Shown piece after piece: positions 1-64,000 of a DNA stretch of 64,000 bases (positions are counted from its first letter, which is position 1; each line of letters opens with the position of its first letter). The translations under genes were made by a program, and so were the position numbers. The notes below the pieces were generated by a model, which was given only the letters and a program-made list of their open reading frames with translations, had not been told where the DNA came from and ran no database searches. Source of the stretch: Symbiodinium sp. CCMP2592 (taxonomy: Eukaryota > Sar > Dinophyceae > Suessiales > Symbiodiniaceae); the NCBI GenBank assembly GCA_905221615.1, contig CAJNDT010000979.1:620001-684000 (forward strand), read 5' to 3'.

Positions 1-101
1 AATGGGTAGTTGTCAAAACTATGGTCCCTTCTGGGGTCCCTAATATAATACGGCACCTAATAGGGTACCCAAAGAGGGACCATCAATTTTGACAACCACG
101 C
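1..101. repeat. Palindromic element family A, copy 1
   Basis: An imperfect palindrome opening with GGGTAGTTGTCAAAA and closing with the complement TTTTGACAACCAC, with a TACGGCACCTAAT core. Four more copies lie at 4825, 11904, 59441 and 63592. The first bases may be cut by the window edge. Confidence 0.75.
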
Positions 102-297
102 AAACAGTTACTTACCAACATTAGTCTTAGAGGGTTCCTGGCTATAGTTGTACTCGAATTACAGGAGCCCAAATCTCTCATCCGCAGACTCCTTCAACCC
201 CAAGCGCACTTGATTTTTAGTTGATGGAACTCGTACATCTCGGACAACTCAGACAAAAATACTGTAGACCCGCGATCTCCCATGCGCCAGACCTATA

Positions 298-410
298 GTA
301 AACCCCCCAAAAAGTTGGAAACCGGATTAAGGACAAATAGTGCTGGGATTCCCTATACATGATTCTTGAGGATAGAGGCTATCGGGTTTCCAACTTTTAG
401 GCTTCTAGTG
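298..410. repeat. Palindromic element family B, copy 1
   Basis: The ends read AAAGTTGGAAACC and the complement GGTTTCCAACTTTT, followed by GGCTTCTA. Related copies lie at 45580, 57121 and 59032. Confidence 0.7.
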
Positions 411-510
411 TAAGACATCAAGCTTGGACCAGAGGGCAAACTGCTCTCCCTGGGCTGGTTGTCGTCTTACTTGTCAGCCAACATCAAGCGCCAAACCTTA
501 CATCCCAACC

Positions 511-615
511 CTAGAGTCTCCATTGGAGACCCCTTTTTGGTTTAACCACCTCTATACTTAGGTCCTAGCTTTTTTCAAAGGTATGCCCCCAAAAAGGATC
601 TACAATGGAGACTAT
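511..615. repeat. Palindromic element family C, copy 1
   Basis: The left end AGTCTCCATTGGAG and right end CAATGGAGACTAT are complementary. It abuts a family D copy directly, with no spacer. Confidence 0.65.
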
Positions 616-726
616 ACCTAGAGGCTCATACCCTACCCCTTTTTCAGGGCGCCTAGTTTTTGAGATAACAGTTCCCAACCATAAAACTAGATATCCTCAA
701 AACGGGGGTAGGGTATGAGCCTCTAC
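616..726. repeat. Palindromic element family D, copy 1
   Basis: Ends CCTAGAGGCTCATACCCTA and the complement. The arms are nearly perfect and the ~110-bp length is conserved in the copies at 12153, 55909 and 60222. Confidence 0.8.
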
Positions 727-738
727 CCATAGGGTTTA

Positions 739-806
739 AAGTAGTTCCTTTTTGGGATTACGTTATAGGATTCTATATATGAACCCCCAAAAGGAACTAC
801 TTTGGG
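739..806. repeat. Short palindrome related to family C
   Basis: Arms AAAGTAGTTCCTTTT and AAAAGGAACTACTTT flank an A+T-rich loop. The arm core is shared with family C. Confidence 0.55.
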
Positions 807-854
807 GCCTTATGGTAGGTAGTCCCCCCCAAAAAAAGATGCCGGAGCCCAAGC

Positions 855-900
855 TGCCCAGGGCCAAAGGTGATGCAGGGGATCGAGGCCCATGGGCTGT
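855..900 (+). CDS. Collagen-like exon fragment
   Basis: One frame reads RAKGDAGDRGPW, two to three Gly-X-Y triplets preceded by a CAG that could be a splice acceptor. It sits between palindromic elements. Other Gly-X-Y fragments on the same strand at 1957 and 3390 suggest pieces of one collagen-repeat gene broken up by intron-like elements. The fragment is short, so this is weak evidence alone. Confidence 0.3.
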
Positions 901-936
901 CCCACTAAGTCCTAAGAACCTAGAATAGTGGTACTT

Positions 937-1037
937 CGGTTGATGATATAAATCCTGCATGACCTTGAGGACCCTAAACTATGGGAATTATGATATATTC
1001 CGTATTATGGGTCATGCAGGATTTATATCATCAACCG
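937..1037. repeat. Palindromic element family E, copy 1
   Basis: Ends CGGTTGATGATATAAATCC and the complement, core CCTAAACTATGGGAATTATG. Further copies lie at 10457, 59140 and 60422. Confidence 0.8.
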
Positions 1038-1137
1038 TTGGACCACTTTGGCCTCAACGTGAAGAAAGTCACCTAGGGCTGAGAGCCAGCTTCATCTCTT
1101 TGTCGAGGGAGGGCGGGTTAAGGGTTTAGAGTTGAAG

Positions 1138-1202
1138 CCCCTAAACCCTAAACCCTAAACCCTAAACCCTAAACCCTAAACCCTAAACCCCTAAGCCCTA
1201 AG
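1138..1202. repeat. Interstitial telomere-like array (CCCTAAA)n
   Basis: About seven consecutive CCCTAAA heptamers degrade into CCCTAAGC at the right. This is the plant/alveolate-type telomere unit, here inside a contig. Isolated units recur throughout both flanks. Confidence 0.85.
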
Positions 1203-1633
1203 CCCGAAACCCCGAGGGTCTGCAGTATGTAGTTGCTGGGGACTTCCGGTTATGAGCTGCCCTTTGAACGCAGGTTTGCGGGTTTAAGGATTTGTGCTGC
1301 CTGTTCTGGTGCAGGGTTAAGGGTTGACCTGGACCCTATTTTGGGGCTCCTTATTATGATTTCCTTCTAGTATTCCTTCAAAAGCTAGGTTGTTTGGGTT
1401 TCAGGTAAGGCTTATTAATGCTCACCATAGCTTGGCGAAAGGTTTCGGAGACTTCTGCAAGAAAGGATCTTCAGAAAGGGCTCTCGGTATCAGATGCCAG
1501 TGGTGGCATGGCAACAAAGGCAAACCAACCTTTGCAGATCAACCCTGAACTCCGAACCACAGCGGCTGGAGTTCGTGATATCCCCATGAGTTCACCTAGG
1601 ATGCCCCGTAGTACCCTTATTCCCTTTTTGTAG

Positions 1634-1709
1634 TCCTAGGTTCCTTATAAAGTTACCCAATACCAAAAAGAGAGGCCTTTTTATTCTTAGGTTACTGGGT
1701 ATCCTAGCA
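1634..1709. repeat. Dispersed repeat family N, copy 1
   Basis: Reads TAGGTTCCTTATAAAGTTAC through an AAAAAGAGAG core to GGTATCCTAG. A second copy with the same order lies at 13339. Confidence 0.6.
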
Positions 1710-1867
1710 TTTAAGGCAGAAGCGGTGTTGCGCGGTTTGAGACGGGCCTCCGGCCGGCGGTCTCGAAGCCATGATTCAGGGTTTGGGTTGGTTTCATGTT
1801 TTTTGCTTTTTTAGATTTCTACCGCTCAGCAGCTAGAAGACATACTATAGGGGTCTAAATAATTACA

Positions 1868-1945
1868 TGTACTGTTTTGGGTGCTCCTTATCATAATTAT
1901 AGTATACTGGGCCCTAAAACCCTATTTCGAGTATTAAGGCTCCTA
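1868..1945. repeat. Dispersed repeat family O, copy 1
   Basis: Conserved TACTGTTTTGGGTGCTCC and GGGCCCTAAAACCCTATT blocks, with weak inverted symmetry. Related copies lie near 3650 and 5288, and a partial one near 7630. Confidence 0.5.
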
Positions 1946-1949
1946 CACT

Positions 1950-2044
1950 ATCTCCTGCAGTCGGCAGGTGCTCCAGGCACTGCTGGTAGGGATGGTCCCA
2001 AGGGTGCGAAGGGCGATCGAGGAGCAGCTTCGATGGTCGGGTCC
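1950..2044 (+). CDS. Collagen-like exon fragment
   Basis: Seven consecutive Gly-X-Y triplets (GAP GTA GRD GPK GAK GDR GAA) follow a CTCCTGCAG that looks like a splice acceptor. The frame is open around this block, but the flanks are repeat DNA, so only this segment looks coding. Collagen-like triplets are known in many protists and viruses; which gene this belongs to cannot be told. Confidence 0.45.
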
Positions 2045-2579
2045 ATTGAGGTTTTTGGTTCTGAGTTTAGGGTTTAAGGTTTGTTTAGGGTTTAGGGTTT
2101 CCACTAGGAGTTAGTGTGCATTCCCTCGCAAGCGTTTACAGCCTTCCCTCCCCTACACCCCACACAGAGCCCTATATACGGCTGAGACAAATCAATGTTC
2201 CGAATTCAGTGGTATCTACCTACCTAGACCCCCCCAAAGTAGGTAAAATATTGGCCCAAACCTATAAAGGCGGTTATAATTCTCCATACTTTTTGGGTCC
2301 AGGTCGCAACTCGGTGTCATCACTACCAGAAATACGTGTATGTCGCATCGGAAATCGACTTCAGGGCTGCTATTACCCAAACCCCCGGGAGGATCCAAAA
2401 AGCAGATCCCTCAATGGGGGTTCCTATAAAGTACCCTTAGTAGTAGAGGGTCCAAACTAGGGGATCTACTTTCTAGATCCTCCCGAAGGTCTGGGTATAG
2501 AGCCGTGGCTTAATACTGTGGGTGCCGAGGGCCACGAGCAATGCAGTGGAATCCGAAGTGAACTATATGTACCGTGTCA

Positions 2580-2700
2580 CAGGTAGGTATGTACATGTAT
2601 ATTGTTGCATGTATATACACACAGCCATGCATGCCCTCCCTGCCTGCCTGCCTACATGCGTACTTGCATACATACATGCATACGTACATAGACAGGCCCT
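2580..2700. repeat. Simple tetranucleotide repeats
   Basis: Degenerate CTGC/CTAC and ACATACATGC/ACGTACAT tracts. Open frames crossing this and the next CT tract are low-complexity artefacts. The interval from 2104 to 2580 shows no recognised feature. Confidence 0.6.
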
Positions 2701-2867
2701 GCCGGAGCAATATTTTCTGCCTGCCTGCGCTCTATTGTTGGAGTGTTTGGTTAGCTCCTTCCGGTACTCTCGCTGTTGTTCTGCCCCTATGTCATCCGCT
2801 AGTGCCTCTTACCCAGTCCTCCCTCTTTCTTGGCTCCCTTACTCTGTTTCCTTTTTCTCTCTAGTTC

Positions 2868-2947
2868 TTCCACTCTCTCTCTCTCTCTCTTTTTCTCTCT
2901 CTCGCTCTTTCTCTGTCTCTCTCTCTCTCTCTGCCTCTCTCTGTCTC

Positions 2948-2984
<37 letters not shown>

Positions 2985-3075
2985 TTCTCTGCCTCTCTCT
3001 GTCTCTCTTTCTTTATTTATTTCTTTCGCTCTTTCTGTCTTTCTTTCGTTCTTTCTGTCTTTCCTCATTTCTCTC
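2868..3075. repeat. CT-rich microsatellite
   Basis: About 200 bp of (CT)n with interspersed CTTT and CTGT units, a long polypyrimidine strand. Confidence 0.9.
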
Positions 3076-3384
3076 TTTCGCTCGCTCGTCTCTGGACACT
3101 CGACAGCCTGAAGCCACCAAGCCCAAAGGTCACTTTCAGCCCGCGCCCAAGGGGCCCTGAAAGTCCCAAGGGGCCCAAGGAGTCCAAAGTACCTACATAC
3201 TATAGTCCCTTTAGAAATTCTTTTTAATTTTTGTTCAGATAAAACCCAAGAGAATATGAAAACTATCATTTATTTCTTTTTTGGCTCTAAGGGGGGGGGG
3301 GGTATACTATAGTAGAATGTAGGCTTTCTATATTAGGAAGTACTGTTATGATTTGGGGAAGTATCCCCCAGAACAGTACCTCGG

Positions 3385-3492
3385 ACCCTTTGAAAGTCCC
3401 AGGAGACCAAGGGGACGTGGGCGACCCAGGCCCCACGGGTGATGCGCCGGAAACGCCGAAAGCTCCTGCAGGACTGGAGGGCTTTAAAGAAG
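3385..3492 (+). CDS. Collagen-like exon fragment
   Basis: The frame reads GDQ GDV GDP GPT GDA, then PETPKAPAGLEG. A repeat element (family F) begins within 10 bases of its end. About 200 bases upstream, at 3150-3200, a shorter GPE/GPK-like stretch may be another piece. Same strand and character as the pieces at 855 and 1950. Confidence 0.4.
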
Positions 3493-3499
3493 GGCCTAA

Positions 3500-3638
3500 C
3501 CCAGAGAGCCCAACACCCCTTAGTTAAGGAATATGGCTTAAACTTTGTGTATATATATATATACATATATAGGGCTTCATAGTATGATTATTATGATTTA
3601 AGCTATATTCCTTAATTAAGGGGTATTGGGCTCTCCGG
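3500..3638. repeat. Palindromic element family F, copy 1
   Basis: Ends CCAGAGAGCCCAACACCCC and the complement GGGGTATTGGGCTCTC. This copy is lengthened by a (TA)n tract. Other copies are at 12070 (with a family D element inside), 36431 and 63373. Confidence 0.75.
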
Positions 3639-3649
3639 GAAATAGTTAC

Positions 3650-3724
3650 CTGTACTGTTTTGGGGGCTCCTTTCGAACATTTTAGTATAATGGGCCCTAA
3701 AACCCTATTCTAAGTGTTATGGCC
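3650..3724. repeat. Dispersed repeat family O, copy 2
   Basis: TACTGTTTTGGGGGCTCC and GGGCCCTAAAACCCTATT match the copy at 1868 closely. Confidence 0.5.
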
Positions 3725-3837
3725 ACTGTATTATGGTTGTACTCCGTGACGGTACAGGGCTCCTGCTGAAGCTATAATCTAGTTCGTGCTGTTGAAGTAT
3801 TTTTTTTCGGTGATGGTGCTCCGAGCCACACGCACTT

Positions 3838-3952
3838 AAAGGGTCATGGGACTTAGTAACTGCGGTTATAATTAGGGTAACTATACGTATAATCACTTAT
3901 AACCCCAATTAAGGTACTTATATCCATACTTACTAAGTCCCATGATCCTTTC
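3838..3952. repeat. Palindromic element family G (variant), copy 1
   Basis: Arms GGGTCATGGGACTTAGTAA and the complement. The core CCCCAATTA is shared with the family G copies at 59621 and 62174. Confidence 0.6.
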
Positions 3953-4824
3953 AGCAGGGTGTGCTTCATCATGCTCATCATGTAGGCGGCATCACCGTGG
4001 ACCCAGAGCCTTTTTGCGCTGAGTCTTGTGTGGTCATCGTCGTGGGTCGCATAGCTTAGACACGCAGTGACCGACCGAAGTTAAAGCCTTGTGGCAGCAA
4101 AGTGCCCCTCAGTTGCGTGTGAGCCTTCCATCTCAAACTGCAGCAAAATCCAAGCTAAAGCAAGGAGCCGCCAAAATTGCTGCCGTGGGCGTCGCCTTCT
4201 TCCTTCACGTGGCCGTTCTGGCCGCGAGACCAAGTCCGTGTGTCTCTAGTCCGGGGGGTCCACATACAGTATTACCAAGAAAAAAAAGGCCTACTAACTT
4301 ATTTAAAGTGGCAGTCTTTTGGGGCCAAACACAGTAAAGGTATAACAAATGGACCCTGTGGGAAGCAACAGGAACATCTGTTACCTGTCGTCGTAGTGCG
4401 GTAGATGCTGCACGCTGGTGTAAGTTTTGACATTTGAATACCACATGCGGCAACTGCCGGCGCAAACTGGAAACACAACATAACAGACGGTACGGTACCT
4501 TGTCGTTTCCACTCTAAGACAGACAATACACTGAGTCTCTGGAACTCAAACCCACAAGCCCTAAACCATAAACCGTGATCCCTAAAACCTCGTGATTGCG
4601 CTCATGAGGGCCTCTGAAGGCTCCGAAAGTGTTCCGATGGTAGTCTGAGGCCCCCCCCGGTTTACTTCTCCCTCCCCCTTGGAGAGTCTCGGACAGTGAG
4701 ACAGAAGCTCACGAAGCCCTGAGAGCCCGATGTCTCGTTAAAAAGGCAGTTCTCTAAATTTGTGTCTCCTTCCGGGTACGGTTTGGGGATTAGAACACGA
4801 ACCCTAATGTGGAGAGCTGCCAAT
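3953..4824. other. Gap with no recognised gene
   Basis: Mixed-composition DNA with short open frames on both strands, none with family resemblance. A lone telomere-like motif lies near 4560. Confidence 0.5.
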
Positions 4825-4929
4825 ATGGGTGGTTGTCAAAATTATGGTCCCTGTTTGGGTACCCTAAATATTAGGTGCCGTACTATATTAGGGATCCGAA
4901 AAAGGCCATAATTTTGACAACCACCCACA
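4825..4929. repeat. Palindromic element family A, copy 2
   Basis: Arms ATGGGTGGTTGTCAAAATTA and the complement, nearly perfect. Relative to copy 1 the core is reversed (TTAGGTGCCGTA), so the element occurs in both orientations. Confidence 0.8.
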
Positions 4930-5287
4930 TTAAACCCTCTTTGGAGCCCACAGCTTTCATCATTTCTGAGCTGAGGGTGTGGTCTTTGCCACGATTGTGG
5001 GCAAGGCTTCTGCCGCTGCGGAGATTCAGAGCTGGGGGCTTTCAGGTCAAACGTGCATAGCTTTTTGACCCCAAAGGGTCCAATGGTGCATATATATATA
5101 TATATACTTTTGGGGCCCATATACCTACAATGTACATACGATGCCGGTACTTGGACACTTTGGGATATGTAGCTGTATGGTGCAGGTTCACGTTGCGGCG
5201 TAAGGTCTTAGAGCTTTGTCTTGCCATTTATTTGTTCTGGAGTGAGAGGTATGAGAGCTTGAGCTGCACTATAGGTGCCTAAATTTT

Positions 5288-5366
5288 TACTTACACTATT
5301 TTGGGGGGTTCCTTACTATATTCATAGTATAATTGGCCCAAAATCCTATTCGAATTTTTACGGCCT
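5288..5366. repeat. Dispersed repeat family O, copy 3
   Basis: ACTATTTTGGGGGGTTCC and GGCCCAAAATCCTATTCG correspond to the copies at 1868 and 3650 with more substitutions. Confidence 0.45.
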
Positions 5367-5524
5367 CTTTATTCTAGTGCCCTTATAGATCCCTTATAGT
5401 AACCGTTTAAGGGAACCCTATTCAAATTATGAATGCCCCCACATAATGTTACGCAACTCATCTTGGAAGCCCCACACCGGGGCTCGAGCCGAAAGCGCTA
5501 AATCCAGGACCCCGGGAATGGTGG

Positions 5525-5636
5525 TAATGTAGGAACCTGATTAATGAAGAAACCTTGGGCCTTAAGTAGGGCTCTTTAAATGGATCCTACCATTTTTGGG
5601 TTATAGGCGCAGGGTTTTCTTAATCAGGTTGAAACA
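5525..5636. repeat. Palindromic element, single copy in window
   Basis: Arms AACCTGATTAATGAAGAAA and TTTTCTTAATCAGGTT flank a ~70-bp middle. Same architecture and length as families A-G, with different sequence. Confidence 0.55.
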
Positions 5637-5810
5637 GTCAACACTAATTTGCAGGCCTCCTTGATGCCGGTGGAAGCGCTGCAGTGGGGGACGAAGCTAT
5701 CCCGGACGGAAACCACCAACAACCTAGGCAATTCAGAAAGCCTCGAAGAAAGCTGCTTCTTTTTATTTGACAGCCCTAAACCCTAAACCCTAACTCTGTT
5801 GATACTCTCG

Positions 5811-5900
5811 CCAGATGAAGAAGCAAGCTGCTGAAGAGAAAGCCGCTGAAGTTTTCGGCGGCGAAGAGGAGGAATATGCCGGCGAAGGCGCTGAACCCTA
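5811..5900 (+). CDS. Ala/Glu-rich exon-like fragment
   Basis: After a CCAG, the frame encodes MKKQAAEEKAAEVFGG followed by EEEEYAGEGAE, a low-complexity charged segment typical of an exon. A family C element starts 11 bases later. Function unknown. Confidence 0.3.
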
Positions 5901-5910
5901 CCACACCCTA

Positions 5911-6008
5911 CCTGCAGTCTCCATTGTAGTTCCTGTTTGTTGGTTTTGGCAAGTTTACCTTTAGGATCGTAAAGTGGTACCCCCCGAAAAGGAAGTGGAG
6001 ACTGCAGG
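5911..6008. repeat. Palindromic element family C, copy 2
   Basis: Perfect outer arms CCTGCAGTCTCCA and TGGAGACTGCAGG. Confidence 0.75.
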
Positions 6009-7416
6009 TACATCCTACGCCTTAAATCATAGACCCTAGACATCCCTAGACCATAGATGCTTCCAGGAACCATTCTACGGGCGTAGGGTTTCAAGGGGTG
6101 GTTTTTGAGGGGCTCAGGATGGATGATCTGATAGGTGCTATGTAGGACAAGACCAACGTCTGCGGGAGGTTGGGGATATGCATGCTCTTGGGAGTCTGGG
6201 GACACACATTAATGTATCGGTCGTTGTGCGGCTTGCTTTTTGGTCCTGAAGTGCCCATGAGCTGGATACTAGCAACTGTTGATTCGAGCATACGATTACT
6301 GTCGTTTGTGCTAGTCTTGATACTTTCAGGCAGTTCAGTCTTCGATTTTCAGGTTTCTTGCCTGGCATGCATGGGAAGTTGAATCTGTAAGCCGGGACCT
6401 GTTGCACGCGTATATACCCCGCCTGCTCGCCCAGCAGCCAAAAGGGTACCGATGACATCCCCAAGACCCTCCAAAACCAACCCAAATTGCTATGAAACTG
6501 GCTAAGCCAAGAAGAGGAACTACAATGGAGACTACTATAGGTAAGCCCTGAACCCGGATGACACCGAGCAGTAGCCGACCTCCCAAGAAAGGGATCTGAC
6601 ACGATCAGTGCCTTGCTGAGGAGAAGAATATTACGAAGAAGAAGAACAACAAGTGAGCTAGGCACCGCCGAGCCCTTTCTTGGCGGAGTTGACTCGCGAA
6701 ACAGGCCCCACCATAAACTTGTTTTAGGCAACTCGCGGCGACTGTTAACATATCAGTACCGTATACTGCTTGGGTCGGGGTGTTGGTCTAATTTTCGTGA
6801 CACATGAACATGCTGTCTTTGCTGGCGTCTCATCATCAAAATCTTAAGCCATCCGACCCTCCTCTTCCTGTAAAGTCCTGTTACAATGGCAGTATAGTTG
6901 TCTGCCCAATTTCAACGAAATCCCCAATACACCAACCTGGCATAGAAGCCCAGTCATTTAGTAGTAGTAGTAGTAGTCGTCGTCGTCGTCGTAGTAGGAG
7001 TGCTTGGGGTCCCTGATCATAGTTATATTATATTATGGTATACATCCCCCCCCATTACAGTTCTCTAAGCCAGCCAGCGTAGTTCACCCTGCGCTCGGAA
7101 TCTTAAATTAGATATCTGCATCAGTTATTGGATTCCTCAGGTTCTCCGAAGCTGCTTGGGGAGGTTCATGGGGAGTTAGAAGTAGGGTAAGTAGGGTTAT
7201 AAAGTTCCTTCAATGGATCTGTAAGGGTCCCTTCAAGGGATCTAAAAGGACTCAAAACGGCTTCTATAAGGGCTCTACCTTGAGGCTTAAATGAGATCTG
7301 CAAGTAGATTCGCTGCAGCACAGTTTCTTACAACCTTGGAACCCAATCTGGAAGTAAGGTTTTGCTTTGCTACTTTGGGTTTTAATCTCTGCGCTATAGC
7401 TATAGTCACTATAGGC
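6009..7416. other. Gap with no recognised gene
   Basis: Several short overlapping open frames on both strands lack recognisable motifs. A half family C end (GGAACTACAATGGAGACTA) lies near 6512, and a GTA/GTC trinucleotide tract at 6958-7000. Confidence 0.5.
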
Positions 7417-7510
7417 TAATGTCTCCATTGTAGTTCCTTTTGGGTTACTGTATAGGATCCTAGCTAGAAAACTGGTTAGACCAACAAAGGAACTATCATG
7501 GAGACTAGAG
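7417..7510. repeat. Palindromic element family C, copy 3
   Basis: TGTCTCCATTGTAGTTCC pairs with GGAACTATCATGGAGACTA. Confidence 0.7.
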
Positions 7511-8154
7511 GTAAACCCTATAAACTGTTAACTTGACAACTCCAGAATCCGAAAAGGGTTTAGGGTTTAGGGTTTGGGGAACGTTTAGGATGTGGTGCAA
7601 TACCTTGAAGCCGGGATAAATAATCATACTATTCCTTGGGGCTCCTTATTTCAGCTTGTAGTATAAGATCACACCAGGGCCCAACTCGTAGGATGAAGAC
7701 CAAACCCTAAACCCTAAGGCTGTAAGGAACCGATGTTCGAGTCACGGACCCGTCTCTGCATGCCTTTCTTGGAGAAAAGCGCCTTTGGGAGTGTTCGTGG
7801 TGGCGGCTGACAGTGACGGTGTTCGGGGTTAGGTCTAGGGGTTTAAGGTTGATATTATATTGGACAATGGGCAGATTTGTTTTTATACTGGGTTTCTTTT
7901 TTTTGTCAGGATAAATACATCTAGATCTGCTAATCACTGTTGAAACATCTTAAAACGGCGCAGGGAAATTGCTGCCTTGCAGACCTCTATAGTGCTGGTG
8001 TCGTGTGTAATTGTGGATCTGGGTCCCAGCGCTTAGGAGCTTTTGTTTAAGATTTGGCGGTTTAGGGCTTTAGGGTTGTAGGGTTTAGGTTTGGATATTT
8101 CTCAGCTAGGTATAATGCGTTAAGCACCAAAACTTACCACATCGAGAAATAGTA

Positions 8155-8445
8155 GTGACGACAATGCCGAAGGACATCAATAAGGCAGTCTCATATTCTT
8201 GCAGCAGCTTTCAACCTATCTACGCCCCTACAAGTGGTCTGGATACTGCAGAGCTGTGGATGTTAAGCTCAGCAGGGGCCAAGAACATCGAGAATAACGT
8301 GGTAGGTTTGGTAGCGTCGCCATGCGATGATTGGTTCTTATCACACTTCTACACTTCAGTTTTCCCAAAAGCATCGTTTCAGATTAGTGATGCTGAGGCC
8401 CTAAGCCTCAAAATGAAAATCGACCCCGTAACTCTGAAAACCTGA
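8155..8445 (+). CDS. Exon-like open frame, unknown
   Basis: A 96-codon frame without low complexity (contains DTAELWMLSSAGAKNIENN). No family recognised. The surrounding 300 bases are also free of palindromic elements and telomere motifs, which makes coding more plausible here than elsewhere in the left flank. Boundaries are uncertain; it could be one exon of a spliced gene. Confidence 0.3.
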   Translation: MTTMPKDINKAVSYSCSSFQPIYAPTSGLDTAELWMLSSAGAKNIENNVVGLVASPCDDWFLSHFYTSVFPKASFQISDAEALSLKMKIDPVTLKT

Positions 8446-8449
8446 CACC

Positions 8450-9312
8450 TCCGAGTTGCAAGTTTGAGCCCGTGAGCATTTGGCTCCCATCGCAACCACA
8501 CATCCTCGAGTTGCCATGAAGCCGAGCAAGAGATCATGGGCTGGAGGCAGGACGTGCAAAGCCGGGGGTCGGTATAGACAGAGGCCAGAAATAAGAAAGT
8601 ACAGATACTTGGTTGGGTCCCCCAGTACAAGTGCCGTTCCATGAGCCCAACACCGTACTCTCACTGTTGATGCGCCAATACTGGAGGGGCTTTAGTTCAG
8701 AGATCTGCTTTGTTTATCATAAACCTTTGACACGAGCTGCACATGTTCAGAGAGAGTCATGTTGAATGTCCTTGGCCGGAACTTGCGTGTTCTTTTGTGC
8801 AGCAAAAAGTGTTCATCGAAGAAGCACTTTCAGAGCTTGCCACGAGAAAGATCACTTGTGTCCCACTTCCGAGATGTAAAATACACCGACCGAACTCAAT
8901 TTGAACTCAATTTGAAGGCCATAAGCTAACTGTGTGTCACCTTGGGCTATGCACTAAACTAGGACTACGTCCTGGTTTGCTTGCGTTTAACTGGATAGTT
9001 CTCTCAATTAGGCTCGCTTTTGAGGCCGCCCAAAATAATCAGTGCGGCCCCCATTTAAAAAAAGGATCCCGTAAAAAGGGATCCTAGTTTAGAGAACTGC
9101 TTAAATCCCCAGTCGCATTCTAGAAATCCGCGTAGCTCCCCCATGCTTCAGTAATAACAACATCTATGGAAGTGGTACTAATCGTAGGAGGTGTTTTTCT
9201 GGTTGATATGGAATTCAGTTTAAGGGACCAGAGTAGAGATCTGTAGTAAATATTATGGTTTCCCTATTATGATAACTTCAATGACATCCCTTAACAAGAA
9301 CCCAGTACTTGG
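8450..9312. other. Gap with no recognised gene
   Basis: No recognised coding family. A small hairpin AAGGATCCCGTAAAAAGG lies near 9061. Confidence 0.45.
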
Positions 9313-9434
9313 AGGGTCCAGGGACGTAGTAAGTAGATAGTGTATAGAGTTATAAGCACCCCCCTGAAAAGGGACCCTAATTGCTCTAATAACTCAATAA
9401 AATAACTACGTACTAAGTCCCCCGACCCTCCAAG
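9313..9434. repeat. Palindromic element family G, copy 2
   Basis: Arms GGAGGGTCCAGGGACGTAGTA and TACTAAGTCCCCCGACCCTCC. Confidence 0.7.
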
Positions 9435-9659
9435 CAACCCCATCCTGCACCCTATAAAACCTCACTGTTTAGAGGTTCCCTACTATGATTTCCTTCATAT
9501 GGGGTTCCCGACTATGATGTCTTTTCCAGGGCTCCTCTACTATGACCTCCTGGTATAAGTCCTGAGAAAAGGTAGCTTAATAGGGCCGTAGGTAGACCCA
9601 GAAGCCTGGCTCGGAGGAAGATCTCTTCTTTGCCTTGCCCTTGCGACCATACTTGTCGC

Positions 9660-9765
9660 AGCTTGGCCTAGTAGTAGAGTAGGTTACCTTTACGCTTTTT
9701 TGGGTTGTATAGTCCCTATATAGTTCCTATATAACCCAAAAGGTTAACCTTTAGTTTTCCATGGT
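9660..9765. repeat. Palindromic element, unassigned
   Basis: GGTTACCTTTACGC/TTTTTTGGGTTGTATA on the left pairs imperfectly with TATAACCCAAAAGGTTAACC on the right. Confidence 0.4.
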
Positions 9766-10235
9766 ACCCGACAAGTAGGTTGGTTAACATGCTTAGGGGA
9801 GAGATGGCGTTTTGAGAGATTTGTTACAACGGGGTTTCATGTAAAGTAGTAATGATATTCAGGAGGATCCCTCTGAGCCTATGACTAGATGTTCAGGTCT
9901 CTACATGAACCGAAAGAATCGGTTGGGTGTTGGGACTTCTTAGCTCTGAAGGGGGAAGGGTGTCTTTCGAACAGCAGGACCCAAAGGTCCATGTACCCAA
10001 ATAGTATATACCTTGCCTTAAAGTACTCCTTTTTTGGGTACTTTGGTGCCAAAGTATATACAATCTGGGCACACGGACCCTTAAACCCTAAACTCTAAAG
10101 CGATTATAGTACAGAACCTGTTTGGGCACATGGCCCCTTGGGGCGGGAGGGATGGTTCCAGCCCTTCGGTTCCTTGGACGAGGGGTTGGGATTGACGACG
10201 TTCTCCGACAAACCCGAAATTGTTTCCGAGCTTAA

Positions 10236-10378
10236 ACCCTTTACCATAGGGACCCTTAGGGGGAAGGGGTAGGTGGGGTAAGGGGGCCTTAATGCCATAG
10301 TAGAGACCAATAAGGCCTACTTAAGGAAGTATAGTCCCCTGCCCCTCCCCCCTACCCCCCTAAGGGTCCCTATGAAGT
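10236..10378. repeat. Palindromic element family H
   Basis: Arms CCATAGGGACCCTTAGGGGG and the complement, with GGGGCCTTAATG and AATAAGGCCTACTTAAGG inside. The copies at 14180 and 36006 carry family H sequence interrupted by a longer palindrome. Confidence 0.65.
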
Positions 10379-10456
10379 TATCCTCCTCCAGCTCGGGACT
10401 TCGTGTCTGAACTGTTGTCGCAGACACGTGTTGGGAGCAGAAATACTGTTGATATC

Positions 10457-10560
10457 TGTTGATCATATAAATTCTGCATTATCTTAAGGACCCTAAACTA
10501 TGGGAATTATGGTATATTCCTTTTTATTATGGGTAATGTAGGATGTATATCATCAACCGT
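10457..10560. repeat. Palindromic element family E, copy 2
   Basis: TTGATCATATAAATTCTGC pairs with TGTAGGATGTATATCATCAA. The core is CCTAAACTATGGGAATTATG. Confidence 0.75.
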
Positions 10561-11221
10561 ATTATCAGTAGCAGTGCTACGGTATATACCATGTCTCAGA
10601 ATATCCGAACATTGCAGCGGCTTGTTTTGTGTCAGGCCCGTAGTTAACGCTGAAGTTCAAACCCTAAACCCCGTCAACAAAAGAACCTAAACCCTACTAA
10701 AGTCAAGATCAGTTCAGGCACGTTGCCGCAACCATGCCTTCTCGATGGTGGATGGCGCCCAAAGCAGGACTTGAGTGAACATGGCCTAACCCTAAACGCT
10801 CAACCCTAAACCTCGGTGCAGGGACCCGCATACCAAGACAACGCAGCGCTCACGAATCAATCCAAAAGTCATGAAATAGGCTTATAGATTATGTGTGTTA
10901 AGGCCCCCTACCCCCCCCCCCCCCATCCCCTACCCTTATTGTAAGTAGCCTGAGTCATGATGTTCCTCGTCACGGGCACTGCTGGATCCTATGCATGAGA
11001 GTAGATTGTTTGAGAGGAGCCGCCAAGGCAGTGTGGCGGCGGCTGACACCTGACGTTGTTACAGTAGACCCCATAAAGCTATTGGGCTTTCAACTTGGGG
11101 CTTCTACTGTGGAGTTATTGGTTTCTCTTTTCCCAATCGCCGACTTTATGACTTTAAGGTTTGAGCGCTCCCCTTCTGCATGAGCTTAGATTAGGTGAGG
11201 CTTCCTGGGATGAGTTGTTAC
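10561..11221. other. Gap with no recognised gene
   Basis: Scattered CCCTAAA units and a C-run near 10912. A 62-codon open frame at 10995 (+) has no recognised motif. Confidence 0.4.
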
Positions 11222-11334
11222 TTTGAGGTTCATGGGTAGTCATAAGTGGAGTGATAAGTCCCCTAATACAGGGTATGAGTCATGAGTACAATTATCCTAC
11301 TTTTAGGCCTAGTTATAACTGCCCATGAACCTCC
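11222..11334. repeat. Palindromic element family L, copy 1
   Basis: Arms TTTGAGGTTCATGGGTAGT and CTGCCCATGAACCTCCAAG. The same ends bound a ~440-bp unit at 12862. Confidence 0.6.
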
Positions 11335-11903
11335 AAGTAGGATGGAGAAGCCTTGTAGAGCGGCAGGGCGCATTCGGTAGTTGGAAAATCCAAACACAGA
11401 AGGTTTAGTTGGGCTTTAGGGCTTTGCATTCAGGATTAAAGTTTGGGGTTGAGGAGAAGCCCTGTGTGGCGTCCAAAGTAGTTATTAAGCAACTGTTGTT
11501 GGTTCTCTCCATGAGGGTGGCAAGGATAGTACATTGGTTGAGTTAGCCGAAGTGCTAGATGTACCTACTTTTTAGTATGCTGCGAGCATCGGGCTTGAAA
11601 CTCCTAAATTCACACCCTCAGACTCCCAATCCACCATATAGAGACCTGGAATGGTGAGTAACTGGGTTTCAAAGCTAGGTTTGAGGGGCATGGGGTTCAG
11701 GAGAGCCCAAGGCGCACGGGGCTTTCAGGTTTTCGCTTTCGGGCTTAGGGCTCAGTTCAATCTTCGGGGCGGGTGGATCTCTACTTGACGGCCCCTTTCT
11801 GGGAGCCCAAGGCAGTAATTGCATCATTCCTGTTTTGAGGACCGTTAAACTTGGCACCTGCAGTTGAGAACTACCCACAGGATAGATTCGATCGGACTTC
11901 ACC

Positions 11904-12013
11904 TATATGGGTGGTGGTCAAAAATGTGGTCCCTTTTGGGGTCCTTACTATAGTACGGCACCTAATATTTAGGGCACCCCAAAAGGGACCATATTTTTGA
12001 CAACCACCCATAT
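11904..12013. repeat. Palindromic element family A, copy 3
   Basis: Arms TATGGGTGGTGGTCAAAA and the complement. Core TACGGCACCTAATATTTAGG. Confidence 0.8.
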
Positions 12014-12069
12014 AAAATTCCAGGCCTTGCGATCGGATCGCTGGTTGGGTTCATCTGCAAGGCAGATAC

Positions 12070-12285
12070 CCAGAGAGCCCAATACCCCTTAAATAAGGAA
12101 TAGACCTTAAATCATATAGGGCTCCATAATATGATTTAAGCCATATCTCCTTACCTAGAGGCTCATACCCTACCCCTTTTTTCGGGCGCCTACTTTTTAA
12201 GGTAACAGATCCTAACCATAAAACTAGATATCCTAAAAAAAGGGGTAGGGTATGAGCCTCTAGGTAGTAAAGGGATATTATGGGG
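12070..12285. repeat. Family F element carrying a nested family D element
   Basis: The left half reads CCAGAGAGCCCAATACCCC as in other F copies, but after TCTCCTTA an intact family D element (12153-12265) begins. The expected right F arm is only weakly visible beyond it. This indicates that D inserted into an older F copy. Confidence 0.55.
12153..12265. repeat. Palindromic element family D, copy 2 (nested)
   Basis: ACCTAGAGGCTCATACCC at the left and its complement at the right. Very similar to the copies at 616 and 60222. Confidence 0.8.
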
Positions 12286-12322
12286 TGTAGTGATGACCTT
12301 GGACATCGATGACATGGAGATG

Positions 12323-12690
12323 CAGGATCCAGGGGGCACCAGCGGTGGCAAGAGAAAGGGCAAGACCCATGCACTTGGCCCGAGTACGGTGTAATATCAG
12401 GACCTTATTAATTAGGTAGAATAGGGTCCGAGGGTATAGTGTACTATAATTATAGTAGCGAGGCCATAATAATTAGAATAGGGTTCGAGGGTATATGATA
12501 CTATATATTATAGGATGCAGGATCCAGGGGGCACCAGCGATGGCCAGAGAAAGGGCAAGGCCCATGCATTTGGCCCGAGTACGGTGTAATGTCAGGGCTT
12601 TATTATTAGAATAGGGTTCGAGGGTACATTATACTTTAAATATAATCGGGAGGCCTTAATAAGTTAAGTATGGCTCGAGGGTATATGATA
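12323..12690. repeat. Tandem duplication of an exon-like block, ~190-bp unit
   Basis: Two units begin with GATGCAGGATCCAGGGGGCA (12323 and 12512) and continue through GGCCCGAGTACGGTGTAAT into an A+T-rich tail with AATAGGGTTCGAGGGTA. The first ~75 bases of each unit read as coding (Gly/Lys/Ser-rich); the tail is non-coding. Confidence 0.6.
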
Positions 12691-12861
12691 TTGTAATTAT
12701 AACAAGGAGCCCCCCAAACCCTATACTAAATTTTGGTGCCCTATAGTACTTTCGGCAGATGCTGGAGAAGTTGTCATCCTCGGTCATTCTGCCGACAATG
12801 GAACCACTCCCGAAGCTTTTGAGGGTTTAGGGTTTAGGGTCTTACGGTTTGGGGTTTTGCT

Positions 12862-13305
12862 ACTTGGAGGTTCATGGGTAGCTACAAGTAGAGTCTATAA
12901 GCAGGACAATCATGATAGCTATTTTATTGAAATGGCAATATGGAGATGGTATCCCCTTTTCAGTCCCATGATACGATCATGGACCCAAAGCCCTATTCAT
13001 CATGAAGGCTATATATATATATATATATATATATGAGCCAGAGGTCACCCTCCGATTTACAAACCCATCTTCAACATGTGTAACACGTCAGCACCCAAGC
13101 AAGAGGCCCTGAAGCCCAACCCCACATCAGCCAAATCTCCCAAGAGTCCGAAATCCTGCATAAACCCTGAGCTCTCGGCAAGTTGGGCTTCTAGCAACGG
13201 CTCAAGGTTTAGGGTGTAGGGTACCCCAACCCTGCGTATCATCAGCCTATATCAGGAGACTTATATTACAACCTCCAGTTACAACTACCCATGAACCTCC
13301 AAGTA
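12862..13305. repeat. Family L ends bounding a ~440-bp unit with a TA tract
   Basis: TTGGAGGTTCATGGGTAGCT at the left and ACTACCCATGAACCTCCAAG at the right. Inside are a (TA)n tract (13007-13034) and unrelated sequence, so this is either a longer family member or one with an insertion. Confidence 0.5.
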
Positions 13306-13338
13306 GGTCTCCCGGTGGGCTCCTCTCCCATCTTGTGG

Positions 13339-13413
13339 TCTTAGGTTCCTCATAAAAAACTCCCCAGTACCAAAAAGAGAGCCCTTTTGATTCCTACGGT
13401 AGTTGGGGATCCT
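13339..13413. repeat. Dispersed repeat family N, copy 2
   Basis: TAGGTTCCTCATAAAAAACT through CCAGTACCAAAAAGAGAG to GGATCCTAG. Matches 1634-1709. Confidence 0.6.
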
Positions 13414-13570
13414 AGAGAGGGCCTGGACAAACATGGCAGGAATCATCGGGTGTTGGGGATTAAGGCCTCGCGTCTAGGGTTTAGGGCTGGTCAGATAAAG
13501 CGGTTCTGGCAAAATAAGTACCCAATGCAACAGCGTCGTGCCGCAATATGAAGGTTTGCAGGTCCTACGT

Positions 13571-13690
13571 CTGATTCGGAGGCTTCAAAAGGTGGGATGA
13601 AGGTAGGTAGGATTAAGGATCCCTTATACAAGGACTCTTATTTGGGTATATCCCACCTACCTTCATCCCACCTTTTGAGGCCTCCGACTC
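13571..13690. repeat. Palindromic element family J
   Basis: Long arms GGAGGCTTCAAAAGGTGGG, then ATGAAGGTAGGT, with the complement at the right. The stem is over 30 bp, one of the strongest hairpins in the window. Confidence 0.65.
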
Positions 13691-14177
13691 ATTTACTGAT
13701 ACAGCTCGGCAAGTTTGTGGCCTGCATGGGCGTTGTGTTTTCGTGCATATCGTTTACGGTGCTGGCTGCAGGACTGTAGGATAAAGGGGTTGATCCCTAC
13801 ACCCATGAACCCTGAGCCCTAAACCCCAAAGTGCCCCACTTTCATCCACGGCGGAGCTAAGGAAGCTGATGTCCACATTGCGGACCGTGCCGCTTTGTCC
13901 CAGCGACTTGCACCATTACAGGCTTGCGTCAGTGAAGCCCAGACTTGCAACCCGAAACCTGTCCTGACCTGTCTCTTGTTCTGTTTGTCCTCGTTCCTGT
14001 GGTATCTCGCTGAGTGATAGTAGCTCGGTGCTGGGGAGGGGCTGTGCGAGCGTTTGTCTTCAATCTCCAACCCCGTGTAGGGTGGGGAACCAGAAAGCCT
14101 AGCAGCAGGAAACCATAAACCCACTGGGACAACAACAAGGCTTAATTCAAGCCCAAAAAGCCTTCTTCATAGGGACC

Positions 14178-14505
14178 CTTAGGAGGGTAGCGGGGAGCGG
14201 ACTAGGGGACTATAAAGTTAGAGTATACCTTGCCCAGTTTGGGTAATAATGCCACCGCTAACCCATTAGATGATTATCCCTATACTCCCCCCTACATTTC
14301 ACTGATAAATCACTACTACTTCCCCCATTAGATGATCATTCCTAGGGTCCCCCCTACACCCCACCCCATATATCACGACTACTACCCTATTATCAACACA
14401 ATTCTAGGAATAACCATAACCCCATCTATTATTTCTAAGGTGGCATTATTGCTCAAAAGGGGCAAGGGGTTCCTTGTAGAATTTGGTTTAAGGTTTAGGG
14501 TCTAG
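14178..14505. repeat. ~300-bp inverted repeat, left copy (family I in H)
   Basis: From TTAGAGTATACCTTGCCCAG to TTGTAGAATTTGGTT this block matches the reverse complement of 35998-36290 with only scattered substitutions. It is itself palindromic (AATAATGCCACC ... GGTGGCATTATT). Family H sequence borders its left side. The two copies bracket the viral element and the integrase relic. Confidence 0.85.
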
Positions 14506-14529
14506 GTAGGGCTTAGAGATTAGGGCTTT

Positions 14530-15378
14530 GTGCCAACTCTGTTCATGTTTTCGGATCATGCTATATGTTGCTGGCCTGCTGGCCATTTGGCACAAGCTTC
14601 ATGCGATTCTGCAATGATGGCTGGCCTTGCTGCATCACCACCCCTGGCAAATGCCGGGGTTATCGGCTGTCCGGGCGTAACCAGACCAGCTGTGCCAGTG
14701 GTGACAAATGCAGTGGTTGGGCAAGAGAACCGCCGAAAACGAAAGCTTGAAGTCTCAAGTGATTCGGTAACAGACACTGAGCTTGGTCAGGCAGTTGTCC
14801 GCGAGGTGACCGCAGCCCTCCAACTTGTTCCAGCTCCCGCAGCGGGTGGGGCTCCGCCTGCATGGGCGGCACCAATGGTAGCCAACATCGCCACCTTGAC
14901 AGCCAACGTCGCCACCTTGACAGCCAACGTCGCCACCTTGACAGCAAGCAACGCCAATCAGCGTCGCTGCAGCAGAAATGCAGCAGCAATTCGACGAGAT
15001 GTCGATGGTGCAGGCCCGCAGCCAGTTGAGATGCTCTGCAAAGAGCTACCTGGATTTGGCGTACTTCCAGCAGGGGCGCTGCCGCCGCCAGTCCTCGCCG
15101 CTCACCCGCCACATCCTGGACCGGCTGTCTTCCCGCCACCTGCGCTGCACCAGCCAGCAACAACCAGAATCAGCCTGACAGGTCAGCAGATCAGCTTCTT
15201 GCAGTGCTGGTACAATGACACATTCGGCATTGTAGCCGGTGACGCTGTTCGCGCACAGCGCGGTGCTCAGCTTGAGACTCTGAACTTCCAAGTAAGGGGG
15301 GGGGGGGCAATTGGGATCACGAGAGCTCCTGTAATGTTTTTGTGTTCTGCTGACAGCAAAGGCGCGACAAGCTGTTGA
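14530..15378 (+). CDS. Host-type protein with ATLTANV repeats, unknown function
   Basis: A 282-codon G+C-rich frame (GTG at 14530; in-frame ATGs at 14545 and 14613 are better starts). It has an Ala/Pro-rich N-terminus, a basic RKRKL patch near residue 70, three to four tandem heptads ATLTANV encoded by 21-bp DNA repeats (14887-14946), and a Pro/His-rich linker. The C-terminal SFLQCWYNDTFGIVAGD segment looks like a folded domain. After residue ~260 the frame enters a G-run and low-complexity sequence. Shortly downstream another frame encodes RRDKLLNFLAGR and a stop, so the true C-terminus is probably reached by splicing or lies across a frameshift. No function can be assigned. Confidence 0.5.
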   Translation: MPTLFMFSDHAICCWPAGHLAQASCDSAMMAGLAASPPLANAGVIGCPGVTRPAVPVVTNAVVGQENRRKRKLEVSSDSVTDTELGQAVVREVTAALQLVPAPAAGGAPPAWAAPMVANIATLTANVATLTANVATLTASNANQRRCSRNAAAIRRDVDGAGPQPVEMLCKELPGFGVLPAGALPPPVLAAHPPHPGPAVFPPPALHQPATTRISLTGQQISFLQCWYNDTFGIVAGDAVRAQRGAQLETLNFQVRGGGAIGITRAPVMFLCSADSKGATSC

Positions 15379-15521
15379 ACTTCTTGGCTGGGCGCTGAAA
15401 TTGCTTCACTTGCTGACGGCTGTCGTTTCACCTCAGTGTCTTTGAGTTAGCAGCCATTTGGCACAGCTCATGCACCAGCAAATGGTGGTAGTACATAGTG
15501 TGTAAATAGTAAGAGTAATGA

Positions 15522-15734
15522 GTGCACCACGCTGGACAGGGTGGAGATGATCAATGCTATTCCAATTCGGCTCCATGTTGGCAATGCTGCAATGTCAATT
15601 GGATCTCAGAGCGCAATCAGTGCAGATGTGAGAAAAGCGGAGTGCAATGCCCAGCAAACTGCACGGAAATGCGCTACATGTCTAAGCAGGACTTTCACAA
15701 GCTAAGTGCCGGTTTGCTGAGTGCGATGGCTTAG
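15522..15734 (+). CDS. Small Cys-rich open frame, possible CXC-like motif
   Basis: 70 codons with CWQCC and CRCEKSGVQCPANC spacings, loosely like the cysteine pattern of CXC (tesmin-type) DNA-binding repeats. Too short for a firm call. It lies just before the integrase relic, on the opposite strand. Confidence 0.3.
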   Translation: MHHAGQGGDDQCYSNSAPCWQCCNVNWISERNQCRCEKSGVQCPANCTEMRYMSKQDFHKLSAGLLSAMA

Positions 15735-15759
15735 GCCCTTAGGCTGGCGCGAAACCCGC

Positions 15760-16130
15760 CTCTCAAATCCTGAACACAATTGTGCAGGTACTTTGACTCC
15801 ATTTGGTTTCCTGTTTATACAGCTCATCACCGGCATCTAGTTCGGGATAGGCTCGGTTGTGTTTCGCACTCATATTCATATGTAGTTAGTGTGAGCTTCA
15901 AAGCATACGTAGGAATGAGTCCGGTTGCTGAATCTTTTCACCTGCTTGTATGTTAGCAAGATTTCTGAGTTCACTCAGCGGATTAAAAGTTCTCCTTACC
16001 TTTTTCTGATCGGCCTCAGTCACAACTCTGCAACGGCGCATATCTTCACCCTAAACCCGACACCCTAAACTGCTCTTTCGCTGAAATTTGGATATGCTCT
16101 TGGCTGGTGTGGTTTTCTAGAGGCACAGCA
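15760..16130 (-). pseudogene. Relic of a PLV-type rve integrase (C-terminal half)
   Basis: The plus strand aligns by eye, nearly collinearly, with 17695-18075 inside the intact viral integrase gene. Shared blocks include CTTTTTCTGATCGGC, CGCTGAAATTTGGAT (versus CGCTAAAATTTGGAT) and the region encoding ILLTY. The minus-strand translation retains EADQKK, ILLTY and a frameshifted PNFSER-like active-site block, but in different frames. A telomere-like insertion (CCCTAAACCCGACACCCTAAA) sits in the middle. Base composition has drifted towards the host. This is an older, decayed insertion of a related element, or an earlier end fragment. Confidence 0.75.
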
Positions 16131-16212
16131 CGTTCTTGAATGTTCTCCGAGGTTGCCATGCTTTCGCGTGGCAGCAAGGGCTGCTCATAACAAGCCATAG
16201 TCAACCCCCAGA

Positions 16213-16342
16213 ATGGTTACCAGCCCCAGTTGGCGGGGGTGCCATCCCCAGTTGGAGGGGGTTACCAACCCCAGGTGGAGGGGGTTACCAACCCCAGTTG
16301 GAGGGGGTTACCAACCCCAGTTGGAGGGGGTTGGAGGGGGTT
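16213..16342. repeat. 23-bp tandem repeat
   Basis: About five units of GGGGGTTACCAACCCCAGTTGGA, with variation at the left (GGTGCCATCCCC). Each unit contains a GGTTACCAACC inverted repeat. Confidence 0.85.
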
Positions 16343-16605
16343 TGTCATTTACCACAGAAAGCCATTAGATCAGTGTTTAGTCGTGGCGAACAGGAGGTTC
16401 ATCCCTCACCAGACCACATCAGCAGAGTGCCAGAAGTGCAGAAAACGTCGGATTGCGCAGATGGGAAGCCGAACCCCAACCCCAACCTCACTCCACTCCC
16501 ACTTTCCCTGACACAAGGAGACCGATGAGCCTACATGCATCCCCGGTCACTACAATGCCGAGCGCTACGACCAGTTCCACCTCTACCTCTGCCAGTGCCT
16601 TGGTT

Positions 16606-16688
16606 AATATATAAAAAATACTTTCAAAAAATAAAACAATAAAAAACAAAAATACAAAAAAAAACAAGCCCCAAATTTTGAAACATAA
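16606..16688. other. A-rich, strand-asymmetric tract
   Basis: Almost no G on the plus strand, with runs of A. It may mark the decayed outer edge of the viral element or an old poly-A-like end. Confidence 0.4.
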
Positions 16689-16957
16689 CGGTTTTAAAAC
16701 GATAAAAACACAAATATCACAACAAAAACATTGGAAAAACCTACACACAAACAAACAAAAACAAAAACAACACCAAAATCAAGTTTGACACCTAGGGTGT
16801 AGTGAAATTTTAGGGTTTAGGATGCTTCAAAACGATAAAAACGCCAAAAACGCAACAAAAGCATTGGAAAACACCATACACAAACAAGCAGAAAACAAAA
16901 AACCACAAAAATCAAGTTTGACAACTCGGGTGTAGTGAACTTTTAGGGTTTAGGATG
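16689..16957. repeat. Two direct repeats of ~134 bp at the left virus border
   Basis: Unit 1 (16689-16824) and unit 2 (16825-16957) share AAAACGATAAAAAC, CATTGGAAAA, AATCAAGTTTGACA and end with TTTTAGGGTTTAGGATG. Viral sequence begins immediately after the second unit. The right viral end has no such repeats. Confidence 0.75.
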
Positions 16958-17600
16958 AACACCAACCATAGCATTAAGAGTTTAATGTTATGCTTGTTTA
17001 ATCCATTAAGGCAAACCCAGGTTCATTCAATAGTATTCTAACAATTTTGTTAAAATCATACGTTGCAGCACTAACATTATATTTCATTTTGTATTGTATC
17101 CATGTTTTGATTTCTTTTTTGTCTCTACAATACATCATTTCATTAAACAGTTTCTTAAACATATTGTATCTCTTCATAGTTATGTTTGTGATCACGTGTT
17201 TGACTGAATCATAAAGCGGAAACAAACGATCCAAGCTTAAGATAAGCTTTTCAACATCAAATAAACATATCTGATTGGTTTCAAGTTGTTCTTCTATTTC
17301 TTCCTCTTTTTCTATGGTCTTTTCGCATTTCCAACACCGATAAGTAAAGCCATAGATATTATTAATAATATTTTCTGGTAGTGGCAATTCGTAGAAAGTG
17401 CGATAATGATCATGTTTTTTACAATCCCTACATTTACACTTATCCCTCTTTCCCCTACTTTCCCTGATGTAATCTCTAACCTTGATAACATCTAAGAAGT
17501 CATTTATGATTTCATCCTGTTCTTTCCGATTGAACATTTCCCTGTTAATATGTATAGGTGTCATTTCTTTAGGTGTTTTTCTTAAGAAATTTTTATCAAA
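16958..17600. repeat. Left terminal inverted repeat (gene-bearing, diverged)
   Basis: Read on the minus strand, this segment matches the right end from about 35340 to 35940. Identical blocks include GATTGTAAAAAACATGATCATTA and the terminal TTGTTTAATCCATTAA. I estimate roughly three quarters identity by eye. The outermost ~40 bases do not align well. Confidence 0.7.
16998..17564 (-). CDS. Terminal-repeat zinc-ribbon-like protein, left copy
   Basis: 188 codons. The N-terminal part is acidic and basic mixed, then CKCRDCKKHDHY (Cys43, Cys45, Cys48, His51) and CWKC (Cys77, Cys80) make a plausible zinc ribbon. The C-terminal half is helical and ends LMD. Its paralogue at 35384-35920 lies at the other viral end in opposite orientation, and the order CxCxxC ... 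CxxC is conserved in both. The right copy starts at the Met equivalent to Met10 here, because its upstream ATG is ATA; Met10 may be the true start in both. Position suggests a role in end recognition or integration, but I recognise no family. No TCTA box upstream. Confidence 0.75.
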   Translation of the reverse strand: MTPIHINREMFNRKEQDEIINDFLDVIKVRDYIRESRGKRDKCKCRDCKKHDHYRTFYELPLPENIINNIYGFTYRCWKCEKTIEKEEEIEEQLETNQICLFDVEKLILSLDRLFPLYDSVKHVITNITMKRYNMFKKLFNEMMYCRDKKEIKTWIQYKMKYNVSAATYDFNKIVRILLNEPGFALMD

Positions 17601-17607
17601 GGAAAAA

Positions 17608-18519
17608 TTAAACTTTTAATAATTCAAAGCGTAAATAAGCCCTATCATTCCCTGATACATAATAATATTTTTGACCCAATTTTTCGTCAATTCTTTCTAT
17701 GGTATAAACATTTTGCGACCAATTTGATACACGTTCTTTTTCATTGGGTTTCCTCTTCCTAAATATTTTAACTTCATCCCCGACACCTAGATCAGGATAG
17801 ACCCGATTTCGTTTAGCGTTCATGTTTAAGTGGAGTTTAACTTTTAATTCGTTGCTCGGTTTTCTGGCATCCTTTGGGGTGAAACCAGTAGCGGAATGTT
17901 TCATTTTATTGTTATATGTTAATAATATTTCAAAAATATAATCTGGCCACTGAATATTGTTTTTACCCTTTTTCTGATCGGCTTCAACACGACGATATAA
18001 TAAATCTTTGAACGTCCTAATGGCCCTCTCGCTAAAATTTGGATGCGCCCTAGTCCTGTGATGTTCTATGTTCTGTTCCTGTAAATACTTTTGTATTGCC
18101 TCCTTGTTCATTGCTCCCTCGTCGTCGGTATAAATTATTTTTGGTTTCTTCCCCATTTTATGTAAGCATTCAATCATCCCACTCGCTAAATCTTCTTCTT
18201 TCTTACCTTTAATTGCCACGACGTGCATAAACTTATCAAATATATCAATCATTAACATTCCTACTCTAAATTTTTGATCTTCCAAATCATTTATAAAAAA
18301 CAAGTCCATCTGATACTCGTATGCTGAATGGGGGGCGACAAAGCTATTTGAACCGACGGGCTTTCGTTTTTGATCAACATTCTTCCTAAAAAACTCGTTA
18401 ATATCAGACATTGTGATGGTTTTGTCTTTCTCCCGCGCTTCTTCTAAAGTCCGGCTTTTTGAGCCAAACCCAGCGCGATCAAAATAGACATCATTAATAT
18501 TTTTTTGTTTCTCACTCAT
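17608..18519 (-). CDS. Retroviral-type (rve) integrase
   Basis: 303 codons. It catalyses insertion of the element's DNA ends. The RNase-H-fold core has the acidic triad: Asp72 in YQMDLFF, Asp132/133 in IYTDDEG and Glu164 in HPNFSER, with spacing normal for DDE integrases of the Polinton/retrovirus type. An SH3/chromo-like C-terminal region follows (GDEVKIFRKR, NWSQNVYTIERI). I see no HHCC zinc domain at the N-terminus. It reads towards the left end, adjacent to the terminal-repeat gene, as is common in Polintons. No frameshift or stop, so it could be active. A decayed homologous fragment lies outside the element at 15760-16130. No TCTA box upstream, in keeping with early or separate control. 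Confidence 0.95.
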   Translation of the reverse strand: MSEKQKNINDVYFDRAGFGSKSRTLEEAREKDKTITMSDINEFFRKNVDQKRKPVGSNSFVAPHSAYEYQMDLFFINDLEDQKFRVGMLMIDIFDKFMHVVAIKGKKEEDLASGMIECLHKMGKKPKIIYTDDEGAMNKEAIQKYLQEQNIEHHRTRAHPNFSERAIRTFKDLLYRRVEADQKKGKNNIQWPDYIFEILLTYNNKMKHSATGFTPKDARKPSNELKVKLHLNMNAKRNRVYPDLGVGDEVKIFRKRKPNEKERVSNWSQNVYTIERIDEKLGQKYYYVSGNDRAYLRFELLKV

Positions 18520-18563
18520 ATAAAAACAAAAGAAAATAATGATTTAATAACTAAATTAAATCA

Positions 18564-18878
18564 TCATTCGGACATCGGCATTATGATCTTGCAGTTCTTC
18601 ATGTCGTATTTTGCCGAACCGTGCTTGGGCTTCATCGGCTTCTTTGCATTCAATATTTCGGATAGCAATTCATCGTTAATCTCCTCGGGCTTCAGTGTGA
18701 TATTGTTAGCTTGTTCATACTCCTTGATCTTCTTTTTCTGGTTGTGTCTTTGTGCAGATTCCCGTTTCTTTTGCATGTATGCCTCGTCCTTGTTGCGCTT
18801 GTGATAATACAGTCTGTTGTATATGGCGAGTTGCTCTTTGATTTCTTCTATTGTCATATCCTCGGGCTTCTTGCTCAT
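18564..18878 (-). CDS. Small basic helical protein
   Basis: 104 codons, Lys/Glu-rich with a long predicted helix (roughly residues 8-75: IEEIKEQLAIYNRLYYHKRN, then KKRESAQRHNQKKKIKEYE). Could bind DNA or act as a coiled-coil partner. It is the outer member of a leftward pair with integrase and starts divergently from the polymerase gene. No family recognised. Confidence 0.7.
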   Translation of the reverse strand: MSKKPEDMTIEEIKEQLAIYNRLYYHKRNKDEAYMQKKRESAQRHNQKKKIKEYEQANNITLKPEEINDELLSEILNAKKPMKPKHGSAKYDMKNCKIIMPMSE

Positions 18879-18998
18879 ATTACTATACTATATATATATA
18901 TATATTATTTTTTTCTTTAGATGCATTTTCTTTAAAAGAAATCTTCAGAAAAATCCATTTAAAGGGAAAATAAATATATAGTTTAATTATATTAGTAT
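18879..18998. promoter_or_regulatory. Divergent promoter region, probably early
   Basis: The 120-base gap between the leftward small protein/integrase pair and the rightward polymerase. It holds (TA)n, a T-run and the inverted repeat TTCTTTAAAAGAAA near 18937. No TCTA box near either start. Confidence 0.45.
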
Positions 18999-21900
18999 AT
19001 GTCCAAAGCCATTAAGCGTAATACAGAAGCACTACAAACATTTTATGACAACAAGCGAAACCGCATCACCCAAGCCACCAGAACAAAAGTTCAAAATATA
19101 ATTAGCTTATATTCAGATCGTAAGATCGCCCAGTTCACCACAGCAGACAATTTAATCAGGAAACTCACCACCGCAAAAACAGACAAAGAAAAAACTAAAG
19201 CGGAAAACGAATATGATAAAATATACGACAAGCACAAGGATAAAGAACAACTAGGTCAGAGAATGGCACAAGCAAAAGAAGACAACAAACGAACGGGAAG
19301 AACCAACCCAAGAAAACCAAGAAAATATTCAATCAATGTCCATTTATACCAACTGAAGACAGAATCGCACCAAGGATTATCAGTATCTTTCAGAGACAGC
19401 AGGGGTAGGGCATACGTTCCTATTTATATGCGTGATCTATCAGCCAATGTAGCCACAACACCGTGGGTAGAAAACTTGACGAGGAGACGAATATTTAGAG
19501 ACGAGAAGCCCGACACAAAAACATTTCATAGGCTCAAGATGTTATTAATGACCGATGACAGTTTTAAAGCAGATGTCGGTTACGCCGAAGGTTACATTGC
19601 TTGTATTAAAGTTAATTACGCCGAAAGGGTAGATAGCGCCGATGCTTTCAAGCCACAAGACGAAGAACTAACAAACACAGAGAATGTCAGTATGTATCAC
19701 AGATATATTCAGACACCCTTAGATCCACAGTATGAGACCTTTAAGGAAGCCATTAAAGTAGATCATTATGTTAAGAACGAGTGTTGGTTTAACACCTTGA
19801 CGGATTATTATAAGGATACCCTTATGGGAGATCACAAGAGAGAGAAGAACAAACTAACAAAAGAAGCCATCCTAAAGATCATAAATAAGACGGAAGAAGA
19901 TTTTAAAACAAACGGGGCGTCAATAACAGACATGGCGAAGGTATTTGAACATTTTAACTTGCAAGTCAGAATTTATGACGTCTTTGACACTCTGATTTAT
20001 AAGCGCGACCCAATAAAGGGAAACCATCACATCCCAGCCTTATACGCTATAGTGAAGAACAGTCACATCTACACGGCAAGTGATAATGTGAATATGTTGA
20101 AGCAGATGATGCCAAAAAGCAGTAATTATAATATATTTGTTAAGGCATCTTCAGATTATCACATTAACGAGAAGGAAGAGCCGGTGGAATGTAAAATGAT
20201 CACATCCCTAGACGACATCCGGAAATACACAGAACACAGCGAATATACATTGGTGTATAATGGCTACGATCTGTCTCATCTCTTTTATCTTAGCAAACAG
20301 GCCGGGTATGAGCCACAGGTTAGATTTAGTGCAGGGTTCGTATCTGAACTGAATTTTAAATTTAAGATCAAAGATAAAATAATCAAATACAAGGTTAAGA
20401 CCCAGAACTTAGTGAATAATTCTATAGATGGTTCCATCTGCGTGAGAACGGAGCAGATCTACAACAAGATGTCTAAAGCGATGTTTAACTTTAACACCGC
20501 CCTCTTCAAGCCGACCCACAAGTCATATTACAACGAAGTAGATGTAGAGGTTTTTAAGGAGTGTCGCACCATCCCCCCAGCGGGTGAAATAAATAAACAT
20601 TATTATTTATATAACCCTAAGACAGACAAAGACGACAAATACTTTTATACCCCAGAAGTGACTACGGAGATAGATGTAAGAAAAGCTTACACTTCTGCTT
20701 TTAATAAGATCGCCGAGATACCGATATTCACTCAGTTTGATATCTGGAAGCCCTTCAGTGGCACAGTGACAGATTTTCACGATCTAACTCTCTACTTGGT
20801 CAAGCCCACCAAGCGGAGTTTATTTTTCAATAAAGCCTACACTTTAGTATATGGTATGTTTTTAAAGCACTTCGTGAAGCAATGTAAGATTCTTTATTAT
20901 AAGCAACCATCCAGAGTGTATAAGGTGGATTATAGGAAGATCACAGCGGAATTATGGAAGACAGACATCTCTGACAAACCAGCCGAAGACATCAGAATCA
21001 AAAAATTAATAGCCAATGTTAACTTCGGGCTACTTGAGAAGAACACGAACAAAGCCCATAAAAGTTATGCCTTTGATACTTTAAAGGAAGCCTTATATTA
21101 TCAAAACAAGATCGGAGGAAAGATTAACAGAATCTCGGGTATGTATGTTGATGAGATTGAGTTACCTAACGGCGAGACAGACTTCGTAGAAAAGGAGATG
21201 TACAAAAAATATTATTGCTTAACAGTGACTGATAAAGCCACCCTACGAAACGGATATATATACATCAAAGAATTATTATTACAACATCATAACTTTAAAA
21301 TGCACACCGACTACACCAAGCTAACAGAAAATCATATAGGAGTATGGAGTGTTAAAACAGATGCTTTCGTCATTAGGAAGGAGCATTTAAGACGAGCCAA
21401 GAACCTAATAGAGTTTTCAGATCGTATCGGCGGGTGGAGACACGAGAAGAGTAAAAACATAGCAGAACCCACAGAGCAGTGGGCACCAAAAAAGAACGAA
21501 CTGATACCAATTCCTGTAGTTAGCAATGAGACCCGACCCATAGAAAACGAGTGGGACACGGAAAGCATAGCAAAAGATATTGTAACGCATAACCCTATGA
21601 TGATCCGATCTAAATACGCAGGTGGTGGCAAGTCGCATATAGCAAAGCATTTCAGCAAGTTAGGCTATAAAACTCTGTTCGTAGTGCCCCAGAACAGCTT
21701 ATCTCAAAATATTGACGACGATGCGGTAACCACCAATAAGTTTTTTGCCATCCCTGTTGGGGATGGGGAGAAGCTCCCCGAGTTTGACCATAGCAGTTAC
21801 AACTGTATTGTCTTTGATGACATCTATATGAATGGCACACACATATTAAATAGGATCAGAGAGTTTATTAAACGAAACCCGAATAAAATTATCATCGGAG

Positions 21901-22889
21901 CGGGTGATGTCAAACAGCTACCGCCGATTGAAGACCTAACTAATACGAGGAAGCCGGATGAATACGCAGACGAATGTATTGATCAGATCTTCAAGTATAA
22001 TGTTATGCTTACCATATGTAAGAGATTAGGACCACAGGGAGATCCAACAGCAGAAGGCAACAGGAAAATATTAGATATGATGTATGATGATATGTGGCTT
22101 CATAAGTTATCTTTATCCGAGTTTGTTCATAAGTATTTTAACACGACAGACGATATGACGGCATCTCAGAAGAACATAGCCTATACGAATATGAGGTGCT
22201 TAACGGTGTCTAATGCAATCCGAAAGAGTTTGGGTAAAACTAATAAATATGAAGTGGATGAGATCTTAATCTGCAGATTATACAAGAAAACGAACAATGT
22301 CAAATTTAATGTTAATTATAGGTTTAGGATCGTAAGCATATCCAAGAACATAATTAAATTAGAGAACGTCAAGTCCAAACAGCAGTATTTAACGGACATA
22401 GCCACCTTGGATAAACATTTCAGATACGACTACTGCACCACTTGCCATTCCGCGCAAGGGGCTTCAATTGATGGTAAGATCGTTATACACGAGTGGGAGA
22501 AGTCGCACTTAGTAACTCGTGAATGGTTATGGTGTGCATTGACCAGAAGCACCGATTTTAATAATGTCTTGTTCTATGAGAGCGCCGAAGCAGAGAATGA
22601 ACTGAACGAAACAACCTTACATAAATATTGGCTTAACAAGATAAACACCTACAAATTACAAGATCAGAAAGCCAATAGAGAAATAAATGAAAATAAGTAT
22701 ATTAATCCAAGTTGGTTTATGAAGCGAGTGTATAGTCACTGTAATAATTGCGGTTGTAACTTTGAATTTGAGTTTAAGAACGGCTTCTTGACAAGTAACA
22801 TGACAGCCCAGAGGTTAGATAACAGCATCGCGCACGAAAGCGACAACTGCGAAGCTTGGTGTAAGCTTTGTAATTGCAGTGCGAAATAA
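18999..22889 (+). CDS. Family-B DNA polymerase fused to SF1 (Pif1/RecD-type) helicase
   Basis: 1296 codons, the viral replication protein. Order of parts: a basic N-terminus (1-110); a possible cysteine-protease-like domain with NECWFNTL (Cys262) and NSHIY (His356); then a family-B polymerase with motif A EIDVRKAY (Asp559), motif B KKLIANVNFG (669-677) and motif C VKTDAFV (Asp788). A helicase follows with Walker A GGGKS (Lys878), Walker B VFDDIYM (Asp940/941), GDVKQLPP (969-976), CHSAQGAS (His1150, Gln1153) and WCALTRS (Arg1183). The C-terminus holds Cys pairs (1248/1251, 1288/1291), probably zinc-binding. Both catalytic metal-binding Asp residues are present, so the polymerase looks active. 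A fused, inactivated polymerase-helicase is known in transpovirons. The 5' exonuclease motifs are not obvious to me. Confidence 0.93.
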   Translation: MSKAIKRNTEALQTFYDNKRNRITQATRTKVQNIISLYSDRKIAQFTTADNLIRKLTTAKTDKEKTKAENEYDKIYDKHKDKEQLGQRMAQAKEDNKRTGRTNPRKPRKYSINVHLYQLKTESHQGLSVSFRDSRGRAYVPIYMRDLSANVATTPWVENLTRRRIFRDEKPDTKTFHRLKMLLMTDDSFKADVGYAEGYIACIKVNYAERVDSADAFKPQDEELTNTENVSMYHRYIQTPLDPQYETFKEAIKVDHYVKNECWFNTLTDYYKDTLMGDHKREKNKLTKEAILKIINKTEEDFKTNGASITDMAKVFEHFNLQVRIYDVFDTLIYKRDPIKGNHHIPALYAIVKNSHIYTASDNVNMLKQMMPKSSNYNIFVKASSDYHINEKEEPVECKMITSLDDIRKYTEHSEYTLVYNGYDLSHLFYLSKQAGYEPQVRFSAGFVSELNFKFKIKDKIIKYKVKTQNLVNNSIDGSICVRTEQIYNKMSKAMFNFNTALFKPTHKSYYNEVDVEVFKECRTIPPAGEINKHYYLYNPKTDKDDKYFYTPEVTTEIDVRKAYTSAFNKIAEIPIFTQFDIWKPFSGTVTDFHDLTLYLVKPTKRSLFFNKAYTLVYGMFLKHFVKQCKILYYKQPSRVYKVDYRKITAELWKTDISDKPAEDIRIKKLIANVNFGLLEKNTNKAHKSYAFDTLKEALYYQNKIGGKINRISGMYVDEIELPNGETDFVEKEMYKKYYCLTVTDKATLRNGYIYIKELLLQHHNFKMHTDYTKLTENHIGVWSVKTDAFVIRKEHLRRAKNLIEFSDRIGGWRHEKSKNIAEPTEQWAPKKNELIPIPVVSNETRPIENEWDTESIAKDIVTHNPMMIRSKYAGGGKSHIAKHFSKLGYKTLFVVPQNSLSQNIDDDAVTTNKFFAIPVGDGEKLPEFDHSSYNCIVFDDIYMNGTHILNRIREFIKRNPNKIIIGAGDVKQLPPIEDLTNTRKPDEYADECIDQIFKYNVMLTICKRLGPQGDPTAEGNRKILDMMYDDMWLHKLSLSEFVHKYFNTTDDMTASQKNIAYTNMRCLTVSNAIRKSLGKTNKYEVDEILICRLYKKTNNVKFNVNYRFRIVSISKNIIKLENVKSKQQYLTDIATLDKHFRYDYCTTCHSAQGASIDGKIVIHEWEKSHLVTREWLWCALTRSTDFNNVLFYESAEAENELNETTLHKYWLNKINTYKLQDQKANREINENKYINPSWFMKRVYSHCNNCGCNFEFEFKNGFLTSNMTAQRLDNSIAHESDNCEAWCKLCNCSAK

Positions 22890-22917
22890 TTATCAAAATA
22901 TTTTTTAATAATTATTT
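22884..22917. terminator. Shared hairpin between convergent gene ends
   Basis: A perfect 10-bp stem AAATAATTAT / ATAATTATTT with a 14-nt loop. Both the polymerase stop (22887-22889) and the stop of the leftward gene (22912-22914) lie within the stem. This matches the mimivirus-type hairpin rule for 3' end formation. Confidence 0.6.
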
Positions 22918-23205
22918 CATTTTTATGTTCAAATTTGGGAACTTCTTATTGGTATCTCTTACGGATGCTTCAATAGTAGGCTTGTTCCACAAAATATTTT
23001 TAGCCCAGAATCCGGCAGTCGTATGATCCTTCCAATCTTGATTAGGTTTGTGCCTTGCTATATAATTCTTTTTACGATCTTCATCTTTATGCTTGGTAAA
23101 ATCTGAATAGCCAGTAGCACCAAACGAAACTGTCTTTTTATTATCTATTACGGCATCGTATTTCTTACCATCTTTACTTGATTTTTTAATAATTATTTCA
23201 ACCAT
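22912..23205 (-). CDS. Small conserved viral protein (DUF5754-like)
   Basis: 97 codons. The block FGATGYSDFTKHKDEDRK, followed by YIARHKPNQDW and TAGFWAKNILWNKPT, is the signature I recall for a small family (DUF5754) found in large algal viruses. Function unknown. Recognition is from memory. It has a TCTA box 10 nt upstream, so it groups with the late genes. Confidence 0.7.
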   Translation of the reverse strand: MVEIIIKKSSKDGKKYDAVIDNKKTVSFGATGYSDFTKHKDEDRKKNYIARHKPNQDWKDHTTAGFWAKNILWNKPTIEASVRDTNKKFPNLNIKMK

Positions 23206-23215
23206 TATTATATCT

Positions 23216-23219
23216 TAGA
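23216..23219 (-). promoter_or_regulatory. TCTA box upstream of the 97-aa gene
   Basis: TCTA on the minus strand, 10 nt before the start codon, in A+T-rich sequence. Confidence 0.6.
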
Positions 23220-23225
23220 TATTTA

Positions 23226-23939
23226 TCATGAGCCCGAACTAATTGTTATCGGTCGGCTACTTCTTGAACTTCTAGAACTAACATACTGAACAGTTCTATT
23301 TGAAGAACTACTTGAAACATTGACAGGTAAACCTTCTTCATCAACATATTCTATAGTTGGGCTTCTTGAACTATTTACACTAACAGGGGCACTTTCAACT
23401 GGTAATAAAACACTTCTACTTGTTGATGATGACGATGATGATGAACTTGATTGTATGGGTGTTTCACTCTTTTTATTGGGCATAGGCTCATTACTTCCTC
23501 TTGCGCTACTAGCGTGGCTTGTTGGCAGTGATCTTGGGAAATCAGCTTCAACTTCCTCAAATAAACTATCAAACAGTCGTCGCATTAATGATTTTTGTTT
23601 TTCTTGCTCCACTGATGCTTCGCTTGTTTGTCGTGAATATTCGCTCTCTGCTTGTTCTTCTACTTCTTCTTTCACACGCTGGTCTTCTATACCACTTTTA
23701 GCACTTTCGCTTTCTGTTGTAGAAGTCTTGTTGAATCTGTCTGTTTGTGTGCCTTTCTCTGGATTTTCATTCATTAATATTGTCTTCTTGTCATACTTAT
23801 CTAAATCAAAATCATCCATATCTAGATCATCTAGTAACATTCCTTGTTGCGTTCGTCTTTCTCTTTCTGGTAATATTTTTAGTCTTCTAGTTTTTGCTTC
23901 CCTTAACATTTCCTCATAAGTGGGTTTCAATCTTAACAT
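23226..23939 (-). CDS. Ser/Glu-rich low-complexity viral protein
   Basis: 237 codons. The N-terminus LRLKPTYEEMLREAK resembles that of the neighbouring 346-aa protein (LRLRPTYDELIGMIE), suggesting a shared docking motif. The middle is acidic and the last ~100 residues contain poly-Ser runs and SSRSSRSS repeats. Probably disordered; a virion or scaffold-associated role is inferred from its late-type TCTA box and place between other late genes. Confidence 0.7.
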   Translation of the reverse strand: MLRLKPTYEEMLREAKTRRLKILPERERRTQQGMLLDDLDMDDFDLDKYDKKTILMNENPEKGTQTDRFNKTSTTESESAKSGIEDQRVKEEVEEQAESEYSRQTSEASVEQEKQKSLMRRLFDSLFEEVEADFPRSLPTSHASSARGSNEPMPNKKSETPIQSSSSSSSSSTSRSVLLPVESAPVSVNSSRSPTIEYVDEEGLPVNVSSSSSNRTVQYVSSRSSRSSRPITISSGS

Positions 23940-23951
23940 ATATATTAGCTT

Positions 23952-23955
23952 TAGA
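23952..23955 (-). promoter_or_regulatory. TCTA box upstream of the 237-aa gene
   Basis: 12 nt before the start codon, in A+T-rich sequence. Confidence 0.6.
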
Positions 23956-23957
23956 TA

Positions 23958-24998
23958 TTATAACAAACTCATAACGGCACTTTGAGCACCTGCGATTAAC
24001 GCATCCTTTGCGACTTCCTTACCTGCATCTAATAAAGCACTACCTGCGCTTTCAAATGCCTTTCTTATTACTCCTTTACCTTTACCTTTCTTCATATTTC
24101 GCCATTCCTCCATCCTACTTCTTAAAAGTTGGTCATTGATTTCGTCCGTCCATTTACCGGTTTGTATCAATCTCTCAACATAATTCACTAAATAATCTTT
24201 CTTTGTTATTGTTTTACCTTTACCCTTTGTTTTAAGATTTGCCATTTCTTCTTCTTGTTCTGCTGTTAGTTGTATTCCTCTCAAATGTAACTGATACAAT
24301 ATATCATCCGCTGAAACGTCTTTGTTTTTCCATCTGTCTATATTCTCATTATAATCTATGGTTTCTTTATGTTTTCTTGAGATCGGCGGGGGTCTTGTTG
24401 TTTCATCTTCATCTGCAGGTATCAATTCTGGATCATCTTCAAATTCTTCTTCTTCTCCTTCTTCTATATTAACTAAAGGTGGCATATCTTCAAATTCATC
24501 ATTATCCATAACACCGACTGGTAAAGATTGTCTGTGCGCTTCATCTAAATCTACTCTTGCTGATGATGATGACGCCTGTTGTGCTTCTTGTCTTCTTTTA
24601 TTGAACGCTTCCATTTCTGCCTTTATTCTCATGATTTGTTCATCTGACATATTAACATCGTTTGTAGGCGTATCAAAACCATCGGCATTATATGCACCTA
24701 ATGGCGTTCTGCCTCCATAACTTAAAATACCCATTGACGACCCAGTTGCCATTGCCGTTTGTCTCAGTTGTGTCTGTCTTAATTCTTCCTTCACTTTGTC
24801 TTCTTCTTGTTTCTTCAAGCCTAGAAAATCAACATTATCAAATTGACTACCGAACTGATTATTTCTAAACAAGGTAGCCCTTCTGTCAATTACCTGTTCA
24901 ATAGGTGGCCTGTTAGGATCGCCTTGATCTTCAATCATTCCTATCAGTTCATCGTAGGTCGGTCTAAGTCTTAATTCTGATTTCAATGTTTTGATCAT
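23958..24998 (-). CDS. Acidic viral protein with hydrophobic C-terminal helix
   Basis: 346 codons. N-terminal motif LRLRPTYDELIGMIE is shared with the 237-aa neighbour. Residues ~165-210 are strongly acidic (EEGEEEEFEDDPE), followed by a basic KGKGKTITKKD and KKGKGKGVIRK. The last ~30 residues (FESAGSALLDAGKEVAKDAL and on) form an Ala-rich amphipathic helix that could interact with membrane. This layout would suit a minor virion protein; a counterpart of the adenovirus pVI-like membrane-active protein is only a guess. Confidence 0.65.
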   Translation of the reverse strand: MIKTLKSELRLRPTYDELIGMIEDQGDPNRPPIEQVIDRRATLFRNNQFGSQFDNVDFLGLKKQEEDKVKEELRQTQLRQTAMATGSSMGILSYGGRTPLGAYNADGFDTPTNDVNMSDEQIMRIKAEMEAFNKRRQEAQQASSSSARVDLDEAHRQSLPVGVMDNDEFEDMPPLVNIEEGEEEEFEDDPELIPADEDETTRPPPISRKHKETIDYNENIDRWKNKDVSADDILYQLHLRGIQLTAEQEEEMANLKTKGKGKTITKKDYLVNYVERLIQTGKWTDEINDQLLRSRMEEWRNMKKGKGKGVIRKAFESAGSALLDAGKEVAKDALIAGAQSAVMSLL

Positions 24999-25008
24999 AT
25001 AATAAATA

Positions 25009-25329
25009 TTAGATTATTTCCGCCATTATATCTTTTAATTCCTTTTGTTTCTTTTGTAATTCCTCCTTTGTTCTTACTGGCATCATCGGTCTTTCTAACT
25101 GACGATTAACATCATCTAACTGACCCTGATATATTGCTTTCTTCTGATGTTGTAGCCAATCGTTACGAAGTCTAATATTTTTGCCTCTGTTCTCTGCCTC
25201 TTCAATTCTCAGTTTCATATCTTCTATATATTTTCTCCTACTGGCAACTCCAAACGTATCATTTATGTCATAATACTGTTCTACTTGGGGTGCTCTGTGA
25301 AATTCTGGTTTGCTCTTGAACATACTCAT
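25009..25329 (-). CDS. Small coiled-coil viral protein
   Basis: 106 codons, mostly helical with charged heptad-like stretches (RRKYIEDMKLRIEEAENRGK; KTKEELQKKQKELKDI-type C-terminus). It belongs to the leftward run of TCTA-controlled genes. Its stop overlaps the promoter of the next gene, showing tight packing. No family recognised. Confidence 0.65.
   Translation of the reverse strand: MSMFKSKPEFHRAPQVEQYYDINDTFGVASRRKYIEDMKLRIEEAENRGKNIRLRNDWLQHQKKAIYQGQLDDVNRQLERPMMPVRTKEELQKKQKELKDIMAEII
25010..25013 (-). promoter_or_regulatory. TCTA box upstream of the 346-aa gene
   Basis: 11 nt before the start codon. Confidence 0.6.
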
Positions 25330-25344
25330 ATTATTAATATTATT

Positions 25345-25348
25345 TAGA
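25345..25348 (-). promoter_or_regulatory. TCTA box upstream of the 106-aa gene
   Basis: 15 nt before the start codon, next to TAATATTAATA. Confidence 0.6.
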
Positions 25349-25367
25349 TTAAAAATAATATTAACAA

Positions 25368-25946
25368 TTAATTTTCCCTCATTTGTTTTTTCAATGCTTT
25401 TAGTTCCTTCCTCCTCTCGCTTATTTTTTCTTTATTGACATTGTAATGTTCTCGGCTTTTTCTGTTCTTCTCTTCTTTATTGTTTTCATACCATTCTCGT
25501 TGTTTTGCATGTATTTTGTCCTTATTGTTTGTTCTGTATGTCTTTCTTTGTTCGTTTATTATTTCTTTGTTTTCTTCGTAATGGTTTCTTTTCCATTGGT
25601 TCCAGTAATCCTTATTTTCTTCTTGATACTCTTTTTTAGTCCTTCCATTTATCATATGGTTTAATGTTGATTCATGTTCTCTTATTAGTTCTCCTTCGCG
25701 CTTCGTTAGTTGCATAAAGTTTTCACATGGGTATTCTTCCATTAGTTCTATATAGAAGTGTTCTCGCCCTATTTCTTTCATTACTTGATAAATTTTCATA
25801 CCTTGCTTGAAATTTACAGCTTTACGATGCTGTGCCATTCTTTGACTTAAACTTTGACATGTGCTTCCTATATAAATATCATCATTAATAGTATTTCTAA
25901 TACAATAAATTTTACCTTTTGAATAATCTTTTGGATTTCTAGACAT
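25368..25946 (-). CDS. GIY-YIG endonuclease, intact copy
   Basis: 192 codons. The N-terminal GIY-YIG nuclease domain has GKIYCI (11-16), IYIGST (24-29), Arg36 in LSQRMAQH and a conserved Glu in KREGELI (about residue 85). Residues 105-192 are repetitive Asn/Lys/Glu motifs (NKDKIHAKQREWYENNKE-like), common in DNA-contacting tails of such nucleases. It resembles the disrupted gene at 32484-33238. It lacks the TCTA box that neighbouring genes have, which fits an independent homing gene inserted in the late cluster. Confidence 0.9.
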   Translation of the reverse strand: MSRNPKDYSKGKIYCIRNTINDDIYIGSTCQSLSQRMAQHRKAVNFKQGMKIYQVMKEIGREHFYIELMEEYPCENFMQLTKREGELIREHESTLNHMINGRTKKEYQEENKDYWNQWKRNHYEENKEIINEQRKTYRTNNKDKIHAKQREWYENNKEEKNRKSREHYNVNKEKISERRKELKALKKQMREN

Positions 25947-25968
25947 ATTGTTATATATTGTTTTCTCT

Positions 25969-26544
25969 TTAAAACATACTTGCTCTAAATTTATTAATCT
26001 TTTCTTGTTTTTCTTGTTGTCTTAACCGTTTCATTTCATTATATGACTGCTGTAGTAATTCCGTTGCTGTTAATTGCTTTGGCACACTTGGCACGATTGG
26101 CACACTCGGCTTTGGTTTTGTTTTTGCTTCAACAGGCTCGGAATAATTAATTACTTCATACTTCTTCTTCATCTCCTCCTCTATTTCTTTTCTTAGTTTT
26201 TGTTCTACCTTAGTCCCGTAACTTGCTTTTTGTCTATTTACTGGCAGTGTTTCGGTTGGTTGGCCTTTACAATAGTGCGGGTGTGTGTTTCTTAAACTCT
26301 TTGGTAGCATCTTTTTATTACAGGCTCCACATTCAACCAACTCAACCACTTTAACAGTTCTAGGTAGTTTTTTCGCCGTTGCTTTTGGTTTTACCACTTC
26401 TTTTATTTGTTCCACATGCGCTGTGTTTGTTGCTTCTTTGATTTCTTCAGTGGGCTGTTCTTCATTGGTTGTTTCAACAATTTCATTTGCCATTTGTTCA
26501 GTTGCTTCTTCATTTTTAACCTCTTCAACCTCTTCGTTACTCAT
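25969..26544 (-). CDS. Acidic protein with one CCHC-type zinc finger
   Basis: 191 codons. The N-terminal ~55 residues are Glu/Thr-rich. The finger VECGACNKKMLPKSLRNTHP (Cys72, Cys75) is completed by His and Cys92. The C-terminal third is helical (YNEMKRLRQQEKQEKINKF). Possibly nucleic-acid binding or packaging related. It has a TCTA box in a TCTAGA context. No named family recognised. Confidence 0.65.
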   Translation of the reverse strand: MSNEEVEEVKNEEATEQMANEIVETTNEEQPTEEIKEATNTAHVEQIKEVVKPKATAKKLPRTVKVVELVECGACNKKMLPKSLRNTHPHYCKGQPTETLPVNRQKASYGTKVEQKLRKEIEEEMKKKYEVINYSEPVEAKTKPKPSVPIVPSVPKQLTATELLQQSYNEMKRLRQQEKQEKINKFRASMF

Positions 26545-26557
26545 TATTAATATAGTC

Positions 26558-26561
26558 TAGA
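26558..26561 (-). promoter_or_regulatory. TCTA box upstream of the 191-aa gene
   Basis: 13 nt before the start codon; the sequence reads TCTAGACTATATTAATAATG. Confidence 0.65.
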
Positions 26562-26581
26562 TTTTTCTAATTAGATATTTA

Positions 26582-27427
26582 TTAATCCCTAAAAAATGTT
26601 AAACTGAAAGAGCACTCAACATTATTAAAATTGACCGTCTGATTGAATTCATTTGTAAAGCGAAATGATACCCTTCTTAGTATTTTTGAGGAAACGTCAA
26701 TATAATCAAAATCATTAATTTCATTATCATTGATAATACCTAGATAGGGGACCGATACATTTATTTTCTTCACTATTGATGAATTACCCGCCACTGTTAA
26801 TTGGTTGTAATTGCATAATTCATTACTATGTATATAAAGATTTTTAACTGGAGTTAAACCAATAAAGCCTGAAACAAAAGGTAAGGCTATACTGTGTGTA
26901 GGCGATGTATCAACAATATTTAAAACTTTGTTTATTGAATGTAAATTACTAACATCAATACCTGTAAATTCATTTTGGTTTGTTATTGCTTCTGCGTCTG
27001 TGAAAACATTAAATATAAGGTTTGCATAATTTACGGCTATTGTTATTTTATTCGTTTTTGCACTATATGAAACTGTATAAGTATCAGTTCTAAAAACATC
27101 TGGGTTTCTTGTATCAAAGTAATCGTTTAACCAAAATTGAATTCGCTCAGCAAGATCAGCGCCTGAATAGTTACCTTCGTCAATAGAGAAAACACGATAA
27201 TCAATTATGTCAGGATTTACACCGTTAGGATCTAATTGAAAAAAGTAGAGATTATCATTAAACCCTTGTTGAATGGAAAACCAAGAATGTGGAATGCTTA
27301 CCTCGTGAAGAATACATTTTACATTATCCTCTAATTGCACCGTTTCAGGCAAATCAATAACAAAATCTGAAGAAGTGCCACTGACTTTATAACTACTGTC
27401 AATATATATCTTTTTGAACTTCAACAT
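26582..27427 (-). CDS. Minor capsid (penton-like) protein
   Basis: About 281 codons from the Met at 27427; an upstream ATG at 27442 would add five residues. I prefer 27427 because a TCTA box then sits 14 nt upstream, whereas it overlaps the earlier ATG. Features typical of the PLV/virophage/Polinton single-jelly-roll penton protein: IYIDSSYKVSGTSSDFVIDLP at the N-terminus, a central GNYSGADLAERI, and a C-terminal half with LYIHSNELCNYNQL, KKINVSVP and RVSFRFTNEFNQTVNFNN. It would form the vertex capsomer with the major capsid protein encoded 1 kb away. Confidence 0.85.
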   Translation of the reverse strand: MLKFKKIYIDSSYKVSGTSSDFVIDLPETVQLEDNVKCILHEVSIPHSWFSIQQGFNDNLYFFQLDPNGVNPDIIDYRVFSIDEGNYSGADLAERIQFWLNDYFDTRNPDVFRTDTYTVSYSAKTNKITIAVNYANLIFNVFTDAEAITNQNEFTGIDVSNLHSINKVLNIVDTSPTHSIALPFVSGFIGLTPVKNLYIHSNELCNYNQLTVAGNSSIVKKINVSVPYLGIINDNEINDFDYIDVSSKILRRVSFRFTNEFNQTVNFNNVECSFSLTFFRD

Positions 27428-27441
27428 TTTATATATTATCA

Positions 27442-27445
27442 TAGA
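27442..27445 (-). promoter_or_regulatory. TCTA box upstream of the minor capsid gene
   Basis: 14 nt before the ATG at 27427, followed by TGATAATATATAAA. Confidence 0.6.
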
Positions 27446-27527
27446 TAATATATGAAATGTTCAAGTAGCTTCGCGAACTTCAGCATTATTAATTAAGTTA
27501 GGAAATTAATTTATAAGTTATTTTATA

Positions 27528-28169
27528 ATGCATAGAAACAAAAGAAGAAATGAAGAAATACCATACGAAGCTCCCAATGCAAGAAACAAAATAAATGATG
27601 AGGTTATGGAAGAACTAGCAGGAACCGAGACGTTTTTGACTGATACTCAAGGATTGAAACTAGCATATGAAAATCCTGAAGGTATTTATCAAAACGGTTC
27701 AATTTTATATATAGCGGGAACTAAAAGTGGCAGAGATGTATATGACGACTTAAAACTTCCTTTGTTTCAAACAAGAAGCACCAAAAGATACAAAGATGTT
27801 GATAAATTCATTAAAGACGGAACTATAGAAGTTGGAGGCAAAAAGCTTACAGGAATTACTGATATAATAAGTCACTCGTTGGGTTCGGCAGTGGGTCAGC
27901 AAATAAACGACGATTACGGCAACATATTTAGAAGTCGTAGTTATGGTTCTCCTTTTGTTTCAAGTCAAAGACCAGAAGACACAGGGAATAATTTAAGAAT
28001 ACGTAGAGCCGGTGATGTTGTTAGTATGTTTGATGGTGGTAGTTTAACAATAAATAAGCCAACCTTGGACCCACTTCAAAATCATTCATACAAGGATATA
28101 GGCAACGTTCATAACAAAGCAGGTAATGAACCTATAACGCAGGAAGAATTTATGGAACAGTTTAACTGA
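27528..28169 (+). CDS. Class-3 lipase-like alpha/beta hydrolase
   Basis: 213 codons. Class-3 lipase hallmarks: YIAGTKSGRDVYDDLKLPLF (61-80), the nucleophile elbow SHSLGS with Ser117, a candidate catalytic Asp163 in RAGDVVS and a candidate His186 in NHSYKDI. The elbow has Ser where Gly is usual at the first position. It presumably hydrolyses ester bonds of membrane lipids. Lipase-like genes are known in some PLVs and virophages. It lies divergently from the minor capsid gene and before the major capsid gene, but has no TCTA box, so its timing may differ. Confidence 0.8.
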   Translation: MHRNKRRNEEIPYEAPNARNKINDEVMEELAGTETFLTDTQGLKLAYENPEGIYQNGSILYIAGTKSGRDVYDDLKLPLFQTRSTKRYKDVDKFIKDGTIEVGGKKLTGITDIISHSLGSAVGQQINDDYGNIFRSRSYGSPFVSSQRPEDTGNNLRIRRAGDVVSMFDGGSLTINKPTLDPLQNHSYKDIGNVHNKAGNEPITQEEFMEQFN

Positions 28170-28208
28170 AAGTTAAACTCTTGATTAAATCAGTTTATCT
28201 GATTTAAT
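28160..28208 (+). terminator. Two hairpins after the lipase-like gene
   Basis: GTTTAACTGAAAGTTAAAC overlaps the stop codon, and ATTAAATCAG / CTGATTTAAT forms a perfect 10-bp stem with a 5-nt loop at 28184-28208. Confidence 0.55.
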
Positions 28209-28275
28209 TAACAGTTTGAATAAAATATAATTAATATTAATAATGTAGTCATACAAATCATCATCATATGAACAA

Positions 28276-28437
28276 ATGGAAAAGAAACCCAAAGAGAAGA
28301 AGTTCAAACAAAATGCTTATGAAGAGGTAAGGAAACTAATAGAAGAGAATGAAGATAGTAACAATATGATGAAAGAAGTTAAAAACAAAAAGAAAGCTAA
28401 AAAAGAAAATCAATATAAATTTAATTTATTTGATTAA
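28276..28437 (+). CDS. Small basic viral peptide
   Basis: 53 codons, MEKKPKEKKFKQNAYEEVRK..., Lys/Glu/Asn-rich, ending FNLFD. An in-frame ATG at 28243 is followed directly by TAG, so a slightly longer ancestral version may have been cut by a nonsense change. No family recognised. Confidence 0.45.
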   Translation: MEKKPKEKKFKQNAYEEVRKLIEENEDSNNMMKEVKNKKKAKKENQYKFNLFD

Positions 28438-28466
28438 GTATTTAAAAATAATAATATTTATTTATT

Positions 28467-28470
28467 TCTA
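28467..28470 (+). promoter_or_regulatory. TCTA box upstream of the major capsid gene
   Basis: 17 nt before the start codon, followed by A+T-rich TTAATATATAAC. Confidence 0.6.
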
Positions 28471-28487
28471 CAAGTTAATATATAACA

Positions 28488-29075
28488 ATGGAAACATTCG
28501 CGCCTGAAGATATCCTCATTGACAACCTCTCGTTTAAATTGAATAAGGGTAGTTCATACATAGTTGATAGGAGAAGTGTCTCGTTTTTTCCATCAACCTC
28601 TAACGTTTATAAACCGTCATCGGGGGCAAGAGTATTGAAATTTTCATTAAATGGTGAAGATAATACATGGTTAGATCCTCAAAGCGTAAGAATATTTTTT
28701 ACTCTAAATAATAAAGATGGCACTAACTTTAAGAAAATCCGTCCTCTATCATCGCCTTATTCCTTCTTCAGAAAAATGAGAATTATAGCAGGTAGTCAGG
28801 TTGTTGAAGACTTTGACAATTATAACCGTGTTCATCATATGTTTTCTAAACTAATGTCACAAGGAGCAAGACGTGATGAAGCTAATGAAGGCTTCGGATA
28901 TAGATATGATGATGAATTACTAACATTAGTAAATAACGCCGGTAATACTGCTTTGACTTATGAAGTCAATGCTTCAAACTGTCAAGGGTTTTATAATGAA
29001 ATGACTGTCGGATTTAAACCGTTATGTGGTTTATTTTCTCAATTTAAATACTTACCTTTAAAAAAACATGGGTAA
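28488..29075 (+). CDS. Major capsid protein, N-terminal part (frameshifted)
   Basis: 195 codons of a double-jelly-roll-type major capsid protein: an N-terminal FAPEDILIDNLSF, then SYIVDRRSVSFFPSTSNVY and SGARVLKFSLNG, the pattern seen in PLV capsid proteins, followed by SPYSFFRKMRIIAGSQVVED. The frame ends just after FKYLPLKK, at a run of seven A (29060-29066). The rest continues in the +1 frame from codons at 29062 onward. Total coding potential (~490 residues) fits the usual size. One base too many in the A run is the simplest explanation: a mutation, a homopolymer sequencing error, or a slippage site. Confidence 0.88.
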   Translation: METFAPEDILIDNLSFKLNKGSSYIVDRRSVSFFPSTSNVYKPSSGARVLKFSLNGEDNTWLDPQSVRIFFTLNNKDGTNFKKIRPLSSPYSFFRKMRIIAGSQVVEDFDNYNRVHHMFSKLMSQGARRDEANEGFGYRYDDELLTLVNNAGNTALTYEVNASNCQGFYNEMTVGFKPLCGLFSQFKYLPLKKHG

Positions 29076-29958
29076 TTTAACGATTGAATTAGAACTGGTG
29101 ACAAATGCTACTGATTGTATCATTAACCCTAATGATTTTACCACTGCCGGAGCAGACGGAGCATTTCCAACGGCGGATATAGTAAATCGTTTCACAGTAG
29201 CAGAAGCAGGAGATGCAGGTAAGGCCACAAATACATCTATTGACTTTGAGATTTCCAACCCAAGGGTGGTTTGTGATTTGTGCACCTTGGACAATAATTT
29301 AAATAACGAATACAGTAAACATTTGTTAGAATCAAAAGGGCTTCCCATAACGTATACAACTTTTATTACCCAGTCTCAAAATGTTAAGGGTTCAACTGAT
29401 TTTAGCGTTCCTGTTATTCGTTCAGTATCTAAACTTGTTGCCACGTTTGTAACCTTTTACAAGAAATATGACCCACTTGTTGAAGCAAGTCGTCCAAGCA
29501 CTGGTTATGAATACTGTGACAAAGAATTTTGTAGATTTTATCACCCACATCAACAGCACAAAGCATTAGATCAAGGTATTTATGATAAAAACAAAGATTT
29601 AGAGTTCCAAATTCAATTAGGATCCAAACTGTATCCTGAATATCCGTGTAATTCTATTACTCAATGCTTTTATCATTTACGCAAAGCGCTTAATTTACCA
29701 GTGTTTCATCAACATAGTCTGAATATTAACATCAAACAGTATCGCGACCGTCAGTTTATCTTTGCGTTTTCATTTGAAAAAGTTCCCGACAGCTCGTACA
29801 CAGGAATTAATACAAGAGCAGGACAACAAATGTTATTAAGAGTAAAACCAGCAGGTGTAACAATTCCGGCTGCGGAAATGCCAGATACGATGTATATAAC
29901 GATGCTTTCAGAACAGATACTTGAGATAAAAGACTTGGGGCTGAAGGTGTATGATTAA
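29068..29958 (+). CDS. Major capsid protein, C-terminal part (frameshifted)
   Basis: 296 codons in a frame shifted by one relative to the preceding part, overlapping it by 8 bases. The first residues MGNLTIELELV continue a jelly-roll strand, so the internal Met is probably not a true start. Later segments (YPCNSITQCFYHLRKALNLP; RDRQFIFAFSFEKVP) have the strand-rich character of the second jelly roll. No other stop or shift is present, so the gene was intact until recently or is intact apart from an assembly error. Confidence 0.85.
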   Translation: MGNLTIELELVTNATDCIINPNDFTTAGADGAFPTADIVNRFTVAEAGDAGKATNTSIDFEISNPRVVCDLCTLDNNLNNEYSKHLLESKGLPITYTTFITQSQNVKGSTDFSVPVIRSVSKLVATFVTFYKKYDPLVEASRPSTGYEYCDKEFCRFYHPHQQHKALDQGIYDKNKDLEFQIQLGSKLYPEYPCNSITQCFYHLRKALNLPVFHQHSLNINIKQYRDRQFIFAFSFEKVPDSSYTGINTRAGQQMLLRVKPAGVTIPAAEMPDTMYITMLSEQILEIKDLGLKVYD

Positions 29959-29962
29959 ACAT

Positions 29963-29989
29963 TCTAATAATAATTTATCTAATTATTAG
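29963..29989 (+). promoter_or_regulatory. TCTA boxes and hairpin between major capsid and fibre genes
   Basis: TCTA occurs at 29963 and 29978; the second is 12 nt before the fibre start. CTAATAAT and ATTATTAG (29964-29989) can pair around it, so the end signal of one gene and the promoter of the next overlap. Confidence 0.6.
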
Positions 29990-29993
29990 TATA

Positions 29994-32459
29994 ATGACAT
30001 TGACATTAAACAATACCAATACTGTATCGGCGAATAGGGTTGTTGTCAATGGAACTGCCCTATCCGATTTATACGCAACAAAAACTTATGTAGATAATGA
30101 AATATCAAATATTAATGTTGGTAGTGGAGGTGGTATAACACAACAGGATTTAGACGATGCCGTAAATCCTATTATATCCGTTAATGATGGTCAAAATTTA
30201 GTAATTACTGATATTACTAATAACTTAGCCAATAATTTTCAGACAACTGCGCAATTGAATGTTAATTTTTACAATAAAACAGAAGTGGATAGCGCTATTG
30301 CTGTTGTTGATGGTAAAGCACTTACTAATTTCAATGCTTTAAATGCTATCAATACTAATTTAACTAATAATTACCAAACTAATACACAACTAGCAACCAA
30401 TTACTATAATAAAAGTGAAATAGATGCAAATAGCTGGATTGATGCAACATCATTAGCACCTTACGCTACAACAGCAACACTAACAGCAAATTACCAAAAC
30501 AACACCCAATTAGCAACCAATTATTACAATAAAACTGAAATAGATTCCAATAATTGGATTGATAATACAGCATTGGCACCTTATGCTACAACAGCAACAC
30601 TAACAGCAAATTATCAAACAAATTCACAATTAGCAACCAATTATTACAACAAAGGAGAAGTAGATACATTAATAGCAGGAGCAGGTGGTGGTGTCAGCAA
30701 TCCAATTGAATTAGTAGATGCTAATACAAGCATTGAAAGATACACGAACGCTACAAAGTCAAATGTTTCATTAGATTTATCAAAAAATGAAACGGCAAGT
30801 GCCATAAGATTAATTAATGGAACTAATGACGACACTGATACAAATACTTATATTGAATGCAATAATACAACAAACGGAACATCTTTTTTCAAACAAGTAT
30901 TTTTAAATGAAGCAGTAATATTTAACAATGATACTGTATTTCTACCAATTTCAACGAATGGCATTCAATTATGGCGTATGTCCAATAACACAAACCCAAC
31001 ACTAAGAATTAGAGACGGAACGGCACAGTGGATATATGTCAATAACAATTTAAGATGCACTAATGCGAATGAAGAAGACGGTAATATTATGATCTTAAAT
31101 GATAACAGTTCTTCTAATAATTCTAACAGGATGAGATTAGGCAGTTTAACAAGTGCCGAAGTAGGGATAGGCAAAGCAAACGAAAGCGGTTATTTTTTAT
31201 CAGTAGGCGGAGCTACGAAAGTAGATAGTTTGGAAGTTGATAATAATATCACAATGAATGGTGATACAATAACTTCAACAAATAATAATGGCATTGAGGT
31301 ATTTAAAAATACGACAGACGCATCGCCAGTTTTACAAGTTAAGAACGCACAAGGATATATTAAAATGCATTCTTTTAATATTAATGCTTACAATACTTCC
31401 AATGATAGCCAGTCATTATTATTATTAAATACAGCAACAGCAGGAGGTGCCGTATATTGTAATAAATTAGGAATTGGAGCAATAGCAGGAGGAGCAACGA
31501 GACTAAATGTAGCAGGAGGAGGAAGTAGTAATTTTAGTGGTGATTGTAGTTTTAATGGTTCTAATAATACATTTCAAAATAATATTTTAATCAGTAGTAG
31601 AGGTAGAATATATCAACAAGCAAACGCGAATTTTTCATTAAACCATATTGCTACGATAGAGCAAAATTTTTGTATTCAATCAAACAGAAGTGTAGACCCG
31701 ACATCATCTGATATATTTATAAATTTAAATAATTCTAATGGTATAACATTAAATAAGCAAACGGTACTTAATGATACAGTTAATACAGTAGGTAAATTAA
31801 CATCAGAAGGAGATTTTGATGTATATATCGGAGCAACAGGAACACCAGAATTTAGAGTATTAGGCAGTAGTGTTAATTTCTTTGAAAAAGCAAGTATTAC
31901 ACATACTCAATTAGCGGGACCAATAGATCAAATATTTTTTAGAAATCCAGATACAAACGGAGATACAATAATAGAAATAGGAACTAAAAATGTTTTGACA
32001 GTTAACGATGGAGGTATTGATGTTATAGGCGATATTAGTTACACAGGTTCAATCGGGCCAAGTTCCGATAAAAGATTAAAAGAAGATATACGCGATTTAG
32101 AAATGGAAAAAGCTGTTGAATTAGTAAAGAACATAAAACCCAAAACATACAAATTTGTTGATAAAGAAAAATACGGTGATCGTTCTTGTTGTGGCTTTAT
32201 TGCTAATGAGATGATGGAATATAAAGGATTTCCGGAAGAATGGAGCAACATAGTTAGAGAAGGAAGAGACGGCTATTTGAAGTTTGACTATTCTATGCTA
32301 ACACCATTGCTTTGGTCTGCTTTACAACATACTCTTCAAGAAAATGAAGACATAAAAGAATTATTTAAAGCATTGAAAAAAGACATGACAACAATGAAAA
32401 GAGAAATAACTAGATTAAAAAACAAAATAAAAGGTAAAGATAAAAGCGATAGTGATTAA
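29994..32459 (+). CDS. Fibre-like protein with C-terminal S74 chaperone domain
   Basis: 821 codons. The N-terminal third has tandem ~40-residue repeats (TNYYNKSEIDANSWID / TNYYNKTEIDSNNWID, TALAPYATTATLTANYQ) encoded by ~120-bp DNA repeats at 30372-30731, typical of trimeric fibre shafts. The middle is Asn/Thr/Ser-rich beta structure. Residues ~688-745 form a peptidase S74 intramolecular chaperone (SSDKRLKEDIRDL; the Ser-Asp site and the following Lys are where self-cleavage occurs in this family), then a GFIANEMMEY block and a C-terminal coiled coil. Likely a host-attachment fibre trimer that self-cleaves. Confidence 0.9.
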   Translation: MTLTLNNTNTVSANRVVVNGTALSDLYATKTYVDNEISNINVGSGGGITQQDLDDAVNPIISVNDGQNLVITDITNNLANNFQTTAQLNVNFYNKTEVDSAIAVVDGKALTNFNALNAINTNLTNNYQTNTQLATNYYNKSEIDANSWIDATSLAPYATTATLTANYQNNTQLATNYYNKTEIDSNNWIDNTALAPYATTATLTANYQTNSQLATNYYNKGEVDTLIAGAGGGVSNPIELVDANTSIERYTNATKSNVSLDLSKNETASAIRLINGTNDDTDTNTYIECNNTTNGTSFFKQVFLNEAVIFNNDTVFLPISTNGIQLWRMSNNTNPTLRIRDGTAQWIYVNNNLRCTNANEEDGNIMILNDNSSSNNSNRMRLGSLTSAEVGIGKANESGYFLSVGGATKVDSLEVDNNITMNGDTITSTNNNGIEVFKNTTDASPVLQVKNAQGYIKMHSFNINAYNTSNDSQSLLLLNTATAGGAVYCNKLGIGAIAGGATRLNVAGGGSSNFSGDCSFNGSNNTFQNNILISSRGRIYQQANANFSLNHIATIEQNFCIQSNRSVDPTSSDIFINLNNSNGITLNKQTVLNDTVNTVGKLTSEGDFDVYIGATGTPEFRVLGSSVNFFEKASITHTQLAGPIDQIFFRNPDTNGDTIIEIGTKNVLTVNDGGIDVIGDISYTGSIGPSSDKRLKEDIRDLEMEKAVELVKNIKPKTYKFVDKEKYGDRSCCGFIANEMMEYKGFPEEWSNIVREGRDGYLKFDYSMLTPLLWSALQHTLQENEDIKELFKALKKDMTTMKREITRLKNKIKGKDKSDSD
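30372..30731 (+). repeat. Three ~120-bp repeats in the fibre gene
   Basis: Units begin near TTACCAAACTAATACACAACT, then recur at ~30492 and ~30612 with few changes; the third is truncated at its end. Recent expansion or recombination within the shaft region is likely. Confidence 0.7.
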
Positions 32460-32460
32460 A

Positions 32461-32482
32461 AATATTATCATAACATAATATT
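32461..32482. terminator. Shared hairpin between fibre and nuclease gene ends
   Basis: AATATTAT / ATAATATT, 8-bp stem and 6-nt loop, placed exactly between the fibre stop (32457-32459) and the opposing stop (32484-32486). Confidence 0.6.
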
Positions 32483-32483
32483 A

Positions 32484-33238
32484 TTAATCTTCTTCTGTTA
32501 ATGTTTTCAAGTATTCCTGGTGTTTGTGTGTTCTTTCGTGTCTTTTCATACCATATTTAATAACTGACGCACCGCAACAACATTCTACTTTAACAGCATA
32601 TTTATTTTTGTTTTTCTCGTAAGTGTTTCTTTGTTGTTCATTTACGTAATCTCTGTTTTTTTCACGATATTCTGCCTGTTTCTGGTTTATTTCTTCTCTG
32701 TGGTCTTCTCTGTATTGCTTTTTCCACAAACGTATTTGTTCATTGTTGCGTTGTTTATACTCTTCTTGTTTCTTTTTGCGTTCTTCTTTATGGTCTTCAA
32801 GCCACTGTTTTATCTCGGCTGTTCAGTGGTACACTTTTTTACTTTCAGGTTTCTGGGTTCCTATTATAAAATAAGAAGCCTAAAAAAGTATATACTTTTT
32901 CCCCGTGGGTTACTGAACAGCCTAGTTATTGTTCTACCTGATACATATTTATTGACACACTCATTGTTTTTAATATGTTCTCCTTCTCTTTTCAATAACT
33001 CTTCTTTTGTGTTTGTTGGATAAAATTCAACTAGTTCAATTTTACAGTTTTCCACACCATATTCATCAAACAAATCAAAGGAACATACCTTATTAATCAA
33101 ACCTTGCTGGTAATATTTAAAAGAACACTTGTGGTGAGCCATTCTCCGACTTAAACTTTCAGTAGTGCTACCAATATAGCACTTATTATAACCAACATCA
33201 ACAATTTTATAAATTTTACCATTCTGATATTTATTCAT
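32484..33238 (-). CDS. GIY-YIG endonuclease interrupted by an intron-like element
   Basis: The N-terminal half (from 33238) has GKIYKI (7-12), CYIGST (20-25), SRRMAHHK and KREGEHI, a GIY-YIG nuclease. The C-terminal half resumes as EIKQWLEDHKEERKKKQEEY, a charged repetitive tail like that of the intact copy at 25368, and ends in a possible Cys2His2 finger (ECCCGASVIKYGMKRHERTH). Between them is a 106-bp inverted-repeat element. If 32819-32913 is removed as a GT-AG intron, the two parts join in one frame of 660 nt (219 codons plus stop). Without splicing the frame ends inside the element. No TCTA box upstream. Confidence 0.8.
32817..32922 (-). mobile_element. Introner-like element inside the viral nuclease gene
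   Basis: Perfect 11-bp terminal inverted repeats GGCTGTTCAGT / ACTGAACAGCC bound a 106-bp A+T-rich insert. On the coding strand a GT lies inside the first repeat (GTTCA|GTAACC) and an AG inside the last (CTGAACAG|CC), giving a 95-nt intron from 32913 to 32819 that keeps the reading frame. This matches the structure described for introner elements in dinoflagellates. No second copy of this exact sequence is in the window, and no clear target duplication is visible. Confidence 0.7.
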
Positions 33239-33303
33239 ATCCCTATATACCCTAATATATCTTTTCTTTATATAACAGTTTGAAATTTCCTAAATAAATA
33301 TAT

Positions 33304-33519
33304 ATGCCAGACTTTCATGATGAGTATAAAGTGTGTATGGAACTACTTAAGCAAAAAAGCAAAGACATTTCGGAAACCGATATACTTTTAAAAGCGATGA
33401 AAGATCTGTTAGGAAAATTACAGGCAGAAGAAGACAAGGTAGAAGCATTGAGAAAGAAAAAGAAATGCCCCTGCTTTGGTTTTACTCACTTACATTGTTG
33501 TAACCCTAGTTTGTTTTGA
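33304..33519 (+). CDS. Small coiled-coil protein with Cys-rich tail
   Basis: 71 codons: a helical region (KQKSKDISETDILLKAMKDL; EEDKVEALRKKKK) then CPCFGFTHLHCC. Stop codon lies beside a 14-bp palindrome. No TCTA box. Function unknown. Confidence 0.55.
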   Translation: MPDFHDEYKVCMELLKQKSKDISETDILLKAMKDLLGKLQAEEDKVEALRKKKKCPCFGFTHLHCCNPSLF

Positions 33520-33523
33520 TAAT

Positions 33524-33537
33524 TAATAATATTATTA
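33524..33537. terminator. Palindrome between convergent gene ends
   Basis: TAATAATATTATTA, a perfect 14-bp palindrome lying between the stop at 33517-33519 and the opposing ATPase stop (33535-33537), which it includes. Confidence 0.5.
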
Positions 33538-34296
33538 TTCATCATTCATTATAATCTTTTGGTTTAAGTTTTTGTAAAACATATCTTCTTTATTTGGTTG
33601 CATTAAATCTATAAACAAAAAGCTATGTTTTTCATCCGTTGCCAGTTTATATATTTGTAACAAAGTTGCTTTATCATATAATGCTGACAGTTCCTCTAAT
33701 AAACTATCTAAATCTTTTTGGTTTCTTAATCTAAAAACATACAACTGAGTAACATTTTTTCTTAAGACAGGCGATAAACTCATCCATACTTGTGTCCCGA
33801 CGAAGGTAGAACAATAGTAATGCCTACCCTTACAGTATAATTTCATTAGATGGACTGAATTACGTGCCACCTCTTTTGTATCTGAAAAATCATCCACTAT
33901 CAGTGCAATATGAAACATATTATCATATTTGTTTTTCTTCATATATTGAACGACTTTTTCTTGTGTGTTAATAACTCTATCCATATCTTTTGGGTCATAG
34001 TGATCAAAATACATAGGGTCTTTATCTGTATGTTCTTGCTTCATTTCTTTTTCTATATAATTCTTTACAGCATTCCAATTATCATCCAAAAATATTGTGG
34101 GCGACCATATAAATATTTTCTCAAAGCAACCACGATAGACATCTAATATTAAATTCGTTAATACAACTGTTTTACCAGTTCCAGACGGACCTAACAGCAA
34201 CTGACGCGCGGGTAATTTCCCTACATGTTCACATTTTGACTGCTTACTTTTATATTCTTTGGTTTTGTATGGTTTTATTTCAGGGACGTTACTCAT
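33535..34296 (-). CDS. Genome-packaging ATPase (A32/FtsK-HerA type)
   Basis: 253 codons. Walker A LLGPSGTGKT (Lys42, Thr43), Walker B ALIVDDFSD (Asp135, Asp136), and a downstream VGTQVWMSLSPVLRKNVTQL segment holding the Gln and Arg typical of the poxvirus A32-like packaging ATPases shared by Polintons, PLVs and virophages. It would power DNA entry into preformed capsids. Length is normal for the family. A TCTA box lies 13 nt upstream. It is divergent from a small gene pair at 34336. Confidence 0.92.
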   Translation of the reverse strand: MSNVPEIKPYKTKEYKSKQSKCEHVGKLPARQLLLGPSGTGKTVVLTNLILDVYRGCFEKIFIWSPTIFLDDNWNAVKNYIEKEMKQEHTDKDPMYFDHYDPKDMDRVINTQEKVVQYMKKNKYDNMFHIALIVDDFSDTKEVARNSVHLMKLYCKGRHYYCSTFVGTQVWMSLSPVLRKNVTQLYVFRLRNQKDLDSLLEELSALYDKATLLQIYKLATDEKHSFLFIDLMQPNKEDMFYKNLNQKIIMNDE

Positions 34297-34309
34297 AATT
34301 AATAATACA

Positions 34310-34313
34310 TAGA
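34310..34313 (-). promoter_or_regulatory. TCTA box upstream of the packaging ATPase
   Basis: 13 nt before the start codon; sequence TTTCTATGTATTATTAATT. Confidence 0.6.
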
Positions 34314-34335
34314 AATTATATGATTTAAATATATA

Positions 34336-34503
34336 ATGGAAACATCATATCAGGATTATATTGATATAATAAATGAAGTTGAGAAAATAGAAGAAGTGGT
34401 AATAACAGATAATAAAATTAGAAAGTGTTGTAATAGTTCGTTGGAAGTTCTAAAATGTATTCTTTACTATTTTAAGAATTATAAAAAATCTAAGAAAGTT
34501 TAA
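34336..34503 (+). CDS. Small viral protein, translationally coupled
   Basis: 55 codons beginning METSYQDYIDIINEVEKIEE, with a Cys pair and a Lys-rich end (CILYYFKNYKKSKKV). Its stop TAA shares a base with the ATG of the next gene (TAATG). No family recognised. Confidence 0.55.
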   Translation: METSYQDYIDIINEVEKIEEVVITDNKIRKCCNSSLEVLKCILYYFKNYKKSKKV

Positions 34504-34862
34504 TGAGCGACAATCATAGGGAAACTAATGAAGGTGGCTTCCACCTAAACACAGATGGATTAAACTGTTTGCCCTGCAAATGCAGGAGAAAAACTTTTCA
34601 CAAAGAAACTAAAATAAACAATGAAGGTAAAACAATAATTGAAGATAGAAGCAGTTTTAAGATGGGAAGGGGAATATCCCCCGATGAAAACGCCATATTT
34701 AAAACAAGTTTAACAGATAATGAAGGTGTTGATACAGTGACAACCGGATTTGGATCAAGAAAGCCTACGCCAGAAGAGAGACTAGAAAAAGTGGAGGAGG
34801 ATGTTGAAAGGATAGACAAAGATGTAAATATTTTGAAGAATAATTTAAATATTATGGATTAA
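34503..34862 (+). CDS. Small viral protein with coiled-coil C-terminus
   Basis: 119 codons. Residues 15-30 hold CLPCKCRRK, a possible metal-binding motif. The C-terminal 35 residues (PEERLEKVEEDVERIDKDVN) form a classic heptad coiled coil. It overlaps the preceding stop by one base, suggesting a shared transcript. No function assigned. Confidence 0.6.
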   Translation: MSDNHRETNEGGFHLNTDGLNCLPCKCRRKTFHKETKINNEGKTIIEDRSSFKMGRGISPDENAIFKTSLTDNEGVDTVTTGFGSRKPTPEERLEKVEEDVERIDKDVNILKNNLNIMD

Positions 34863-35059
34863 AATCTCGTGTATATTGACAGGCCATCTTGGCATAAAAA
34901 AAAGTCCCCAATGAACACAGAAGAAGGAAGTGAGGCAATGCCCCCGAGTGCCTAGCAAGTCTACAGGTTCATAAGCAAACCATAAGAGTTTGGTAATGAC
35001 ATTAATTCGTAATTAGTTTCGTTAAATCTTGTTATAAATAGTTGTATTTATAACAATAT
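34863..35059. other. Non-coding viral gap
   Basis: About 200 bases without a convincing frame, including an A-run and TATAAATAGTTGTATTTATA, an inverted repeat near 35031. Confidence 0.4.
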
Positions 35060-35063
35060 TCTA
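35060..35063 (+). promoter_or_regulatory. TCTA box upstream of the 72-aa gene
   Basis: 16 nt before the start codon; followed by ACATATAATATTAGCA. Confidence 0.6.
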
Positions 35064-35079
35064 ACATATAATATTAGCA

Positions 35080-35298
35080 ATGCCAGTAAGAGTAGATAAG
35101 ATATTAGTTGATTTTGAACCATATACTGAAACAAATAATGTTGTTACTAGGATGTGTTATCGCTGTAAGCAAGTCAAAGACATTGATTGGTTTAAGCGTT
35201 GCTATTGTGCTGGTAAGCATTCTTACTGTTATGTTAAATACATTGCGACTTGTTCTGAATGCTTAGAGAAGTCTGTCAAATACACCACGATCCAGTAA
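35080..35298 (+). CDS. Small Cys-rich zinc-finger-like protein
   Basis: 72 codons. Cys pattern MCYRCKQVKDIDWFKRCYC, then HSYC and TCSEC, suggesting one or two zinc sites of treble-clef or HNH-recruit type. It carries a late-type TCTA box. No family recognised. Confidence 0.6.
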   Translation: MPVRVDKILVDFEPYTETNNVVTRMCYRCKQVKDIDWFKRCYCAGKHSYCYVKYIATCSECLEKSVKYTTIQ

Positions 35299-35323
35299 AT
35301 CTTAAGAAAATAATATTTCTGAG

Positions 35324-35351
35324 GAAAGTGACTTCTGAGGAAAGTGACTTA
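35324..35351. repeat. Tandem duplication CTGAGGAAAGTGACTT
   Basis: Two adjacent copies just inside the right terminal repeat. Confidence 0.7.
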
Positions 35352-35996
35352 ACGAAATAACACCTATATATATTAACAGGGACATGTTCAATCAAAGAGA
35401 ACAGGATGAAATAACAGATAACTTCTTGGATGGTGTCAAGGTTCACGATTACCTCAGGGAACTCAAGGAAGAGCGACGGATTTGTAAATGCAGGGATTGT
35501 AAAAAACATGATCATTATTCCACTCTGTATGAATTGTCACTACCAGAAAATATTATTGATAATATTTACGGCTTTGCTTATTGTTGCCGTAGTTGTCAAA
35601 AACGCCAGTTCAAGAAGGAGAGGATAGAGGGAATTATCAGACGTAATATACTACATGTATATGATGTAGATAGACTTATTTTCTCAACTAAACATGACTT
35701 TCCCATTTACGACAGGGTTAAAAATAGTCTGTTCAAGAAATTGTCAACAAAAAGATATACAGTGTTCAAATGGATATATGAGGATTGGATGGATATTAAA
35801 AATATTAATATTCGTAGTAAGATAAACGATTTTGGTTTTAATCCAGATGTATTCATTAGGGACTTTAATAAAATCGTTGGAACTCTTATGAATAAACCTG
35901 AGTTTGTCTTAATGGATTAAACAACCTAACCAACATAGTTATAATGTAATTATAATACATAAGCAGTTATATATTATAATTACAGTGTAGTTACAA
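35340..35996. repeat. Right terminal inverted repeat (gene-bearing, diverged)
   Basis: Inverted counterpart of the left end. Alignment runs from near AACACCTATATATATTAACA to TTAATGGATTAAACAA. The last ~55 bases (35941-35996) are A+T-rich with ATAATGTAATTATAA / TTATAATTACAGTGTA inverted symmetry. Confidence 0.7.
35384..35920 (+). CDS. Terminal-repeat zinc-ribbon-like protein, right copy
   Basis: 178 codons, paralogue of the left-end gene (16998-17564) in opposite orientation, both reading outward. Shared motifs: CKCRDCKKHDHY, LPENII-NIYGF-Y, DFNKIV and the C-terminal LMD. The second Cys pair is shifted (CCRSC). The upstream ATG of the left copy is ATA here. Substitutions concentrate in the middle, while the zinc-like core is kept, so both copies were under constraint after duplication. 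Function unknown; a terminal or integration role is inferred only from position. Confidence 0.75.
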   Translation: MFNQREQDEITDNFLDGVKVHDYLRELKEERRICKCRDCKKHDHYSTLYELSLPENIIDNIYGFAYCCRSCQKRQFKKERIEGIIRRNILHVYDVDRLIFSTKHDFPIYDRVKNSLFKKLSTKRYTVFKWIYEDWMDIKNINIRSKINDFGFNPDVFIRDFNKIVGTLMNKPEFVLMD

Positions 35997-35997
35997 C

Positions 35998-36377
35998 CCT
36001 TAACCCTAAACCCTGAACCAAATTCTACAAGGACCCCTTTGCCCCTTTTGGGTAATAATGCCACCTTAGAAATAATAGATGGGGTTATGGTTATTCCTAG
36101 AATTGTGTTGATAATAGGGTAGTAGTCGTGATATAATGGTGAAATTTAGGGGGGAACCTAGGAATAATCATCTAATGGGGGAAGTAGTAATGATATATCG
36201 GTGAAGTGTAGGGGGGAGTATAGGGATAATCATCTAATGGGTTAGCGGTGGCATTATTACCCAAACTGGGCAAGGTATACTCTAACTTATACTTCCTTAA
36301 ATAGGCCTTATTAGGTGCTTATTCTGGACATTAAGGCCCCCTACCCACCCCTCCCCCTACACCCCTAAGGGTCCCTC
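35998..36377. repeat. ~300-bp inverted repeat, right copy (family I in H)
   Basis: The reverse complement matches 14178-14505 closely across the AATAATGCCACC palindrome and beyond, up to AATTTGGTT and the following GTTTAGGGT. Family H sequence (GGCCTTATTAGG, GGCCCCCTACC, CCCTAAGGGTCC) lies at its right. It directly abuts the viral right end. Confidence 0.85.
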
Positions 36378-36430
36378 TGACTTCTGCGCTGTCATGCAAT
36401 TCCGTAAATGCCATCCTTATAGAACCTTAA

Positions 36431-36538
36431 CCCGGAGAGCCCAATACCCCTCAATTAAGGAGTATAGCTCACATCAGAGTATGAAGCCCTATATATTTTA
36501 AGCCATATTCCTGAATTAAAGGTTATTGGGCTCTCTGG
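36431..36538. repeat. Palindromic element family F, copy 3
   Basis: CCGGAGAGCCCAATACCCC pairs with GGTTATTGGGCTCTCTGG. Confidence 0.75.
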
Positions 36539-36573
36539 ATACAGGAAGCCTCTGAAACTTCAGTTGAAGGACA

Positions 36574-36735
36574 CAACCCCCTAAACTCTAAACCCTAAAT
36601 CCCCTAAACTCTCAACCCTAAAACCCCTAAACTCTCAACCCTAAACCCCCTCAACTCTAAACCCTAAATCCCCTAAACTCTAAACCTTACATACCCCTAA
36701 AGCCCCAAATCCCAGTAAGCTCTAAACCCTACCTG
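36574..36735. repeat. Degenerate telomere-like repeats
   Basis: CCCTAAA, CTCTAAA and CTCAACCCTAAA units in loose tandem order. Confidence 0.7.
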
Positions 36736-36759
36736 GGGGTTCTTTTGCTATCTTAATTT

Positions 36760-37023
36760 GTGTCCGGGCTGGGTTTGTCATACTTATTGTTGGTTTGTAG
36801 CATAAATTTGGGTTCGGCTGCTTTTGCTTGTATTCGGCCTGATTCGTGTTTTGCGATTCTGACTAGCCTTTTGAAGCATCAAGCCGAAGCGATTCATATC
36901 TGTGGCCTGCTGCGGTCCCTGGGTGCGCCCCTGTATGTATGTATTGTGCATCCAGGCCCCAAAGTCGTAGTGTACCTTGGCTGGGGACACAGGTACTGCG
37001 ATGATCAAGCCACGACTTCTTGA
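36760..37023 (+). CDS. Exon-like open frame, unknown
   Basis: 87 codons; the second half (AEAIHICGLLRSLGAPLYVC, then IVHPGPKVVVYLGWG) looks like folded protein. No family recognised. Could be an upstream exon of the gene that follows. Confidence 0.3.
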   Translation: MSGLGLSYLLLVCSINLGSAAFACIRPDSCFAILTSLLKHQAEAIHICGLLRSLGAPLYVCIVHPGPKVVVYLGWGHRYCDDQATTS

Positions 37024-37147
37024 AGGCACGCCTGGCTTAGTTGGGATATCAATAGCAGCTGTTGCAGTTGAGCTCATTGCATACAATTGAATGCCCTTGT
37101 TGCTAACAGCTGGCTCAGTGCTTTGGACGATTGCGGGTTGCCAGCCC

Positions 37148-37302
37148 TACAGCAACAGATCAGTTCTTGGAACATACTATAGATAATTGTCCGGAGTTTC
37201 CTCTACATTTTGAGAATCTAGCTTCAGCAGCAGATCAGTTCTTGGAAAATACAAGATAATTTGTCAGGGGTTTCCTCTACATTTTGAGAATCTAGCTTCG
37301 CT
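37148..37302. repeat. ~76-bp tandem duplication
   Basis: Both units contain CAGATCAGTTCTTGGAA and TTTCCTCTACATTTTGAGAA, with small differences. Confidence 0.75.
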
Positions 37303-37323
37303 TTGTCGCTTTGTGGAAAAGCC

Positions 37324-37930
37324 ATGGATGCTGCTCCAGATGCCTCAGTTGCTGTTCCTGAACCATGCCCTATTCTGATGGCTTGGTCGAAAAGCCATGT
37401 GGTGATGAGTCAGCTTGTGAAAGCTAAGCGACTGTTGCTCCTGCAGCATAACAAACTCAACCGTGCTGTGCTGGTTGACAACATGGAAGTCCTAGCTCCT
37501 CTGCTCAATCACCTGGGAAACCTGGCTTTAATTATTTGCAAGTGTCAACAGCGATGGTTACACTGAATTCCTGTCCTATGCCTGCTGCTGAGGCCTGCGG
37601 CCCTCCGTTGACTTGTTGCAAGAATATGTCACAAGATTTTATCTGGGTTATCGGCCTGCAGCTGCCAGAATGCCAGCAAGTGCACGACTTAATTTATGAT
37701 GAGCAGGCAGCACAAAACAACGCGCAGTATCGAACCCATCTGCATGCACTTGAGGCAACGACTTGCGAACAGAGGCATGGTTGCTCAGGAGGATGATTAC
37801 AATCTTTGCGAGAACCGCAAAACGGCCACATTCCCCGCGAGATCCGAATCTACGGCAACTGTTTCACAGATCTGGAATACCAGTCCCCCAAAGTGCCTGG
37901 GACACCCACATACTATGTGCTTGCATGGCA
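37324..37930 (+). CDS. Probable host exons, unknown
   Basis: Successive frames read MDAAPDASVAVPEPCPILMA... (from 37324), then QDFIWVIGLQLPECQQVHDL...ALEATT (37630-37770), then RENRKTATFPARSEST (37805-37925). Frame changes imply introns or decay. Composition is host-like. No domain recognised. Confidence 0.3.
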
Positions 37931-38049
37931 TCTGTAAAGTTTCGATCATTAATTATATATAATACGCTATAAATTATAACGAAGCCCCAAAGTCCTAAAC
38001 CCCGAGCCCTCAAACCTAAGACCTATACCTCCTTAACACCCTATCTCAG

Positions 38050-38762
38050 GTGCTGCCGGCAGCAGTGGAGGTGAATCCAGCGACGATTCTGCCTCCGACG
38101 ACGAGGGCATGGGAGAGGGCTGTGGGGAATCTGAGAGTGAAGAGGTTGATGAAGAGGTGGAGTGCATGCCACCACCCGAGGGCCCGGAGACACCTGACCT
38201 TTCAGCTGCACTCGATGATGACCCCAAGCCTGAGGTCACAGTAGAGCCACCAAGGAACACGAGGAGCAAGCCGAAGGCACCAAACAGTTCCGCACACAAG
38301 CCTGAGGTCACAGGGGCACGGGAGAATCCCAGCAGCAGCAGCAAGCCTGAGGTCACAGGAGCACCGGAGACTTCCAGCAAGCCGGAGGTCACAGAAGCAC
38401 CGAAGAATCCCACACGCAAGCCTGATCTCGAGGTCACAGGGGCGCCAGGGACTTCCAGCAAGCCGGAGGTCACAGCAGAACCGAAGAATCCAGCACGCAA
38501 GCCCGAGATCACAGGGGCACCGGAGAATCCCACACGCAAGCCTGATCACAAGGTCACAGGAGGGGCACCGGAGAATCCACGCAAGCCTGGTCACAAGGTC
38601 ACAGCAGGGGCACCGGAGAATCCACGCAAGCCTGGTCACAAGGTCACAGGAGGGGCACCGGAGAATCCACACAAGCCTGCTGCCCCTTGCCTCAAAGCCC
38701 CGAAGCTAGCATGGTCCGATTGTTTTACCGGGGTACAGGCTTTTTGGATTTTAATGGTTTAA
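38050..38762 (+). CDS. Host exon with KPEVTGAPENP repeats
   Basis: The frame from 38109 gives 217 codons: a short acidic start (ESEEVDEEVE), then about twelve degenerate repeats of KPEVTGAPENP / PGHKVTGGAPENP encoded by 30-42-bp DNA repeats, ending in a non-repetitive tail. Probably disordered. The repeats keep frame despite length changes, which supports coding. It lies upstream of other exons in the same direction that lead to the methyltransferase-like domain. Confidence 0.5.
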
Positions 38763-38840
38763 AGCCAAGCTATATATAGCTAGGTATCATGGCCATTCGG
38801 TAGTCGTGGGATCGAGGTTTGTACCGAGACTTCTTCTGGG

Positions 38841-39036
38841 ATGGCCGCACCAAAGAGCAAGTGTCCAGAGCTGAAGCTACCGAGACCTTTACCTGCATTA
38901 TGTCCTGTGATCTATGTAGGCTTCAGGAAACCTAAACAAACACATAACAAGCTGATCCCAGGTCAAGCCACATCTTCTACGCCTTCGGAATCCTCTACGA
39001 TTGTGACGCCGCCTCCCAAAGGTTTTTCAGCTGCAT
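38841..39036 (+). CDS. Possible host exon
   Basis: Frame MAAPKSKCPELKLPRPLPAL..., Pro/Ser/Thr-rich, ending before a stop. Low information. Confidence 0.3.
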
Positions 39037-39052
39037 GAATTTATGAGATTCG

Positions 39053-39871
39053 ATGTGCAGACTATTGCAACTACACATGGGTCGATCAATGCAGCTGTCT
39101 GAATGCCTAGGATTGCCAATGTCGCCACGAAGCCAAGCAAAGCATGCACGAAAGCACTATTTGGTCAAAGAGGATATGCATTACAAATGCCTCAACTGTG
39201 GTGATACTGGCGGACTCGATGACTTAAGGTCCCTCCCCTGCCATATACTAGATCACGAGCTATTGAAGAGAGGTGGCCCCGCAAAAAAGGCCGCTCGTCT
39301 GAGGATTCCCGAGTTACGAGATGAAGATGATGCTGCAAGTCAGGCCGCTAGTCTGAGGCTTGCCCAGGCACTAGATGATGAGCTATCGAAAGGAGATGAT
39401 GCCGCGAGTCAGGCTGCTAGTCTGAGGCTTGCCCAGGCCTTGCAGGCCGAAGATGATAAGGAATTCCTCGAGCACGACCTGGAGGCAGAGCTACTTGCAG
39501 AGCAGCTCAGCTTGGAGGAGCTGATTCTCCAGGCTGAGGAGGGAGAGCTGCAAAGGCTTCTAGCTCAAGAGGAGGCAGATCTATTGCAGGCTAAGGTGCA
39601 GTCCTTGGGATCTATGACAGCGAGTATTGGAGAGCTTATGCCGCCACCTAGTATTCGCAAGGCCAGAGAGTCTGTGCCTGCAGAGCTTAGCAGCAGCAGC
39701 CACGACACACTTCACAAATTGCCGCCAATCAACCCAAAGAGGACTCTAGAGCCTGAGCTTGAAGCTTGCAAGGAACCTGAAGCAGAGGCCAAGAAGCCAC
39801 GCATTGTGCATGAGACTGAGCACAAGCAGCCCAAGCGGGCTGCCGATGTTCAGGTGACTATGTGTGCCTAG
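39053..39871 (+). CDS. Host exon with AASQAASLRLAQAL repeats
   Basis: 272 codons. Near residue 47 a YKCLNCGDTGGLDDLRSLPC segment resembles a zinc-binding loop. Then two copies of DDAASQAASLRLAQAL, a long Glu/Leu-rich helical stretch (EAELLAEQLSLEELILQAEE) and a C-terminal KKPRIVHETEHKQPKRA with a nuclear-signal-like basic patch. Domain order resembles what I recall of dinoflagellate multi-exon proteins. Likely one exon of a larger gene. No function assigned. Confidence 0.5.
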   Translation: MCRLLQLHMGRSMQLSECLGLPMSPRSQAKHARKHYLVKEDMHYKCLNCGDTGGLDDLRSLPCHILDHELLKRGGPAKKAARLRIPELRDEDDAASQAASLRLAQALDDELSKGDDAASQAASLRLAQALQAEDDKEFLEHDLEAELLAEQLSLEELILQAEEGELQRLLAQEEADLLQAKVQSLGSMTASIGELMPPPSIRKARESVPAELSSSSHDTLHKLPPINPKRTLEPELEACKEPEAEAKKPRIVHETEHKQPKRAADVQVTMCA

Positions 39872-40250
39872 GATGTTAATTACATCATGTCGTGTAAGCT
39901 TGTTATGTACCCTGCTGGCCCCTTTCGCACCCTCTTATCAACTGAGCCTAGGCTTGGACAATGTGGACACCCTGCCGAATGACTTCGACGGCCTTGATGA
40001 TGCTGTAGGCTGCATGCAAGCCGCCAAGGTCCAGGACCTTGGCGAAGGATCGGGAGTGGGGCTTCTTGTGGATGTTCCCTCGGAGGCTCCAGTGATTGAA
40101 CAGAAAGAGTGTGAGCCGCCGGTATCGGTTTCTGTCGATGGAGCACTTGCCGATGACAAGTCCGATCATGATGATGATGGTGTCAGTCTCAGCATTGGCA
40201 CCGTGCACTACAGCGATGGTGAAAAATCTGCTGCCGAGGAGGTGCTCTAG
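39864..40250 (+). CDS. Acidic exon-like open frame
   Basis: About 128 codons with DNVDTLPNDFDGLDDAVGC and DDKSDHDDDGVSLSIG; acidic and probably disordered. Overlaps the previous frame by 8 bases in another phase. Confidence 0.35.
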   Translation: MPRMLITSCRVSLLCTLLAPFAPSYQLSLGLDNVDTLPNDFDGLDDAVGCMQAAKVQDLGEGSGVGLLVDVPSEAPVIEQKECEPPVSVSVDGALADDKSDHDDDGVSLSIGTVHYSDGEKSAAEEVL

Positions 40251-40326
40251 CTGAATCCCATTAGCTAGGCTAGGCATTACTAGAAGTTAGAAGCATTCCA
40301 TGGAAACGATGGTATGCGTATTTTAA

Positions 40327-41103
40327 ATGCTGGCTGTAACTGAGGCAGTGGAAGCCAAGCTACCGGAGTGCCCCGACACGACGGTCTTCAAGCCCATGTC
40401 TCCAAGTGAGCAAATGATCGCTACTGGTGCAGTGCCAAAGAAAACGAAGAAGACCAAGCAGAGCAAAGCATGCGAGGAAACCCCCGAAGAGCCTCTTGCT
40501 ACAACGCTTGCTGCTGAGGAGCCAACATCCTGCAGAGGCCGTGGTGGAAGCCGAGGTCGAGGCCGAGGTCGTGGTAAGTCTTTGGCCTCGAGCAGGGGTC
40601 GTGGGGGGAAGGGCAAAGGGCGGGGAGGGCGCAAAGCAAAGGAGGAGGTCCCACCCAGCCCCCCAGCCACCGAGGCTGATGAAAGCCAACCCGAGGCCTC
40701 AGCCGATGAACACCCAGAGGCAACAGAGGAAGAGGAGGAGGATAAGATCGAGGAGACTGCCAAACCCAAGGTGAAACGAGGCCCTGCCGCAAAGCCTAAA
40801 TCGAAGGCAACCGCGAAAAGCAAGAATGCCAGGAAGAAGGATGCTGCAAGCCCCAAAGCAAAAGCAAAAGCCAAGAGTTCTGCAAAGCCGAAACCAAAGG
40901 CCAAGGAGGATCCAAAGCCAAAGGCTGGGGCGACCAAGCGCCCACGGGGTTCTGCCTCTAGGGACAAGGCAGAGGATCAGCATGATGAGAGCAAAGCGAG
41001 AAAATCCAGGAAATCTGTGGCCTACCACAAAGCAATGAGCCAGGCTAAGAGTGAAGGCAAACCGCTTGAAGCCTGCAAGGCAGCAGCAAAAGCTGTTTCT
41101 TGA
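40327..41103 (+). CDS. Lys/Ala-rich basic host protein or exon with RGRG repeats
   Basis: 258 codons. RGRGGSRGRGRGRGKS (RG-rich, AT-hook-like), then an acidic EEEEEDKIEE block, then a long Lys/Ala/Pro tail (KAKAKAKSSAKPKPKAKEDP). The final RKSRKSVAYHKAMSQAKSEG and CKAAAKAV match a pattern I remember just before the methyltransferase-like domain in dinoflagellate proteins (recollection, not a search). Probably nucleic-acid binding. Confidence 0.5.
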   Translation: MLAVTEAVEAKLPECPDTTVFKPMSPSEQMIATGAVPKKTKKTKQSKACEETPEEPLATTLAAEEPTSCRGRGGSRGRGRGRGKSLASSRGRGGKGKGRGGRKAKEEVPPSPPATEADESQPEASADEHPEATEEEEEDKIEETAKPKVKRGPAAKPKSKATAKSKNARKKDAASPKAKAKAKSSAKPKPKAKEDPKPKAGATKRPRGSASRDKAEDQHDESKARKSRKSVAYHKAMSQAKSEGKPLEACKAAAKAVS

Positions 41104-42031
41104 TGAACAATAGCTTTCCAAATGCCTGAAGCAACAGTCCTGTATGTTCATGTGTGTACAAGCAAACCGTGCAATATCCGTTGTTGCAACCAAGGCATAC
41201 AAGGCCATGGACTGACCAAGCCCACGGCTTGGATTGGATGTCGATGATCAAGCCCACGATCCGGATGGTCGATTTTGTACGCTTGCCTGTACATGAGCCA
41301 GCTGCACATGTGAAAGTGCTAGGGGTGGGGGGAGCAATGATTGTGACAACCAATTTGTGTTGCCTGCAATCATATGCCAACGGGGCTTTTCAAGCTAGCT
41401 TCTTATGCGACCCGGTGAGAACACCGAGCCGATGAGTTCCCGCAGAGCGTGAGTGGATGTGCCATCACGATCCAAAACTGTATTGCTTGTGCTCGGAGCA
41501 TCGTGCATGCATGCTTGATTGTGCCCAGTCTCGATTTATACATGTCTGCGACTCTAGCAGCTGATTTATTAATCCTATTTCCTTGCCAGGATGCCGCCTC
41601 GTCTTGAAGGATGGAAGGTTCGTGCTACCATCCAAGGCTGTGTCCCCCAGCCATGCACCTTTGCATGTGGTTTTGACAGTGATGCATGATTACATGGGTC
41701 ACGGGCCGGATTGCTTCTGATTGCACATGAGAGATGGGCCAATGCTTGAGCGCATTTTGGTTCAGTGGCTCTACATGTAGAGGAGGCTCCATGGATGCAA
41801 GTGAATCTTTGCTTGTGAACCTGGTGCAACTGGATGCACCGAAGGTGGGATGTCTGGTGTGCACTGCATGATATCCTGTACAGTAGTACACAGGGATGCT
41901 GCCTGCTAGGTGTTCATCGCAACAGCCCGCTGCCTACATGTCTTACTTGTGAGTTCCTGTGCATCATGCATATACAGATGTATTGTATATCTTTATATAT
42001 GCACGGGGCCCAGGTGCTGTTGCTACGATGG
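41104..42031. other. Gap, probably intronic
   Basis: No convincing coding; several CATGCATG-type motifs. Lies between exons of what is probably one gene. Confidence 0.4.
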
Positions 42032-42129
42032 ATGACCACCCTCAGTTTCAAGAACAATGTGGAGTTCTTCGAAATCTTTGCAGGTGAGGCTGCTGTTACC
42101 AAGGAGTGGTTCGAACCTCATGTTCAGGT
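42032..42129 (+). CDS. C5-methyltransferase-like family, exon a
   Basis: Encodes NNVEFFEIFAGEAAVTKEW, equivalent to the FxGxGxxxxA S-adenosylmethionine-binding start of C5 cytosine methyltransferases, in the divergent form I recall as a large dinoflagellate family. The following exons continue the same fold. Whether the protein still methylates DNA is doubtful, because later motifs are altered. Confidence 0.55.
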
Positions 42130-42185
42130 TCAGTGCCGATCTTGTATTAAATGTAGCTATAGCTCATACCGGTTTGCTTCCTAGG

Positions 42186-42290
42186 CATGCTGCTGGCTAC
42201 AGAACTATGAGTTTCGATGTACTTTATGGAGATGGCATGGACTTCCTCGGGAACAAAGGATTCACGATGTTTGTCTGCAGAATACTTCAA
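42186..42290 (+). CDS. C5-methyltransferase-like family, exon b
   Basis: GYRTMSFDVLYGDGMDFLGN corresponds to the acidic residue after the second beta strand and the D-x-MD motif of the family. Confidence 0.5.
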
Positions 42291-42361
42291 ACCCTGATCT
42301 GTTCGTTTGAGGGTTTTGTCCATCCAGCTTCTGGGTGCTTTGGGCTCATATAGATTCGTAG

Positions 42362-42565
<204 letters not shown>

Positions 42566-42971
42566 TTTCGCTTCGGGTGTAGGAGCAGGGTTATCTTATG
42601 CAGCAGGCATATAGCGGTGTGCTTATGTGTTTCGGTTCGGAAGATGGGTTTTCGCTGGGCCTTTGGGCTAAGGGTCTTCGGAAGCCGTAGGAAACATTCT
42701 GAAAGCGCTAAAGCAAACCCAGACCCAAACGCCACAAATCCGAAATCCTATAACCATGCCAAAGCCCGGCAAAAGTGAGGCTTCAAACCCTACCCTAGCC
42801 CTGAAACCTTAACCCCGAGCCGTGGCCCAAACCCCAAAACTCACTTCACCTTAAATCCGCCAAGAAACAGTTAACGAGGCCAACCTACAAGATGGGATGT
42901 GTCCCAGGCCGGTAATTATATACTGAACCAAACCTACTTGGCCCCGTCTATTGGCATTCACTTCGAAACCC

Positions 42972-43147
42972 AGGATTGCTATGTACGCCGTGATGAACCA
43001 GATCGTGGACGCCCTCAATGTCATAGGCCCCGACTGCAGCAGCTGGGGCCTGCCAGCACGCTCTACTTCTATGAGAAACAGCATTAACCCTTTTGGGCGA
43101 TGTGGACTGTCGTGGGTAGATGCCAACAACTGCTTGGTATCCCGGTC
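42972..43147 (+). CDS. C5-methyltransferase-like family, exon c
   Basis: IVDALNVIGPDCSSWGLPAR then STSMRNSINPFGR. The PDCSSWG is at the place of the catalytic PC motif of C5 methyltransferases, but reads DCSS rather than PPC. The nucleophile-like Cys is kept. Confidence 0.6.
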
Positions 43148-43233
43148 ACTAGTCCATCCTATGCGATCGAGTCTGAGTTAGCGCGAGCAGAGACAGTATA
43201 CATTGCATTCATTTAAACTGATCGTTAAGCTGA

Positions 43234-43355
43234 GGCTTGTTCTGCTGATACTCTTGATGATGAGCCGTCACGCAACGTGGATAGTTGAGCAACCTTGGCA
43301 GTCATTGCTGCCCAAGCACCACCGATGGGATTGGCTGGTGAACCGTGTTTGCAAG
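43234..43355 (+). CDS. C5-methyltransferase-like family, exon d
   Basis: LVLLILLMMSRHATWIVEQP then WQSLLPKHHRWDWLVNRVCK. The EQP equals the ENV/ENP motif of methyltransferases. It ends at AAG|GTCCGT, a plausible donor. Confidence 0.6.
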
Positions 43356-43441
43356 GTCCGTAATTAATCATATGTGCTAGATTAACATGCATTCACAAAC
43401 TTTGATTTTGGCATAATATGAATACAGCCCTGATCCTGTAG

Positions 43442-43573
43442 GTGTACCAGCAGGCCCATTGGATGATGCATCATGGTGCCCCGAGCCCCAAAAGAACTGT
43501 GATCATGTCTCCTATGGCTACAATATCGCTCCTGGACAAGGGCAAGTTGACCAAAGCTCAGAGACGTGTGAGG
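43442..43573 (+). CDS. C5-methyltransferase-like family, exon e
   Basis: VYQQAHWMMHHGAPSPKRTV then MSPMATISLLDKGKLTKAQR, the HWM-x-GxPxxKRT-W segment characteristic of this family as I remember it. Confidence 0.6.
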
Positions 43574-43670
43574 TCAATGCTGACCACAGTTCGTATCTTG
43601 TATGCATGGAAAACGCTAGCGATGTCCCAGAACAGAAAGCACCCTATAGATCACACCGATGCAGCCAAGG

Positions 43671-43728
43671 TCGACATACGAACAAGAAGGGGCAGTCCTG
43701 CTTCACTGGCCACAGATCTGCACTGAAG
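43671..43728 (+). CDS. C5-methyltransferase-like family, exon f
   Basis: RHTNKKGQSCFTGHRSALKK, the DKxGKxxFxGxxxALKxSQ segment that follows exon e in the family. Confidence 0.5.
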
Positions 43729-44453
43729 AAGTCTGGGTCGCCTGGCCACTCAATGCATGCATAGTACACACGTATGGCTTAGTGATCTCCAGTGTTTAGA
43801 CATGTTGGCTTGCTACTTCAGGGCCTACACACCGCTCTTCGGGAAGGCCCTCATGGAGGTTTATGAACAGTGGCGGCTGCTGCCTCTTTCCGGACGGGCC
43901 GACTGTAGGGGCCGAACAGATGTCAACATGGGATGCACAGATAAAGAGATCTTCAATAGTCTCCCACTGGGGGACTTATGGGTTGACAGCCGGGTACATG
44001 AAGTGTTTCTCTACCTCTATCACTGCAAACATGTTGAGCTACTTGTTTGCAAATAATGCACACATGTGAACTGATGCCTTGGAATAAGCTATACCAGCTA
44101 GCCGCTAGTGTGACGTAGACAGTGCATAGCCCAGGATTCCGGATTCATGGGCCGATGTGATGAGATCCTTCAAGGAAGAAGTGGTGACCCAAGCATCACT
44201 GGCTGCATCTGGTTGCCGAGGGCACATGTTAGCTTGGGCTTTAATTTCAAGGGTCATACAGTAGGGATAGCATATATTTGGGCTACACAACTAGTTGTAG
44301 AGATTTTGGAATTTGGGGCTCTAGCCCTTTAGGGGTCTCGGGCCCGGGGGCTCTCAACGGGAGAAGTTTAGGAGGCTTCCAGCTTAGAATTGAAGTTTTG
44401 AGCTTACATGGGGCTCTGTTTTCTACTTTTATGATGACTTATACAGACTTAGA
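43729..44453. other. Downstream of the methyltransferase-like exons
   Basis: An open frame at 43757-44056 (LACYFRAYTPLFGKALMEVYEQW) may hold one more exon. The rest shows nothing recognisable. Confidence 0.3.
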
Positions 44454-44467
44454 CTAACATATATAAC

Positions 44468-44530
44468 TAAACATGTGTATATATATATATATATCAGGCA
44501 TATATATATATATATATATATATATACAGT
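44468..44530. repeat. (TA)n microsatellites
   Basis: Two TA tracts separated by CAGGCA. Confidence 0.9.
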
Positions 44531-44576
44531 TTAGGGCTTGGGGCTTCGGGGCTGGCTTTGGGGTTTGCACTTGAGT

Positions 44577-44664
44577 ACCACCACCACCGCCACCACCACC
44601 ACCACCACCACCACCAACAACAACCAACCACCACCACCACCACCACCACCACCACCGCCACCAC
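44577..44664. repeat. (ACC)n microsatellite
   Basis: ACC/ACCACC repeats with a short AACAACAACC break. Confidence 0.9.
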
Positions 44665-44772
44665 AACTGCAACCACCAGGCCTATTACTGCGACTGCTAC
44701 TGCTACGACTATAGTATGCTATACACTCGGATCGTTTTCTATGTATAATTATATATACAAGTTTATAAGGTG

Positions 44773-44818
<46 letters not shown>

Positions 44819-44822
44819 TAGC
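44773..44822. repeat. (TA)n microsatellite
   Basis: TA dinucleotides with one interruption. Confidence 0.9.
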
Positions 44823-44849
44823 TATACTATACGTACTGTATAATATATA

Positions 44850-45025
44850 GTTACCTTTACTTCTACTACTGCATGCTGCTGCTGCTGCTGCGATCCTATA
44901 CTACTATATACTATACTACTACTAGCTATATACTACCACTACCACTACCACTAACTAGTACTACGTATACTATACTATACTATACTACTATATATAGTAT
45001 ATACTATACTACTATACCACTAGCA
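44850..45025. repeat. Degenerate TACTA/CTACTA repeats
   Basis: Loosely repeated TATACTA and CTACTAC motifs, plus a short CTG run. Confidence 0.6.
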
Positions 45026-45579
45026 CTGTACTGCTAGTACCTCAATCTAGCCAGCCTTGCCTAACGTAGTTCCTGGAGCAGAAGCTAGCATTCCAACCCC
45101 CTATAGGTTCCTTGAACTGTAGTGGCCCCAATAGGTCCCAGCCCCCAACACTCCAAAGCACGGGCCACGGCGGCCACGACCAAGGCGAGTCTTATTCTAG
45201 AGCCTGCTTCTTCTCGGTCCCCAGACCATATAACACCAGGCCTCCACAACTCGGGCATCCTCGAAGCTGTTTCGTTGAACCTGTCCCCATTACTATAAAA
45301 CCCCAGCCCGGCAGTTGAAAGCTTCTAGGTTCGGGGTGGGTCTTTGGGCAAGATCTTGCAGGGTCGGGGCTTGAGGAAGAAGCTTCTGGCCTTTGTGGGT
45401 TGGGGGCCTTAGCTCAAGCAAGCTGTTTTGTGTTTAGCAGGGTTTAGAGTTCTGGGGGTCGTGGCTGGGCTTTGGGCCTTTGGGTGTCGGTCTCTGGCCC
45501 TTTGGTGCTTTCGGGTTTGGAGTGTGCGCAGCTTGGAGCTTCTGGATTTTGGGGTTCGGGGCTTTCCAATCTGGCTATG
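45026..45579. other. Gap with no recognised gene
   Basis: GC-moderate sequence with G/T-biased runs and GGGCTTTGGG motifs; no coding family seen. Confidence 0.4.
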
Positions 45580-45690
45580 GTAGAAGCCAGAAAGTTGGAA
45601 CATTAGTATCCTCAGGGCCCTAAAGTAAAATATAAGAGATCCTAGCACTAATCCTCCTAAACCCATGTTCCAACTTTCTGGCTTCTACTA
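45580..45690. repeat. Palindromic element family B, copy 2
   Basis: GTAGAAGCCAGAAAGTTGGA pairs with TCCAACTTTCTGGCTTCTAC, a 20-bp stem with almost no mismatch. Confidence 0.8.
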
Positions 45691-45989
45691 TAGGGCCTAT
45701 AGGGTTTTGGGCTTGGGGTTACGGGCTCCAGGCCTTGGGACTTAAACGGTTTTAAAAGCCTTCCAGGTCCAAGGGCCAGCATGTGTGCTGCTGAACCCAG
45801 CCAAAGCTTTTCTGGAAATTCCTAACATCCCAAAGCAGCCCGAAGCCCTGTGACCCCGAACTCCGAAGCCTAAACCCCAAAGTCCAAGCTGACTTTCTGC
45901 CCCACACTCCAAAAGCCCCAAGCCCTCAAACCCAAGGCCTGTGGTTCTCCTGAGCTACGTGCAAATCTGCAACAGCTGGAGACAACCAG

Positions 45990-46150
45990 TGCAGGGCAGT
46001 AGGGTTGGTACAGGTGAGTCTAGATCCTAGTAGGTCCTTGGGTTTGTTACTAGGGGTTCCGGTGCACCGGGTTGGTACGGGCGAGTCTATAGATCCTATA
46101 TAGGTACAGGTCCTAGGGTTTGTTACTAGGGGTTCTGGTGCCCTGGTGCT
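45990..46150. repeat. Imperfect ~75-bp direct repeat
   Basis: GTTGGTACAGGTGAGTCTA, AGATCCTA, TAGGT, GTTTGTTACTAGGGGTTC occurs twice. Confidence 0.6.
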
Positions 46151-46257
46151 GAAATCTGGTGTGTGTTGCAACCATCTGATGCAGGAAGCCAATTGCCTCG
46201 GACTCTTTTTATAATTAGGGGTGTTGCAGCGGTTTTCGCAAATAGGTTCGGACACTT

Positions 46258-46322
46258 TTACCCGCAACTCGGGCGCAAATACCCGCAACCCGGGCGCAAA
46301 TACCCGCAACCGGGCGCAAACC
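46258..46322. repeat. ~17-bp tandem repeat
   Basis: Four units of CGCAACCCGGGCGCAAATAC-type sequence. Confidence 0.75.
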
Positions 46323-46663
46323 CAAAAAGCATATCAAACCCCAAAACCACTTCGGACTGAAACCTCCTGGATCGGATGGATTTTCATATTCCAGCCTCCA
46401 CAATTCGAGTAGATGCACCCGGGAACATTCCTGGCAGCTTCAGATGCCATACAGGTGCAAAAGCTTTGCCAAGGCTTTCGGATCAGCACGAAGTAGTACA
46501 AGATACTGAACACATGCATGTGGTTTCTGTCGCACATCCTATGAATCGATCTTGTCGCCAGGCTCGAAACCTTGACTGTGCAAACTAGGAGTTTGGATAT
46601 GACGTCCCGGCTTTGGTCTTGCAACTCCTTGGTAGAGGCTGTTCCCCTCCTTGCTCATAACTC

Positions 46664-46735
46664 GATGTCTTCCACACCAGAGGGATCTCATGATGTGCAG
46701 CAAAGGATCGAAGCCCTTCAGCTGAAAGTGGTATC
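46664..46735 (+). CDS. Short helical exon-like frame
   Basis: MSSTPEGSHDVQQRIEALQL resembles the fragment at 46760 (ASRARIQALQAQL), suggesting two related mini-exons. Low confidence. Confidence 0.3.
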
Positions 46736-46759
46736 GTTAAATTATATTGATGCGACCCC

Positions 46760-46891
46760 ATGACTAATCGAATCAATTCTCTCCCATCCGAGGCTTCCCG
46801 GGCGAGGATCCAGGCCTTGCAAGCGCAGCTGGCAGCTCGTGGTGGCCGGCCCCGCACCCGCTCGGAGGGAGGACCTCCAGGTGGCGAGTGA
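46760..46891 (+). CDS. Short terminal exon-like frame
   Basis: 43 codons: INSLPSEASRARIQALQAQL then AARGGRPRTRSEGGPPGGE and a stop. Short amphipathic helix with a basic Gly-rich end. Confidence 0.35.
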   Translation: MTNRINSLPSEASRARIQALQAQLAARGGRPRTRSEGGPPGGE

Positions 46892-47423
46892 TGAATAATC
46901 TTCCTGCTTATGGGTTCCAGGTCCCTAGGTCTGTGTATTGGAGCTCACAACCCAACACAATCCCCTACAGTCCAAACCCTATAGCTTAATACTAGCTGTG
47001 TGTTGTCTACTGGAATTCATACTATCAACTCCACGGCAGCCACTGCAGAGCTGAAGCTTCAGTTGTGCTTGTGTGTACAAACATAGCTAGTTATACATAC
47101 ATCCATGCATGCATGCATTCAGACTAGACCAGGACATAGCATATATGAATTTTTGCATGAATTATTAATTGTGTTCCTCTGTATATGGACACATCATAAA
47201 ATGGCATGGTGTGGATAATATGCACGCATGTATGTACCTCTGTGTTACAGGTATGTGTATGTATGCATGTATGTATATATAGGTATGGATGCATGCACAT
47301 ATGGTATAAGATAACGACTAATACTTGCATGTTAGCTATGTATCTTATATACATATATTATGCACACAGCATAAATGGGTGAAAACTATATATACCTAAA
47401 ACATATAGTAGTCAAGTCGTACC
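46892..47423. other. Gap rich in ATGCATGTATG motifs
   Basis: Simple ATGCAT/GTATGT repeats around 47100-47300; no gene recognised. Confidence 0.4.
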
Positions 47424-48290
<867 letters not shown>

Positions 48291-48411
48291 GAAGCCCAGC
48301 TGCCAAGCACAAATCAAGTCGTGAAGTAAACATGGGTTTGCCCGATTTTGTGTATTGCTTTGATATATCTGAGGTGCCCCTGCCATAGTCCGACAGACTT
48401 CCATGCTGGCG

Positions 48412-48987
48412 GTGCCTGGCAATGTGGTCGTGCCTCCTCATTCTGCTGTTATGCCAGGAAGCAGCTGTGAGTCTTTGGGGTATGACAGCACTCTGGAGGA
48501 TGCACAGTGCCCATACCCGCGAGCAAAGGATGCTAAAGTACCAGCAGTGAACAAGGAGCCAGCCGAGAAGCCACCCAGCATGCATAGCCACGACAAAAGC
48601 CCCAAGAAGCTTGAGAATGGCTTCGGCGGAACCTCCGAGTCCCACGAGAAGGATAGCCCAGGAGGAAGCTCCGAGCCAACCGAGAAGGACAGCCCAGGAA
48701 ATACCGTCCAGGAGCCACCCGAAATGCATAGCCAGGACAAAAGCCCCAAGAAGCTTGCACCTGCTATGAAGCCACCTTCCTCGCATGGCAAGCCCAAGCA
48801 TGGCACCCCCCCCAAGGGACTTGGCACAGGTGGATCCGGGAAATCCTCCGAATCCCCCAACGATAGTCCTGCTCCTTCCTCCAGTACCCGTTCCTTGGAT
48901 AGCAAGCGATCCAAGTCGCCTACGTACTGGCGGCAGTGTGGCTGCAAGGAGAACGGATCTGTGCAGCTTCTAAGGTTTGTCCTGTAA
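48412..48987 (+). CDS. Host exon, Ser/Pro/Lys-rich with SPKKL repeats
   Basis: About 190 codons. Repeats such as HSHDKSPKKLENGFGGTSES and HSQDKSPKKLAPAMKPPS alternate with EKDSPG units, then YWRQCGCKENGSVQLLRFVL at the C-terminus. Probably disordered apart from the Cys-containing end, which may continue in the exon at 49596. Confidence 0.5.
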   Translation: MPGNVVVPPHSAVMPGSSCESLGYDSTLEDAQCPYPRAKDAKVPAVNKEPAEKPPSMHSHDKSPKKLENGFGGTSESHEKDSPGGSSEPTEKDSPGNTVQEPPEMHSQDKSPKKLAPAMKPPSSHGKPKHGTPPKGLGTGGSGKSSESPNDSPAPSSSTRSLDSKRSKSPTYWRQCGCKENGSVQLLRFVL

Positions 48988-49019
48988 GACCTAGATATCT
49001 TAAGTAATCTTAAGCAAAA

Positions 49020-49150
49020 AGAGGCTTGCTTAACATATATATATATATAGATACATACATACATACATACACATATGTATACACACATGCATGCACTCAT
49101 GCATACATGTATACATACATACTAATATACATATATACATATACATACAT
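49020..49150. repeat. (TA)n and (ACAT)n simple repeats
   Basis: TATATATATA followed by ACATACATACATACATAC and degenerate relatives. Confidence 0.85.
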
Positions 49151-49595
49151 GCATAATATGTAGGCTTTTTTACACATCTTATAAGATAAGTACCGCCCTA
49201 GACTTAAACCTCAATCCCCTGTAAGTTGTGAAGATCCAATCAAATCTCAATTCCTGAATCTTCACGCTAGGGAGAAGCCTAAGGCCTGTGTATTCGGCGC
49301 AAGCCTAGAATAGGTGATACAACATAAACCCTAACCCCTAAACCTATATAGCTGATGCAGAGATATCTGTTAGTTGTGAAGATCCAAGACACCCTAGTCC
49401 CTGGCATAAGATCCCCAAGGTGTGTAAACCTATAGAGTTTAAAACCCAAAGGGATAAATATTCAACCGACAGAATAAGCCCCAATCACTTGATTCAGTGC
49501 AGTAGATCCTATAGACTCCTATATTTCGATCTGAGAAAACCACACGAACCTAGGATGCGACGATACTTCGAGCCACGGGCATCCGGCGTCTTAAA

Positions 49596-49950
49596 GTGCT
49601 CAGAAGGTGCAATGGCCTTGTACAAGTCGCCGGAGGGTCGCACCTGTGTTTGCACACAAATAGCATGCAATCTTGCAAATGGGTGAGTGATTACGGTTCT
49701 TCGGGTTGTGTGACTCGTATATGCAGCCTAGGACAAAAGCTCAAGGAGCTTTTGAAGACACATGGTTCCTTCAAGGCGTTGGAGCTGCAGATCCGCAAGA
49801 GTAATGTGGCCTCCTACTCGAAGAGCAAGGGAGGCAGGTGGGTGACTAAGCACTATCTTGGTACGGTGGAGCACTGGACCCCGCCCCGAACTCAGCAATA
49901 TCTCGATGCCAATATGTCCAAACTGTCCCATCTAGATCATTTACGGCCTC
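49596..49950 (+). CDS. Host exons, unknown family
   Basis: 49600-49680 gives GLVQVAGGSHLCLHTNS or the overlapping phase SPEGRTCVCTQIACNLANG. 49735-49920 gives LGQKLKELLKTHGSFKALEL then IRKSNVASYSKSKGGRWVTK and HYLGTVEHWT. The second looks like a real folded segment and probably forms part of the gene starting at 48412. Confidence 0.45.
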
Positions 49951-49967
49951 TACATATCTGATAAGGA

Positions 49968-50140
49968 AGATGATCAGTGCTGCCTGGGTCTGGGCAGCTA
50001 ACACCAACAACTTACGGCGAAGCCCTGTCCACGGGGAAGAAGAAGCGAAGCTTATTCTCGCGGACAGCTTCGAGGCCCAAGATCTTACATCCCACGAGAC
50101 ATCGACGACCGGGGCTATGGATGTTGAGGAGACCATGTAG
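49968..50140 (+). CDS. Host exon
   Basis: KMISAAWVWAANTNNLRRSP, then HGEEEAKLILADSFEAQDL, ending MDVEETM and TAG at 50138. Plausible terminal or alternative exon. Confidence 0.4.
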
Positions 50141-50404
50141 CCAGCTAGTATAAGACCACCAAATGCATTGAGTAATTAGGGTCCCTATATAGAAGTTAAC
50201 CTCGATCTTAAATATTTGGAGATTAGCCCCATAAAGCCAGAACGCTTTGCCCACAATATGGGCTTTCTATATCGAACCCCTAAACCCCTGAAATATCTGA
50301 TCCCTTACACTTCACAAGACTCCAAACCTGTCCGTTATCCCAGAACCATATAGCTCACACATTTATAGGTTGTGAAATTCCTAAACCCTGACACCTCGAA
50401 AGCC

Positions 50405-50610
50405 TCAACCGCTATATTCAGGATGAGGGCGGCACCCTGTTCGACATGGATGTGCCACATGTGGATGGCAATGCCGCCTCGATCGCAAGCGCAGCCGGGA
50501 GCACGGCTGCAGCTTCCTCTGCGGCGCAAGCAGAGCAGCTGGAATCGTTTTCGTCTTCGGCATCGTTCAAGTATCAGGGCTTCATATGTAAGGGATGTCT
50601 GGAGTCTCTA
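50405..50610 (+). CDS. Host exon, Ala/Ser-rich
   Basis: RYIQDEGGTLFDMDVPHVDG, then an Ala/Ser run and FKYQGFICKGCLESL. Confidence 0.4.
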
Positions 50611-50667
50611 GCTATAGGCTATAGGTTGTACAGCTATATACCATCGAACGCACCAAGGCTCACCTTC

Positions 50668-50880
50668 CCCTCCTTGCAGCAGACCGCGAGCCCCCTCACC
50701 ATCCTTCCTGGTTTCTTGGAAGTTCTGGGACGTAAGATTGATAGCTGCACTGATGTCCTCGAGCCTTGGATTGAAGTGTGCATGTGTGACTTGCCGCTCA
50801 CAAACTGCACTTTCAGATCTATGCTGAGCGGCTTTAAGGAGCGAGTCGAGAAAATCGGTGGTGCTCGGGCGGAAGCGTGA
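50668..50880 (+). CDS. Host exon
   Basis: ILPGFLEVLGRKIDSCTDVL, CMCDLPLTNCTFRSMLSGFK and a stop after GGARAEA. Helical; function unknown. Confidence 0.35.
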   Translation, partial: PSLQQTASPLTILPGFLEVLGRKIDSCTDVLEPWIEVCMCDLPLTNCTFRSMLSGFKERVEKIGGARAEA

Positions 50881-50939
50881 CTCATCTGCATCGGACGATA
50901 TATGCATGGTACCATCACACGCATAGCCGGATCCGAGGT

Positions 50940-51050
50940 TGCAGGATCAACTGAAGGAATGCCTGGCCGCCCTGAAAGACCTCTTTGCACAGCTCACTTC
51001 CAAGCAGTCAGAATCTTTGACTTCGACGATCGACAAGCCAAAGACTTAGA
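50940..51050 (+). CDS. Host exon
   Basis: DQLKECLAALKDLFAQLTSK then SESLTSTIDKPKT and TAG. Short amphipathic helix. Confidence 0.35.
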
Positions 51051-51107
51051 TCTTTGGGCATGAGATAGACAAGTTGGCTGAGTGCATCAAGTACATGCAT
51101 TTGGGGC

Positions 51108-51207
51108 CAGGGCATTCAACGACCGGCTGCTCAAACTCTTCGCCGAGACTACGAAACGCGACCTCATACTCAACAACTATGTGGTTCGTGCAAAGCAGCA
51201 AAGCTAA
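51108..51207 (+). CDS. Host exon
   Basis: RAFNDRLLKLFAETTKRDLI then LNNYVVRAKQQS and TAA. Typical helical exon composition. Confidence 0.4.
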
Positions 51208-51286
51208 ACGATGAAGTTTGTGCCTGCTTGCATGTGTGTGTGTGTGTGTGTGTGGGTTCTCACGCTGCTGAAATACTGTGAGGTCA

Positions 51287-51448
51287 ATGAAGAGTGGTGG
51301 TGGCTCCTCCAAGGAGAAGCCAAAGTCCGGCAAGAAGGACAAGAAGAAGGACAAGAAAAAGGACAAGAAGGACAAGCCAGCGAAACCCTCTAAAAGCAAG
51401 GGAAAGCCCAAGGCCGAGTCGAAACCTAAGAAGGCCAAGACTGACTAG
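51287..51448 (+). CDS. Lys-rich short protein or terminal exon
   Basis: 53 codons: MKSGGGSSKEKPKSGKKDKK, four KKDK units, then KPAKPSKSKGKPKAESKPKK and a stop. Basic, nuclear-type tail. A (GT)n tract (51234-51255) lies just upstream. Confidence 0.4.
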   Translation: MKSGGGSSKEKPKSGKKDKKKDKKKDKKDKPAKPSKSKGKPKAESKPKKAKTD

Positions 51449-52432
51449 AGTACTCGAAGAAGTACGCTTGCGAAGTTGTCTTGCAGCAGCTTTGGGGCAT
51501 GTGTGAGTGTGTGAGATAGTCAACAGCTAGCTTGCGCAACTGGCTAGATGTTACTTCGTTCTGCAGTCGACACTGTGATGAAGCCCTATGACAGCTGCTG
51601 TTGCACTCTTCATGATCAGTGCACATTACAGAATGTGCTGTTCCTGCTAGGGTCGATGCTGGGGTGAAAAGCTGTGCGACCACTGAAAACATGCAAAAGC
51701 TGTGATTTGATATGCTCTTCTGCAGTTGATACTATGCACGTATGCTGTTTGACAAATCGATGTGATTGCCGCCCGCAGATTGGATAGCTGGTGCCAGAGA
51801 TGACTCAGGCCTGCACACGGTGTGATCATTAATGTAACGCACATATCCTGCAATTTGTTTAATAGTATGGTAGCAACCTCTCCCACAAGTACCCTTCAAT
51901 CTATATGAACTGCAGTATCGATAGCTTGTAGTTTTATACTCGTCGTGGCCGGTAGCCTGGATCCGATACAGCCTACAAACGCCAAACCGAAATCCTCCAA
52001 CCCCCAAACCCCTAGACCCGAAAAGCCCATGCCCTAGCTGGATGAATCCTATCTGAACCCCGAATCAAAAATCTTGTCACTGAGCCCCAAACCACAAATC
52101 TCTCCCTCCCTATACATAGCCCCTAGTGCCCGAACATTAATACATGCCCAAACCCCGCAGCTTCAAAGGATAAAGCACCTAGCCCGCTTAATCCCAAACC
52201 CCAGGCCTGTCTCCCAAAGTTTCCATAGCCCATACATATATATATATATATATATATATAACCTACAGCCCAAACCCGAGCCCCTTAAGATGTCTTTTTT
52301 ACAGCATATAAGTTTCCCAGACGACACCTCAGTAAGTTTGCTGCCCAGGCCCCGGAAAACCAAGGACCCAAATCCTCGATCCCACCGACTTAAATTGAAG
52401 CCCTGGACCCCCTAATTTTCAAAGTCCTCGGA
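51449..52432. other. Gap with no recognised gene
   Basis: Nothing recognised; a (TA)n tract lies at 52234-52262 and C-rich exon-like low-complexity sequence around 52080-52220. Confidence 0.4.
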
Positions 52433-52545
52433 GGCAGCCAAGATGATAGTGAAGAAGCTTCCGATAATGACGACGATCTGGCTGATGAGCTGTTGACCGG
52501 CTTCGAAGCAGGGGTGATTCGTACTGAATATAGCATATATTGTAG
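52433..52545 (+). CDS. Dinoflagellate-type family 2, acidic exon
   Basis: DDSEEASDNDDDLADELLTG then FEAGVI. Acidic leader preceding a Cys-rich exon and the long exon at 52785. Confidence 0.4.
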
Positions 52546-52608
52546 GTTCCGCTTCTAGTTGGGGTCAATTCTTCTGTTCATCTGATATATGTAAACCGTG
52601 CCGCTTCA

Positions 52609-52700
52609 GGCAGAAAGTGCCCGGCGTGTGGTTCGCCTTGCCCAAGTTGCTTCGAGAAGGTTCCGAAAAGTTGGCCCCCAGGCTCAATAGCTATCGTATC
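52609..52700 (+). CDS. Dinoflagellate-type family 2, Cys-rich exon
   Basis: RKCPACGSPCPSCFEKVPKS, with two CxxC pairs, probably a zinc knuckle. Confidence 0.4.
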
Positions 52701-52784
52701 TAACTTGTTCTTGTGGGTCTAGTGCCTACATCATATATCGATCCAATGCTATGCATGCTATTACTCGATCTATATTGCAAATAA

Positions 52785-53283
52785 GGAGCACCAGACCGTA
52801 CTCTGAATCGTTTGGCTGCCTGTGGGACTGGTGGATGGGGCCATCTCAACGCCTCACGGAACCTACATGCCTTTATTCACCAGACAGGACGATGTCTTCC
52901 TGTGAAGGTGGATGCTGTAAAGGCTCCCATCCGCAAGATCCACAGAAGCAAGATTCAGAAAGCCCAGATGGACTTTGCATGTTTGCTACCATCATCATGG
53001 CTAGCTTACAGTCTGTCTATTGGAGGTGAGCCATTTCTCGGAGGATATTGTCTTGATTCAGGTCATCTGTTTGAAGAGATGTTTGCTGGCTTTTGGGAGA
53101 AGTACAAACTCCTCAATCCACATTGTGCATTCTTCAATCGTCCAGATTATCCTGAAGTTGCAAAGTACTCTATACCGGTCCTCATTCATGGAGATGAGGG
53201 AAGGGGCAGCTCCAAAAGACCCATTATGATTCTTAGCATTCAACCACTGGTGGGATGGCTGGGCATCAACAAGGTCAACTCCA
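52785..53283 (+). CDS. Dinoflagellate-type family 2, main exon
   Basis: From about LNRLAACGTGGWGHLNASRN to IHGDEGRGSSKRPIMILSIQ and NKVNSSG. The sequence HGDEGRG-x-KRxPI-I-S-QP is a block I recall from a very large dinoflagellate-specific family of unknown function, often with many copies per genome. The following exons at 53387-55330 continue the same family in order, which supports a real spliced gene. Confidence 0.6.
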
Positions 53284-53386
53284 GTGGGCTACTTGTCTAG
53301 ATATCAGAATGTTGATGTATATTAATTAATTTCGAGAACCGCAGCCCCTGACCCCAGAAACTTTTGAAACCCATCTTTATTTCATG

Positions 53387-53607
53387 CTATCGCCTCAGTA
53401 CTACGAAAAAGCAATTGTCCCCAAGCACACTAGGAACTCCATGACGACGAGATTCCTCTTCTCAGTGATTCCATCAGAACTTTACTGGCGAGACCAGACT
53501 ATTGATGGCCTGCTTTCCGCGCTGAGCGATGACCTGCAGCAGCTTTATGAGACTGGGCTGAGTGTTGCTTTGCTGTCTAAAGTCAAGGTTGTTCCGTCGG
53601 TAAGATA
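53387..53607 (+). CDS. Dinoflagellate-type family 2, exon
   Basis: HTRNSMTTRFLFSVIPSELY then DQTIDGLLSALSDDLQQLYE. Equivalent to the KHTFLTRFL-type block after NSS in the family. Confidence 0.6.
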
Positions 53608-53609
53608 GC

Positions 53610-53820
53610 AGTGTTTGCTTTTATCGATGGTACTGCATTCTTATATAAGGTCGATCACAAGTCAAAGCGGCTTACCTTTCGACTGGTCCTCATTGGGGTC
53701 AAAGGTGATTGGCCATTTTTGCGGAAGGCCATGAAGTTGGTCTCAGGTTTTACAAGTGCCAGAATCTGCCATCTTTGCAATTCTGGTTCTGAAGCTTCGT
53801 TGCAATTATTCCCACAATAG
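53610..53820 (+). CDS. Dinoflagellate-type family 2, exon
   Basis: KRLTFRLVLIGVKGDWPFLR then KAMKLVSGFTSARICHLCNS; the GVKGDWPFLRKA and CxxC motif fit the family. Confidence 0.6.
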
Positions 53821-53907
53821 TTGACAGCCCTCAGCCCTATATGTTTATAGCTCGATCTATGTGTTTACTATTTTAAGGAGAGAACTATATAGTTTGGGGG
53901 TTGCAGG

Positions 53908-54283
53908 TAGACACAGCAACCAGGAATGGTACGATGTCTCCCGAAGCACTATGGAAAGGGCACATGAAGATGCCAATGAGGATCCGTTCAAGACTGGGGA
54001 TCCTTCACCGTTGCGACGACTGGCTACCATAGCAGACGATGCTGCTACGATTCGGGTGGATCCTGCGCACACGTATGCCATCCAAGGGTGGGGGAAAGAT
54101 TTATGCTCCAGCTCACTGCTATTGTTGGTGCGGTTCAAGGTGTTGCCAGGCAGGTCCTTGGAGGCAGCCCTTGACTTTGGCTATGAATTGTTTCGACAGT
54201 ATTGCAGCGATCATGGGAAAACTACTTCGATCACACATTTCAACAAGCAGACCCTGAAGATAGACTCGTTGTTTGGCGGTTAA
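53908..54283 (+). CDS. Dinoflagellate-type family 2, exon
   Basis: RADDAATIRVDPAHTYAIQG-like core followed by WGKDLCSSSLLLLVR and ALDFGYELFRQYCSDHGKTT, ITHFNKQTLKIDSL. The order HTY-IGWGKD ... FK-YC-xxGKxTS-xxFxKxTLK matches the family well. Confidence 0.65.
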
Positions 54284-54431
54284 CTAGCATTCTAGGTTTT
54301 ACTAAAAACAAGGAGGGATTAGACGTGTGCGATTAAGTCTAGATCTCGCCCATCTATAGTTATATAGTCTTAGGGCTATATGGGTTTTAGGGGCTTTGGG
54401 CTTAGGGTAGATGAAACGAGCCAGTGCAAAG

Positions 54432-54562
54432 GTTGAAGAATTTCCCCTCTGGCTGTGGCAAGGGCCACGACTGTGGCCTAATGAATGCATGGCTGGAAGA
54501 TCTGCTGGTCCGGGTTGTTGAATCAACACTGGAGCTCTCGATGCAAATAAACTTCGTATCGC
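54432..54562 (+). CDS. Dinoflagellate-type family 2, exon
   Basis: FPSGCGKGHDCGLMNAWLED, corresponding to the FPxxxGKGxDxxxxxxWLxD block. Confidence 0.55.
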
Positions 54563-54584
54563 TGATGCTTTAGATTTTAAACCT

Positions 54585-54795
54585 TTGCTATGTATACTGC
54601 TGCAAGTATCCCAGGATCCCGATCATGTGGAGCTCTTCCGGCTGCTAAAATGGACCATGCAAGCTTGTGGCCAACACTTCAGGACCCTTTACTCTTCTGG
54701 CATCTTTCTTACAAGAGACCAGGCCTGCGTTTGCATTGAATCCGGCTGGAAGATGCTCGAAGTTCGACCTTGTTGGCATCACGAGATTCTATAGG
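54585..54795 (+). CDS. Dinoflagellate-type family 2, exon
   Basis: HVELFRLLKWTMQACGQHFR then LYSSGIFLTRDQACVCIESG, matching the FFxxLYxxGxFLTxxEA block. Confidence 0.55.
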
Positions 54796-54975
54796 AAATA
54801 ATATTCAATAATATCATATACTTATGTTCTGGCGGATTATGTAAGTACTCGTTGATGTAAATGCTTAGGGTTTCTTGGAATTAGTGGTACGGTCATGTGT
54901 GTAGAATACTGCTAATCGGGTTAATGGTTTGTACACCGAAAATGGGCACTCTTCAAGCTACGACCCAAGCTGCAC

Positions 54976-55330
54976 ATGCAGGCTGAGTTAGTGAAACTTG
55001 ATTGTGTTGGCCTGATCTTGATGTGTGGTGTTAACATGTTAGCACTGCATCTACATGATCTCGCTTGTTCGCTAAGTTGGGAGCTACAAAGACAAGTGCA
55101 AACTGGTGCACTTGACATCATCAATAGCATGTGTTGCTCGGCTATACTGTTGCAACTTAAACTATCGATGCTTACCGCAACCAGACACTGAAGGCTGGGC
55201 CACATGGGCCGACGAGGACCATGTTGGTAGAGTATCCCGAATAAGCAGACGCTGTGCTGCCCCGACCAAAGTCTGGAGAACTGTTGAGAAGGCTTTACTG
55301 CTCTATAGGCGGCAATGGAGGCAGCTGTTT
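54976..55330 (+). CDS. Dinoflagellate-type family 2, last exons
   Basis: 54976-55186 gives a helical LALHLHDLACSLSWEL. 55190-55330 gives GWATWADEDHVGRVSRISRR then CAAPTKVWRTVEKALLLYRR, the family's ATWxDEDxxGRxxRxSRR block. Frames change between segments, consistent with introns. Confidence 0.55.
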
Positions 55331-55345
55331 GACTTACGATGATGA

Positions 55346-55908
55346 TGATGCCGAGTGCCCGGCATTTCCGAAGGAAGGAGCTTGTCCAAGGTCTCCAGAA
55401 AATGGTGTGCCGCTTGTGCGCGCAGCTGTGTGTCAGGATTCGGGATTGTGGTACCGACTACCATCTTTAAGATTATATAGGTTCCCAACCTAAACGAACC
55501 CTGCCTATCGGTTGTAACATAAGCCCCAATGCAGGAGCCATCGGCATCCATATATGTGTATCGTATAACATTCTCGACACCTACACGACCAATCCCACTC
55601 AACAAACATGTATCGGATTCTTTTTGTTCCATCCGGCCTGAAATTGCAAAACGGCTGGAAAGCTGTTAAGTGTAACGGAAAAGTTTCGTTACGCAAATAA
55701 ACATTACGAAAGAACCTCTAGGTAAATCCCCTAAAGCCCAAAATCCCAGTAAGCTCGAAACCCTAAATCCCCTAAAGCCCTATAAATCCCAGTAAGCTCT
55801 AAACCCTAAATCCCCTAAAGCCCTAGATCTCCTTGACCCCCTCAGTTTTCAGGGCTTTTTTTCAAATCTAAACCCTAAAAAAGGGAATAAGGGCCTACTC
55901 TGAGTCCT
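55346..55908. other. Gap, telomere-like repeats at the end
   Basis: 55730-55880 contains CCCTAAA-derived units in loose tandem; nothing else recognised. Confidence 0.5.
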
Positions 55909-56020
55909 ACCTAGAGGCTCAGACCCTACCCCTTTCTTCGGATACCTAGTTTTATGGTTAGGATCTGTTATCTTAAAAAGTAGGCGCCCTGAAACAGCTG
56001 TGGGGTATGAGCCTCTAGGT
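55909..56020. repeat. Palindromic element family D, copy 3
   Basis: CCTAGAGGCTCAGACCCTAC pairs with GGGTATGAGCCTCTAGG; the core is in the orientation opposite to copy 1. Confidence 0.75.
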
Positions 56021-56119
56021 AAGACACCCCTAAACCTCAGTTCCCAGGTCCGCGCTCCGAGAGTGCTTCACGCTCCGCAAGCCGCTCCCCGAGGCGCTCC
56101 GGCAGAAAGTTTGAGTTCA

Positions 56120-56330
56120 GGTTTTTAGGGTTTAGGGGTTCGTTTTAGGGTTTAGGGGTTCAGGGTTTCGGGATTTAGGGTTTTAGGGGTTAAGGGTGTA
56201 GGGTTAATTTTATCATTGTTCATTATCGGTATCATTACGATCATTAATCTTTAGGGCGAAGGATATTATGAATTAAGGTGTGGATTTAGAGTTTGAGGCG
56301 TTAGGGGTTTCGGATAGGGTTTTGAGGGAT
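56120..56330. repeat. Degenerate TTTAGGG repeats
   Basis: GGGTTTAGGGG units, now G-strand orientation, alternating with unique sequence. Confidence 0.7.
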
Positions 56331-56460
56331 CTTTGTTTGCAGGTGTTCAGTTGTTATTGCAGGTGTTTTTCTGTCTTACATGTTCCTTTCTGTTTATGGC
56401 TCACTATCCGTGTTCTTCTTGCTTCTTGGCTTTGCCGGCTCGAGTTTGCCAGGACCTAGT

Positions 56461-56569
56461 ACCTCTAGTTTCCATTGTAGTTCCTTTATTGGGGTAGCCT
56501 TAAACCCTAAAATCTGAGCGCTAAAAACGAATTCGTTAAACTAAATGGCACTTCAATAGAGACCATAGC
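56461..56569. repeat. Palindromic element family C, copy 4
   Basis: TAGTTTCCATTGTAGTTCC pairs imperfectly with ACTTCAATAGAGACCATAG. Confidence 0.55.
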
Positions 56570-56611
56570 TACCCTTTGCAGGAATAAGCCTCCGCTGCTT
56601 GATTAGCAGAT

Positions 56612-56830
56612 AGGTCTCCTCCTCCTCCTCCTGCTCCTCCTCCTCCTCCTTCTCATACTACTGTTATCGTTGTTGTTGGTATTGTTACTATTAGTAAAAA
56701 AACAAAGGCTGCTGCTGTTGCTCCTGCTGCTGCTGCTACTACTACTACCACCACCTACCAGCACTACCACTACCAGTACGACTACCACTACGACTACCCC
56801 TACGACGACGACTACTACTGCTACTGCTAC
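56612..56830. repeat. CCT/CTG/ACT trinucleotide tracts
   Basis: Consecutive (CTC)n, (GCT)n, (ACT/ACC)n and (ACG/ACT)n tracts; frames through them are low complexity. Confidence 0.85.
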
Positions 56831-57120
56831 TGTTATGTGACTAAGACTACGACGATGTCGACGAGGACTACACTGAAGTGGAGTACTTTGTACTAAAAGC
56901 AGGACTGGTTGCAGGCATCTGGCAGGCTGTGCCAAAGCTCCGCTGGCATACTAGCTGCCTCCCTTTATGATTCATAGAAGACATACGTTACAATCCTCAA
57001 GCCGCGATACCTTCAGTTCAGGCCTCGGCTCGAAAGTCCCCACCCCCCAACCCTTGTAAGTTCTTGGTTCGGGCTCCGAAACTGAACTGGAATGGAGGGA
57101 CCCCACGGGACCTACAGGGA

Positions 57121-57218
57121 ACTCCAGAAAGTTCGAATATGGTTTCAGGGTAGGATACCCTATAATTTACCATAAAGGGTTTAGGATAATCATATTCCAA
57201 CTTTCTGGCTTTTACTAT
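57121..57218. repeat. Palindromic element family B, copy 3
   Basis: CCAGAAAGTTCGAATATG pairs with CATATTCCAACTTTCTGG. Confidence 0.65.
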
Positions 57219-58384
57219 ATATAAACAAGCACTGAACACTAAGTTGCGCTAAGCCACCCTCAATTTCAAGATCCCGAATCCTCGACCCCAGGCAGTCTTG
57301 CTGCACTTCCCCGGCCAGGCGGAAGCAGTCGCCAGAGTATAATTACAGAGGTTTACGTATAGGGTTTAGGCCTTATACTATACGGGCTTAGGGTACTCTG
57401 AAGAATAGTGAAGGGGCCTGGTATTTCAATTGCATTCCGTATTCCGATTCCGCAGTGTCTTCCAGGTTCTATAGAGGTTTCGGTCTTCGTAAGGGTAGCT
57501 AAGGAAGGGTAGACAGGCGAGGGCGGGGAGTCCAACATAGAAGCTGGAAGCACTGGTACTGCTTTTCCGGAGGGCTCCCCACATGGCAAGTGAAAAGTAC
57601 TATAACTAAGCCCATGGTCTGATTATAAAGGCACCTGTATTGGTATTGGTGCTGCCATATAACTAAACTTCTCAAGACTACGCTGGATTTCGTACTGCAT
57701 GCCATCCACCCTCAGCCACAAGGATACACAGCCTGCCGGCCAATCATACGAAGAGACGCTTGGACCACTGCTCTACTGCAGATAAAGCCCCTGAACCGTT
57801 GGCTCAAGTAGCATGGAATGCAATACTACCGTTGCCTTCGCATGGATTTTGGGGCTGCTATTCGAGGTCGTGGTGTTTATCTAACGCAGCGAAGCTGCAC
57901 GCCTTGCACGGTGTTCACAACGCTCCCGTGCAGGATGTTGAATTCCAGCGTGCGCGGCTGGAAAGTTACAGTTCAGCGAGGCGAGGCAGGCAAAGATAAT
58001 TAAGATTACGCCTGAGTGTGCCTTAAACGGCTGTATCCGAGTTCAATCCCGCCCACAGTTCCCGCCCCGGTTCAAAAGTCGGAGAACGAACGCAACTGTG
58101 TACGCCATGTACATATATATATATATGTATATATGTACACCTATAATGTAGAATTATATATACAGATCTATCTGTATGTATATACATATATACAATAATT
58201 ATTTGAGAGAGAGAGACAGGGCGTGTATTTTGTCATGGTTTCTGCACGCATTCCTGTCTGGCGAGCTTGGTTTCTTCCGGTGGGACGTCTTCTTCGGAAG
58301 TTTCCGTCATGGTCCTCTGCTTTCCCATGCCTCCGCATACGCGTTCCCTAAGTGTGCTTCAGGATGTCCATTCCTAAGTTGGTG
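57219..58384. other. Gap with one exon-like frame
   Basis: 57760-57999 (+) has an 79-codon open frame (EPLAQVAWNAILPLPSHGFW) without recognised motifs. (TA)n at 58110-58130. Confidence 0.35.
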
Positions 58385-58485
58385 AGTACAACCTTAACCC
58401 CGAAGGACCTGCCTTTTTTAAGGATATAAGGAAATCATAATTAGGAACCCTAAAAAGGTAGGTCATTCAGGGTTAAGGAAGGTGT
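58385..58485. repeat. Palindromic element family K, copy 1
   Basis: TAACCCCGAAGGACCTGCC pairs with GGTAGGTCATTCAGGGTTA; the inner ATAAGGAAATCATAATTAGG is shared with 60660-60775. Confidence 0.6.
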
Positions 58486-58554
58486 CACCATCTTGGTACC
58501 CAGAGTTCGGGACTTCGAGAAGACATCACTGTTTCACATCTTTGATGGTTCGGT

Positions 58555-58760
58555 TTAGGGTTTAGGGCTTACAGGTTAGGGTTTAGGATTTATAGGTTGT
58601 AGGGTTTGGGGTAAAGGTTGTAGTAAGGGGGTTTATAGGTTATAGGGTTTGGGATTTAAAGGTTGTAGCAAGGGTTTATAGGTTCTAAGGGTTAGAGTTC
58701 ATAGGTTACGTTACGGGGCATCAGGTTCAGGGTTTGGGGGTTCTAGAGGGTATAAGGTCT
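58555..58760. repeat. Degenerate GGTTTAGGG/GGTTATAGGG repeats
   Basis: Units of TTTAGGG and TTATAGGTT type for ~200 bases. Confidence 0.7.
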
Positions 58761-59031
58761 AGGTCTTGGGCGGCCCGGTCATTGGAACAGTTGATCTTTT
58801 TCCAAAATTGTGTTCGGGACGTTCTTCTTTCTGCAAATGCAGTTCAGAGGGTCTACGGCCTACAATAGCGGTCCCCTGTAATGTGATTATGTTGGAATAC
58901 AATATCGTGCTGACTGCACATAAAAGCTATATGCCCCAAACTTTATAGCCCCTAGACCCCATAACCTATAAGCCCGAAACCCTAAACCTTACAACCTATA
59001 ATCCCTTGACCCTAAGTCCTATAACCCGACA

Positions 59032-59140
59032 GTAAACCCCATAAAGTTGGAAACCGGATAAAGCCCAAATCGTGCTGGGATTTCCTATATACTACTCTAA
59101 AGGATTGAGGCTAGTGCGTTTCCAACTTTTCGGCTTCTAC
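59032..59140. repeat. Palindromic element family B, copy 4
   Basis: AAAGTTGGAAACCGGATAAAG pairs with GTTTCCAACTTTTC. Abuts the next element with no spacer. Confidence 0.7.
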
Positions 59141-59240
59141 GGTTGATGATGTAAATCCTGCATGACCTTAAGGACCCTAAACTATGGGAGTTATGGCAGA
59201 TTCCTTGTTTTGGGTAATGCAGTTTTTTTATCATCAACAG
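59140..59240. repeat. Palindromic element family E, copy 3
   Basis: CGGTTGATGATGTAAATCC, core CCTAAACTATGGGAGTTATG, right arm ATCATCAACAG. Confidence 0.75.
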
Positions 59241-59440
59241 TACTGTAAACCCTCAGAAGCTGCACAGGTCCAGCATCAATCTGACTTTTCCGGGAGATGC
59301 AGGGACCCTGAGCCTCCGTGAGGAGCCGAACTCACGTCTAAATCGTAGGGTTTAGGATTCAGGGGGTTTTGGGTTTAGGGGATTTCGGGTGCGGCGTTTA
59401 GGAAATTGCGGAAGTCAGATGCCCATGGTTGACACTTCTC

Positions 59441-59548
59441 ATATGGGTAGTTGTCAAAATTATGATCCCTTTTGGGGTCCCTATTATAGTACGGCACCTA
59501 ATATTTAGGGTGCCCCAAAACGGGACCCTAATTTTGACAACCACCCAT
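59441..59548. repeat. Palindromic element family A, copy 4
   Basis: ATATGGGTAGTTGTCAAAA and TTTTGACAACCACCCAT; core TACGGCACCTAATATTTAGG. Confidence 0.8.
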
Positions 59549-59620
59549 GTAGCCCGCAATCACCTCGTGTTGCTGAGTTTGCAGGAGATCAGTAGTTGGG
59601 TTTTTGGGACTGTTCGGTCC

Positions 59621-59754
59621 TTGGAGGGTCGGGGGACTTAGTAAGTATAGTTATTTTTAAAGAGATATAAGTACCATAACCCCAATTAGGGTCCCTGTTA
59701 AGGTACCTATAAGTCCATATAACAGCTACTTACTAAGTCTCCCGACCCTCCGAG
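59621..59754. repeat. Palindromic element family G, copy 3
   Basis: TTGGAGGGTCGGGGGACTTA pairs with TAAGTCTCCCGACCCTCCG. Confidence 0.8.
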
Positions 59755-60221
59755 TCGAGGGGGTGTTAAGGCGGTTGGGGGTGTGCGTTTCAAGCCTATT
59801 GCCTAGTTAGGTAGCGCTGAAGAACCGCAGGGTTTTTGGAATGAAAGATTTGGAGAGACTTCAACGGTGGAGTAGCCCGCGCTTGCAGGGGAGTCCGTCA
59901 ATGCATGTGTCTGTTTCTGTTTGACATAACCGCAGACAAGATACATAAGAAGGTCAAAAGGGCACGCGCTAGGGGTCCGTGTGCCCAGCTAGTAGATAAT
60001 TTTTCATTAAAGTAGTCACCATATGGACATAGATATCTTGTGGCCGAAGTCCAATACAGTAGTCTTTCTACCTGGATCCTCAGGGACACGTCTAGACGTT
60101 TACGGTCAGCTCCCTCTCCTCAAGCTTCGTGGGCTACTCTAGACTCTAGACGCTGTAGGATAGCTGCAAGATCAACACTCGTTCCCAAGCTTTAACCCAA
60201 AGTATCCAATACCGATAGACT

Positions 60222-60333
60222 ACCTAGAGGCTCATACCCTACCCCTTTTTTAGGATATCTAGTGTTATGGTTAGGATCTGTTATCTTAAAAAGTAGGCGC
60301 CCTAGAAAAGGGGTAGGGTATGAGCCTCTAGGT
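60222..60333. repeat. Palindromic element family D, copy 4
   Basis: ACCTAGAGGCTCATACCCTA and complement; core orientation as in copy 3. Confidence 0.85.
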
Positions 60334-60421
60334 AAGGCCCAAAATAGCCCAAAAGCCTTATACAGTCTGGTGCTGGGGCCGAAAGACTTAAAATGTGAGT
60401 CCTCGGAGCCTTAAGGATATA

Positions 60422-60511
60422 CGGTTGATGATATAATTCCTGCTTATAAGGAATATACCATAATTCCCATAGGGTCCTTAAGGTGATGCAGGATTTATAT
60501 CATCAACTGTA
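60422..60511. repeat. Palindromic element family E, copy 4
   Basis: CGGTTGATGATATAATTCC pairs with GGATTTATATCATCAACTG; the core is reversed relative to copy 1. Confidence 0.75.
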
Positions 60512-60659
60512 GTATGTACACGTAGCAGGCATTTGGGCCCCAGGAGTTTGGACTATACTAAACTTCGACCCTTTGGGCATTTTGCGTGAGGGAATATAGT
60601 ATGGACCAAGTAGGTATTTGGGTTTCAAAGGTATATACTATACCATTGCTTGGATCTTT

Positions 60660-60775
60660 TGTGTAACCTCTACCTGAACCCCAAATAACCTACCTTTGTA
60701 AGGACTTAGATTAAGAAATCATATTATAAGGAACCCTAAAAAGGGGTAGGTTCCTTAGGGTCCAGGTAAACCTTA
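60660..60775. repeat. Palindromic element family K, copy 2
   Basis: CTACCTGAACCCCAAATAACC pairs with GGTAGGTTCCTTAGGGTCC; inner AAATCATATTATAAGG like 58385. Confidence 0.6.
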
Positions 60776-60904
60776 TGCTCCGTGAGGAGTCTCCGTCAGT
60801 TTGGCGCGTGGAAGACTCGACCTCGGATGTTCCTCGGCTGCTCTGACCCTAACCCCAAGGCTCTAAGGACTCATATATTAAGGCCTTTGGGTCCAAAGAC
60901 CATA

Positions 60905-60905
60905 C

Positions 60906-60967
<62 letters not shown>

Positions 60968-60998
60968 CATATATGGCTTTTGGGCTATTTTGAGCCTT

Positions 60999-61040
<42 letters not shown>
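60905..61040. repeat. (TA)n microsatellites with duplicated spacer
   Basis: Three TA tracts; ATGGCTTTTGGGCTAT-TTGAGCCTTAGGG follows two of them, so tract plus spacer was duplicated (~85-bp unit). Confidence 0.85.
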
Positions 61041-61043
<3 letters not shown>

Positions 61044-61083
61044 GGCTTTTGGGCTATGTTGAGCCTTAGGGTAAGGCTGGCCT

Positions 61084-61186
61084 TACCTATAGTGTTCCTT
61101 TGTTTGGTTAACCAGTTCTATGGTTAGGATCCTACAATAGAGATTTTGGTTAGCCAAAAAAGGGAACTACCATGGAGACCGTAGGT
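61084..61186. repeat. Palindromic element family C, copy 5
   Basis: TTCCTTTGTTTGGTTAACCA pairs with TGGTTAGCCAAAAAAGGGAA. Confidence 0.65.
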
Positions 61187-61460
61187 AAGGCTCCATGTAT
61201 GTTTCTGAGAGCTTCCGAAAATCGGGGGTCCCTAGTAAAGTACCCTAGATAGTAGGATCCTTATGAGAAGGACCCCAAAAGGAGCTACGCCGAGCTATTT
61301 CGGATTCTCCCTCGTATCTCCTTCGGGGGTTTACCTTCTTACATCCAGCAGGTTCCATTTCCAATCCCTGCTTCCACGGCGCACATCTATGACGCAACGC
61401 CCGTTTTCCAACCGAGTGAAGGCGGGAGAGGACGAGTCTGAACCGAGGTCCTAGCGTTGG

Positions 61461-61595
61461 CCTGTAGTCTCCATCGGAGTGTCTTTTTGGGGTTACCTTA
61501 TGATCATGATCTGATAATGATCCTATGCCATTGTAGTTCCAAGGATGTTGAATATGAAATTGGTTGACAACAAAAAGGAATTTCGAGGGCGGCAG
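61461..61595. repeat. Palindromic element family C, degraded copy 6
   Basis: Left arm GTAGTCTCCATCGGAGTG is clear; right arm (AAAAAGGAATTTCGAGGGC) is decayed. Confidence 0.4.
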
Positions 61596-62173
61596 TACAT
61601 GTATAGGTGGGGTTGATTTTTTGGGGATGTTTTGGATATAGGGTTCGGCGTTTAGGGTCGGGGGTTTAGGGCTTAGATGTGATTATGGTGAGGGCAACCT
61701 GTAGGCTTTCGAGCTTCAAGTAGGTTTAATTGGGGTTTGGGCTTATGGATTATACAGCCTGTCCCACCCACCCCCGCAAAACCGAAATCCCCAGCCCGCA
61801 AGACTAAACTTGACCAAATCTATAACCCCCAGCCCGAAGCCCGGATACCGGACCCCACCTAACCCTGAGGCCCCATGTACGTATGTAACTTACGTAATAT
61901 GTACTTTAGGTCCCTACATAGCTACTTTGGGGTCATATACTATTTGTGTGTCTGGACCCTCAGGGTCATGCCCGATTGGACAAACAGTAACACATCCCTT
62001 TCGGTATGGTTTTGGTATTTGCGCTCCCATCCTAAATCAAATCTAAACGCTAAAACTCCTAGAATCCTTACAGCCTATTCCCGACAGTAGTACTGAAGAC
62101 GGCGAACCCTTACTCCAGAACCCACCACTAAAAACCCTAAGGCCTGAGCTCTGAAACGTCCGGGGAGCACACG
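61596..62173. other. Gap with no recognised gene
   Basis: Telomere-like GTTTAGGG units near 61640 and otherwise unremarkable sequence. Confidence 0.4.
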
Positions 62174-62303
62174 TGGAGGGTCGGGGGACTTAGTAAGTAG
62201 TTATTTTACAGAGTTATAAGTACCATAACCCCAATTAGGGTCCCTATTAAGATACTTATAAGTCTATATAATAACTACTTACTAAGTCCCCCGACCCTCC
62301 AAG
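62174..62303. repeat. Palindromic element family G, copy 4
   Basis: TGGAGGGTCGGGGGACTTAG pairs with CTAAGTCCCCCGACCCTCCA, perfect over the outer 20 bases. Confidence 0.85.
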
Positions 62304-62391
62304 CAGGCTTGCACACAGCAGCGGAGTCCGCCCCAAATGTGGCCCTGCACAGCATCTCACCCTCGAGCTCGGCAGGCATTGTTGGGTTGAG

Positions 62392-62505
62392 GGTATACCT
62401 ACCTTAACCTACCAAACCCTACTTTTTTGTAGGGTCCCTATAAACTCCATATTAGGGTTCATAATAAGAACCTACAAAAAAGTAGGGTTTGGTGGGCTAA
62501 GGTAT
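62392..62505. repeat. Palindromic element family Q
   Basis: ACCTACCAAACCCTACTTTTTTGTAGG-type left arm (positions 62407-62433) with its complement at 62470-62500. It runs straight into a family C element. Confidence 0.7.
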
Positions 62506-62606
62506 AGTCTCCATTATAGTTTTCTGTTTTCGGTTTAACACATTGCATATTGAGGGCTCTAGAATTAGAAGGTAATCCAAAAAGGAAGTGCACTGGAGAC
62601 TATAGG
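62502..62606. repeat. Palindromic element family C, copy 7
   Basis: TATAGTCTCCATTATAG pairs with CACTGGAGACTATAGG. Confidence 0.7.
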
Positions 62607-63372
62607 TATGGCTTATAAGGCCTGGGGTGTAGGGTTAGGTTACCTGAGTTTTACTCCTTCGTTGGAGGGTGCATGCTGAACCCCGGAAAATACATGCCGC
62701 ACTATCCAGAGAACCAGGTATAGTAGAACGGCAGTGTGGTACAACCCTCTATGTAGGACCCATGCGGAGTGGGGATACATTACTTACAGAGTACATGGTT
62801 TCAGGATGCGGTTTTCTGCCTTTCTGGGTTCAGGTTTCAGGTATTCCGAAATCTGTGCATGGCCAAAAGTTGTAAAAGGGTCCCTACCAGTCTGGCGCTG
62901 GTCCCAATCCTAAGCAACGTCACGCTGAGGTCGCTTTTGATCTTATTGTGTCCGGGACGACTCGTGAGTTCACTCCAGCGGATGCTTGAAGCCTTGAACT
63001 GTTGCTTAATCTTGCTAGTAAGGGTCGAAACCCGTCTAAAGAGTAGCCTCCAACAGAGATGCGGCCAACACCCAAGATCTTTAGTCCATGAGAAACCGGC
63101 CGTCAGCGAGCCATGGGACGTTTCATGTATGTCCTCCCCGGTCATCAAGGTATTGGTCCAGATCTGTTTGGCGTCATCTTCTTTGTTATTGGAAGATAGC
63201 TCCATCTGGGCCGGCTGTCAGCGAAACAGAGAGAGTTTTCATTATGTGCCCCTGCAGCTCATTTCTCTAGACACCCAGAGCACCCTCAAAACCACAATCC
63301 CAAGCTGTCCAAGTCACAATGTAGTATACCTAGTAGAGGTTTAGACCCCAAGCGTATATACTGTACTATTAG
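62607..63372. other. Region with possible exon pieces, unrecognised
   Basis: Free of palindromes. A plus-strand frame near 62890-62986 (NPKQRHAEVAFDLIVSGTTR then EFTPADA) looks coding. Overlapping longer frames on both strands lack motifs, so strand and product are uncertain. Confidence 0.3.
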
Positions 63373-63480
63373 CCCTAAGAACCCAATACGCCTCAATTAA
63401 GGAATATAGCTTAAATCATAATACGGAGCCCTATATAATTTAAGCTCTATTCCTTCATTAAGGGGTATTGGGCTCTCTAC
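63373..63480. repeat. Palindromic element family F, copy 4
   Basis: GAACCCAATACGCCTCAATTA pairs with TTAAGGGGTATTGGGCTC. Confidence 0.7.
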
Positions 63481-63591
63481 TAGTCGGACCTTTTGGGAAT
63501 CATGCTTTGACTCCGCAAGAACACCCCCGATCTTCCCCGGTGCCGCTTTGGGGGGGCGGGGGGTTGTATACGGGTGGGTGTTGGGGTTTGT

Positions 63592-63698
63592 ATATGGGTG
63601 TTGGTCAAAATTGGGGTTTCCTTTTGGGTACCCTAAATATTAGGTGCCGTACTATATTAGGGACCCAAAACGTTACCATAATTTTGACAACCACCCAG
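63592..63698. repeat. Palindromic element family A, copy 5
   Basis: ATATGGGTGTTGGTCAAAA pairs with ATTTTGACAACCACCCA; core TTAGGTGCCGTA as in copy 2. Confidence 0.75.
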
Positions 63699-64000
63699 AT
63701 GTTGATTATCGAGTCCTGTTTAGCCTTCGGATTTCTTGCAACAAGAATTCCTGTAGTCTCCATGGTAGATCCTTTGTATTGCTTCCACCAACTTTACAGC
63801 AATGGGGCCTACAATAAGGTAACCCTTTACGCCGGCATGCCAAGCTTGTGCAGGGGTGGCCTGGAATGGTATGGGCTTCTCCCCCTCCGAGCTCCCGAGG
63901 GATTTCGACGGGGTGCACGTGAAGTTTGCTGCTGCTTGACCCAAGTGCAAGTGCAAGGTTTCACCTGAGCCCCTAGACTAGACAATAACTATACGGCCAA

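Follow-up and report, generated by a model that had tools for sequence, protein, structure and literature searches.

An endogenous Polinton-like virus of mosaic make-up, very probably, in a dinoflagellate chromosome

The window, that is, the whole 64,000-nucleotide stretch of DNA analysed here, contains a block at positions 16958-35996 with a GC content of 33.8%, compared with 47.7% in the flanks, and the listed open reading frames (ORFs) cover 87.6% of it. We counted 15 ATG-initiated ORFs of at least 150 aa in these 19.0 kb, and mononucleotide shuffles of the block (n = 200) gave a mean of 0.015 such ORFs and a maximum of 1; the corresponding counts for the flanks are 3 (17.0 kb) and 10 (28.0 kb). 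A second copy of the element was found on another contig (C369) of the same assembly.

Near the edges of the block lie two paralogous terminal genes, one encoding 188 aa with a cysteine-rich centre (16998-17564, minus strand) and the other 178 aa (35384-35920, plus strand), which share 48% amino acid and 67% DNA identity. Inward of the left one, a retrovirus-type (rve) integrase of 303 aa (17608-18519, minus strand) was recognised by matches below the respective cut-offs to Pfam rve (E 5.8e-6; 26.9 bits, cut-off 32.6) and the NCBIfam IS481 transposase (E 3.8e-9), and it is 35% identical to the integrase of a metagenomic Polinton-like virus (PLV), L001 (IMGVR_UViG_3300028392_002905). It is followed by a 104-aa protein with no assigned function (18564-18878, minus strand; 77% in the C369 copy) and by a Tlr1-like replicase of 1296 aa (18999-22889, plus strand), which combines an OTU-like protease motif, an exonuclease-less protein-primed PolB palm, a superfamily 1 helicase and C-terminal cysteines. 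Its conserved residues (C262, H356, D559, K669/N673/G677, K786/D788/A789, G875-S879 and T1182-R1183) were taken from the window protein with 75 full-length relatives and also from 13 sequences, the OTU and the absence of an exonuclease being judged by eye on motifs. By these motifs the protein has the make-up of Tlr1-like pPolB-S1H enzymes (OTU-like Cys/His, palm motifs A-C, no exonuclease and a C-terminal S1H helicase), and helicase Pfam matches were found in its relatives. The full pPolB with exonuclease that defines Maverick/Polinton elements sensu stricto was not seen, as no exonuclease motifs were noticed by eye ahead of the palm. Skav (Fugacium/Symbiodinium kawagutii) proteins were nested among the replicase relatives. 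Further genes are Tlr6F (DUF5754, a name used as Tlr6f in PMC12220804; 97 aa, 22912-23205, minus strand; PF19058, E 4.9e-19), u237 (237 aa, no assigned function, 23226-23939, minus strand; 64% in C369), a GIY-YIG homing endonuclease (192 aa, 25368-25946, minus strand; PHROG homing endonuclease, E 4.2e-10; NCBIfam grpIintron_endo, E 1.5e-10, below cut-off) and a short-form GIY-YIG endonuclease (124 aa, 32864-33238, minus strand; PF01541, E 1.1e-4), and u119 (119 aa, 34503-34862, plus strand; 94% in C369) likewise has no assigned function.

The virion-module genes include u346 (346 aa, 23958-24998, minus strand), which is 32% identical in C369 and takes the position of a 195-aa gene in L001, the sequence match to that gene being not significant (E 0.75). 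L001 homologs were found for a 106-aa gene (25009-25329, minus strand; 124 aa in L001, E 4e-4), a zinc-finger-like gene of 191 aa (25969-26544, minus strand; 212 aa in L001, E 6e-5) and a putative penton-like minor capsid protein of 286 aa (26582-27442, minus strand; 34%, E 5e-47); the last is collinear with its L001 counterpart and 24% identical in an alignment with L003 and L004 proteins. A lipase-like protein of 213 aa with an HSLG motif (27528-28169, plus strand) is 30% identical to its collinear L001 homolog (E 1e-23), in which alone weak hydrolase matches, below cut-off, were seen. The major capsid protein (MCP) is split into two ORFs, an N-terminal fragment (28488-29075, plus strand; 43% to the L001 MCP) and a C-terminal fragment (29068-29958, plus strand; 319 homologs, best 94%), with the frame broken at a run of seven A (29060-29066, plus strand). 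In its relatives P0001 (489 aa) and P0003 (478 aa) the protein occupies one uninterrupted frame, and P0001, whose sequence matches the C-terminal fragment at 94% identity, is predicted to adopt a double-jelly-roll fold. The MCP structure predictions comprised one from 52 rows (pLDDT 68) and one from 19 close relatives (pLDDT 49), which was not used, and neither the MCP profile nor the integrase gave a credible match in sequence searches of the PDB. Two further genes encode an 821-aa fibre with a C-terminal S74 chaperone (29994-32459, plus strand; PF13884, E 2.3e-11) and a 253-aa A32-type packaging ATPase (33535-34296, minus strand; PF04665, E 2.6e-10), the A32/FtsK-type enzyme that characterises PLVs.

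Comparison with the C369 copy (21,553 bp) set the span of the element at 14216-36287 (22,072 bp; 22.1 kb). Both copies are bounded by terminal inverted repeats, as expected for PLVs of 14-40 kb. The left arm (14216-14501, plus strand) is homologous to both terminal arms of C369, and the conserved segment of the right arm occupies 36003-36287 (minus strand), the C369 arm reaching inward to the equivalent of 35935. The two arms in the window differ at 18 of 285 aligned sites (6.3%), and those of C369 are 99.1% identical over 352 bp, inverted (0.9% divergence). The terminal gene pair, considered as decayed terminal repeats, was rejected in view of its dN/dS of 0.35 and of the second copy, which put the true repeats further outward. 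Immediately outside the arms, TATAA (14211-14215) and TATAC (36288-36292) form a degenerate 5-bp target-site duplication matching at four of five positions, an agreement that random flank pairs reach or exceed in 1.7% of cases; in C369 the duplication is exact (AACAG/AACAG, 5 bp). The rve integrase is accompanied by a target-site duplication, but one of 5 bp, 6 bp being typical of rve-integrated elements (PMC12220804). Between the left arm and the block, a GC-rich (50%) stretch without a recognised viral gene (14502-16957) ends in a 133-bp tandem repeat; the corresponding place in C369 is taken by DNA of lower GC content, about 1.1 kb long, that shows GIY-YIG matches. This foreign-looking 2.45 kb is probably a later insertion into, or replacement of, the left subterminal part. 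The first-pass annotation had described 16958-35996 as a near-complete PLV with nearly all genes intact. Gene by gene the viral set stands and most genes are readable, but the true ends lie at about 14216 and 36287, and with its MCP split by an apparent frameshift, its terminal repeats drifted by 6.3% and its left subterminal part probably replaced or interrupted by 2.45 kb of GC-rich DNA, this copy is ageing.

Two other accounts of these borders were weighed. The 291-bp repeat at 14216 and 36003 might be an ordinary host repeat, leaving 16958-35996 as the true element; the left arm is indeed GC-richer (42%) than the viral genes, and telomere-like motifs like those at the arm edge are common in the flanks. 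However, C369 carries the repeat at both ends, inverted, joined to viral terminal DNA and with the exact 5-bp duplication outside, and the repeat was not found in pieces L036, L037, L038, L039 and L041, which makes this account unlikely. A chimeric assembly joining a free virus contig to host DNA would explain the sharp composition change near 16958 and 35996, but we consider it highly improbable: on both sides the terminal repeats are embedded in GC-richer DNA, host repeats are found in each flank, and another contig carries a sister copy whose arms are 99% identical and whose 5-bp duplication is exact.

The host had been taken to be a dinoflagellate, and this was borne out by the peridinin-chlorophyll protein (PF02429), which to our knowledge is confined to dinoflagellates: 143 matches were found in the 1.1-Gb assembly that holds the window and none in 14 control genomes, supporting a peridinin dinoflagellate. 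The spliced-leader motif had 0 matches, Rfam and tRNA searches also gave 0, and a Pfam comparison of 150 of the 186 flank ORFs gave three families (E 7.6e-4 to 8.2e-3) and nothing informative. No perfect (TTG)n run of at least 12 bases was found in the 45 kb of flanks; as (TTG)n makes up 18.5-19.1% of the Polarella glacialis assemblies, according to part of PMC7245778, that species appears improbable as the host.

DNA copies of the ATPase gene were found in the same assembly on C369 (99% identical) and on C4035 (94%). Between the window and C369, identity is 99% for the ATPase and 93% for the replicase but only 30-36% for the MCP, which in C369 is an uninterrupted 530-aa frame. The change falls within the fibre, whose N-terminal half is 47% and whose C-terminal half is 93% identical, with the breakpoint near residue 410. 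This difference in capsid module between sister copies is best explained by recombination, one breakpoint lying inside the fibre gene; in cryptophyte PLVs, capsid exchange has been inferred from discordant trees (PMC12220804, section 11). Overall, the locus very probably holds an endogenous PLV in a dinoflagellate chromosome, with the ends given above and of mosaic nature.

TCTA was found 14-23 bases ahead of the start codon in 9 of 18 genes here and in 7 of the 18 genes examined in C369. One of the sites in the window precedes the MCP gene (28467-28470, plus strand, 21 bases ahead of the start); the others lie at 23216-23219, 23952-23955, 25010-25013, 25345-25348, 26558-26561 and 34310-34313 on the minus strand and at 29978-29981 and 34489-34492 on the plus strand. 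None of 2000 dinucleotide shuffles reached nine genes (mean 1.4, maximum 6), and with k-mer and window left floating, 4 of 400 shuffles reached at least nine, which without a prior hypothesis places the motif only at about 1%. At non-start ATGs, TCTA occurred in 36 of 691 cases here and 40 of 666 in C369, and it preceded 1 of 13 genes in the free relative L001 and 3 of 14 in L003. Six of eight virion genes carry it, compared with none of the seven genes for integration, replication, homing and the termini (P 0.0056, one-sided exact test), a grouping made after the motif was seen and omitting u237, Tlr6F and u119, all with TCTA. The penton and lipase genes have no TCTA, u237 has it here but not in C369, and the motif window overlaps a neighbouring ORF in 4 of the 18 genes, 3 of which are among the nine with TCTA. 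The genes with TCTA in C369 include those for the MCP and u346, proteins only about a third identical between the copies; the copies being recently related in the flanking modules, only such diverged genes count as independent. A search of the 100 bases ahead of each of the 18 genes gave neither the early giant-virus motif AAAATTGA, named in PMC13196603, nor shorter forms of it. TCTA is the late-promoter core of the giant virus CroV and the virophage mavirus, as stated in part of PMC8547959. As the only evidence for it within the element, the motif points to a giant-virus trigger, to which we give slightly less than an even chance, and it makes giant-virus dependence testable; the case for an anti-giant-virus provirus is circumstantial and unproven.

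The PLV might also move only within the genome as a self-synthesising transposon, with its virion genes as remnants and TCTA as a host or element-own promoter signal without any giant-virus link. OmPLV of Oxyrrhis has been read in this way (PMC12721341, in part), the family here is multi-copy, and the capsid gene is broken in the window and stops occur in the C4035 copy. Yet the uninterrupted 530-aa MCP frame in C369 suggests that capsid genes were kept by selection until recently, and TCTA stands on virion genes and is absent from the integration and replication genes; we regard a purely intragenomic existence as possible but rather doubtful.

The first-pass annotation singled out an intact PLV in this host type as a candidate resident virus or anti-giant-virus provirus. 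The presence of a PLV in a dinoflagellate is not new, because dinoflagellate PLVs have been published (PMC10120064, PMC12721341); it is the differing capsid module and TCTA that go further. The 'Dino group' of endogenous PLVs (Bellas 2023, PMC10120064), compared by description only, resembles the window PLV in its dinoflagellate hosts and many copies, and the parts of that paper drawn on here describe such elements as often having low-GC insertions, double-jelly-roll capsid genes, terminal repeats and an integrase, with no mention of a capsid-module swap or a TCTA motif for this group. OmPLV of Oxyrrhis marina, as partly described in PMC12721341, is likewise a dinoflagellate PLV with a polymerase-helicase fusion, an ATPase and GIY-YIG, but it has the helicase before the polymerase, a kept exonuclease, a tyrosine recombinase and no target duplications, whereas the window PLV has the order OTU, palm, helicase and an rve integrase, and so lies outside the OmPLV lineage. 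Tlr1 of Tetrahymena and the Tlr1-like pPolB-S1H proteins (PMC11071308, in part) share with the window PLV an OTU-like domain, an exo-less palm, a motif C lacking the first Asp, a C-terminal S1H helicase and an rve integrase; a homing endonuclease fused to the replicase was not seen in the window, where the GIY-YIG genes are separate. Scans of viral contigs with single window proteins found no relative, and neither did the replicase alignment or the MCP alignment without L001; alignment-based searches gave one collinear PLV and three distant ones, two later scans returned only the same contigs, and the 16 loci returned from prokaryote genomes were without exception partial matches to the helicase, with no PLV seen. 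L001 shares a collinear virion module, but its 1286-aa polymerase does not match the window replicase by BLASTP (E <= 1), and TCTA is not enriched there. Mavirus is a virophage whose capsid and polymerase belong to a different lineage. Genes of mavirus and of the type 4 EMALEs of Cafeteria are preceded by TCTA in an AT-rich setting, as are the late genes of CroV (PMC8547959, in part). The PLV 'Moe' of Chrysochromulina parva, a haptophyte virus, depends on and inhibits a giant virus, and the word 'promoter' is absent from the main text of the paper on it (PMC12945077).

These data suggest how the endogenous PLV may work. The rve integrase would have placed a linear genome, bounded by inverted terminal repeats, in the chromosome and made the 5-bp target duplication that is exact in the sister copy and degenerate here. 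Judging from gene content, active kin would replicate and package themselves with their own protein-primed polymerase-helicase and virion set, and the most likely trigger would be a CroV-like giant virus that co-infects the cell and acts through its transcription machinery, as for mavirus, given the TCTA cores on many virion-side genes. Sister capsid modules may have been exchanged by recombination with one breakpoint within the fibre gene. More speculatively, and with a probability that we put as low, there could be a guild of resident, giant-virus-triggered, capsid-switching PLVs, all with a CroV/mavirus-type late promoter, in which the ends, replicase, ATPase and fibre tip form a common chassis for interchangeable capsid modules and fibre-gene recombination joins a new capsid anchor to an old receptor-binding tip.

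The viruses of dinoflagellates, which bloom and live in symbiosis with corals, are poorly known. The difference in capsid between copies that, within one genome, have replicase, ATPase and fibre tip in common shows how a provirus family could swap its coat without changing its replication engine or its receptor tip. Should the TCTA signal prove real, the virion genes would be poised to answer a CroV-like giant virus; this predicts the kind of helper to expect, and the anti-giant-virus idea would become testable in culture.

The AT-rich viral block at 16958-35996 has a GC content of 33.8% as compared with 47.7% in the flanks, and 87.6% of it lies within listed ORFs. Of ATG-initiated ORFs of at least 150 aa, the block holds 15; 200 mononucleotide shuffles gave 0.015 on average and never more than 1, and the two flanks have 3 (over 17.0 kb) and 10 (over 28.0 kb). 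The first-pass annotation had taken this block as a 19-kb Polinton-like virus (PLV), and its viral nature was borne out, but its bounds had to be redrawn. A sister copy on contig C369 of the same assembly (C369:304687-326239; 21,553 bp; ends AGTTAGGG...CCCTAACT) carries 352-bp terminal inverted repeats with 3 differences between the arms, and AACAG immediately flanks it on both sides. The same repeat is present in inverted orientation at 14216-14501 and 36003-36287 of the window (18 differences over 285 sites), and the window element is therefore 22,072 bp long, with the termini AGTTAGAG...CTCTAACT and TATAA/TATAC just beyond them. With regard to target-site duplication, random flank pairs would match at 5/5 positions with a chance of 0.13% and at ≥4/5 with a chance of 1.7%, values that are optimistic because the end phase was picked by eye. 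The former left border (16958) coincides with the inner edge of a 2.45-kb stretch inside the element that is GC-rich (50%); this stretch (14502-16957) contains a 277-aa ORF at 14545-15378 as well as 23-bp and 133-bp tandem repeats, and showed no informative match to Pfam. TTTAGGG/CCCTAAA telomere-like motifs border the viral DNA left and right (16940-16957 and 35998-36020), in inverted order, as they also do in the sister copy (fetched pieces L036 and L034), with 89 exact copies in the flanks versus 1 in the block. The host flank also contains an 863-bp AGT trinucleotide array (47427-48289).

Pfam matches agreed with the genes previously named as integrase (rve, E 5.8e-6, under the curated cut-off), packaging ATPase (A32, E 2.6e-10) and fibre (S74, E 2.3e-11). 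The polymerase-helicase was likewise supported by an alignment of the 1296-aa protein with 75 relatives of 1240-1420 aa, from 120 listed of 207 found, in which palm motifs are followed by conserved superfamily 1 helicase motifs. The conserved residues include Cys262 and His356 (OTU-like) and D559 of the palm, where K-x-D-A replaces D-T-D; Walker A, Walker B and the helicase motifs follow downstream. The OTU and palm assignments are our judgement from these motifs, and the layout is that described for Tlr1-like pPolB-S1H proteins (PMC11071308). Adjoining the replicase is a 97-aa gene unnamed in the first reading (22912-23205; DUF5754, E 4.9e-19), a family called Tlr6f and conserved over PLVs, giant viruses and phages (PMC12220804). 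This protein also matches hypothetical proteins in 68 Flavobacterium phage records, with 63% identity over 41% of its length in the 20 listed. The element further carries two GIY-YIG endonuclease genes, and an in-frame 120-bp tandem repeat in the fibre gene (30369-30665) is likely a variable shaft. The genes adjoining the two ends (188 and 178 aa) are paralogs with 48% identity, and both are also found in the C369 copy. Their dS of 1.06 and dN of 0.38 (ratio 0.35; 174 codons) suggest that selection has retained both, and their cysteine-rich centre indicates that the products probably bind DNA.

The element had been described as nearly intact; most genes are indeed open, but the frame of the major capsid protein (MCP), spanning 28488-29958, is broken at a seven-A run (29060-29066) into ORFs of 195 and 296 aa. 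This break may be either error or decay, and many stops of such kind have been reported as assembly artefacts (PMC10120064). At the protein level, 9 of the 120 listed MCP clusters (P0007, P0036, P0037, P0049, P0051, P0058, P0063, P0077 and P0114) start at the same methionine directly past the A-run site, and breaks near this run therefore seem recurrent in the family. The repeat arms differ at 0.0632 per site in the window copy versus 0.0085 in the C369 copy, which would make the former about seven times older if the arms were identical at insertion and were not homogenised later.

A DNA search with the ATPase gave at least 10 matches including the window's own, namely 99% on C369, 94% on C4035 (another contig of the assembly) and seven more distant partial ones. 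Protein identity between the window and C369 copies ranged from ATPase (98.8%), u119 (94%; unassigned genes are named by aa length), right terminal protein (93%), fibre C-half (93%), replicase (93%), Tlr6F (87%) and left terminal protein (83%) to u104 (77%), u237 (64%) and integrase (50-63%), but was lower for fibre N-half (47%), MCP (30-36%), u346 (32%) and lipase (28%); the penton had no match in the C369 pieces fetched. The C369 MCP is a single open frame of 530 aa; it is 31-33% identical to its four best hits in the set of 120 listed MCPs and 30% to the MCP of the metagenomic PLV contig L001. The C4035 copy, with stops within its MCP, ATPase, penton, lipase and fibre matches, shows 27-34% identity to the window in MCP and 72-78% in fibre. 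At least two capsid lineages are thus carried on one chassis, with one breakpoint inside the fibre gene. Replication/capsid exchange in cryptophyte PLVs was inferred from trees (PMC12220804), whereas here it is seen between copies of one genome. The C369 and C4035 copies also share a subterminal segment with GIY-YIG matches (L036 1411-2200, L040 1-288, L039 61-810; 93% identity over 506 bases and 85% over 251), to which the window copy showed no match.

Inspection of upstream stretches revealed ATCTAA shortly before many window PLV genes. TCTA begins 14-21 bases upstream of the ATG in 9/18 genes (Tlr6F, u237, u346, u106, u191, MCP, fibre, ATPase and u119), as compared with 36/691 non-start ATGs. 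With this position window, fixed after the data had been seen, dinucleotide-preserving shuffles gave a mean of 1.4 and a maximum of 6 genes, and 0/2000 reached 9. When any 12-base window was allowed, TCTA reached 9 genes in 0/400 shuffles (maximum 7), while any 4-mer with G or C reached ≥9 in 4/400. In C369, TCTA occurs at -13 to -24 in 7/18 genes examined (u119, ATPase, fibre, MCP, x126, u346 and Tlr6F) versus 40/666 non-start ATGs (binomial P 5e-5), and not at u237; the integrase, truncated at the border of a piece, was excluded, and x216 was scored negative although its true start near a border may be missed. Since the C369 MCP and u346 are only about one-third identical to their window counterparts, the motif has persisted where the coding sequence has diverged. 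TCTA also precedes the MCP and fibre frames of C4035, and in other viral contigs was found at 1/13 (L001), 3/14 (L003), 0/5 (L004) and 2/7 (L005) genes. TCTA in AT-rich context is given as the promoter of mavirus and the late motif of CroV, with other EMALE types lacking it (PMC8547959). A limited search of open-licence literature found, among the papers listed, no report of the motif in a PLV: the TCTA letters in PMC12945077 belong to a qPCR probe, and PMC8547959 deals with EMALEs.

The proposed dinoflagellate host was corroborated by 143 matches to peridinin-chlorophyll protein (PF02429; best E 2.9e-61), many in tandem arrays, in the window's own 1.098-Gb assembly (5383 contigs), where the window occupies C979:620001-684000, versus matches in 0/14 control genomes. 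Three of the 120 listed replicase relatives (P0276, P0311 and P0350) are Skav gene models, identifiers of a form listed in a dinoflagellate review (PMC12787238), Skav being Symbiodinium kawagutii (PMC5177918); in a 92-row tree made with a quick method, these relatives occupy two distinct family clades. In published work, Polarella glacialis has 2,535 capsid genes and a 'Dino group' of PLVs is recognised (PMC10120064), OmPLV and an element of Symbiodinium (Fugacium) kawagutii are described (PMC12721341), lysates of Karenia brevis yielded PLV contigs (PMC13037468), and one PLV both depends on and inhibits a giant virus (PMC12945077). With dinoflagellate PLVs already in print, their presence in this host is therefore not new. 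Overall, the window element is a real endogenous PLV of a known kind, initially mis-bounded and ageing, and the features deserving follow-up are the capsid-module swap and the promoter signature.
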